Assembly: GCF_964019385.1 (NCBI RefSeq)
Contig: NC_088644.1
Span: 16,939,631-17,003,630, forward strand
DNA: 64,000 bases
Direction: 5' to 3'
From: Sycon ciliatum
Taxonomy: Eukaryota; Porifera; Calcarea; Leucosolenida; Sycettidae
Positions 1 to 64,000 of the stretch are shown here, in pieces. The position numbers and the translations under genes were made by a program. The notes beneath the pieces are model-generated. The model had not been told where the DNA came from and did not search any database. It saw only the letters and a program-made list of their open reading frames with translations. Position 1 is the first letter of the stretch. Each line of letters opens with the position of its first letter.

Positions 1-65
1 ATCAGATAATTATTGTTGAATCAATCTTGGAGCAGTGGACTAGCACCCCCCTCCCCCCCCCCCCG

Positions 66-780
<715 letters not shown>

Positions 781-955
781 CAGACCTCAGACCTGCCCAT
801 CGCGGAAGCGATGATAGCGAACAGCTATGTTAGACATAGCAACTTGTGCTGGGATTACACCATTCAACAGCTTGCAAGGCTGATGAATTGACCGCCACTA
901 TTTTTAGCCTGGTATCCACCACACAGCTGATTGAAGTGACTTTTTCTGGCCAGTG

Positions 956-957
<2 letters not shown>

Positions 958-994
<37 letters not shown>

Positions 995-997
995 ACA

Positions 998-1041
<44 letters not shown>
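958..1041. repeat. (CA)n microsatellite with one CCACAC interruption
   Basis: CA run broken near 992 by CACCACACCAC. The stretch 779-1945 holds this and the next CA tract and no gene that I can support. Confidence 0.95.
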
Positions 1042-1042
<1 letters not shown>

Positions 1043-1560
1043 ATGTACCATGTGCCATGTATACGCCCGTCGCAAGAGAAGCACGCAAATCTGCAAATGC
1101 ACTGGATGTGCACCCACAGATTTTCTCTTATAGCAACGATAGCGAACAAGATCTGAATGAGACAGATCAAGACTTGCGCCAGATAACTGTCTAATCCACA
1201 CAACTGGCAAAGCCATGTGAATTGACCACCAATGCACACCTGGTCTACACCACACGGAGTACATCGGCATAAAACGGCCAAGACAGTTACCTATGCACAC
1301 CCTACACTTGCTGGGGTAACCAGTATAGACAGCATGCTGCTTTGATAGAAGCAGACACTAGATGCACTGGTACCTTGAAGTGAAATTGGAGTTACTGTAC
1401 CAACCAGCCTCGGCTACTGAGTACTGGGAACCCAGAGCCAACAGACATACCAACAACCTCAGCCATGAAAGCTATTATAGTAACGACACACTGGATTGTG
1501 GAGCCGAAACTAGTCCAACTTCCAAAATGCTTTGGCAAGAAGGAAGCCTTCCAACAGGTT

Positions 1561-1683
<123 letters not shown>

Positions 1684-1945
1684 TTGTACTTGTTGCTCAC
1701 TGCCAAAACTGGTCACGTGGGTCTCCCGGGATACACTGTGATACACTTGATTCCTATACTGTACCAGAGCTCATCATTGCCACGGTATTGGAAGCATGCT
1801 CACAAAGAGGACATGCTGTGACACGGAAAGAAGCATGTCAGCGAACTGCACTGTAATGTAATGCATGCAGTCTCAGGAGAACATGCAGGTTATACATGTA
1901 CTATAGTTATAACACTACAAACAGCTACACATAATGCAGGGAAGG

Positions 1946-4900
1946 TTAGTTTGCGGGATCATGTATAGCTGGCATGTGAGATGTGCCACAACCAAAGTTG
2001 TTCGGGGTGAAGTTAGGACCTTTCGGTAATGTTTTCAGCCAGTCAGATAGGGCTATGCTGAGGCTGGCCACAATGTCTGCATTTGCAGCTGCCACGTTCT
2101 TCAGTTCAAAGTGCTGTGTTTTGCCTGGCTCATTTCCCATCTCGTAGAGTTCGTGCCGAGTGCCGTCACTGTTCATCATGAACTTCCACGTGCCATTCCT
2201 GACGGCCAAGTGTGGTGCTTGATTCCAACAGTGACCGGCAACACCAAATCTCCATTCCCAGAACAGCATCTTCTCGCGGGACTCTGGTGCTGATCCTTTG
2301 CCATTGAGGAACGCTGCAGACATGTCCTCTCCATCGATCTTCTGCAAGTCACCACTGCTAAGAGGTATGCCGGCCATTTGAGCGGCGGTCGGAAACCAAT
2401 CAGCACCACCTAGAATGGAATGGTCGACGCGCCCGCCACTGATCCTTGCCGGCCAGTGACCAATGAACGGGACGCGGTGTCCGCCTTCATACAGTGAGCG
2501 CTTCCTTCCTCTCCACGGACCAGTAGTTCCCTGGGCATTGTGGTAGACCATGACATCCTCTGGTCCATTGTCTGCGGTGAAGACAGAGAGTGTGTTGTTG
2601 TACAGACCTTGTTGTTTTAGGGCTGCCATCAGTCGTCCAATTTGCGTGTCTGTGTCAGTTTGTGATGCCCAATAGATCTGTCCCGGGCAATAGGTCTGGT
2701 TAACGGCTTTCTCTTCTTGGCTACATTCCGCTGTGAATGCACTTAGTTGTTCAGGAGTTGGGTCGAGTTTTGCGTGGGCAATGTGAAACCAGAGATTCAG
2801 GTAGAATGGTTTCTTCTGGGCAGTAGCCTCACTGATCAGCTTGATTGCGTTGTCAATGATGAGCGATGAAGACACACCAGCCCAGTATGGCGCTGATTCG
2901 TTGCCCAGCTGATGGGCTGGGTCGTTGGAGTTGAATGTCACCGCCGAGTCTATTCCATACGATGTCGGTGCTGGCGATGGTGGAGTTTTGGTACCACCAA
3001 GATGCCACTTGCCATAGTGCCCCACTAGATAGCCGGCTTTCTGGAAGTGCTCCGTAACCGTGGGAACAGATAAGTTGAGGAAGTTGACCTGGCCTTCTTT
3101 TTTGTTTGCCTCTGCATTGGAATTGAGTGCTGTGTGGATGCCAACTCTGGCTGGGAAAAGGCCGGTCATGAGAGCAGCTCGGCTTGGCGAGCATACTGGA
3201 TTTGCTGTGTGGTAGTCTGCAGCAACAAGCAAGAAGAAGAGCACAGCAGTGTCCAGTACACTCACTGACTTGTGCCATACCGTAAAAGTCCGTAAATAAG
3301 TACCTGCCCGAAAGAAATACCCCCTTCATTCTTTTGGCTCTGTCTGTTGAAGTCAAGTCAAGCCCGATAAACATACTGCCCGAAATACGTACCGGTACGA
3401 TGCCCACATGCAGCACGTAGCATGTACATCGACATTAAAATGACTTCTCCACTACACACAGGTCAGGTCCGAAAGTTAGTTCATGTCCGAAAATCAGTAC
3501 CCGTCCGAAAGTTAGTACGGGTGTGGTCACTAAATTCGAAAGTAAATACGTACTTATTTACGGACTTTTACGGTACTCTTAGAGCTATCAACAAAACTAC
3601 AACAGTACAACAGTTTTGCAGTACAGCAGTACATTTTTGCCTAAACTAGTCAACGGGCCTGATTGCGCAGTACGCATGAATACCTATGATTACCCATGCA
3701 GCAGCTATCAGGCTGTGACGGGTAATGGACAACTCTGCACTGAATTACACCATCGCTCAAGGCGAATCAGACCTCAATGAGCTTCGTGGTAGAACAGGAC
3801 CATGGCGGTATGCCCCTAACACTATGCGCACTCAGGCTTCTAGCCCGGTCACAAAATAGTAGGGGGGAGGGGGGGGGGGCAGGGAAAACAGTTACCCCGT
3901 ACCCCATTTTCCATTTTCAAAATAACAGTCTTGCAATGCGAAATGCAACGTACGGGGCGAACACCTGACTGCACCCCACACAAACGTGCCTTTCTGAACC
4001 CTCTAGTATTGACTATTGACTGCATTTTTCGTTGAATGGCATGAAAAACACAAAGATCGGAAAATGAGTAGGGGCGGCACTTTTCACGGGGGGGGGGGGG
4101 GGGGGATAGGGTCCAGCGGATAATGCTCCGAAAATGTTCGTATAATGCTAATCATAATGCTCCAAAAACTACCTGATAATGCTGATTATAATGCTCCAAC
4201 AAGGGCTATAATGCTCTTGGTTTGGAACAATAATGGAAGAAAGGCTGCACATTGTCAAACTTCCAGGAAAGGATGCATATAGTCAATCTGCCTCTAAAGC
4301 TGCTGCAATATCTCTCACGAGCTCCACCACTTCTTAGCACAATACGACATGATCGCGTCTCCATTGGCTGCTCTCCATTGCGACTTTGATGCAGGGCTGT
4401 GGCTGAACTGTGGGTGTATCAAATCTTTTCCCTTACTTATCCATGAAGTGGGATGTGAGACCATTATTGCTGGTGATCAATTGGATGCTGGAAGCTTATC
4501 ATGGAAAGTGATATTCCTGCCTGCAGATAAGCTGTCACTGCTTCCACTCTGTGAAAAATGTCTTCATCTGAAGCAGCTTACGTGAGGCAAGTTCCTGAGA
4601 GACGATCTCAGATCGAGATCCCTCCCATTTGCGGAAATCCTGAACACACGTGGTCAGAAGTTATTTTGCCGCTCCGCTACACCCTCTGCTTGCACTGTCT
4701 TCTTCTCCTGAGGTTGCGTGGAGACAAATGGTTGGCCACAATACTCTTCTTTTCTGATAGCACTTGACTATAGGCCTTGTATTACAATCGTCCACGACGA
4801 ACTGTACGTGCTTCACCAGGAAAGTAAAACATGCGCTGCTGAGCACTCAAATCGACTTGGTGCTGCGGCTATGAGAAATTCTAGTTCTTTTCGAGCCTGC

Positions 4901-7637
4901 TGAGCTGGACTCGGCAAAGGCAGTTATTAATTTTGGAGTAAGCTCTATCCGTTTATAGACGCTCCTTCATGCAGGTCCAAATCAATGGATTAGTGTTGAC
5001 TTCAGTATCGCTAGACATGCTATGGCCAGAGCCTATGGCATAACACTTTTTATTAACAGGAAACTCCTCTTCCTCTGTTTGATATTCACTTCGCGTAGAT
5101 CCACGTAGTCTCCTCCATCATCCATGGCTCTCCATGATTTCTAAACAATTCCTCGTAAATCATCGTTACGGATTTTGTGCACTTTGAAGCATAAACAGCC
5201 TCAGTTGCAACGTTGGGCATGCTACATCACATGTACATTTACCTGACATTGCTACATAATGATAAAGACTGTATGTAGCAATGACATTACTGTATGTAGT
5301 CAGGTAAATGTAGCGCTAAAGAGTAAAGGTGTTACGTGTGACGGTGTCTACACTCACAAAGTCATGTGCCGGTACAATAGTATGGCGTTGCACCTCATGC
5401 AGTCATGGCTTTAGCCGATTGTTGCCAAAAACCATGAGATTTCCCGACATTATCCACTATAAAACTCGTTATGCCGCTCAAACCTCACATAATGCTCGTC
5501 TTGTTCCTTCCTAATGCTCCATAATGCTCTAATGCTCGGATAGTCTTATAATGCCGAATATAATGCCGGCATTATCCGCTGGACCCTGGGGGGGGGAGGG
5601 GGGGCTGCGCCCCCTACCCCTCTTTGGCTAGAACCCTGCACACTATACACACTGGCCCAAGTACGAAATGCAGATCTGATATATTCACCAGGCGCGTCGG
5701 AACGACTTTGGAAGTGGGGCGGCCATGGAAGGGGGGTCCGGGGCTCCTCCCCCGGGAAAAAATTTCAAAAAATAAAGCCAATTGCAAGCATTTCCGGGCA
5801 TTTGGTGCCATTTCAGTGTACGGTAACTACAATGAAAGACTTTTTGATTCTGCAAAAAACCAAGAAGATGCTACGATCGGGGACAAACATTACCCTCCCC
5901 CGGGAAAAAAATTCAAAAATTGAAGCCAATTGCAAGCATTCCCAGGCATTGACTTTTGATTCTGCAACAAACCACGATCGGGGACAAGGATTTGCCACGT
6001 TTGCGCTGAGATCATCGCGCTTTGTTGCAGTGTGCTAAAAAAAAAAAAAAAAAAAAAACTGCCGAAAAAGTGGGGCGGCCATGGCCGCCCCGGCCGGTGC
6101 GGTTCCGACGCCCTTGTTCACTAAGTCGCATGAACTGACTGTGGGGCAGCATGCATAGCAAGCATGTATTCAAAGTATGGAGGTTTCTCGTTGTCGCCCA
6201 GTCACCTACCTCAATTATTTGCGCATGCATTACCAATCTACCAGCACCGGTGCATGTCTTTCTTCTGACCATACGAATTTTGCCACATCATGATTGTATG
6301 AAGCACCGGTGCACCATGCGCATGCATTGCTCCTGACATCGCAAGATTTCGCACGCATGCACGCACAAACCTACAGTGCAGGCTGTCGTAATAAAACGAC
6401 TCATCCGTGTTCCATTCCCGTGCATGTCACATGCATGGTGCGACGGCACAATGACAGCTGTCGCAAATCACACTGAGTATTACACGTGTTTGTTGGTGAT
6501 TCCTGGTTAGCTGCTAGCTTTTCCCTACTCGAAGATGTTGCCGCCGCGAAATCTGGGGGTTTGTGTTCGTCCTGGCGAAAACCGTGTTTTGATCCGTTGA
6601 GGGAGACGAGAGATACAGTGCGAAGACGTACGATCTGTCCGAGAATCGGCGAAGAAGAAAGCTTCGCAGACGACCCGTAGTGGTTGGGAACAGAATGGAA
6701 CATATACCAGTCGATGCCTGTCATGGTAGGGATGACTGCTACGAAGTTTTAGCCCCATGCTCCCCAGCGCTTTTTAGCGCCCGACGATAATTACCAAATT
6801 TCATCGATTTTCCATGTGGATCAAAGCATAGTCTCCTCAATCTTCTCCAGTCGAGCTGAGTCTGGACGCTACAATGTCGAGACGCGAAAAGAGAACATGC
6901 ATGAACACACAGGAGCATCACATGCAGCTGCATTCTGCCTTGACGAAGCTGAGAACAACACCAGCACCACGCATTTGGAAGACATTTCGAAGAAGACGAA
7001 GAACTACATATCTGCGTTCAAAAAAGCCTCTGAACTGTGCAGTATCATGCCAGTATGCATGCGTGCATGCGCGAAGCACGCGGTCCGCGGATCAACTACT
7101 TACTTCGTTCAAAAATTATTGTGCCACACGGGTTGTATGATTTGTGTGCGATCATGGCGCATGGCCTTTCTTCTTGACAAACAAAACTGAAGTTTTTCGA
7201 TCTTCAAATCGCCATAGCGTCCTTGTCATGACTCCAAATCAGCTGAAACTTCGCAGGAGGAATGAAAATGCCATGCTGAATCGATTGGTACCATTTTCGA
7301 AGGGTTTCCTTGAAAAATAAAATTTAGCCTGCACTGGCTACCTACACGGAGGGGAAAGGTGTGCTCAGAAGACATAAAGAATCGCTACCACGGACTTCCA
7401 GTTCTTCTCACCTGTGAAAATCACACCTTCCCTTGCCATCGTGTCGATGTTCGGAGTTCTCACTTTCGTACCGCTCCTTGGGTAATGTGGACCTCCATAG
7501 ACACCCACGTCTCCATAGCCCCAGTCATCGGATAACATCAGGATGACATTGGGACGATCATCGGCTGCCGCCGGAGCGAAGATCCCCAGCTTTGCGGCTA
7601 CTAGTAGCGCGCAAACACAGATGAGTGGCGCGGTCAT
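1946..7637 (-). CDS. Arylsulfatase (two coding exons)
   Basis: Hydrolyses sulfate esters; predicted secreted or lysosomal. Exon 1 is 7637-7412 and exon 2 is 3216-1946, giving 498 codons plus stop. The donor is ACAG|gtgaga and the acceptor gctgcag|ACTAC; the split codon gives Asp76. Residues 1-25 are a hydrophobic signal peptide (ATG at 7637; an upstream in-frame alternative codon exists at 7706). Family marks: metal-binding DDWGYGD near residues 37-43, the sulfatase signature CSPSRAALMTG with formylglycine-precursor Cys84, the GKWHLG block, HIAHAK, the TADNGP metal site, and a WRGRKRSLYEGG region. Length and order of motifs fit ARSA/GALNS-type sulfatases, so the gene looks intact. The exact substrate (glycosaminoglycan, sulfatide or other) cannot be read from sequence. 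The 4.2 kb intron is made largely of inverted-repeat elements. Confidence 0.93.
3278..3575. mobile_element. Mariner-like MITE with 26-bp perfect ends including TA
   Basis: The first 26 bases (3278-3303) are the exact reverse complement of 3550-3575. Each end begins TA-CCGTAAAAGTCCG, consistent with a TA target duplication. There is no coding capacity. It starts about 60 bp inside the arylsulfatase intron acceptor. Confidence 0.85.
4107..5588. mobile_element. 1.48 kb non-autonomous element, ends YAGGGTCCAGCGGATAATGC
   Basis: Terminal inverted repeats of about 20 bp (19 of 20 matching; left end T, right end C). Many ATAATGCTC-type subterminal repeats lie within about 120 bp of both ends. It sits between G-rich tracts; the flanking five bases are GGGGA and GGGGG, a possible 5-bp duplication with one mismatch. 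No transposase was seen. A smaller inverted repeat (5235-5247 against 5299-5311) lies inside. Confidence 0.75.
5689..6116. mobile_element. MITE copy A with TTCAC 5-bp target duplication
   Basis: Ends CAGGCGCGTCGGAAC and, at the far end, the complement of CAAGGGCGTCGGAAC. TTCAC flanks both sides exactly (5684-5688, 6117-6121). A G-rich subterminal block is followed by CCCCCGGGAAAA, and a perfect 20-bp palindrome centred on CCATGG lies at 6072-6091. It belongs with the copies at 32991, 37220 and 52769. Confidence 0.85.
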
Positions 7638-9996
7638 GGTGCGACCAACTGAGTGCTGTGGCGGCGATACTTCTGTGCTCCGGGTGAGTGATGCTGCACC
7701 ATCCAAGTCACACCGTCTGGTCAGTTGAAAGCTACTGCCCTTTCTACGAAACTAAGATGTTGCTCGAAAAGTAACCGTTTATATCAAAGAAAAATGCTGG
7801 ATTCACAGTGTAGATGAAAATTGGGTTGCACCCTCACCTCGAAAACCTACAGTGTAGGTATACAGACAGGCCGAGTTGGGATAGTGGCTGCTGTTCCAAC
7901 ACAGCTCTGCCCTGCACAGGCATGGAGTCACCTACTGGGCAAATGGAGACATCCCCAGCCAGTGCCTAACTGACCAAATCAAGACCGGGCTACAAATGTA
8001 GGTAGACCGATCTACCGGTATGCCCACGGACTGAGGGGTAGATCTACGGCGGAGGATCACCAGATCAGATCACGGCCCCGACTTACGTTGACAAGTGGCA
8101 CACGACCTAGCAACGGTCCAGTGGCAGATGCAGATAAGAGGCTGGACTTCGAAGCAAGATTTCAAGCAGCAGCTCCACCACAGTCACTGAGTCAGTACAC
8201 GTAGGTAGATCTACTGCCTAGTATTCTGGTATTGGGCAGAGTAGAGCCTGGGGTAGATCTACTGTTAGGCACTTCAGGCGATTTTTTCAAAACGAGAAAT
8301 ACGCGTATTTCTTTTTTGTATCCGATTCAGATAGGTTTAGGAAGACTCCACAGAAAATTTGAAGCAAAAAGAATAACTTGGCACAGAGATATAGCCACCC
8401 AAAGTCGGAGAATTGAATAACGGCATTTTCAGTATTTCGACGGCACCAGCAGCATATCAGAAACTGGCAGAACTTGCTTCAGTGTCTATAGTGGCAAAAT
8501 ACCAGGCTCGCTGGAAGCAGGTCAAAATAACCAGATGAATGCAGAAACAGCATGGTTTGGAGAAACTTCGGATTTTTCATCCGTCCGGCAGCTCCGACGA
8601 AGATATCGGGTGTGGTCACCATGGCAACTCCATAGCAACAGCATAGCAACTCCATCGCAACAGCATGAAAACAGTGCAGAGAAGCCTTTGGAAAAGCATA
8701 AGATGAGACTTTGAGGTAAGATAAAGTAACTACAATAATTCAGTGCCAGAACACATTGTTGCTACATGTACAGTACTGACGTGGTGACGAGTACGGAACA
8801 ATGTCCCGAAGACTGAGCAAACTAGAATTTACCGGGTATTTGACGGAAAGAAATGACAAACTATTACATGTAGAACATCGTCTGCAAATTTTTGGGACTA
8901 CTGAAACTTCAGCAACTCCAGCATGAGAGATTTTGTGCATAGAGTGTGTGCTGGATTCTTGGTACAATATCACCGTCAATGCTTTTCTTGGTCGCTGGAA
9001 GCCACCTGCTGATCAACTGACGATTTGTTCCGAGCAGGCCGTTTTGATGTCAGCTCTCTTGGTCCAGTCGCCGAAGTATATACTGTCCTACTCGTCGCCT
9101 GCAGGAGAGGACGACTGCTCCGATGCGACTCCAATAACACCTGGCAATATTTCTTCTTGCGCAGCCATGCGCATGGGCTCCGACGAACAAGGACTATTGC
9201 CGGGAGGACGCCTGTCGCGGTTCGCTTCCAATAACACCTCGCATTATTTCTCCTTGCGCAGCAATGCGCAAAGTGTTGGACGAACGAGGACAACTGATTC
9301 CGAAAGGAAATACGACGCTGAAGACGATGAGCTACATGGCAAATGCGTGCAACCAAGTGAAATGCCCGAAAAATCCTTGCCGATTTTACTCGAACTGTAC
9401 GTGAGTTCAAAAAATTGCCGCATCATGACGTATGTGGGCTCAAACGAAAGCTGAGGGCCTCAGCTACATGCTGCGCCACACGAGAAGGCCCTGCGCAGCT
9501 TCCGTGTAGCTACAGATCGATCTATGCATGCGCCTTTCCTTGGTGCCATGCATGTACGCGATTCAGCGTTAGCACTTTTTGACAGGTCATGTCACGTGAC
9601 TGAAGTGCCTACTACTGTTGCTACAGGTGTAGTGACGTTGGAACTAACTAAATTACTTGGCAGTCCCCTCCATCACTGACAAATACCAGGGTTCTAGCCA
9701 GATAAAGATAGTACTAGTAGGGTGGCCTGGGGCTCCTCCTTTGGCTAGAACGGGCCTGAGCATGCTGATGAGCTATGGCCAGTATGGCGGGCCATGTGTA
9801 TATGGACTACAGTACCATTGCCTACCATTGTAGTCCATACACATACACACACACACATGGCATGCACACATGGCATGCACACATGGCATAATAAATATCT
9901 TTGGCAAACACTAGCTAGCAAATCTCAAACCTCCTTGCACGCATGGATGTGCACAGTGCATACAACATGCCACAGATATTGCAATATTGTGGTCTG
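7638..9996. other. Gene-free stretch upstream of arylsulfatase
   Basis: No supported gene. It contains three exact copies of the palindrome GTAGATCTAC (8038, 8205, 8253). It also holds an imperfect 97-bp-offset duplication around CCAATAACACC (9131 and 9228), a relic with ends resembling CAGGGTTCTAGCCA (9688-9757) and a small AC/CATGG repeat near 9842-9890. An open frame at 8933-9454 lacks an ATG start and any recognisable domain. Confidence 0.6.
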
Positions 9997-10399
9997 CAGT
10001 GTCTGCTCCAGCGCCGGATGAGCCGGGTAATCCACCCGGTTGGGCGGCGCTTGGACCCGGTTGAAAATATAGTACCGGGTTACCTGTGACCCGGTTGGTA
10101 TTTTACACTTTGAAATGACTGACTACATGGCTTGTATGTGTCAGATACTTCTTCTTCTTTCGTAATTTTCTAATTCCTGTCCTCTCTTTTCTAAATGCGG
10201 CTTATTCATTCGCCTTTATATCATTGGGCCTAGTTCCCGTTTATTGTCCGAATTAAAATAAACCAACCAGTTAAAGCATGTGACTCGGCTGGTGAGACAG
10301 CGCCGGGTACATGATTGTGTACCCGGCTCCGACCCGGTTGAAATGGTTGCGCCAGGTACACGTGTACCCGGCTGTCCTACAATCCTAGAGCAGACACTG
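9997..10399. mobile_element. 403-bp MITE with GTCTG 5-bp target duplication
   Basis: The ends are CAGTGTCTGCTCYAG in inverted orientation. GTCTG immediately flanks both ends. The interior carries many ACCCGGTTG or ACCCGGCT motifs in both orientations near the ends, possibly transposase-binding repeats. No coding capacity. Confidence 0.83.
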
Positions 10400-10960
10400 G
10401 TCTGACGACACGAAATTCCTTATGCTCTCAACTGTGAGCTGTCACAGAAGATGATTTCACAGTACTACGAAATTGAATACCATCACCCATGCATGGATCA
10501 TTCAATCCTGAGGTGTCTGTAGTAAAAAGTCAAGACTCTTAAACAAAATGTTGAAAAGGTTACTTCAAGGAAAGTCACCCGTGATTGCATGACTGTGTGG
10601 CTGCAGGCTCACCAATGAATACAATAAGTAGATATTTCAAGATAAGTGCATATTCCGTGTAACAATGTTACATAGAATATTCACGACATAATAACAACTT
10701 GAGAAATGCAAGAGCTGCAATGTGTTTCATGCTATTTTGGAAATCACGAAAGAGGTTGGATGCATATTTCACGTTACACGTATATATGCTTGATTAGATT
10801 TCCAAGCACCTTTGAATAGGCGACGTGGAAATATTAGTGAATGATACAACAAAGATCAATGTTCAAGATGATTATAAATTAGATAGATAAAGCACAATTT
10901 AGGCTTCTATTTCTTCTCCATTGGTATCTGAAGTAGTCGTCCTGATCAAGCGGCAAATAG

Positions 10961-22653
<11,693 letters not shown>

Positions 22654-25053
22654 TCCTCTCAACAACCCCAGTAAGAGGTCGCCGACTCAACGGCCCTTCT
22701 TCCTCCGTGGGGAATACCGCAGCTCCGACTCTCACAAAGCTCAGACTCCCAACACCAATGAGTGGTGCGGCCGCACAGGAGTTGCGAGAAACCCATGCAC
22801 CGATCTTCTTATTACTTGGAAACAAATAGGTGTGATCGAACTGGTAGTTTTCGAGGCACACATTCACACATGTGGGCAAATATTACGTTCGATAGGTGCG
22901 AAGAATGCGACGGCGTTGTCCATAACTCTCCACCTAGAAGGCGAAATCATGCACAATGCTATTCCGGTCTGCCACACACACACACAAGACTTGATGGTGT
23001 TTGAATGTGTGACACCCCTGCCCTGCCGGTAGACTTGTACAGACACACAGTCAATGAGTCAGTGGTAGTGCCTAGTGGTAGACCAGTCTATCCCCGCGCT
23101 GCATGGATCAGTGTCTGGCCGAAGTCTGATACATCATGCCATGCCCATGGCATAAGTCCGACAGGCAGTAGATCTACGGCCCGGTAGACCCAGGTCCAGG
23201 ACATGCCCGGACAGCGCTACTAAACCTGGAACTGGGAGTACGAGTGTGGTCCCTGATCTCGTCTGGGTTCGCATTACTCCGTGCTACTGTCCTTCTTCTG
23301 TGCTGAGCGCTGTGTCTTTGTGAAGTTAGGTGGCTGGGTCACGTGGGTGACGGATGCCCCTGCTCATCCAGTACTGTGATAATGATAGCAGTCGCGTGTG
23401 TGCGGTTCCAGGCTGTTTGGCACACGTAACCACATTCATGCAGCCACTACTGCTTGGCACTGGTATGCATGTCGTCCAGGCGTGATTGACATATTGCCAT
23501 CACATCACGAGATGCAAAGATTCAAAAATCTGCTCTTTTCCAACCAGGGAGTTGGTTGAAAGCCTGTCACGACTCCCGGTTTTCAACCAACTGACGTCTG
23601 ACTTGTCGGGGACGGGGCCGCGCTTCTTGACGGATTCTGCGTTTCGTGAAAACGCTGGGCATGTCGACAGACAGGCAGTGCATGTGGCTGATAGTGATAG
23701 TGATAATTATGATGTTGTTGAGAATGAGAGTTCCACAAGTAAAAGTCGCGGAGTGCTGATCTGTCAACTCTCACAGTCTCAGCTGTGTCAAGCTCAGGAC
23801 AGGAGTCAGGTGCGCAGGTGTGTCCTGATCCAGAGCAGTCGACCATGGTCGACACTCGACAGTACAGTACAGACGCATCGCACGGAATAATTAAAAAAAA
23901 ATATTTCGTCGTGACAGTCATTGTTTTTGGACGTGATGATGCGTTTCCATGGAGCTGGAGCAGACAAGCGCGAGCTACAAACTTTTTTGTAGCTAGCTCG
24001 AGACGCACAAAAACTGGTAGTGCAGCACGCCAGCACTCAGCAGTTATCATGACATTGTTATCATGGTTATCTGGCCATCTTGACCATGTTGACTGCACCA
24101 CGCACCATCATCGCATCAATCATCATGTAGATCTATGGTCACTATGGTCACCATGGTCACTTCAGTCTTCAGTACCCCCTTCAGTTAACTTCACTCTTCT
24201 TTTTTGGTGATTGATAGTTCCGCGGTACGTAGATCTACCTGGTCACAAGAAGAATCAATTTTTATTATTTTCGCGCTGTGATTCATGTGACTGTCGACTA
24301 GCAGTTTGCAGCGGGAATGAATGGCCAGTGAGCAGTGGGCCAGTGGCTGTAAAGTACTGCACATAAGCTGCGCTGAGTAAGTGCTGCCAGACCTAGAAAG
24401 ACGCTAGCAAGGCCAAGAAGGCATTCAAGCAGTGCCGCTAGGGGGACAATGCCGATGTGTAGAAGAGGCGAGCTGGAAGGCATTCAGAGTTCCTGGCAGA
24501 AGCATATTGTTTGGACGCATGTACTGTAGGAATTAATGGTAAGTGCAGAGAATAGGCTGGAAACTAACAAAGCCATGCATGAGAAGTATATCTGCCAATG
24601 GGTACATGTTGATCATTTACCACACCCAAGGCATTTGAAATAGGCGTTGGGCAACTGGTCATCCACCTACACTGTGAACAATCTGCTGCTACGAAAAACA
24701 TGCATTCACTGCTTACACTTACAGCGTTTTTTCGGAGTGTTAGCCGCACCAGGGTATAGGCCGCACGCACACACCTTTTCAGGCCTAAATTTCACATTTG
24801 TGTTGCCATTCGGAATATAAGCCGCACATCAGACTGGATTTTGGTCATCCGAACTTCGCATTACAATGCAATGAATATCAGATCAAACCAGTTTATTAGG
24901 TGCCTATGAAACACATCACCGGTGATTCAGAACTGAAATACAAGTTGAGTTTCAGACTGAAGTTCTTGCAAAAGTTTGGACATATGGGACAGTGTAGGAA
25001 ATGAAATCTGAGAGTGAATGTCTGCTTTTATTGCCACAACTGACTGTGGCATA
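22654..25053. other. Intergenic stretch between kinase and cysteine-rich gene
   Basis: This should hold the promoter and 5' UTR of the kinase (to its right, as the gene is on minus) and missing upstream exons of the plus-strand membrane protein. GTAGATCTAC occurs at 23168 and 24229. A stretch open in one frame (about 23506-23808, plus; acidic and serine-rich, followed by CAG|gtgcgc) could be an exon, but it lacks a clear acceptor and an ATG. A fragment with GGAATATAAGCCGCAC-type sequence near 24735-24835 looks like a repeat relic. Confidence 0.45.
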
Positions 25054-26130
25054 CAGTCGACTTCTGATATAACGAACACCATCGTGCAGGAGAATTAGTT
25101 CTTTATAGCCGAAGTTCTTTATAACCAAAATGCACTCACACCATACAAGCAACACATCATGACTGGCATGTGACCCGTGACAGCATTATTGCACTTAGTT
25201 TAGGGGCCGTCCGTAAATGTCGATAGTTTTTACAATCCGTGAAATTTTCGTACCTGGGTGGTGGGTGCAGCCGAAATTCAAAGTAAATAAAATATCGATG
25301 ACACGCGGACCTGGCGCCCAGTACTGCGTGTGCGTGGGTCTGCGTGCGTCGAACCACACGTACACGTAGATTGTTGCCTCCAAAAAATGTAGTGGAGATC
25401 GAAACTCTTGAAGCAAAAGAAAGAGGGAAGTTTGTCAGATATTATTCACAAGTATAATTATTGCACAATTATTCGAAGTATCACAATACCTGATTAATCC
25501 GGGTCAAGTCCAGCTCTTATTTGAACTCCACATCGAAGAATTGCTACATCGCCAATGGTTGGAACAGTTCCCATGTGGAGCGTGGCCTAACGAAAATGGC
25601 ACGGCAGACTACTTTGTTTGGTACAGCTGCCTAACGAAAATGGCACGGCAGACTACTTTGTTTGGTACAGCTGCCAAAAAAGATAAGTTTTTCAAAGAGC
25701 TTGCCCATAAAGGGTATGATGTATTTGGAATGAGCTGAAGAGCAAGTGATTCTTGGACAACATTCCTGGCATAAGTCTGCCAAAATACATTGCTGTACTC
25801 TAGTTATGAATGACACGGTGAGCGTATGCCTGCGTGTGTATGGACTCCACCTACATTTATGTACATGTAGGTACAGTATATGATTGTGTCATCAATATTT
25901 TATTCCGTAAAAAGTAGGGGGGTGGGTGTAAAATTCACGGATTGAAAAAACTATCGATATTTACGGATGGCCCCTTACATGCTGTCTTGTGAGATATGGT
26001 TTGTGAGATATGGTTTGTTGTAAACGAAAAACTACTCGCTATAAAGGGTAGAACAGGGACATGGACAATGGTTCGCAATATCATAAAATTTGCTACATGC
26101 GAGTTCGTCACTTATATGTGGAGTTGACTG
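25054..26130. mobile_element. Pogo-like element split by a Harbinger-like insertion
   Basis: The left end CAGTCGACTTCTGATATAAC after TA and the right end, read on minus, CAGTCAACTCCACATATAAG are related. The left 100 bases match the right end of the element at 34621-34907 in inverted orientation. The middle is occupied by a second element (25203-25974). The right flank is AA instead of TA, so the end may have mutated. Confidence 0.65.
25203..25974. mobile_element. 772-bp Harbinger-like MITE, TTA duplication
   Basis: Inverted ends GGGGCCRTCCGTAAAT with similarity over about 45 bp; TTA flanks both sides (25200-25202, 25975-25977). Inside is a 45-bp tandem duplication around CCTAACGAAAATGGCACGGC (about 25587 and 25631). 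No transposase was seen. It is nested in the pogo-like element. Confidence 0.78.
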
Positions 26131-26370
26131 AAATTACAGTGAATATTTCCAGTCAACTGGCGAGTATACATAACTTTTGCTTAGGAGGCCTTATTGGCGT
26201 ATACATTGAAAATTATTTTTGAAAAGGTCCATGATTAAAATAGAAGAAATCACATGGAAACGAGTTATGAAGCAACTATCCACGACTGTAACAAGATATT
26301 CTATTCTAATAATATTTACTGGCTCAGTATCCGAGTTCAAAGGTCCATGGATTTTTTTACCATTGTGTAG

Positions 26371-28210
26371 GCTCCCACTGTCCAAGGAACAACAATCGGT
26401 CCCGCCAGTCAGCCGGCCTTTCCCATTTCTGCCATCATTGTTGTCACGTCAGCTGTGTACATTCTAGCAATTGTACTGATTCTGCTGCTGAAGAAATGGT
26501 GCCAGGTAACATAGCCATGCTACACTGTGTTACTGTGTACTTAGATTGCAGTGATTTGGTCACTCATTGAACTCATGAACTGGTGACTGTAGAGTGGCAT
26601 GAACAAGCGTAGGTCACCGAGAGTCTATTTGTTGTTTCAGCAGCAATGGGGTTGGTTGGTTGTTTGGTGTATTTTTCTGTGGGTAGGCATCCGAAGGCAT
26701 GCATACCAAGATTGGCCCAACATTATGTAGATGACCCAGAGCACCACCATGCCCATGTCTTGCCTACATAGGCGCATGAGTCTGACAATCAGGCTCCACC
26801 AGGGTATCTGTCATCTAGTGGCAAGGCAATAGAGTCATGGCTTTTAACCCTTCGGCTACAAGAGTGACTACTCATACTTCTGAGGTGCCATGAACAAATC
26901 TCTGGCCTATACCATCTGTGTGTCCTCACATTCTGTTGGCTGTGTTGTGTTGCTATTCATGTAGAGTAAAGGCAAGACAATCTCCTGCCCACGCTGTCCT
27001 AAACTACCAGGGTGCTGTGATCATGAAGCATGTACGTCGGAGACCGGTACGTGTGCGCAGGCCGTGCAGTCTGTAGGCGAGGGCTGTGGCTGCCGGGAGA
27101 CTCCCAAGTCATGCAAGGTGTGCTGGATACGCTACTGTCCGTCCTATGAGGTAAGACAGACATTGCCGCACAGTGTAGTTTGACCACTGGATACTGCTGT
27201 ACAAGGCTAGTCATACCCAGACTGTACACTGGATACTGCTGTACAAGGCTAGTCATACCCACTGTACACTGGATACTGCTGTACAAGGCTAGTCATACCC
27301 ACTGTACACTGGATACTGCTGTACAAGGCTAGTCATACCGTGAGAGTACACTGGATACTGCTGTACAAGGCTAGTCATACCCAGAGTACACTGGATACTG
27401 CTGTACAAGGCTAGTCATATCCAGAGTACACTGGATACTGCTGTACAAGGCTAGTCATACCCAGAGTACACTGGATACTGCTGTACAAGGCTAGTCATAC
27501 CCAGAGTACACAATTTGATTGCGAAATGTTGCACAAGTAAGCAGTATTGATGCAAATGATATTTTTTTCCATTTTGCATTCAGAGTTGCCGCTGCAATGA
27601 GTTCCACTCGTGTGGTTGCTTCTACACGAAGAAAGGCAAGTTCACGTGTCCATGTCCCACGTGCCCGACAGAGTCGTATCCAGCGTGCCCGTCGTGTCCA
27701 GAGTTGCCCGAATGCCCGACATGCTGTGAGCCTTCTGATGAAGAGTTCCAGTGCCCTGAGTTCACTGTAAGTGCTGTTGCAATGTTGCATGGCATTGGGT
27801 AATGATGGACAAGAAATACAGTCTGGGGGGGGGGGGGGGTCTTAGTAGGTGTTCTGTCATGTGATACAGTATTATGCTCGAGGGCAGATAGTCCTGTCAA
27901 ATACATTGTCTCAGAAGACTGTATGTGTCACTTTTTCACTCGAATAACTACTCATACGTATACATGTATATCTCTGATGTTCTCTGTGATGTGTTTGTTC
28001 CCTTGCCGCACGCAGTGTCCAACTTGCCCTGGATGTCCATCATTTCCAGAATGCCATTGCCAATGTCAAATGCCCCAGTGCGAAGCTATCAACTGCTTCT
28101 GTTGTGAGATTGTGTTGCGCCAACCTGGGGCTGGTGACAGTGTGCCTCCATCCAGAACACCTGCTCCAAGAGGAGCAAGTACACACGGTGAGAGTATCAC
28201 ACGGCGGTAA
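26371..28210 (+). CDS. Cysteine-rich single-pass membrane protein, last four exons
   Basis: Exons 26371-26505, 26965-27150, 27584-27766 and 28016-28210 (TAA) all join in phase 0, giving 232 codons plus stop. The first carries a strong transmembrane segment (about 20 residues around IIVVTSAVYILAIVLILLL) followed by KKWCQ. The next three hold 34 cysteines in about 170 residues, many as CPxC, CxC and CC (for example CPTCPGCPSFPEC), and the protein ends with a Pro/Ser/Arg tail. The positive-inside rule puts the cysteine-rich part in the cytoplasm, where metal binding is more likely than disulfides; a reversed topology is possible. I do not recognise the family. The 5' exons were not found, so the N-terminus and any signal peptide are unknown. 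A 42-bp minisatellite occupies the second intron. Confidence 0.7.
27187..27510. repeat. About 40-42-bp minisatellite, eight units
   Basis: CTGGATACTGCTGTACAAGG begins units at about 27187, 27229, 27269, 27309, 27351, 27391, 27431 and 27471. The spacer between units varies (CCCACTGTACA, CCGTGAGAGTACA, CCCAGAGTACA). It lies within an intron of the cysteine-rich gene. Confidence 0.95.
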
Positions 28211-28957
28211 CAATACAAGAAACAAAGCCGTGATTAGTCCCATGTAGGCTTTGCTCAGCTCAGCCTCGCCGCAAGCTAGAGTCACGTGGATTGGCTCCAC
28301 TGCGAATAGAAAGGAGCGGCCGCGATATCACTTGGTGAAATTTTTACAATACCGCCTTGTTTGGAAGTGTTTACACTAAGAGTACCACACTGGAGCAGCG
28401 AGAAAGGGAAAGTGACTCACAACAAAAGTGTGATATCACGTGCACCAGCCCGAGATGAGGGCGATGTGACTCCAACAGCTTTGTTTCTATTCACAAGACA
28501 ATATTTAAAAGATGTCCTCAGAAATCAGTTTTAAACTAGCATACCCAGTTCTGTATCCACACTCTATTTAGTCTGTTTTTCTGCAAAATTAATTGAGATT
28601 GCTTGATAATTCTGTCAAGATATGCCATCAGGTCTTTCAATCCCTGGTGCACATTATCACCATTATCAAGTTCTCAGCCTGGTAAATGCCGTATTTCCCA
28701 CCGTGTGCCAATATCACTTGAGACGCCTAGTACTGTAAGTATACAGCATTGTGGCTGCTATGTAATTTTGGCTATATTCACAGTACTGACCCAAAACGCC
28801 TAAATTAAAACGCTTAATAAAAATTTTCACATTGTCTTTGGTGATGTACTAGTATTTATCGTGCCGAAAATAAATCGCTGCAAAAATGTCAAAAATCGTG
28901 AAATGCCCCAAAAAATTACAGGGCCGAAATTTTGTATTACAGTAAAAGCAGGTTTAA

Positions 28958-30246
28958 AGGGGAAGTGCATCGATTTTTCGAGTAGGGTCCAGAAGAAAGA
29001 CAATTTGATATCGGTTCGAATGGCATATCTCTCGCTTCCATACGATAAGCCAAACTTGCCAAATCGCCAATTGTATACTCACGTTGCCATAGCGACCAGC
29101 GCAGTGATGACGTACGAAAGGCTTAGCTCCACCACAGAGAAGGTCGATTCACTGCAGAAATTGGTCATTTTCAATTAATATATGTGACCAGGCAGGCACA
29201 GTGGGTTGGTCAAAGACCATGATTGAGATACGAGAGGTACCTGGTTCAAGTCCTGCCTGGGAGCGGTTTTTCCAGCCGTGCTGCTACCCACAGTCAACTG
29301 GGAACTTGTGGCCAGGCACAAGGGGTACATGGATGCAGCTAATGGGGTCGCTTTCGGCACTTGTGCCAGTGGTTGTGAGACTTACCCACTCACCCCCACC
29401 GTTAGGCGCTGCATCTGCCGCTAGGGTTTATCGGGTGTTAGCGGCCGTCGTGAGTTCCCTTCGGGAACGGATACGATAATTTACTTATTTACTTACTTAT
29501 TGTATTCACGAAGTGAAAGAAGGGCTGTGTTCAATGCTGTTAGTGCAGTGAACTGTTTATTAGTAGTCCTCTCGGTTGCGTACTGGGACGTGACACCGAC
29601 AGGAGAAAGCTGGAGTGCGAAAACATCAGCAGACAAGCGGAAATAGTGACGAACAAAATGCTGAAATCTTGGTTGGGACGAATCAGACGTTCAGCATTTC
29701 CCCCAACCAAGCTCCATGCCGTTTGCTCTTTCCACTTCCTGAAGATGGATGTGATGCTTCCTGGCGACTCTCCTATCTCTCGTAACATCTTCTGAAGCCA
29801 GGTGAGACGACGGGTGGTGGAGATTGACGAATGAAATAATGTCGTAGGTTTAAAAGTTTGCTGAAAATGTCTCAGGAGAGATCGCGAATACCAAGCATCT
29901 TCTCCTAGAGGGACCATTTCCCAGGCACAGTCAGCAAAGGGAAATGTAGGAGAAGGCCGATAAACAGTTCACGGCACTAACAGCATTGAACACAGCGCTT
30001 CTTTCACATCGTGGATACAATAAGACAATCATGAAAATGACCAATTTCTGCAGTGATCGACCATCTCTGTGATGGAGCTAAGCCTTTCGTACGTCATCAC
30101 TGCGCTGGTCGCTATGGCAACGTGAGTATACAATTGGCGATTTGGCAAGTTTGGCTTATCGTATGGAAGCGAGAGATATGCCATTCGAACCGATATCGAA
30201 TTGCCTTTCTTCTGAACCCTACTCGAAAAATCGATGCACTTCCCCT
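28958..30246. mobile_element. TTAA-flanked fold-back element (Kolobok/piggyBac-like)
   Basis: Arms of about 290 bp start AGGGGAAGTGCATCGATTTT and are flanked by TTAA at 28954-28957 and 30247-30250. The left arm (28958 to about 29175 and 29500-29570) is interrupted by a SINE, while the right arm (about 29955-30246) is continuous. The central loop (about 29570-29955) has no recognisable coding sequence. The TTAA duplication and an end starting AGGG favour a Kolobok-type origin; this is inferred. Confidence 0.8.
29180..29500 (+). mobile_element. tRNA-derived SINE
   Basis: A B-box-like GGTTCAAGTCC at 29243-29253 lies about 35 bp after an A-box-like GTGGGTTGGTCAAAG, the internal RNA polymerase III promoter layout. 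The 3' end has a TTTAC/TTACT-type simple tail (about 29477-29500). It interrupts the left arm of the surrounding TTAA element, so it is younger than that element. Confidence 0.7.
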
Positions 30247-30441
30247 TTAAGCAACCACCCCACGGTGCAAGCAAAAGCGGCCGTTAAAGCCAGGTGGTCT
30301 TTAGAACCAGGTCCCACAGTGTCTGTGTACAGCTGTCGGTGCGTGGAAAAACGGTCCTAAAGAGCAGGTGGTCGCTAAACCCAGAGGTCGCTAAACCCAG
30401 AGGTCGCTAAACCCAGAGGTCGCTTACACCAGGTTTTACTG

Positions 30442-31799
30442 TACTTGTATTTGTAGGTTGGCAACCGAAACCTCTCAAACCTCTCAAACCTCTCAAACCT
30501 CTCAAGATTGGTTTTGAAAACACCACTGGGCTCCTTGAAGATCACTCGGTGTTCAAAGTCTTGGGTTTGACAACGGGAAGGGAATGATTACCAGCGCTGT
30601 ACATGATGTGTTTATACTGAGGGATGTATCATGCTAGTAGTACCGGAAGTGCTCTGGTGAAGACCATTGCCAGCTGCAGTGACAAATGAAAATGAGATCG
30701 ACATGACTGATTGTGCTGACTCGAGGACATGGTGAAAACGACTATTTAGGTTCAAAGGGCTATTTATTGATTAGAAACTTACACGAAGAAACGTAAATGA
30801 CGACATGGACACAATAATCTTAATAATGCAATGAATTACTTGAAGTATGTGCACTCATATCACAACCATCGGGACGATTCAAGTATTCCAGAACGTTTTC
30901 TTGTCACAATTATCAATGGAATTCGTGACTAAAGAGAATGATGAAACTACAATAGGATTTATACACTTGGAGTGAAAAAGAAAAACGAGGATACAAGAGA
31001 AGTAAGAAGAATAGCACAAACTTGGGAAAAAGTGCACTGGTAATAAAACGTGACTATACAGGTGAGAAATGATAGGAAATTCGGCAAGTGCATTGTGACA
31101 ATGTACTTGAATCGTCCCGATGGTTGTGATATGAGTGCACACATAGCTTTATTCATTGCATTAAAACGAAAATGACTGTTTAATTTTTGAATAGATAGTG
31201 CTGTGCAGTAGGCATGATAGCTTAGCATGACAGAGAATGATGCAAATGTTGTGCAGTGGCACGTCACAGTGCTATTTACCAGAACAACAGCTGAAAAAAA
31301 AAAAGCCTGAAATCCATCAACAACGATGACCATGGTTGCTTAGTCGGAGTTGGAGCAAACCGTTCACTGACAAGACGAGCATGCAAACGAGACAACAACG
31401 ACACAAAATGGTTGCCTTGTTGTGGTGAATGTAGTATGTAGCAAAAGAAGCTTGAATGCTTGTGCGGCCTGGGAAAGAAATAGCTCCGGACACGGTCACG
31501 TCAATGCATTACTTGTGCAGCATGACAAGCCTTATGCTAATGCCAACGCCACAACACTACAGGAACATATACTGACAGGAAACATGACGGCAAACAAAAA
31601 GAAATCCATACTCTTGGAACGCAATGCCAAATCAAAGCCATACTTGAAGCAACACAAATGCTATAGGTATACTCGAAACACAACCACATCAAAAACCAGT
31701 CGCAGACCAGACACAGTGACTGCTTGAGTGTAGGCAATTTTAGTCTCCAGGTTGGTAACAGATATCAGAGGCAATCCTGAGCTGATGCGCAGTGCCTGG
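30442..31799. other. Gene-free stretch with simple and inverted repeats
   Basis: Holds about five 9-bp ACCTCTCAA units (30472-30507) and an inverted-repeat element: arms 30824-30885 and 31104-31163 match almost perfectly for about 38 bp of their inner part and more loosely outward, with a 218-bp centre. No gene was recognised. Confidence 0.6.
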
Positions 31800-34700
31800 C
31801 TACTCTTCGCTGCCATCATCCCTAACGAGTCCATCTACCATCTGGGATAGCTAGAAGAAAAAGACAAAATACAAAGCTCCGGACATGAAGAACTCGCCGG
31901 AATGGTGAGCCAAGGAAATATTAAATGGAAAACATGGAAAACGGTGGGACGCAAGTTATGTGTTAGAGTCCACCAACTAAACCAGATTTTGAACAGTCAG
32001 CTGTGCACAAGTTAGCACCAGACTGACAAGGAGTACTGAGACAATCCACGGCAAGGAAGTGAGCTTGAGCATTGCTCGATAGCGCTGACCAACGGCCTTC
32101 CAACTTTGGATGTTCATGGATATTAGTGATAATTCCAAGAATAAGTAATGAGAGGGAAGCTTCGCTTGATAAAATTGAGCCTCCCAGATTGGGCGGTTGG
32201 TGCTTTTCGTTGTCGAAATGTGGTTAGACCGTATTGCCCAATGGTCTTACCGTCGCGCTATCGTACCAAGCCGGCATTCCATTGTGCCTGGAAATGTAGC
32301 TTGTGGCCGGCTAGTGCAAGATTCCAAAAATTGCTTCCAACCCTTTCTTGGCAATGGTCATATGGGGATGGCGCAGGATTGGAGACTAAAAGTAGAATAT
32401 TATATGAGATACATTTTATATATTTGGAACCATCATCAAACCCGGGACCTCCTTACTCCACCTCGCCGGGTCTGATCTCTCACAAGTATCATAAGATCCA
32501 TGATGTCGCTCAAACTACAGATAATTATGTTGGGGGGGGGGGGGGGGGGGTTATCAACTTACGGAATAAGCATCATCAAACTCTGCACACGTCATCCTGG
32601 AGAAGTAGCTTAGGACTTGCAGTTCTTCGCCATTCTCCGTCACTGGCATTATGCGGTGTAGCGGACTGCCTCTCAAGTTGACTCTGCGGAGCTGTATGGG
32701 CAGCGGTGGCAGAGTGCGGTTCCCACAGGTCCTCCTCGCATGTTCATAACGGTCATACCCGGCCACTTCAGCAGGCTCCACTGAAATCTGAGCAGTGAAC
32801 GGACACACACCGAGTAATGTAGATACTGTTGACATAATACTTATTATGGTGGTGCCAAACAACTTTCCACTATTGATTTGTGTAGTGGATTATAATTATT
32901 TCAATTCATGTCTGTTCTAGATAATAGTTCGCAGTACTTCGAAGTAGTAGTAGGTTCTTTTTTTTTTTTTAAATCCGCACATAGTGAGAGCAGGGGCGTA
33001 GGAGGGGTTTTGGAAGTGGTACGACCGAAGGTTGGCGCGGCCAAAGGCCGTTTTGGAGGGGGGTCCGGGGACCTCCCCCGGGAAAATGTTGTAAAAAAGA
33101 CAAAAAATCCTGCGTTCTGGGACTGTTCAGTGTGCACGTGCAGTGGAGTCGAGTACACTAGGCTATAGTGTAGGGTACAGTACTCAATACGACTGCAGAT
33201 GCATGGCAGATGCATGGCAGATGCATGGCAGATGCATGGCAGATGCATGGCAGATGCATGGCAGATGCATGGCAGATCTACGAGTACGAGTCTACAGTAG
33301 AAAAAGGTCTGATTCGCATATGCAACGCGTTAACGATGGATCCTGATTTTTTTATTACGGTTTTGCACGTTCCGGACGGACCACACTTTTCGAAAAGTGG
33401 TACGGCCATGGTCGTACCAGTCGTAGCGGGTGCTACGCCCCTGGAGAGGAACAAGTACTGGTAGTGTGGCTAATGGCATATGGTTAAAACGAGTGCAAGA
33501 ATATCAGAGGGAGGTGTATGGGTGCTACACAGATCGTACTTCCAGAATGTTTGTCACAGCAAAAATATGCACCACCCTACAATAAACTTTGGAGTTTAGA
33601 TCGGGTTGAATTTGGGGAAATCTGAAAATCCATCCTGTCTGGGCGTATTTGACGAAGTATAACATACCGCCGGCATGTATCCACATGTACTGGGTACTTA
33701 CTACGCTAGGTCTCATTAGTAGATACTGACAAGAAAGGACCTGTAAGGCGCTCGCCCAGGACTTGAACACCACATCGGCAACACCTGCATGATGCCAGGC
33801 AGAAACGAAATCAGACAAACCCACGAGCGATTGGCCACCCTATAACTCCATGCTCATGGTTTTATCTAGAATCCAGGCCGACCAATGAAGGGAACAAGAT
33901 AGGACAGACACCTGAGACAGATAGAGGCAGTGACCACGCAGTGACAGTAGGGCAGATTTCAAGTTACTTGCAATAATAATTATGTACCCTTTAAAATCGC
34001 AATGAAGCCGGAACACCCAACATACCCTTGCATCTTGGGTGCAAACGCATGTACTAAAAATTAACTTGAACTGTACATAAATATACAGAATGACCGTCCT
34101 ACTCTAGGTGAGGAAGAACTGCGTGTACACACACTATGCAGCCTGCACATGCACATGCACTTCAAGACAAGTATTAGGACTGTACCAGTGAACTTGTCTG
34201 TAGCTGGGTTCACGAACATGGTGCTGCAACCACGGCGTACCTGGGTTGCAAAGAGACAGGCACAGCGTTCAGTGTTATACGACTACAGACTGTGCAAGGA
34301 ACAGTGCATGCTGAGAGCTAGACAATCATGTGAAAACCTGCACCGAGTTCTGGATGGACTTCTAGTGTGTTCTCAGCTACAAAAATCTCCAAGGAATTTG
34401 GCTTATCAGCTGGACACTGTCTACAGCAATATTACAGATTTCAAGGCTTAAACCTGGCCGAAATCAAAATATTATACCAAGGGTCTAACAGTTCAAAGTT
34501 ATTCGATTGAATAAATGGTAGGCGCTAGGAGTGGGCTTTCCCGACATCCCGGAGCTAGAGACCAACAACGAACAGTGTAGCTAGTGTTTCAGCTTCTTCT
34601 ATTTGCTGTGAAAAGTAGTGCAGTCGACTCCACTTATAACGAACTCGCATATTGCGAATTTCGTGATAATATAGCGAATCCTTGTCCATGTCCCTGTTTG

Positions 34701-35933
34701 AACCCATACAAAATCGACCCCTTATAGCGAAACATTTTCACCAAATCTTGTAGAGCCGCATGCAAACCAAGTGCACTCGCACTGTCATGGGCCACTTGCT
34801 GCTTGTATATGTACGTATGGTGTGAGTGCACTTCTGTTATAACGAACTTTGGCTATAAAGAACTAATTCTCTTGCACAATGGTGTTTGTTATATCAGGAG
34901 TCGACTGTCTGTCGGCGATGTGTTCGCAGTGGTACTCTAGTGAAGCTGACTGTCGGCGATGTGTTCGCAGTGGGTACTCTAGTCGACTGTCTGTCGGCGA
35001 TGTGTTCGCAGTGGGTACTCTAGTGAAGCTGACTGTCGGCGATGTGTTCGCAGTGGTACTCTAGTGAAGCTGACTCGTCAAGTTTTGCAGGCAGGAAGAA
35101 AAACGCTATGGAGAACATCCACAAACAGACAATGGAGATTACGAATTGCAACTGTCTGCTTCCTTGCCAGCACAGCCCAAGTTACTGGTTGAACGATGCG
35201 GCCCGTAAATCAAACAAATCTCACTTGGCTATATCAGATATCATATCAAATCCGCTTCCAAAGAAGTGAACCACCCAGGAGGAGAGCGTCAATGCATCAA
35301 CTTTCTTATTGCAACACTAAATAGGATGACAGTCAGCTCACCTCTCCTATCTCAGAGAAGTAACTTTCAACATCCGACCGTGTTTTGTCCTGTGGGATAT
35401 TGCGCACCAGTATACTGCAGGCCTGCACAGCAACAGAGCAAAGTTAAATACATGTATAAGCTATGACAAGAAGTGGGTCATCGTGAAATGTCTCAACATC
35501 TGCAGGTACAATGCAGTGAAACAAGCCATACAGTAACTCATCCAGTAGCAATGTTAACGGTACGAGCTGATGGAGGAATGACGTAGAACAGACTGACCTC
35601 ATATTCATCATGTTGGTCCGCAGTGCTAAGCTGCTGCCCGGCCTGGATAGCCTCCTCATAGGGCTGTGTACATGCAGGGCGCTGATCAGGTTCAGTCAGT
35701 TGCAGACTGCTAACGTTAGTAACATTAGCAGGCAGTTCACTCGGACTGCCATGGGATTGTGTGCAGCATTGATCGGGGTCAGTTAGCCCAGCCGTATCAG
35801 CTGCAGGACTGGGTGAATAGGGACTGTGGTGCTGATTGCTTACATTCCATAGAACACGCCGATGATCCCTAGCTTGTGGTTTGGATGTCTTGACATTCCC
35901 CACAACTTCCACACGCTTTTTATCATCATACAT
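31800..35933 (-). CDS. Hypothetical protein, three exons, 203 aa
   Basis: Exons 35933-35598, 32787-32563 and 31850-31800 (TAG) join in phase 0. Splice signals are GAG|gtcagt, ctgctcag|ATT, TCC|gtaagt and ttcttctag|CTA. The ATG at 35933 is the first in frame after a stretch without clear coding character; more 5' exons could exist. The product is hydrophilic, with Pro/Ser/Thr/Gln-rich N-terminal half, several tyrosines in acidic settings (DEYE, YEEAI, YDRYEHARR) that could be phosphorylation or SH2-binding sites, and an acidic C-terminus. It has no signal peptide or membrane segment. I do not recognise the family. The first intron contains one 5-bp-duplication MITE (32991-33443) and a pogo-like MITE with a minisatellite. 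Confidence 0.5.
32991..33443. mobile_element. MITE copy B with GAGAG 5-bp target duplication
   Basis: Perfect 11-bp ends CAGGGGCGTAG; GAGAG flanks both sides (32986-32990, 33444-33448). It has the same GGAGGGGGGTCCGGGG-CCTCCCCCGGG subterminal block as copy C at 52769. A near-palindrome around CCATGG lies at 33399-33418. The interior holds seven 11-bp AGATGCATGGC units (about 33197-33275) where copy C has one. Confidence 0.92.
34621..34907. mobile_element. Pogo-like MITE
   Basis: Inverted ends CAGTCGACTCC followed by TTATAACGAAC or TGATATAACAAAC. The right end matches the left end of the element at 25054 over about 95 bases. No coding capacity. Confidence 0.72.
34905..35075. repeat. 41-46-bp minisatellite, four units
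   Basis: Units contain GTCGGCGATGTGTTCGCAGT and GGTACTCTAGT and begin directly at the right end of the pogo-like MITE. One unit carries the MITE-end sequence CGACTGTCTGTCGG, so the array seems to have grown from the element boundary. Confidence 0.88.
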
Positions 35934-37219
35934 GGTCAACAGTTTCAAAGAAGCAGTTGCAGATGTTATAGCTTCCACTCAGACAACTACCTGGTATGAA
36001 CCATTCGGTAAAGAATCCTGCAAGTTTGATTGTGTCCTCTTTTGATGCTTTTCAGGTAGACTGTCCCATCACAATGTGATAGAAACTGAGAAAGTCTATA
36101 TATTCACACGTGATGTTGAGAATAAAGTTCTAGTGTGGTGTTCACCTTGCAGAGACTTTAGCCTGGCATGTTATATATTCACAGTATCACAGGAGAATTT
36201 CTCGTGACTGGTAGAGTATGCATGGAAGCAAAGGGGGAAGATAGCGACAACTGTACTAGGCGAGGGACACTGCACGACATTCTACACGTGTAGGTTCGCC
36301 ACACGCCTCATATTTCTACACCTACTGCTTTATGAAGTTGTCCATACATCCTAGATGACAGGATGGTGTGATGTACACTGAATGTATTTACTTGCACTCT
36401 AACCACACTAAGCACAAGTGCTTCTTGAAAAATGACAGCCAGAGGTAGATATTTCTGTCACCTTTAGGTTTCTACTGTGAAAAAGAAAAGAAAAAATGCC
36501 ACAGCAATGGACATTTTACACCAACGCATGGTGTAGACCGTATGGTGATAAAATTATGACAATGACATTCGACCTGATATTGTGTCTGGAATGTTATTAG
36601 GAATAGCCCGGCCCCTAAATCTGACAAGACGAGCAATTTTAGAGGGCACTCCAACTGTCCTCATTGTAATTTTACGAATCCTATTGTGTAGTATAGCCTT
36701 TGGGGGCTCACAAATCCAGGCAAAGCACTATTTTGTCCTCTTCTTGCACTAAGACATTTTTTAACATGATGATTGACCGCACTACTGTCTGAGTAGTGTT
36801 TTAAAAGCAAGATGCAAAATGTCAATTCTGAAATGCGATGATCTTCATGCAAAAAGTCTTCATCACATCACACGAAGAGTCTTCAATGCACAATGCAAGG
36901 CACATCGCAGCAAAATCCTGCTCATACTTGTGTCACAGACTGTAAAAAAAACTGTACGTGAACTGGAGCACTTGTGTCATATGTGCCTGCCTTGTAGAAA
37001 GTGATGTGCATCGCTCGTTGCAGAAATAACATTAGTTGAACAACTTCTTTACATGGTTCAACTACAGTAACTTGTGATGGAACTGCAGCAACTTGTAGCA
37101 CAGCATTTTGCAGAACATTGGACTCGTATCGCTCATTGCATCGCAGAAGTGATATTATGTATTGTGCTTCACAGTCAGACCTCTGTAGGACCAATACTAT
37201 GGCAATGCTTTGATTAGCT
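35934..37219. other. Gene-free stretch
   Basis: No supported gene, RNA or structured repeat was seen. It could hold upstream exons or regulatory sequence of the minus-strand orphan gene. Confidence 0.4.
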
Positions 37220-37959
37220 CAGGCCCGGCGGAAGCAATTGTTCATTGGTCCGGCCAAGTTTTTTCGCCAGCACAGCACTTGCGCATGTGTGACACAACAC
37301 AACGTCTCTTTGCTCATCGTACGTCAACCATATATGACGCCTGACAAGAGCGCTTCACCACTGTCTTTTTCCCAAATTCCCGCCGAGGAAACGCGAAGGA
37401 AGTGGTTGGGTGGACTGGCAGTTCTGGCACAGATATTTTGCTGGAAAAAGCCATAGCTGCTAAGCATGCACTGTATTAAAGCTGACCAAACAGCAAGAAA
37501 AATTTGAAAAACTACTTCGTTCAGTACAAGAATCTGAAGCACTCGACGAAAAACCCTCAAGACTACAAAATTTACAATGACTATGTTGAATCAAGAGTAC
37601 ATAAAAAAGGTTTACACACACAACAGAGGCGAAAGGCTAGGCTCTGTTAGCTGTGTAAAAAAGGTTTATGTACTCTTGGTAGAATCCATCATGGCACGTG
37701 TTAGTTTCAGGTCGCGCGACTCGCGCCACGGCACAGCCCCACAGACGTTAGGTCTACAGGCTACAGCTAACGTTAGCCCTCGATCAAGCGCGCACGCGTG
37801 CACGGCAAGATCAGAGCGAGATCGCAAGTACGCGTAGATCTACGTACATGCAATCGATGATCACAACATAACGTTACTGCGTCGTAAAAAAAGATGGTCG
37901 GTGGCCGAAAAGTTGGTCCGGCCATGGCCGGACCGACCGGAGCGGCTCCGCCGGCCCTG
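37220..37959. mobile_element. MITE copy D with TAGCT 5-bp target duplication
   Basis: Ends CAGGCCCGGCGGAAGC and, inverted, CAGGGCCGGCGGAGC; TAGCT flanks both sides (37215-37219, 37960-37964). The right subterminal region has the perfect 20-bp palindrome GGTCCGGCCATGGCCGGACC at 37915-37934, and a partial copy lies near the left end (37246-37257). Confidence 0.85.
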
Positions 37960-39789
37960 TAGCTTAGATTGTATGGCAGTGCAAAGAGCAGAATAGTACC
38001 TGAATCAGAGTGCATTACATGTATTTGTAAGTATGGCAAGGCTTCTGCACTCACCACCATCAGCTAGTACTAGACGTACTACACGTTCACTGTACATTCT
38101 CTCCAATGTCTGTGTGGTTGATACAGCCAGCGCTAGCAGTAGCAGTACTGCAGTCAGTGTAGATCTACACAGTGTATACAAAGAGAGACATCATCATACT
38201 GACCTTTACCTTACAGTTAGTAGTTGCCATGGTTACACTTCACAGCACAAAATTAATAATGTTGCGGCTGTGCATGACTGAAAATCCCCAGATCACCATA
38301 ATAATTATTAGTATCTCCAGTGTCACCGGGTCCTACATGTACTTGCACGATTCCTGAGCTGACTGAACCCGTGGCATTGAGTATTTTGAGAGTCTAGGTG
38401 ATCGAGGGATTGTGATAGCTCAGGGGGAAGTTAGGGGCTAGGAAATGACGCGTCGGTGTGCCATTGACACTCTTTTACTTCAAGTATATAATTATGTGCA
38501 CTCCATGATCATGATGATTGACTGCACTGACTGAGACAATCAGTGACTGTAAAACAACCCTCGCGAGGCCTCAGGGCTAGCACATGGTTTACTACCAAGC
38601 CAGGATTGGCAGGAACACAACCCCTCCACTCCAGTCGACTAGTCCACCTCTTACAGTACTTCGTAAATTACAATGACATTATGTTACATGTAGTTGTCTT
38701 ACTTTCGATTTCAATCCTTGCATGCAGTACGGCAGGTGTCCAACACAAGCCCCACTTATCAAGACTACCATCCTGACGATCGACATCAGCATCAAGATGA
38801 CTATAGTATTATAATAGATAAGTGAAGGGCTGAAGCCATGAAGGCACAGTGACAATGTGTCAAAAGAGACATAAAGTTGATGAACAGCTACACCCTGGCA
38901 GTGGGCCTGGCCCTGCGATTATCGGGTGCACTCGCGCTATCTGCCCTCAAGTGAACGCGGAAACTAAGAAAAAGGATCCGATCGTGATCGTGCTCGACCA
39001 TAATTCCACGCTGCCTGATCAGACCTGGGCTAGCGAGCAGATGCTAATGACGTAATGTTGAATAGGTAATATTGTAACTGTCGTTATGACTGAATCCTGG
39101 CTGAAGAAGGTGAAATGCAAACATCACGGTGGAAAAATGAATGTGACAGTGCCGTCAAGCACATACGATTTTTATTTACCATGTTTACGCACAGGGCTGA
39201 GCTGAGGCTACACAGTCACTGCATGCATGCTTATGCATGTCAGTGGCATGCAATCTTCTGTCAGAGTTCTGACTTTGTACTTCAATCTTTCAAGTCATAT
39301 CCATACAAAATAAAACAATGTCGAACTCGCGAAACAGGGTTGACTGTGTTGAGTGTTGTGTGATCAGGACCGGGGCCGAGTCATCCGACCACTGCTAAAA
39401 TCCAACAGTAAAAAATCTGCGACAGGCGACGTAGACTACATGACACTTAGTGCACTATGCCATCACTGTGGCAAACCCGACGAGCACTAACTCGCTTCTC
39501 GGTTTTTGTTGTAGGTGCGGCGTGCGGGTGTAAAAACAGCAGTTGCAGGGCTTCCATGTTATCACGTACGTTTACACTCCCGGTTGGAGGAGCAAGCGGT
39601 GGGAGCACCCAGTCAGTGCTTCGCTTGGTCTCTCTCGGGTTAGAGCGACATAGTCGCCTGCTCGTGTATTTTGATTTTTCGAGCTGTGTGTTTTCTGATC
39701 TGGCCCACGAAAATTTTACTTTACGATAACTAGTGTTATTAGAGTGGCGATCAGTCAGTTGAAAGTGGTTTGTAGTTATCACATCCCAG
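37960..39789. other. Gene-free stretch upstream of filamin-type gene
   Basis: No CH-domain exon or other gene was recognised. GTAGATCTAC occurs at 38159 (another copy, 37834, lies inside the preceding element). The part next to 39790 probably carries the filamin-type promoter and 5' UTR; an in-frame TGA lies about 27 bases before the ATG. Confidence 0.45.
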
Positions 39790-41185
39790 ATGTCCACTGC
39801 AAGGCCAGCTAACGCTCGCCGCGTCCAGTCAGCTGTGGATGCCTGCGCTGCAGCTCTGAGGGATCTCACAACATCGGACGATCTCAGCCAGCAAAGCTAT
39901 CGTGTCGGTCAGGCGGTGGAAATCAAAATCAACACCAGCGCTCCGGACGCCTGCACACATCTGCGTTGTGAAGTGAATAGCGACCAGAAGGGAGCAGAGT
40001 GCGAGCAAGCTGAGCTGCTCAAAGGCGAACAGGAAGGATGGATTGTGCGCTTCGCACCATCTGCTGAGGACACGTACATCCTCTCAGTCACATGGGCGGG
40101 AAAGCACATTAGCGGATCTCCGTTCCGCCTCAGGTTCGTGTCCGCGTCGGAACCGAAGAAGATCGTCGTACGTGGAATTGGAGATGGCACGCACTGGACA
40201 GTAACGCAGCCGGTGCAGTTCAGTGTGGACACGCGCTCGGCGGGCAAGGGACAGCTGATAGTGCGGGCATCCGGACCCACCCAGGGCATACCGAAGTTTA
40301 ACTTACATGACAATGGCGATGGCACGTACAAAGCAACGTACATACCCAGTGCAGTCGGCGAGCACAGCTTTGATATCACCTATGCCGACGAGCCAATACC
40401 AGGTATGTCTCCGAGCAGTGTTTCCCATGCACTTGCCTCTACAGCATGAACATATCGCTTATACACCGAGGTTCGGTTTAAGAATCATAGTCACATTGGC
40501 CACTGACACTGGATATGGTAGTGTAAGAAACTCTTTCAAACAATACGTTCTTCTTGCACCTTGGCAAATTGGCACATAACCCTTAGGATTCCAATGCACT
40601 CCCACAATATTTACTGTAGGAAGTGGGATATTAGTACCTTGCATGGGATATTAGTACCTGGCAACTCACAATGAGTGTGCAGCAAAGACTCAATGCTGGT
40701 CAGAAAGGAAGGAAAGCTTTTAGTCTGCACTCGGCAACCTTTTTCGGAAATCGGGTCTGAACAGCACTGCATCAGTGTATGAGCACATTGAGCAGGGAAG
40801 TTGATGATTAGAAAGCCAGCGGCTGTATTGATCCAAACAAGCTTCCTCAGAGACAGGAATGCTAGAACACTAGGGAAGAGCACAAACGTTATAATTATTA
40901 TTATGACTGATCGGATCGTTTCAATAGGCCTATTCCAGCATGCTTGAGCAGACACCCTTTCTGGAATGCTCACACATTTTTTGGAGCATACTAAAGAAGA
41001 TTACAACTGGCTGGGTCGTTCAAAGAACTATTTTCAGGCAGGGTCGTTCACATTTCCTAGCCATACTGGACATAGATAGTAACCTGAGGCAGGTCTAATG
41101 TGATGGTGTCACCAGGAAATGCTTGTTCACACATTGCACTCGTAGTGACACAGCATGTACACACATACATATACACACACCTACA

Positions 41186-41229
<44 letters not shown>

Positions 41230-43297
41230 CCCCCCCCCGCCACTCCACACACCAGACATGTTACGAGGGTCGTGAGTGTGCTCATATATATTTACAGGGC
41301 CACAGCAGATTCGGATTAGCCAATACATGTACCAGTATTTCAGCGGATTTGCCCTGTTTATCAATGATTTGTTTTGCATGCAACGCTCATCTTGAAAAGT
41401 CAGAACACATTTCCTGTCCATGATCAGCTGGTAAATCATTAATAATTGTTGGTTTCACTATTCCTGTATAAAATTGTGCTTTCAAATTTATTCTAGCCAT
41501 TTTTATTCTCAACCTTCACTGGTGAGACCTATAGTGGTCGAAACAGCGCGGTATGGAGGAAAACAAATATTTGTCAGTATCTACAACTTGGAGTCATGTT
41601 GCTGGTTTGTGAGGTCGGCCAGAGAGCGCGTGTGGTGGAGATGGAATAGATGGATGGAATTCCGGAATAGTGAGGAGAAATTGAAATGCATTCACACATG
41701 ATCACAACCGCCATTATACAGGTAGAGATCGGTTATAGCGTTGGCGGTTATAGTAGTATACTGGTTATACAGATAGTCACAGCACGATTCAAAAGCCTGA
41801 AAAGAATCTGTTACAGTCAAATTCAATCTGGTATAATAATAACCGGGTGTAGTAATATAATTATCGGCTATTGTGATCAAACTCTCATATCAAAACCACC
41901 TGACTGCACACAATTGGGATCGTTTATAGTACTGCAATACATACAATGGTCTCTTGCCAAGTCTTTGGTACTCAGAATCCACTTCGGTGCAGTGCACAGT
42001 CACAGTCCAGTCTGTGTAAGTTTCCCACATACTTACAAGTATGTACGTGTTTCTTTACGCACCAAGTACAGTGCAAAATAATAAGTGTTTTTCAGTGTGC
42101 GTGTACTGTGCTGTACATCATGCTCACGGTCTCACGAGCGCGCGTCTCGTGTACATGACGTCATGACTTACGTCGTAAAGTTATTACTCTCACCCAAACC
42201 AGGACAATCGCATGTAGTGATAATCGTTTGTAGTGGTCAAATGTCGCTCATTCAAAGACCAACGCTATAGCCGATCTCCACCTGTACCTACACTGTACAC
42301 TGTACTCTGTACTCTTGTTTGTTACAGGAAGTCCTTTCTCTATTACGGTGGATGCTGATATGGACGTCACGGCTGTGCGTGTTCAGGAGTTGACGATACC
42401 CGAGGCTGTAGATGGCAGCTACATTGTTGGCCAGGCAGCTGAGTTCCTGGTGGACGCCAGTGCGTGCACTGTTCCGTCTTTACCACCACTAACTACACGC
42501 GTGTCCGCCGTCACGTCCGATTCACAATGCAAAGCCATGATATCGCACGTGAGCGAGCAAGTGTACAGGGTGCGCCTTCAGCCGTCAGAGCCGGACACAT
42601 TTTTGCTCGGTCTGTTCTTTGGCAGTGAAGCACTCCCGAGTAATCCCCATCGGCTTTGCTTTGGCCGTGCTCCGGAGGCATCGCGGTGTCAAGTGCTCGG
42701 CCTGTTCCCGGATGGTTGGCTCACCATGCAACCAGTCAGCTTTCATGTCGCAACGGCTGAAGCTGGCGTTGGTCGGCTAACCGTAGATGTGAATCTGCTA
42801 TCACAGCGCTTTGATGATGAGTCAGGCCGTGCACTAAATGGCTCTGAATCGCCGCATAGCCTCCGGTCACCGGCATCGCCCTCCCGCGCCCCAGTAGGAC
42901 CACTGGACATCAGTGTGGAGAAGGATGGTAGTTTACACACCGTACAATTCAAACCCGCTGTGCCGGGCTACTACAATATCAGTATACGCTGGGCTGATCG
43001 GCATGTGACCGGCTCTCCATTTCGAATTGGCGTGGCTGGTCATCAACCGGATGCAACGCAGTGCCGCCTGATTGGCAATGATGTCCATCGGCAATTCTTC
43101 AAAGTAAGTATGCCGCTAGGTGGTGAATGTTACATTGAGGTAATGCGGTCTCAGAGAATGGTTGCTTATATTTGTGTAGCACAAGTCGTCAAGTATCCTT
43201 GGTTGACCACACACCATCTCAATTTACAAGTATCCTCCGCTCTGTCTCTCTTTCTTCTCTCTGACTCTCTTCCCCCCCCCCCCTCTCTCTTTCTCAC

Positions 43298-43349
<52 letters not shown>

Positions 43350-44902
43350 GGGTTTAGGGCTCCTAATGGTCTACTTATCTGTAATCTACTTTACCTGATA
43401 CATTTGTAGATGTTGTAATTAGCTCAAGCATGATACAGTCAGATTTCCCGTTCTGTATCCGGTTACCTCACAAACAGGTGGACATTGCTCAGAGATACTG
43501 TACAGGGAATTTTTGGTGGTTTAGTTTGCTCACCACCCCAGGTATTAATGGAGATCTGACTGTAGCAGTGCCAGTAGTTAAGTCACCAGTACTTCGAAGT
43601 ATGTAGATATGTATGTATAAATTTAAAAAGTAGTAAAGTTCTCACGTCCGCGTTACCACCGGCTATACTATTGTGTTGAGAAACACAACTAGCACTTAGG
43701 ATGTGCATAACTTTATATGCTTTTTTATGCTGTACGTGATTGTAGTGTTCTATTTTTATGTGCTCTGCTTGTGTTAGATCGGTGACAGTTACTCGGTGAT
43801 TGTCAATTGTGAGCGTGCTGGCCCAGGACAACTACAGGTCAATGTTACCGGCGCTATCGTTGATGACTCCGAGTTCTGTGTAGATGACCTCGGTGACGGG
43901 TGCTATGAGCTCAACTTGGCACCCAGCCAGCCTGGTGACTACACGCTAGACCTTGGCTGGGCGGATGCAGCCATTCCCGGCTGTCCGCTGCGCATGTACT
44001 TTGCCAACGACGTTGACGTCAGCAAATGTCTCCTGGAGGGCACTGGCCTGGCACATGCCGAGCTTGGTAACCGGGCAGAGTTCCAGGTGATAACACGAGG
44101 CACTGGTCTAGCGCCGCTATCAGCATCTATGGCAGACGAAAAGGGCCGTTCCGTGCCGGTTGAGGTCATACAGACCGGACCGGCTACCCACTGCTGTGCC
44201 TATACCGTGCACTCGCCATCCAATCACATCCTGCATGTTCGCTATGGCAACGTAGACGTACCTGGTTCGCCATTCCAAGTGAGAGTAACGCAGCCGTTTG
44301 CACCGGAGCGCTGCAAAATCCTCGGTGGACGGGTCAAGGACAGCATATTGGGCAAGCCTGTTCAGTTCTATGTTGAGAGCAAGGAGGCTGGTCCAGGGAA
44401 CTTGAGTGTGGAGGCTGTATCCAGCGACAGCCAAAAGCGCTACAAGGGTCATCTGAGTCAGACTGTGAATGGCAAGACGCTGTGTCGACTCAACCTACCC
44501 ACTGTGGATCGATACACGACTAGCATCAAGTATGATGGGGTGCACATTGCCGGTTCGCCGTTCAAGCTACGTGTCCTGCAGCCGCCGAAGCCGTCCATGG
44601 TGATGGCATTCGGTCAGGGGTTGTCCAACTGTGAGATTGGCCAGGGTGGAGACTTCATAGTGGATGTGACTGATGCAGGTAGCGGTATGCTAGGCATACG
44701 TGTACAGGGCCCACGGGGTGGATTCAAGGTTGACACCACTAGACTGCCGTCCAATGACAAGCAGATCCTGGTCCAGTACAATCCTGTCGAGTGTGGGCAG
44801 TACCAGATCAACATCACCTGGGCGGACGAGGTTATTCCAGGCTCACCATTCCTACTGACTGTCTATGATCCCTCTCAGAATGAGCTGGGATTGAGTGTGT
44901 GA
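39790..44902 (+). CDS. Filamin-type protein with eight Ig-like repeats, no CH domains
   Basis: Exons 39790-40402, 42328-43103 and 43778-44902 (TGA) give 837 aa; the split codon CCAG|gtatgt...acag|GAAGT restores IPGSPF. Filamins are rods of Ig-like repeats that bind membrane receptors and signalling proteins. Eight repeats can be counted by their closing strands: SGSPFRLRFV, IPGSPFSITV, LPSNPHRLCF (divergent), TGSPFRIGV, IPGCPLRMYF, VPGSPFQVRV, AGSPFKLRV and PGSPFLLTV. The first about 35 residues look helical. Canonical filamins start with two calponin-homology domains; none is encoded here. The ATG directly follows cccag, so splicing from an unseen upstream exon cannot be excluded, but an in-frame stop lies just upstream in genomic sequence. 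Intron 1 holds a CA repeat and a TA-flanked MITE; intron 2 holds a CT repeat and a small MITE. Confidence 0.92.
41185..41236. repeat. (CA)n microsatellite followed by poly-C
   Basis: CA run to 41226 followed by ATG and C8 in filamin-type intron 1. Confidence 0.9.
41719..42284. mobile_element. Mariner/pogo-like MITE, TA duplication
   Basis: Inverted ends CAGGTRGAGATCGGYTATAG extend to 26 bases with two mismatches; TA flanks both sides (41717-41718, 42285-42286). AT-rich and non-coding, inserted in filamin-type intron 1 about 40 bp before the exon 2 acceptor. Confidence 0.88.
43272..43346. repeat. (CT)n microsatellite
   Basis: C-run then CT dinucleotide run in filamin-type intron 2. Confidence 0.93.
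43436..43562. mobile_element. 127-bp TA-flanked MITE
   Basis: Inverted ends CAGTCAGATYTCC (one mismatch) with TA at 43434-43435 and 43563-43564, in filamin-type intron 2. Confidence 0.75.
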
Positions 44903-47097
44903 GTCACAACCATGCAAGCAGACACAGGTGGCTGTGCTCGAACCCCACAACAATACCTTTGGTACACCATCGTCCCCGGCTGTCGCGAGACTGCATATAC
45001 GTCATTGAACGCCTACGCTCTGGAAGCACTTCTCCAGTGGCTTACTTGTAAAACGATTGTGCTCTGACTCCCCCGCCCCCGGTGGCTTGATAAGTGAACT
45101 GCGAGTGGATTCTGTGTGCGTATATTTGATCTCATTCTGACCCAGTCAGACTTTTCGGCGCAGTGTTGTACATTCATGATCCGGCTCAAGTGGCTTGAGG
45201 CAAACATGTAGCTTCTTACTCCCTGTATTGAATATGCTGGCGTGTTTTGCTGAGCATTGCACACCAACCCGATGAGAATATTGCTGCTTTCAATCAGGAT
45301 CTGATTAGCCTGGCTCTCTAGCTCTGGCAATGGCTATCATCAAATATGACTGGATTAGCCCGTGACATAGCTATTTTGCGGTCAGTCTCGCATGTCCACT
45401 GTCAATTTCATTATTTCGCTACCGGTAACGGAATTGACGGTGGACACCCGAGTTCTTATTAAAAGGACCAGCCCACAGAAGTGTGTATCCGTTTGCATGA
45501 CCATTCAACTTCAAGTAGCCATGTAACTTGTTATACACTGTTTGCCGTTGTCATCTGACGCCATAATATGAATCAATCAGGGCCAGGGGTCGCATCGGAC
45601 AGGCTATGGTCACTAACCGTGTATTGACCATACCACTCTTTTTGCTCCACTTAGGCCGGCTAAGGCCCCCCCCCCCCCGGCATGAATTAATAACGTAGTC
45701 TCGCAATAGGGCTCCAAATCAAGTTTCAAATTTTCGGCCGAGAGTCACCCCCACTAGTAAATTGTACTTCAGATGGCTGACCGTGATACCCTAACGTACC
45801 TTCCGACGGACCTATCATTGTATAGAATTTAGAGGAAAAAAGCTCACCATGTCCCACACCTTCGCTGAATCTGAATCAGTGCTGAAGGCTTGGATAGAAT
45901 TTCTTTCATTGTCATGTTGAAGTTCGAAGCAAGATCAAAGAAGGCTTGTAAAATGTTAATACTACTTGTACAGTACTATGACATAATTTTTTGTTTGGAC
46001 TTGACGTGTAGTATAGTACTACTAGTACAATCATAAAGCAGTGTGGCCCTTTTATGGGTGCGTTATTATTATTATCTTTATTTGAGGGATGACCCAGAGG
46101 CAGGTAGCCTATCGAGGGGTTCTCCACTTGTGCGATATTGAATAGGTGATCAGAGTGTTCTAAGTAACTCGCGGATATAATAATGGCCACAATATCCGCG
46201 AGTTACTTATTATAATCGATTAATCATGACCCACATGCCGATATGGGTCATGTCAAGAATTTGCCCCTGCTGGGAGGTTATTATACAATCATGATACTCT
46301 TGATCATGTTGATACTTCTCATCAAACCGGCTCCCAATCCATCTGTCTTTATCTCTCTCTAACTCTCCTCCATTCTCACTCTAATCTTTCGTCAAATCTG
46401 CCCGGCAATCAGCCTCTACTTTCGCCTCAGCATCATGATCTTGATACTGCTATATTTGTACTTGTTTGCACTCATATCTTGGAATAACAAGTAAGTTTCC
46501 TGGTTTCCTACCCCTACACTAGTAAGGCTTAGAGTTCTTGCTCTCCTGCTCCCCCGGGAGTCCCCGCCCTTCCACTTCCACTCCCCATTTTGTTTCCTTT
46601 GGTGCACATGTGCAGCTGTGATGCCGAGACCCTTGGTCGGCTGAGCTTCACAGGTCCCACCCACTCCGTCCTGCTGGATATGTACCATTAATGCCCATTG
46701 TGTCGAATCACAGTCTTCTCCTCATTTTAGTTCATCATGCATGCAGTGAGTGTTCAATAGTAAAAAAAATAAAAATACAATTATTCATATCATCGGACCG
46801 GGATCGGGAGGTACGAACCCGGTTTATACGGTACATTTTTTACAAATATACCGTAAAGTACCGTATACGTATACGGTGAAAGAGATTTTTGTACGTCAGC
46901 TCAGAATGAGAATGACCATGTGCAGCTGCATGCTCTGTTTGTTTTTGAAAAAGTTGTACGCTTGATTTGTACCTTGGCCTCGTGTTGTGCACATTGCCAC
47001 TGTAGTGTAGGTGGAACAACTCGATTTATAATTATAATAGTAATTACATCTTGTCTCTCTTCCTCCACCCACTCGCCTTTCTCTCTCCTGCCTTACT
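44903..47097. other. Gene-free stretch between filamin-type and TPP1-like genes
   Basis: No gene was recognised. It contains the filamin-type 3' UTR, a perfect 18-bp hairpin (46161-46178 with 46192-46209) and, near its end, the TPP1-like promoter region with AT-rich sequence around 47020-47045. Confidence 0.5.
46161..46209. repeat. Perfect 18-bp inverted repeat with 13-nt loop
   Basis: TAAGTAACTCGCGGATAT pairs exactly with 46192-46209. It could be a tiny element remnant or a structured RNA; nothing else supports either. Confidence 0.9.
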
Positions 47098-48744
47098 ATG
47101 TTCAGCTGGGTCTTGTTGGTGAGCGCGGCTCTCTTTCAAGGGAGCCAGGCTTTCACTGGCCTGCGAATGAGAGTGGAGGCGGGTCAAAGTATTGCAGTTC
47201 CAGAAGGTTGGACAGCAGAGAAAAAAGTCCAAGAAACCGAAGGGATCTCTTTGGTTTTCGCAGTGAAGCAGCGTAATCTTCAGCAACTGGAGGATCTCTT
47301 CTGGAAAGTATCTACACCCGGCACAAAGCATTATCGCCAGTTTCTCTCCCACAATGAAATAAATGATTTAATTTCCCCCGAGCAGACGTCGATTGACACC
47401 ATCACTACATGGCTGTCAGAAGCTGGTTTGGACGTTGAGAACAAGTGCAATTGGACGAAAGCGAAGGAGTTCCTTAGCTGCGTGATGCCATGCTACATGG
47501 CCAATTCGCTGCTGGACGTGACTTTCAGTGTGTTTCGTCATGGCGAAACTAAGCAAACAACTGTACGTGCTACTCACCACTACACATTGCCAGTGTCTGT
47601 GATTGGTCACATTGATTTTGTTGGCAATGTCCATCGGTTTCCGCCTGTCGCTAAGAGGACTCAGAGAGTGAAGAAAAGCAACGGTCTCGTAGAGCTGCAG
47701 ACTCCTTCCAGCTTGCGTGAACGCTACAATGTGGGTAGCGCCATTGCCGGCAAATCCAGCATCAACATCCAGGCTGTTGCACAATTCACGGGACAGTACT
47801 ATGGAAAGACAGATCTGTCAGAATTCTTCAAGCTGTTCGGCTCTAGCTTTGTTCATCGCGCTGACGTCGACAAGGTCATTGGACCGAATAAGTTCCCATC
47901 CGGTGGCGAAGCCAATCTGGACGTGCAGTACATTATGAGTTTGGGTGCCAATGCAACCACCTGGTTCTGGAGCACAGGTGGTGCGCATGAGAAGCAGGAA
48001 CCGTTCTTGCAGTGGATGCTAGACATTGCCAATGCCACTGTCATACCGCAAGTTATGAGTGTCAGCTATGGTGACCAGGAGAACTCACTGTCGGTTGACT
48101 ACATGGATCGTACTAATCAAGAGTTCATGAAGCAGGGAGTGCGTGGTATGTCCTTGCTTTTTGCCAGCGGAGATGCTGGTGCAAACTGTCGCAACCATGT
48201 GCTCCTGCCATTTTTCCCAGCGTCTAGTCCATACGTCACCACTGTTGGTGGGACTGAAGGTCTGCTTGATATCGGCACTGAGAGGGCCACACTTCTGAGC
48301 AGCGGAGGGTTCTCCAATGTCTATAGCCAGCCGCAGTATCAGACTGCTGCTGTCTCGCATTACCTGTCTACAAGTAAGTTCTTGCCGGCGGCCTCTTACA
48401 ACCGCACTGGCCGTGCATTCCCCGATGTGGCAGCCATGGCCATGGACTTCATGATCGTCGATGAGCTCATTCCACAGCCAGTTGACGGCACTTCGTGCGC
48501 CACGCCAACATTCGCCGGAATCATTGCCCTGATCAACGATGCACTTCTTGCCAGTGGTAAAAAGCAGCTTGGGTTTCTAAACCCTTTCCTGTACAGCCAC
48601 GCCAGCGCCCTTCTTGACATCACCGAGCAGTGCAGTGGTGGTTGTTTAAACAAGGGCTGGTGTGCTGCTGTAGGTTGGGATGCCGTCACCGGTCTAGGCA
48701 CACCAAACTATGAGAATCTACTCAAGGCGGCCATGGCTCAATAG
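47098..48744 (+). CDS. TPP1: Tripeptidyl-peptidase 1-like sedolisin (intronless)
   Basis: Lysosomal serine-carboxyl peptidase of family S53, removing tripeptides from protein N-termini at acid pH. The 548-residue length is close to vertebrate TPP1 (563). An 18-residue signal peptide is followed by a pro-domain containing the KHYRQFLS block, then the mature enzyme starting near residues 185-200. Catalytic residues are visible: Glu271 and Asp275 in GGEANLDVQYI, oxyanion Asp359 in ASGDAGA, and Ser466 in DGTSCATP. The calcium-binding end (DITEQCSGGC...GWDAVTGLGTPNY) is complete. Several N-glycosylation sequons occur. The whole frame is a single exon, unlike vertebrate TPP1 and unlike its neighbours. 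That could mean a retrocopy or simply intron loss. All key residues are intact, so it is probably functional. Confidence 0.95.
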   Translation: MFSWVLLVSAALFQGSQAFTGLRMRVEAGQSIAVPEGWTAEKKVQETEGISLVFAVKQRNLQQLEDLFWKVSTPGTKHYRQFLSHNEINDLISPEQTSIDTITTWLSEAGLDVENKCNWTKAKEFLSCVMPCYMANSLLDVTFSVFRHGETKQTTVRATHHYTLPVSVIGHIDFVGNVHRFPPVAKRTQRVKKSNGLVELQTPSSLRERYNVGSAIAGKSSINIQAVAQFTGQYYGKTDLSEFFKLFGSSFVHRADVDKVIGPNKFPSGGEANLDVQYIMSLGANATTWFWSTGGAHEKQEPFLQWMLDIANATVIPQVMSVSYGDQENSLSVDYMDRTNQEFMKQGVRGMSLLFASGDAGANCRNHVLLPFFPASSPYVTTVGGTEGLLDIGTERATLLSSGGFSNVYSQPQYQTAAVSHYLSTSKFLPAASYNRTGRAFPDVAAMAMDFMIVDELIPQPVDGTSCATPTFAGIIALINDALLASGKKQLGFLNPFLYSHASALLDITEQCSGGCLNKGWCAAVGWDAVTGLGTPNYENLLKAAMAQ

Positions 48745-49869
48745 GCTCTTTAGTCGTCTCTGTCGTCTTACCCCTGTTTTATTTGTATTCCTGGCCAGTT
48801 AGCTACTAGTATGCTGACAGGCATGTGTTCTGGGACCTCTCTTTCCATTAGCAATGCTCTCTTCTCTGACTTTACCTCCGTTTTGATTTGTTTTGATGTG
48901 CTTACCTAAATTACTAGGTCCTGCAGCTCTCCTTAGCCACTGTTTGAACATTGTGGTGTGATGAAGCCATTTTAGCTTCGGCTGAGTCGGTACCTGCCGG
49001 TACTCCACTGTGCTAACCTTTCAATTCTGTCACACGTGTGTTGTATTAACAAATTCTGCTGCTTGAATTTCATGCTTCTGCTACTGTCATCAGTTTCCAT
49101 GGAGAACAGTGCAGGACTCTGGAGTGATACATTGAACCTGCATGACCGTTGACTGGACCACTTTGCTGTGTATTGTGATGTGTGGCTTACTGGTGTGCAA
49201 GTATGATCAGAGTGCTAGTACTGCACGCTGCAACATGCAAACACAACCCAGGTGCATGTTGTTCAAGGTGTTGTGCGTGTGACAGCGAGACACCCTCCTC
49301 GAATTTTTTTCAGAGAAAGGTGTGGCATGTACACGTAGGTACAATCCTGCTCCAGAACATCTGATCACATGACTAAGCAAGCGTTCCACATCTGTGCTCA
49401 TGCGTGATGATGCCACTTTTCACAGCGCTGCGTCTAGTTTGGCTGCTGAAGTCGAACTTCGCTGAGCAGCATTGCATATTGGAGCAGAAATGTGTGTATG
49501 CACAGCACTCGGACAAGGTCCGGACAGTACTTGAAGTAATTTCTACTGTTAAATGCTACTGTATTTGCACTTTGAAAGCAGTCAAGTAGTGGAGGCAGGA
49601 GTAGCAGCAGTGCTGAGAGCAAGCTTGGCATCATGAATGTTGAGGCAGTGGGGTATCAAGCCAAAGGTTCTTAGTATCATCTAGCTGTGGCTGGTCATCA
49701 AGAAGTTGTTATGGTGAATAGCGTTATCATGATTGTGATAAAATAAAAGTGCCCAAAGGGGGCAAAATCGCCGCCAAATGCAAGCTAATGGTCTGAATCG
49801 GTCCACATGGATAGTGAATACATGCCAGCAAAACTAGTCCATTTTCTGTGTGGGAGCATCTGGTCCAGG
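48745..49869. other. Convergent 3' region
   Basis: Lies between the stop codons of the plus-strand TPP1-like gene and the minus-strand DUF4430-like gene; presumably both 3' UTRs. AATAAA lies near 49742 on plus and its complement near 48778. No other gene was seen. Confidence 0.5.
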
Positions 49870-52396
49870 TTAAGATGGTGGTGGTGGCGGTGGTGTTTCT
49901 TCGCTGGGGAGGTCACTGGCATACTGGGCACACTTCTTCAGCTGCTGAAGAATGCGGTCAAACAAATGCCAGACTTGCTGTCGAGAAGCTGATGGTGGAC
50001 TGCGCAGATTGCCCGTGCCAAATGGCCAGAGAGACTCAAACTTCTCCTGCAGAGAATTGAGTTCTGCCAAGCTGAGGTCTTCATCGGAGGATAAGTCCGG
50101 TGATCGCACATCCAGATCAGCATCTATCTCATTTTCAGTGGCTATATCCATTGCGTTATCGAAGACAGCCTCTGTATTTTCCCTAGATGTAGTGTCTAGT
50201 TGATTTGCAGACTCCACATCCAACTCTTGTTCTGGTGCTTCGTCATATTCTTCCACTTGTGTATCTTTCAGCATAGCCATTGGGTCACGTTGTGCATTTC
50301 TTTCCAGGCTCCGCTTGACTTCGACCGGTATAAGGCGAAATGTCACCGACTCTCCACCACGCCGGACAGCTGTTGTTTTGATGTCCGTGCCGACGTACCG
50401 ACTATTGATGAAGAGCTGCCACTCATGGTCCTCTGGTATGATGCCATTCAGACCCACCACGGATTGACCCCCTTTGCCCCTGTACTCGGTCGTGAATGAG
50501 TACGGGTTGTTGGATGGATCAATGTTCGGATTTTTGCTGTCATACACATTTGCCGCCTGCAGAGACAAGAACAGATATACACAACAAACACCTCAAGTTC
50601 TGCAATAAGCGACAAAGAAGGGTGGATAGCAAGTCTGCTGCTGCAACACAACAGGTGTTTAGTACACTTCGTCAACGAGTGTCTGTGTCCCATCCTTGTT
50701 TTACCCAGGGGCGGATCCAAGGGGGGGGGGGGGTTCTTCTGCGGAACCCCAATTTCGAGAACGTACTACTGGAAACCAGATGCGTGTATATGTACATGTA
50801 TCAGCTACAGTATTCAGTTTCGGCTAAACTGGAACCCCTGTAGAGATCTCTGGATCCGCCCCTGTTACCGATGTACTCTGCGCTGTTCATGAAAACAGAA
50901 CCAGGACCAGAGCAAGGGGGTGTACTTTGGCAAAATTGCGTATATTCACGGCAGAGTTAGCATTACTTGCTATGAACACTAGGATCTAAATATTCAAATT
51001 TGTTCAAAACTGGTACAGGTAGTATTCGCCTGTATCATTTTGGGTTCCGACCAGTATACCAGGTATACCCAGAGTAAGCTTGCCTATCTATACAGTAGTG
51101 ACGAGTACTAGTACTATCACTAAGTACATGGCCAGAACCTGCATGCTTTCATGTTGGAGTATGATCTCAAGACCAGTCCATGCTCAACACAGTGAAACAC
51201 ACATGGATCATGTGATTCATGAGCCAATCACTAGTCGACCACCTACACACGCTTACCTTCATCATTAGGTCCATGACAGTGGTACCACATGGCACCAGCA
51301 GATCCAGCTGAGGCGCGCACTTTGGACACACCAGTGTGTAGTGAACTAAGCAGAGGCAATCCTCACATGTCTACAACACAGATTATGGGCAAGAGAGGAC
51401 AACAGGGCCGTGTCAATGTCATTTTCTAATAGCAAGGACAGAAGTGGCAGTTACATAATCTCTCTACCTGCGCTCCCACATGGAGGTAAAAGAGGTGCAT
51501 TCACCTTTTTCAAGTTTGAGAAACAAGCCACAAGACATCTGCATCATGCATGAAAATACCTCAGACAGGACCTTTTAACCTTGTTAAGCCTAGCGTTTGG
51601 CATATTTCGCTGTTTTAGCCGAACCAAAATTAAGCCAGTGAAAACCGAATTTTGAGAAAAGAGTGATGGTACCATTGTCACACTGTGCGCTCACGCATGT
51701 CCTGATCATCTCTACAGTACCGTCGGTCATCGAAGAACTGGGGTTCAGCCTCGTAGCCTAGACAGTTATAATGTTCATGTACTTCAGTCTATGGGCAGTG
51801 GAGTAATCGTGTATACTGTGACATTGGTAACCTGTGTTTGGTGACATTCTAGACCGTTCATTCTTTGCTGCTCTGTCCTTGGGCGCCCGACAGTACTGCG
51901 ATCGTGGTCTGCTGATGTGTGTGTGTGTGTGTGTTTGTGTGTGTGCATGCGTGTGTGTGCGTGCGTGCATGCGTGTGTGTGTGCGTGCATGCGTGTGTGT
52001 GCGTGTGTGCTTGTGCGTGTGTGTCCGTAAGGTGTAGTCGACATCTAAGCCAAGATCTTTCAACATTGTCTTCACTCCATTTATTGGGATTACTCTGGCA
52101 TTCAATGAAATTCTCTAGGTGTTCTTCGCCGGGTAGTCCGACAAGCTACAGGGGAATGAAAGTACTCCCATGGTCTCCACTAAACTTACCGCGTCCGCCT
52201 CTTCACCATCGTAAACGATAACCTGGCGATTTCTCCGCCTCCTCTTTACTTTGCCAGTGGTGCCTAGATCATCGGTGTCATCATCATTGAGACTGGTCTT
52301 GGGTTTTCTCCTTTTTTTGTTGTTTTTTTGCCCACATGTTACTTGTAGAAGAACGATGAGGAGCAGCAATATTGCAAGTGTTCTGAGAAAGGCCAT
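49870..52396 (-). CDS. Secreted protein with DUF4430-like domain, 335 aa
   Basis: Exons 52396-52190, 51370-51257 and 50556-49870 join in phase 0. Splice signals are GCG|gtaagt, gttgtag|ACA, AAG|gtaagc and ctctgcag|GCG. Residues 1-22 are a signal peptide, followed by a basic, acidic-patched linker with a KRRRR run that could be a proprotein cleavage site, then a Cys-rich start (TCEDCLCLV, CPKC). The PCGTTVMDLMMKAA helix and the segment ending EWQLFINSRYVGTDIKTTAVRRGGESVTFRLIPV match the pattern of DUF4430, the fold at the C-terminus of cobalamin-carrier proteins. The C-terminal 110 residues are acidic and low complexity, ending TPPPPPPS. The function is unknown. An extra exon around 52030-52130 could be proposed but has no clean donor. 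The intron before the last exon carries an inserted MITE. Confidence 0.7.
50706..50864. mobile_element. 159-bp MITE with TTACC 5-bp target duplication
   Basis: Ends CAGGGGCGGATCCA, inverted; TTACC flanks both sides (50701-50705, 50865-50869). A poly-G run lies next to the left end. Inserted in an intron of the DUF4430-like gene. Confidence 0.9.
51917..52024. repeat. Compound (GT/GC)n microsatellite
   Basis: GTGTGTGT interspersed with GTGCATGCGT motifs, in an intron of the DUF4430-like gene. Confidence 0.92.
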
Positions 52397-52768
52397 CGTT
52401 CTGAGAACTCCTTCCTGTTCAAGGATACGGCAGAAAAAAGTATGACATAGATATTGAATCAAGTTCAATATGATAACGCCAAAGCAGGAACAAGGATGTT
52501 TTCCCGACAAATCATAAAGTTGCATGCCATCCAGAGTACATAACACTCAGGTCTTTCCATGGCACGTATGGTTGGCTATGAAGCCGAAACCCTGGATTGG
52601 TAGAGCTCTCCAAACCTCACCAATGGCAATGCTGTCACGGTTGGTGTCTGCATGCTTCTTCTGCACCTCATGTTCGGCATTTTTGAAAGCCACCCATGAT
52701 GGGCAGTAGAAAAAGCATGTTGTCTCATCAAGACTGTATAAAACAGCAGAAAAAGAATGTTCTGTACA

Positions 52769-53138
52769 CAGGGGCGTAGGAGGGGTTTGGAAGTGGTACG
52801 ACCGAAGGTCGGTGCGGCCGAAGGCCGTGTTGGAGGGGGGTGCGGGGACCTCCCCCGGGAAAATTTTGTAAAAAGGACACAAAATCCTGCGTTCTGGGAA
52901 CTTCTGGCACACTTCTGGCGCAGAGTGCAGTCGAGTCGAGTACAGTACTCAGTACGACTGCAGATGCATAACAGATCTACGAGTACGAGTCTAGAAAAAA
53001 GGTCAAAGTCTGATGCGCATATATTATGCATCGATGGATCCTGATTTTTTTCATTACGGTTTTGCACGTTCCGGACGGACACTTTTCGAAAAGTGGTACG
53101 CCATGGTCGTACCAGTCGTAGCGGGTGCTACGCCCCTG
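52769..53138. mobile_element. MITE copy C with GTACA 5-bp target duplication
   Basis: Perfect ends CAGGGGCGTAG; GTACA flanks both sides (52764-52768, 53139-53143). Near-identical to copy B at 32991 over most of its length, but with one rather than seven 11-bp internal units and a one-base loss in the CCATGG palindrome. Confidence 0.93.
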
Positions 53139-53501
53139 GTACATGTACTCTTGTTTCAAGGTCACCCCCCCCCCCCCGGCTTGTAACAGCAGGGTTGAAA
53201 GGATTTCATCATCTGTTTGATCCAAAGAAAGAAAGTTTCTAAAATCTTATGTTCATGTCAACATTCCCCACATTCCACCACTCTGCCCTATTATTATTCC
53301 TTGTTCACAGAATGTTCTAATACAAGTACAATCCAAGTCGTATGATGCAACTTTGAAGAAGAGTATGGTTATCTATGGTAAAACTACATGACTGTATAGC
53401 TAGCCTGTCACTGTGAGGTGTAACATGAAAATTATGAACCTGCTTCATAGCAGCAGCTGGGAGCCTAGAAAACTGCCTGCCGCTGCATGATCTCTCAACT
53501 A

Positions 53502-53797
53502 CCGTATATTCTCTATTATAAGCGCCGTGCTTATATTTTTTCAACACCCCTCTACCCCGTGCTTATATTGGAGACCGCGCTTATATTGGAGACTGTGCTT
53601 ATATTTTTTCAACCAATACATCCATACAGGGCAAGAAGAAATACATGCTAGATATCATGCATGCCACATTGATTTCCACCAAGACCGTGCTAATAATAGA
53701 GACCGTGCTTATAATGTTTCGAAAGGTGCTCACAGTGTGCTAGTATTAGAGACTGTGCTAGTAATGGAGGCCTGTGCTTATAATAGAGAATATACAG
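53502..53797. mobile_element. 296-bp TA-flanked MITE rich in GTGCTTATA motifs
   Basis: Inverted ends CYGTATATTCTCTATTATAA with TA on both sides (53500-53501, 53798-53799). Inside, GTGCTTATATT, GAGACCGTGCT and similar motifs repeat many times in direct orientation. Confidence 0.85.
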
Positions 53798-54251
53798 TAT
53801 CCTGGGTTTCTAGCTTACCTACTGAGGTTCAAATACATGACTGTACAACAACAACATCCACTGACCCAGGTCTGTCCTGCAGAATATCAAGTATTGGATG
53901 TCATGTAATTAAGTGGAAAGGCTTGAGCGGAACTCAATGGCTTCCAGTCACCTCAGCCATCACTGCGCCACCATGCATGCAGCTCAGAGAAATTGATACC
54001 CTTCACTATCATTATGTATACAGAACCCAACCCGATTAGAAGGCTAGTGCTCGAACAAGAGTAATCAATGGCACTTTCCTGAGAATAGCTCTCACACACA
54101 CAATGCGTGGCAAATAGACAACTAACTAGGGTGCTTCAGGAACATTGCGGCGATGTTTTTGATGTTTTGACGTATTCCCAGGTCATGTCAAAGGCGTTAC
54201 CCATAGCATTACTTCATAAGCAAGGCAGCGTCCACCTAGCCGGGACAACGA

Positions 54252-55052
54252 TTACAAAGACGTCATAATTGTCACTTCCTCAAACGATTTGAGGCAGATC
54301 AATCCTATGTCACCGTGAAAAGTTCCACAGCTCAGGATATCACTGACTGTGTCTGTCACTACGAGTACGAGGACAATCAGAGTCGAGAATGGAGTTCCAA
54401 ATCCGAGTTCACTGGATCTGCACAGTCGGAAACTGGACACACTATCTACTACTAGTAATTTCTACTACTACTATGCCCGGCAGACCGGTGCGAAAAAAAG
54501 GACATTCCGCACGAGTGCTTGCAGGGGGTGAATCGCCGCCACAGCTCGCTAGCCAACCCCTTCGAACCCTTCCATTAGGATGGCTACGCCTGAGTAGATT
54601 CTGTTAGTGGAGCCCCCAGAGAGCTCACCTTGGTGATGCTGTTGCTGGCTCTCCGCAACTAACGTTACTTCACTGCCAAAAACCGTGATGGCAGTTCCCT
54701 CCTTGGGCAATTTGCCAGCTGCTTCCGTTGGGACATCCGCTGCACTGACCAATGTCGAGATGCTTCGCTGTTTTTCTCTTTCAGTATGGCTGCAAACATG
54801 CACAGGAAGGGGACACCCAGTGGTTGGCTGGCAAGGTGCCCGAACGGCCGAAGATCCGCCGTGACTAGTCTGCTGCCGGCCCTTATGTCAGCTATGAATG
54901 CAAAATGCCTAAAGCTTTCTATTTCCACATCAACTCAGTGCAGTTACCTAACAATAGTAACATGCCTTGTTTGCTTGAAGAGCTGGCTCTTCAACACGCA
55001 TGTCGGCATGATGATTGAGATGGCAAGCACCACGGACTGGATGTGTCCGATA
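54252..55052 (-). CDS. 3' end of a putative membrane-protein gene, three exons
   Basis: Exons 55052-54948, 54789-54629 and 54358-54252 (TAA) have matching phases (2 then 1) and good signals: tcgcctcag|T, AG|gtaact, gtttgcag|C, G|gtgagc and ctcgtag|TG. The first starts with a hydrophobic stretch (about 20 residues around SVVLAISIIMPTCVL) followed by KSQLFKQTR, which looks like the last membrane helix and start of a cytoplasmic tail; the rest is hydrophilic with a QQQHH run. A seven-helix receptor is one possibility, but no signature is present. A further upstream piece around 55629-55516 could be an exon, but its phase does not match directly. Confidence 0.4.
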
Positions 55053-57512
55053 CTGAGGCGATAGACCTTTCCACCTAGCTACCTACACTCGTAGATATAC
55101 CACTGACTAGTACAGTGTTCGAACTAATCTTTCCTGCTATGACTGATATCAAGAGTCCAGGCATGATAAGGCATAACCCCAGGGGTTATGGACTCTTGCT
55201 GGTAGATCTACATGTATGATGTGCCAGGGCGGATGCAAGTGAGACTGAAGGCTGCAGATGTGATTGTGAAGCCAGGATCCCCTGGCCATCAGCTTCAAAG
55301 AGGACATTCGCAACTATGTCCATCAGCATGATGGTGTCTGAGTGTTTCTCATCCCAAGGGCCATGCTGTCATCTCGTTCATCCTAAAGGTCCCTGTCATC
55401 TAAAAATAATTGTTTTCTTCTCTGCTAGCTAAGCTAGAGGAAGCGTTCGATCTGAGGCCAGTAAGCTCAAGTAGCACTTGATCTTGGGCACTTCGCCATT
55501 TTCCGGATTTACCTTCGGGCTAACCGAACAAGCCTGGAGTTGCATGCAGGGAATGGACTGGAGCGGAGTGGAGGGAATTCGGATGTATTCGTCTGCCGTG
55601 GTACTATCCGTGACAACAGTCCTTTTCACCGGGTTAGAGCGTTCTGAGCAGGGAGTAAAAGCCGTGTTTACGACTCCCTGGTTCTGAGCTGCTCATGCTC
55701 AGTCCTTCTCAGCCTTGACATGCATCGTGGCCAGGGCAACGAGGATCACCAAAAGAGTGTGGCCCTGTGGGGTAGATCTATGGAGAAACGTTCGGAGTTT
55801 GTGGTTTGGCCTTGGGTGAGAGTCGCCAGTGTCCCACAAGAAAAACTCTACTCTCGACACACGTCTGTTTTGGGACGATGTATTCTGTTCACATGCACCC
55901 TATGTATTTTCAACTCGGATGGTGAGCCAATTAAATTATGGTGAAAAAGGAGAAGGACAAAATGTTACGAGTTATGACTAACTGTCCACCAACGTAACCA
56001 GATCTTATACAGTCAGCGAGTGCGACAAAATGGCACAAAACTGACAAGGAGTACTGAGACATTCGGCGACCTGACACCTAGGTCCAACACTTCCCCAAGG
56101 CGTAAACCAACAACCTTCCAACTACTAGTACTTGGAAGGCTCAGGTTCGGAAAGGTCCAAGAGGGGAATGAAAGCGCAACGAAGAAGAGCACGAGCTACG
56201 CATCACGGCAAGAAAGAATGCCGAAAGTTACTGGATGATGACGAAACTAGTAAGACTATTGGACATACCGGCCTCACTACAACTCGACGACGCAAAGCAA
56301 CAGACCGTTGTTGCCGTGATGCGTAGCTCGTGCTCTTCTTCGTTGCGCTTTCCTTCCCCTCTTGGACCTTTCCGAAACTGAGCCTTCCAAGTATTTAATT
56401 TATTTGGAAGGTTGTTGGTTTGTGCCTTGGAGAAGTGTTGAAGCTAGGTGTTCCGCAGGACTACACCACGCTAGTCCATAAACATTGAAACTGTGATGGA
56501 TCGTAACTACACACTGGGTTCTTCGATATAACCAAAACGCAAACGTGCTATATGTGAGTAAAAGCAAAGTGTACGGTATTATATGTGACCAAAAGATACA
56601 GTGAAAGAAAAGCCTAGCAAAGCATTGCAAGGCACGTTGGTTCGGCTGCTTTGGTTCAGCTGCACGCTAGTGCAAACATGCAGATCGACAATGTTGGGCG
56701 GAAACCAAACACCACAACATTGCCAGAAACTAACTTGTTCACACCTACATACTGTACAATCATGAGTCCATACCGTGTCTGGTCTGGTTTGTTATGTTAG
56801 CAACCTAGAATGCATTGAACACATGGATTCGATCACACAGACCAATATTATGCTATAGATGAATATCGCAGCACAACTGCAGCGTAGCTAAGGAAAGGTG
56901 AATTGCCTAGAGGCAAATGCACAGCTTGTCGCGATAGAACTGCGACCACATAGGTGCAAACTGACAATACTGAAACACGGCGATGCCACAATGTGTCTGG
57001 CGTGCCCACTACTAGTCTATTGACATGATCTATGGAAAGGCGCCTACACGTCTACCTCAAATGTCTAAGTACCGTGAAAATGGATGAATACAAACCAGCA
57101 AAGCGCCATAATGCTGTAGGGCATGCACATAGAATCGGTATGGCTCGTCTAGCCTGCAGTTACCTAAAGTACCATACATGCACAGAACAATGCATCCAAT
57201 AGTCCGTGTCCAGACACACTATCTAATGTATAGTCAAGGAGAGCCTCGTGAACATCCTCCCCCTCGAATACGCGATGAGTTACCTCGCAGCTCGCAGCGT
57301 ATTCCACTACTACCTAGCTTACAATTGCATGTGTTGTACCTCTATCGGTCTAATCACTGCGTGGCAAAAAGATGTGGTAAACATAAAAATGATAACACTG
57401 TGGTGCTTATGTGATATGCCTGCAATGTATGCTGCATCTATTGAACTACTGCTTCTGTCTTACTTGTGTTAGCACCATAACTGAATACGTACAGATCTAG
57501 CTGCCATCTTCT
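55053..57512. other. Stretch with a long hairpin and no confirmed gene
   Basis: Contains a possible exon (minus, about 55640-55516), GTAGATCTAC at 55202 and a long inverted repeat at 56095-56430. Sequence at about 55960-56085, including ACTGACAAGGAGTACTGAGAC, resembles 31965-32045, so it is a dispersed repeat. Confidence 0.45.
56095..56430. repeat. Long inverted repeat (fold-back), arms of about 118 bp
   Basis: Arms 56095-56211 and 56311-56430 are complementary with only a few mismatches and a small indel near the outer part; the loop is 99 nt. Transcription across it would give a long hairpin RNA. No target duplication was recognised. Confidence 0.9.
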
Positions 57513-59335
57513 CTATGCATCTAGCGGGCAGATCTTGGTGATGGGACGGGTGATTCGCTTCCCGCCGACTTGCACCTCCACAACACGCACGTGACCATCT
57601 GGGCCCGGCTTGGTCTCCATGACGCGTCCGAGTGGCCAGTGCCCACGTGGTGCATCCGGTTGCAATACCAAGACGATGTCTCCTGCCGCCACGTCTCTCC
57701 GTTCTTTTAGCCACTTCCGTCTCGCGTTGAGAGTCGGCACCCACTCCTTGAGCCAGCGCCGCCAGAACTGCTTCACCACGTCTTGAACTTGCCGCCATCG
57801 CTGGTTGGGGTGGAAACCTGTGGTGTCTACGCTTTCTGGGGCGAACTGACCGCCCATCTGACCCGTCAGAAAGTGGTTCGGCGTTAGCGGCGAGCTGTCG
57901 TCAGGGCTGGCCGACTGGTACGTGAGCGGTCTGCTGTTCATAAGGCTTTCGGCGTTCGTGAGCGCAGTTGCCAGCATCTCATCCGTCAGGTCAGCATTGC
58001 CGAGAACTGCCTTGAGGGCGCGTTTCGCCGCCTTAACCATTACTTCGTGGACTCCGCCGAAATGCGGGGCTAGCGGCGGGTTGAATTTCCAAGCCACCCC
58101 ACGGTTGGCCAGGGACTTGAAAACTGCGTCGTTATCCAGAGCCTCCACCAGTTCCCTCAGCTCACGATCGGCTGCCACGAAATTCGTCCCATTATCTGAA
58201 ATGATCTCCAGCGGTTTTCCACGGCGCGCGACCATCCTTGAGAACGCGTTAAGAAACGAGCTGGCGTCGAGGCCGTAGCTCATCTCGAGGTGTACGGCTC
58301 GGGTTAGCAGGCAGGTGAAAACGCAGAGGTAACGTTTGGCTTGGCTGCGTCCTCGCCCTTGTTTCGTTAAGTATGGGCCGCCATAGTCTACCGAGGCTCT
58401 AGCGAAGGCTCTCAACGGTGTAGCGAGCCGGACCTTCGGCAACGGCGCCATAACTTGCTCTGCCGTCCTGGCTTTGCGACGTCGGCACACCATGCATTCA
58501 GCTTCCCACTGGCGTATCTCCTCTCGGGCAGACTCCAGCCAGAACCGTTCTGTCAATGCCGCGAGCGTCTCGTTCGTGCCACCATGCTGTCGCAGCTCGT
58601 GGTGGTGCTTCACGATTAGCGACGTAACTTCATGTTTCCGGGGTAGAATGATCGGGAAGCGCGTGCTGTACGGGAGCCAGTCAGCTAGGCGGGTGCGGCC
58701 GTCACAACGTAGTAGGCCATCCTCATCCAGTCGCGGACACATCTTTGCTAACCGCGATGCTGCTGGCAGAGTCTTCCCCTTCTTCAGTGCGCTGATGTCG
58801 TCACCAAATGCATCCTGCTGCGCTCCGTAGATGATGGCAAGTTCCGCCGCTTCCAACTCTTGGATGTTTAGCTCTCCGCTGACGCGGTCCCCTTGTCTGC
58901 AGTTATTGACGAACCGGTTGATCCATGCCTGAACTCTCACAAGTCTCGTCCAGTTGGAGTAGCGGCTTGGTTGCACGACGGTGATCTGCTGCGTCACGAA
59001 TGCGCTCTCAGACGCCTGCACAGCTGCCTTGCGAACTTCCGGGTCGTCGCTCAACCCCGAAGTATCCTTTAGCTCCGTGGCTGGCCAGGTTGAGCCGTTG
59101 CTCAAAAACGCCGGTCCTTGCCACCATAGGTCTGCGTTGACCAGGTCGTTGACGCAAGCTCCTCGTGATGCCAGGTCAGCTGGGTTCTGTCCCGTAGGGA
59201 CGTAGCGCCACTGTCGCGGTGCGGTACGCTGCTGGATGTAGCTGACGCGATTCGCGACGAATGGTTTGAACCGCCGACTGTAGCTACGAATCCAGTGGAG
59301 GACCGTCGTGCTATCCAGTGTTGCCACACCATTTT
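57513..59335 (-). mobile_element. BEL/Pao LTR-retrotransposon pol fragment (RNase H end, integrase)
   Basis: A 604-codon frame without internal stops (59327-57513). It opens with the C-terminal part of RNase H (DSTTVLHWIRSYSRRF, VANRVSYIQ, PADLASRG). A zinc-binding integrase N-terminus (HHELRQHGG, CMVCRRRK) follows, then the DDE core (VDYGGPY, SDNGTNF, GGVHEVMVKAAKRA) and the DUF5641-type C-terminal domain typical of BEL/Pao. Protease, reverse transcriptase and LTRs are missing: the 5' side stops at about 59335 next to unrelated sequence, and no LTR was seen 3' of the stop. It is therefore a truncated copy. The first methionine is internal, not a real start. GC is higher than in the flanks. 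Confidence 0.93.
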
Positions 59336-60019
59336 AGCCAAATATCAGTAGGATTCAAAACTAAAATGCATCGTCCGGGGGCTTCGCCCCCGGACCCCCG
59401 ATCCCGCTACCGCCACTATCTACACACACATGCCACTACATAACAATCAATGTCCTCTGCCACCTCACCACCCATTTGCATTAACACGCTGTGCATAGCT
59501 ATTAACAAAAGATATTTTATCAGGGATATACCATCATATTTCACTATTCAAGTAGAGTGGAAAGCAACTTATACCAGGCATACCAGAAAATCCACTGGGT
59601 TACTGATGTACGCACACAATTGGCAGAATACAAACTGAACCAAAAGACAATATTATAATAATTACATGTAGCACTAAAACAGGGGTGTGTTGCTCCCTAC
59701 ATGGGAGCTCACGCTTTTCCTACCGACTTGCCGAAGTCGCACCAACCTCTTCTTAGCACTAAAACATCTGCAAGAAATAATAATGTGGTGCAAAATGAAG
59801 AAAACGAAAATGATAACTCCAGAAAGCGCTAAAATACAAAATGAAGAATAAGGAAATTATAAGCCACATAGCGCTTAATAGAGCACCAAAAATAAAATGA
59901 AAATTGAAAGAGTAAAACCAACCCGATAAACCAAGAAATCAAAACAAACTAAACAAACGAATAACAACAATAGAATGATAATTGGCACTCAGATGCAACT
60001 ACATGAAGAGCAAAATGAG
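59336..60019. other. Spacer between BEL/Pao fragment and hAT transposase
   Basis: AT-rich, no gene. It includes a strong hairpin TCCGGGGGC-TTC-GCCCCCGGA near 59372-59392. CAGGGGTGTGTTGCTCC at 59680 could be one end of the hAT element, but no matching end was found on the other side. Confidence 0.5.
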
Positions 60020-62881
60020 TCAACATGCCTGCAGAATACAAAAGTGACCGTCAGTCAGCTTGCTACCAGGGAACAGCCCCGGGATGAACTCACCCATGGC
60101 AGACCACGATGCCTTGTGCCGCAGGACAGCAACCATTGGTCCCTTCTCACGGTGACGGTGGCTGTCGAACACAATAGCAAAGCCATGTGGTGTGAAGACA
60201 ATGGCGATACACAACGGGTTGTGCACGAGCACTCCAGCAACGATGCGGTCACACTTCATGGCCATGTTGCCAGCTTTCTCCATCACACTTCTACAGGCTG
60301 CATTGTTGCGGATACCTAGATCACCATCTTTCATCACGCACACACCGTGGGAGACTGGCATGAGGTCCTTCGCATCATACACAGATAGGAAGGCACTGCT
60401 CAATCCAGCTGCGTCGTATGTGCGGTTTCCATCACGGATGCAGCCGATAAAGGTGCTGGTGCATGCAGGCGAGGGTGGTGCACCTGGGGCAGGCAACTCA
60501 AGCTGGCCACGTAATGCTCTTGACACAACATACGTAGCAATCACTGCACAAGCACTGCTACCACTTCTGCCATCTATACAACTCTGTGAGCATTCCATCG
60601 GCAAATAGTACTCACAGAGCTGCCCAACACGCCAAATCCGCCTGGAGATAGTAACAGCAGGCATATGCATAGATGGCGTAGCATTGGCTGGCACAGACTC
60701 CTGAGCAGGTGCGGCATTGACTGGCAGCGACACATTAGCAGGTACAGTGCTGGGTGGATGGGCCTGAGACGCAGAATCACTGCTCGACAATTCCGGCTCG
60801 GGCACTGCGTGTGCTGCAGGTATAGCAATGGTCTCTGGGTCCACGGGCTGCTGGTTTCCTACGGCACGGCCTGCAGCGACAGCAACATGGTGAGGCAGGC
60901 GCTCACGCATTTTCTCCGTCGGGCTGAACCCCTGGGAGGACTTATTCTGTGTGATGGTCATCAGCGACTGCAAAAGGTCTTCCTGCATTCGATTCCTTGT
61001 CTTCGTCTTATCCGCAGTCACTGCTGAGAACTGGCGCTCAATGTCGGCATTTGAATGTGGCAGAGCAAGAACAGCACGAGCCAATGACGACAACGTTGGG
61101 AACATTGCATCGCCGTTGATACCGGTTAGCCTCCCAATTGCATGCCAGTAGCGGTCAACTTCCGTGGGAAGGTTCTTGTGCGTGGTACACTGGTAGCACT
61201 GCCACTCTCGGACCAACGCATCCAGGCTGCCGGTACTCACAGCATGCGGAAACGCACGCGCCACATCCGCAACACTTTGAGCAGCACAGTCCTTTCCAGC
61301 TACAGGACAAAGGAACTCTAGCCCACGCAGCACTGGGCACGTTAGCGGCAGCCTTCTCCTGACCTGCACCACAGCCGTCTGGTAGAAACTGCGAACTCTG
61401 GTTGCAAACCGCTTTCGGCGTTCGTCCGGCAATGTGGCGAGCAATGCCATAGCGTCTGCCGAAATAATCATGTCTCGCCTTGACAGCTCCAACTCATCAT
61501 CATAAATGTCAAGCTGAATCTCCGTATCAACGTTGCCATCTGCGCCACGTACTGCGGAAGCCTTCACGCAATTAAAGAGGAGCATTCTGTGCAGCTGGGC
61601 CTGGGACTTTGAAAGTAAGTGAACTTTCACGTCTTCACTTTGGAAACTGAGGTTGAATGTGACAAACAATGGGAGAACCTCTCCCAGAAACAGCAAATAC
61701 GCTTTCGTTTCTGGTCGCTCCATCAATGACACCCAGTCCATTACGTTTTGCAGTTGGCAGACATCCGGGCACGACTGAAAGTAGTGGAGCAAGGCCTCCC
61801 ACTGCTCCAGCATCCGCATTACAGATGCATGCAGGCTCAGCCATCTCGTCGGCGCAGGCTTGACTAGCTTGTGCTGCTTGACATCATACTCTTGTTGCAC
61901 CTTCCTCAGGGCGGCAGTTCTTTTTGGAGACCGGTCAAAGAAGTACGCCACACGCTGAAGCCAGTCCTGGAAATTATCCGGTAGCAGGGCATCGCACGCA
62001 GCTTGTGCACACAGCTGTGCAACATGGCATACACAATGGAGGGTGTACGCATGGGGCTGCCTGGCAAGGATCCGGGTCATAACAGAATTGCGTGACCCTC
62101 GCATGACATTGGCACCGTCCGAGCAGTACCCAATGACATTGTCCCAGCTCAGTCCACCGTCTTCCAACATGGACGAGATGATACCGAAAATACTCTCTGC
62201 ATTGGCTTGGTCCACGGGACGCAGGCCTAGGCTGTAGGTTCGGACACAGCCCTCATCGCTGTTGAACACTCTGACCGCAACAGCCACTTGCTCTTGTACA
62301 GAAACATCCGCGGACTCGTCGGGCATGATCGAGAAGTACGATCTTCGTAGTATCTGGAGGAGGTTGGAGTGCATATCCTCCGCAATTGTGTGCACCACGG
62401 CCGTCATCTTGGTCCTCGCAGCTTTCATCCCTGCAGCGATCTTCGAATCCGGGCACATAGCGGCTATCAGCGGTGTCAAGCGGTCTGCAGTTGCAATTGC
62501 CAGATGATTCTCAGCGAGGAAAAAACCCAGCTGCAAAACAGCGTTGCTGCATGCCACTGACATGGCATCTCGCTGCTTCGGGCCAGCTTTCACCTTGCGC
62601 AAATCTCCATGCAGTTCCCGACTTCGGACATTGGCCTTGTGGACATCCCGCCCCGCATGCTTCTTCAAGTCAGCGACTCCGCCGTTGTGATAACTAAGGT
62701 CGCAGCAGCAGACTATGCAAAAGGCCTTTCCTTCAGTCCGCTTGGATTTTGTCAACCAGCCAGACAACTCCGGTTCGGCCTCCCATTCCTTCATGTAAGC
62801 CTGGGACCATTTTACTCTCTTCCTTTTCGCTAGGGGACGTGGCGGGGAGTCTTCCCCGTCAGAGTCAGACTTAGACATCAC
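60020..62881 (-). CDS. hAT-superfamily transposase with C-terminal cysteine-peptidase-like extension, 953 aa
   Basis: Intact single-exon frame. A BED-type zinc finger (C55, C58 and two His near 75-82) is followed by the RNase H-like catalytic core with MPDESADVS (first Asp near 187) and GYCSDGANVMRG (second Asp near 255). The paired CHVAQLC motif follows, then the hATC dimerisation block LPHSNADIERQFSAV (about 607-640). After a Pro/Ala-rich linker (about 670-755), residues about 765-953 form an extra domain with SGSSACAVIA (Cys778), TPHGFAIVFDSH (His899, Asp906) and CIRDGNRTYDA. The order Cys...His...Asp fits a papain-like/OTU-type peptidase fold; this is inferred from motif layout and activity is unproven. 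Terminal inverted repeats were not identified, so it may be either a mobile copy or a domesticated gene. Confidence 0.9.
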   Translation of the reverse strand: MMSKSDSDGEDSPPRPLAKRKRVKWSQAYMKEWEAEPELSGWLTKSKRTEGKAFCIVCCCDLSYHNGGVADLKKHAGRDVHKANVRSRELHGDLRKVKAGPKQRDAMSVACSNAVLQLGFFLAENHLAIATADRLTPLIAAMCPDSKIAAGMKAARTKMTAVVHTIAEDMHSNLLQILRRSYFSIMPDESADVSVQEQVAVAVRVFNSDEGCVRTYSLGLRPVDQANAESIFGIISSMLEDGGLSWDNVIGYCSDGANVMRGSRNSVMTRILARQPHAYTLHCVCHVAQLCAQAACDALLPDNFQDWLQRVAYFFDRSPKRTAALRKVQQEYDVKQHKLVKPAPTRWLSLHASVMRMLEQWEALLHYFQSCPDVCQLQNVMDWVSLMERPETKAYLLFLGEVLPLFVTFNLSFQSEDVKVHLLSKSQAQLHRMLLFNCVKASAVRGADGNVDTEIQLDIYDDELELSRRDMIISADAMALLATLPDERRKRFATRVRSFYQTAVVQVRRRLPLTCPVLRGLEFLCPVAGKDCAAQSVADVARAFPHAVSTGSLDALVREWQCYQCTTHKNLPTEVDRYWHAIGRLTGINGDAMFPTLSSLARAVLALPHSNADIERQFSAVTADKTKTRNRMQEDLLQSLMTITQNKSSQGFSPTEKMRERLPHHVAVAAGRAVGNQQPVDPETIAIPAAHAVPEPELSSSDSASQAHPPSTVPANVSLPVNAAPAQESVPANATPSMHMPAVTISRRIWRVGQLCEYYLPMECSQSCIDGRSGSSACAVIATYVVSRALRGQLELPAPGAPPSPACTSTFIGCIRDGNRTYDAAGLSSAFLSVYDAKDLMPVSHGVCVMKDGDLGIRNNAACRSVMEKAGNMAMKCDRIVAGVLVHNPLCIAIVFTPHGFAIVFDSHRHREKGPMVAVLRHKASWSAMGEFIPGLFPGSKLTDGHFCILQAC

Positions 62882-64000
62882 ACTGATAAAGCAAACTATC
62901 GGTATTTCTTTCTCAGCACGCTACGCTACACAAGTCAACTACATCACCTCCGACTCAAAACAAAAAGAGGAAGAAGAAGTCTCGTTGCTCCGGCATCTGG
63001 TACTTTTCACAAGGACACAACTCCGCCTTTATACGCTGCAGAGCACCAGCGCGCTGCATCATTGGCATGTTTTTTTGGTTGCTGTTTTCACCACAAAAGT
63101 CCTACTCCTGCCTTGATCTATTCATCGCCAGTATGGTGCAGTACACCTGCGCCTGGTGGGCTGCATCATACCGACAATGGGCGACATATCCAGTGGCAGT
63201 GTACGTGTGTGATGCTCTTTTCACATCGCGGGTGATATCGTATGTCCGAAGACGATTGGCTAGCTGTGTTCCAAGCCCGCAAGTCATACGAGTCGACTCC
63301 TGTGACTGAATCGTACTGAACATGACTGTATTACCGGTACTGTGACAGGGCGGGGCACCCATTTCGCCTCGCAGGTCGTACGTCTGGAGCCGTGGAGGGG
63401 CGACGTCTCTTGCTCCTCTTGGCTAGCTGCGTTGCAAGCAAGCAAGACAGATCTACGACTGAATCATGTATGGCCAGGGCGGGACACCACTGCGTGACTG
63501 AAGGGCTCGAGGTACTGTATTCGACTTTGCGAATGTCAATGGTGTTACCGGCACGGGCTTGTCCGAGCAGAATTATGAATACATGTACCGGTAATGATTG
63601 TCTGCATCATGTAGAATAAGATGGTCTAGACTAAAGCACTGACAGGATCTATTGCTAGGACAAGCGGCCTAAATGCGCACTGCCACGTAGTGACTACTAG
63701 TATTTCAGTCTATTTAGATCTACAGAATACAGTACCGCATGAACAGTCAGCGAAAGTCTCAGTTTACACTATTGACTACTGTACTTGTATTGAATTATTT
63801 GTGCATGCACCGGATCGCGTAGCAGTGCATGCAGTACATCACTCATCAGTCTGATTGTACATGACTCGTTGTATACAGCCTGGTGCATGCATGCAAACAC
63901 AGCATACAATGTATGTCATGTAGATCTATGACTTGTGCCATGGCGCCAGTGCATGAAAGAAGAAAGACACACTTAGCGCTATCGGAGTATCGGGTATCGA
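62882..64000. other. Upstream region of the hAT transposase
   Basis: No gene was recognised. CCTTTATACGC near 63026 is TATA-like and could serve the transposase. CAGGGCGGGGCACCC (63347) and CAGGGCGGGACACC (63475) are two similar direct motifs of unknown role. Confidence 0.4.

What the first reader, a model, noticed from the sequence alone, without database searches (positions are those of the whole stretch)
5689..53143. MITE group with 5-bp target duplications and palindromes whose arms covary between copies
Six elements (5689-6116, 9997-10399, 32991-33443, 37220-37959, 50706-50864, 52769-53138) begin CAG, end CTG, and each has an exact, different 5-bp flanking duplication: TTCAC, GTCTG, GAGAG, TAGCT, TTACC, GTACA. 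Most hAT elements make 8 bp, and one true 8-bp element sits in the same window. In four of them the right subterminal region contains a palindrome built on the same CCATGG core but with different arms: GGGGCGGCCATGGCCGCCCC, GGTACGGCCATGGTCGTACC and GGTCCGGCCATGGCCGGACC. The arm sequence also appears near the left end of the same copy. Keeping self-complementarity while the sequence changes suggests selection for a paired structure or for lineage-specific transposase binding.
Basis: partly seen in the sequence, partly recalled or inferred. Interest (0 to 1): 0.72.

Follow-up and report, generated by a model that had tools for sequence, protein, structure and literature searches.

The report
Miniature transposons with swapped binding sites
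Six short 'hitch-hiker' DNA transposons in this stretch of probably animal DNA share one end layout, in which a short site, probably the landing site of their mobilising enzyme, sits at a nearly fixed distance from both ends and is doubled into a mirror image at one end; a similar arrangement is known from a transposon called Hermes, so this is a tidy new example rather than a new kind of thing.

Summary
All six elements and their exact 5-bp duplications are there; one ends CCCTTG, not CTG. Two of the four palindromic copies (32991, 52769) are one family, so there are three independent palindromes, one of them imperfect.

Each element has a short word starting at nt 25-28 from both ends. In the four related copies left and right agree 9/9 there but 3-5 of 11-12 in the spacer; between families they agree 6-7/9. 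The palindrome is this word doubled at one end. Two elements unrelated in sequence show the same layout. The left copy changes with the arms, which favours lineage-specific transposase sites over a paired structure.

Closest known: hAT5 (hAT with 5-bp duplications) and the one-sided quasi-palindrome of Hermes, bound by two BED domains. A hAT transposase frame lies at 60020-62920, but no matching ends were found around it. The genome search did not complete, so genome-wide counts and the autonomous partner are untested.

The parts
5689..6116 (+). Element A, 428 bp; ends CAGGCGCGTCGG / CCGACGCCCTTG; 5-bp duplication TTCAC
5716..5724 (+). A, left site GGGGCGGCC, nt 28 from left end (shared word runs on to 5728)
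6072..6091 (+). A, right palindrome GGGGCGGCCATGGCCGCCCC; outer arm starts at nt 26 from right end
9997..10399 (+). Element E, 403 bp; ends CAGTGTCTGCTC; 5-bp duplication GTCTG; no DNA match to A-D found
10021..10029 (+). E, left site AGCCGGGTA at nt 25; dyad CCGGGT/ACCCGG with 5-nt spacer begins at nt 27. The same word is at nt 27 from the right end, overlapping a second dyad GGTACAC/GTGTACC at nt 32
32991..33443 (+). Element B, 453 bp; 5-bp duplication GAGAG
33018..33026 (+). B, left site GGTACGACC, nt 28 from left end
33399..33418 (+). B, right palindrome GGTACGGCCATGGTCGTACC (one G.T mismatch)
37220..37959 (+). Element C, 740 bp; 5-bp duplication TAGCT
37247..37255 (+). C, left site GGTCCGGCC, nt 28 from left end
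37915..37934 (+). C, right palindrome GGTCCGGCCATGGCCGGACC
50706..50864 (+). Element F, 159 bp; ends CAGGGGCGGATCCA; 5-bp duplication TTACC; shared word GGGGTTC at nt 25 (left) and nt 27 (right), doubled at the left as GGGGTTC/GAACCCC with 7-nt spacer
52769..53138 (+). Element D, 370 bp, same family as B; 5-bp duplication GTACA; palindrome lacks one base
52795..52803 (+). D, left site GGTACGACC, nt 27 from left end
60020..62920 (-). 966-aa open frame (stop to stop) with DUF4371 and hAT dimerisation domain; possible hAT transposase, not linked to the six elements by end sequence

Best explanation
The six elements are non-autonomous cut-and-paste transposons (MITEs) of the hAT5 kind: hAT-like ends (CAG...CTG) with 5-bp target duplications. 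Each end consists of a terminal repeat of about 13 bp, a spacer, and a recognition site of about 7-9 bp starting at nt 25-28. At one end, the one whose site lies about 2 nt closer to the tip, the site is doubled as an inverted repeat. I infer that the DNA-binding (BED-type zinc-finger) domains of a hAT transposase bind this site: two cooperatively on the dyad and one on the single site, so that the two ends are recognised asymmetrically, as in Hermes. Families with different letters at the site would be mobilised by transposase lineages of different specificity; both arms and the opposite end change together because all are copies of one site. Shown here: duplications, layout, concerted change in three families. 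Inferred: transposase binding, cooperativity, identity of the transposase.
For: Duplications: 6 of 53 strong CAG/CTG pairs, 0 in 40 shuffled windows. Left against right within a copy: terminal repeat 11-12 of 13, spacer 3-5 of 11-12, site 9/9 in all four copies A-D, beyond it 1-5 of 10-11; between families the site is 6-7/9. Concerted change of left site, outer arm and inner arm in A, B, C: the one best of 36 label arrangements, and 0 of 200,000 simulations of independent drift. Layout shared by 6 of 6 elements, including two without DNA match to the rest: word of 7 or more starting at nt 25-28 of both ends (random CAG/CTG end pairs 209 of 200,000), and a dyad of 6 bp or more beginning at nt 25-28 of exactly one end (random CAG starts 373 of 20,000), each time the end with the shorter spacing. 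hAT elements with 5-bp duplications are an established group, hAT5 (passages of PMC12730594; PMC9004415). Hermes has a quasi-palindrome of two subterminal repeats at its left end, bound cooperatively by two BED domains, and Tol2 a palindrome just after its terminal repeat (passages of PMC10368747).
Against: No transposase with these ends was found; the hAT frame in the window has no matching ends around it inside the window. Only three families show the CCATGG palindrome, and only 3 of 9 arm positions vary. The nt 25-28 limits were chosen after seeing the result. F is weak (7-nt word next to a G run; 93 of 2000 shuffles do as well at any position; E 10 of 2000). E has dyads in both ends and D a 5-bp left dyad under looser rules, so 'one end only' depends on the threshold. 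The sites (GG..CGRCC in A-D) are not the AAGT of Hermes, although AAGT directly precedes the left site in A, B and D.
Confidence: 0.72

Rival explanations
1. The end is selected as a folded structure (DNA cruciform, or hairpin in a transcript), and the arms change together to keep pairing.
For: Right ends of B, C and D fold better than shuffles as single-stranded DNA (z -2.98, -3.64, -3.01), and so does the left end of the unrelated E (-3.54). In the 4-row alignment the palindrome helix is 100% paired (one gap cell set aside, G-U counted as a pair), with two of eight pairs changed on both sides; for both hairpins together 2 to 12 of 500 shuffles reach the observed measures.
Against: A's right end folds little better than shuffles (z -0.85), E's right end not at all (0.32). 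The left sites of A and C, without a local dyad, change with the arms. The second hairpin is 83% paired and in a different register in C. B and D, half of the four rows, are one family.
Confidence: 0.12
2. The arms are kept alike by copying (hairpin-templated repair or repeated inverted duplication) without selection on the site.
For: Palindromes can be homogenised this way (general knowledge); the arms of A and C are perfect.
Against: Does not explain why the distant left site matches the outer arm 9/9 in all four copies while the spacer does not, nor the same layout in E and F.
Confidence: 0.08
3. The elements, or some of them, belong to another superfamily with 5-bp duplications (for example a Transib-like group), not to hAT.
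For: No transposase has been tied to these ends; E's ends (CAGTGTCTGCTC) are unlike the rest.
Against: CAG...CTG ends with 5-bp duplications fit hAT5 (duplication length; end sequences recalled); Transib ends begin CAC (recalled). A hAT transposase frame is present in the same window.
Confidence: 0.1

Closest known systems
hAT5 group of the hAT superfamily (Kapitonov and Jurka 2007; only its title seen, in the reference list of PMC12730594)
   Same: 5-bp target duplications; hAT-like CAG/CTG ends (end sequence of hAT5 recalled, not checked)
   Different: Here only non-autonomous copies; no hAT5 transposase or Repbase consensus could be compared
Hermes and Tol2 (hAT), subterminal repeats (PMC10368747, passages)
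   Same: Inverted pair of subterminal sites inside or just after the terminal repeat of one end; asymmetric ends
   Different: 8-bp duplications in Hermes; motif AAGT/AAGC at nt 11-27 of the Hermes left end rather than, in A-D, a GC-rich 9-mer and its inverted copy at nt 26-45; here the matching single site is also present at the other end at a nearly fixed distance
piggyBac/piggyBat palindromes (PMC11707139, passages)
   Same: Palindrome in the end bound by two cysteine-rich, zinc-binding domains of a transposase dimer
   Different: Different superfamily (TTAA targets, recalled) and a different DNA-binding domain

Membership tests
hAT superfamily | Terminal inverted repeats with CAG/CTG-type tips (feature recalled) | tested here: met
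   12-14 of 14 in the five CAG/CTG elements; A 12/14 with one tip changed (read)
hAT superfamily | 8-bp target duplication (usual) or 5/6/7 bp in hAT5/6/7 | tested here: met
   5 bp in 6 of 6 elements; group definitions in PMC12730594
hAT superfamily | Mobilised by a hAT transposase with the same ends | tested here: inconclusive
   hAT frame at 60020-62920 but no matching ends with duplication around it in the window; genome search unanswered
hAT5 | 5-bp target duplication | tested here: met
hAT5 | Transposase in the hAT5 branch of the tree | not testable with these tools
   No hAT5 reference protein at hand; no autonomous element found
MITE | Short, non-coding, inverted ends, many copies | tested here: inconclusive
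   159-740 bp; longest stop-to-stop frame 119 aa; only the B/D family has two copies in the window; copy number elsewhere untested
Hermes-type end recognition | Inverted pair of subterminal sites at one end | tested here: met
   Sequence layout only, at a 6-bp dyad threshold; E has dyads at both ends under looser rules
Hermes-type end recognition | Cooperative binding by two BED domains | not testable with these tools
   Needs protein and binding assay

The most novel reading that the evidence does not exclude
Transposons with 5-bp duplications share an end blueprint that is kept although the letters of the site change: site at nt 25-26 as a dyad in one end and at nt 27-28 as a single copy in the other. 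The families in one genome would then be a natural series of specificity swaps, in which the transposase's DNA-binding domain and all copies of its site at both ends changed together.
Probability: 0.35. Interest if true: 0.55.

Novelty: new member of a known kind. Interest (0 to 1): 0.36.

Why it matters
If the layout holds genome-wide, the site letters of each family can be read from the ends alone and paired with transposase lineages, which would give a code for hAT DNA-binding domains and mutually independent transposon ends. If not, these are ordinary hAT5-type MITEs.

Tried and rejected
Genome-wide copies: the genome search (own genome, element A as query) returned 'busy or cannot be reached' in all 18 identical calls (2, 4, 12, 24, 31, 37, 40, 43, 47, 51, 55, 58, 61, 65, 69, 74, 78, 81), so excess of 5-bp duplications and arm covariation over the genome are untested.

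Public collections: a palindrome pattern with open arm letters found 0 stretches in viral contigs and 1 in genome contigs, inside a 422-aa frame of a bacterial contig, rejected as chance. The exact B palindrome and a B-end pattern gave 0 in viral contigs; element B gave no match in plasmids; the transposase frame gave no confirmed relative in viral contigs. These collections hold mainly viruses, bacteria and plasmids, so the misses say little about animals.

Autonomous partner: among end pairs flanking the hAT frame inside the window, five reach 11/14 and none has a duplication longer than 2 bp; the right end may lie beyond the window. Further copies: a scan by layout plus a duplication of 4/5 or better listed many pairs, of which only B, C, D, E and F combine an exact 5-bp duplication with ends of 12/13 or better; the one other place with an exact duplication (3880-4089, ends 8/13) lies between G runs. 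A did not appear there, probably because of my low-complexity filter.

Terminal repeat as a further copy of the site word: in matching columns it follows the arms only in B/D, so not claimed (read).

Literature: nine paper searches. Six strings, five of them from the terminal repeats of B-F and one a recalled variant, were found in 8 papers that by title concern other matters (listing only). Absence from Repbase could not be checked.

C-terminal part of the hAT frame: single-sequence model of low confidence (mean pLDDT 40.5), so no fold search was made.

Full report
What is there. The window (64,000 bases, 47.5% G+C) is probably animal: it holds filamin repeats, a sulfatase, the integrase region of a retrotransposon with DUF5641 and a hAT transposase frame (that DUF5641 marks animal BEL/Pao elements is recalled). 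All six elements and their 5-bp duplications are as described, except that 5689-6116 ends CCCTTG. No such pair occurs in 40 dinucleotide-shuffled windows. The sixth 5-bp element (5689) was not in that scan because of its changed tip.

Families. By DNA similarity, 32991 and 52769 are one family (B/D). 5689 (A), 37220 (C) and B/D share their last 51-56 bp at about 73-79% identity. 9997 (E) and 50706 (F) have no match to these four better than E = 0.86. The CCATGG palindrome therefore has three independent cases. A and C are perfect 20-mers, B has one G.T mismatch and D has lost a base.

The palindrome is a doubled end site. When each left end is aligned with the reverse complement of the right end, left and right within a copy agree at 11-12 of 13 terminal positions, 3-5 of 11-12 spacer positions, 9 of 9 positions of the arm word, and 1-5 of 10-11 positions beyond it. 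Between families the arm word agrees at only 6-7 of 9. So the word is an interrupted part of the inverted ends, and the right end carries a second, inverted copy of it. In B the left site equals the outer arm, not the inner arm, at the one position where the arms differ.

Concerted change. Taking left site, outer arm and inner arm in three families (A, B, C; D left out as B's sister), the observed pairing is the one best of 36 label arrangements. It was reached by 0 of 200,000 simulations of independent drift. That model is crude (star tree, equal rates). On the alignment of four right ends, the palindrome helix is fully paired (one gap cell set aside), with two pairs changed on both sides and one G.U variant. 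A second hairpin nearer the tip is 83% paired and has another register in C (the structure tested was one I chose).

Same layout in unrelated elements. E and F also have a word common to both ends starting at nt 25 (left) and 27 (right): AGCCGGGTA and GGGGTTC. All 6 elements have a shared word of at least 7 starting at nt 25-28 of both ends, against 209 of 200,000 random CAG/CTG end pairs from the rest of the window. All 6 have a dyad of at least 6 bp beginning at nt 25-28 in exactly one end, against 373 of 20,000 random CAG starts. The dyad end is each time the one with the shorter spacing: 26 against 28 in A, B and C, 26 against 27 in D (one base shorter than B in the left spacer), 25 against 27 in E and F. 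The nt 25-28 limits were set after seeing the elements. F alone is weak (93 of 2000 shuffles, any position) and E moderate (10 of 2000). With looser rules E also has a right dyad and D a left one.

Mechanism. Work on Hermes shows that two inverted subterminal repeats at its left end form a quasi-palindrome bound cooperatively by two BED domains, that the ends are asymmetric, and that Tol2 has a palindrome just after its terminal repeat (PMC10368747, passages seen). The layout here fits the same logic with another site sequence and position. hAT elements with 5-bp duplications are known as hAT5 (PMC12730594 and PMC9004415, passages seen). I therefore read these as hAT5-type MITEs whose palindromes are doubled transposase sites with lineage-specific letters. 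The binding itself is inference.

Structure as a rival. As single-stranded DNA, the right ends of B, C and D fold better than shuffles (z -2.98, -3.64, -3.01), and so does the left end of E (-3.54). A's right end does not (-0.85), nor does E's right end (0.32). The left ends of A, B, C and D, whose site changes with the arms, fold weakly (0.45, -0.79, 0.15, -1.60) (F was not folded). A structure is therefore not excluded, but it does not explain the left sites.

What is missing. The genome search did not complete (18 calls, listed under Tried and rejected), so copy numbers, the genome-wide duplication length and the autonomous partner are open. The 966-aa hAT frame at 60020-62920 (DUF4371 and hAT dimerisation domain; weak match to Hermes in the same domain, E 0.0023) has no recognisable ends inside the window, so it cannot be tied to the six elements.

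Noticed in passing
window 60020-62920 (-): Uninterrupted 966-aa frame of a hAT-like transposase with about 300 residues after the dimerisation domain (which ends at residue 659). Its last 226 residues have no Pfam match above cut-off.
   Followed up: partly
window 16462-17839: 1378-bp element with 170-nt inverted repeats (99%) and an 8-bp duplication ATAGAGAG in a GA-rich flank; interior has three 184-nt tandem copies.
   Followed up: partly
window 28954-30250: Element with 195-nt inverted arms (97%), 907 nt apart; tips read TTAA-AGGGGAAGTG on both sides, so it may be an AGGGG-ended element with a TTAA duplication.
   Followed up: no
window 37592-37678: Internal 87-nt inverted repeat (71%) inside element C, possibly a nested palindromic element.
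   Followed up: no
window 52799-52827: Element D left end has two small dyads with a GAA spacer, CGACC-GAA-GGTCG and CGGCC-GAA-GGCCG; in sister B the first is broken.
   Followed up: no
window 57513-59333 (-): Integrase region of a retrotransposon polyprotein (DUF5641, integrase zinc finger; rve below cut-off), with a GC-rich hairpin-like stretch just beyond its start at about 59375-59400.
   Followed up: no
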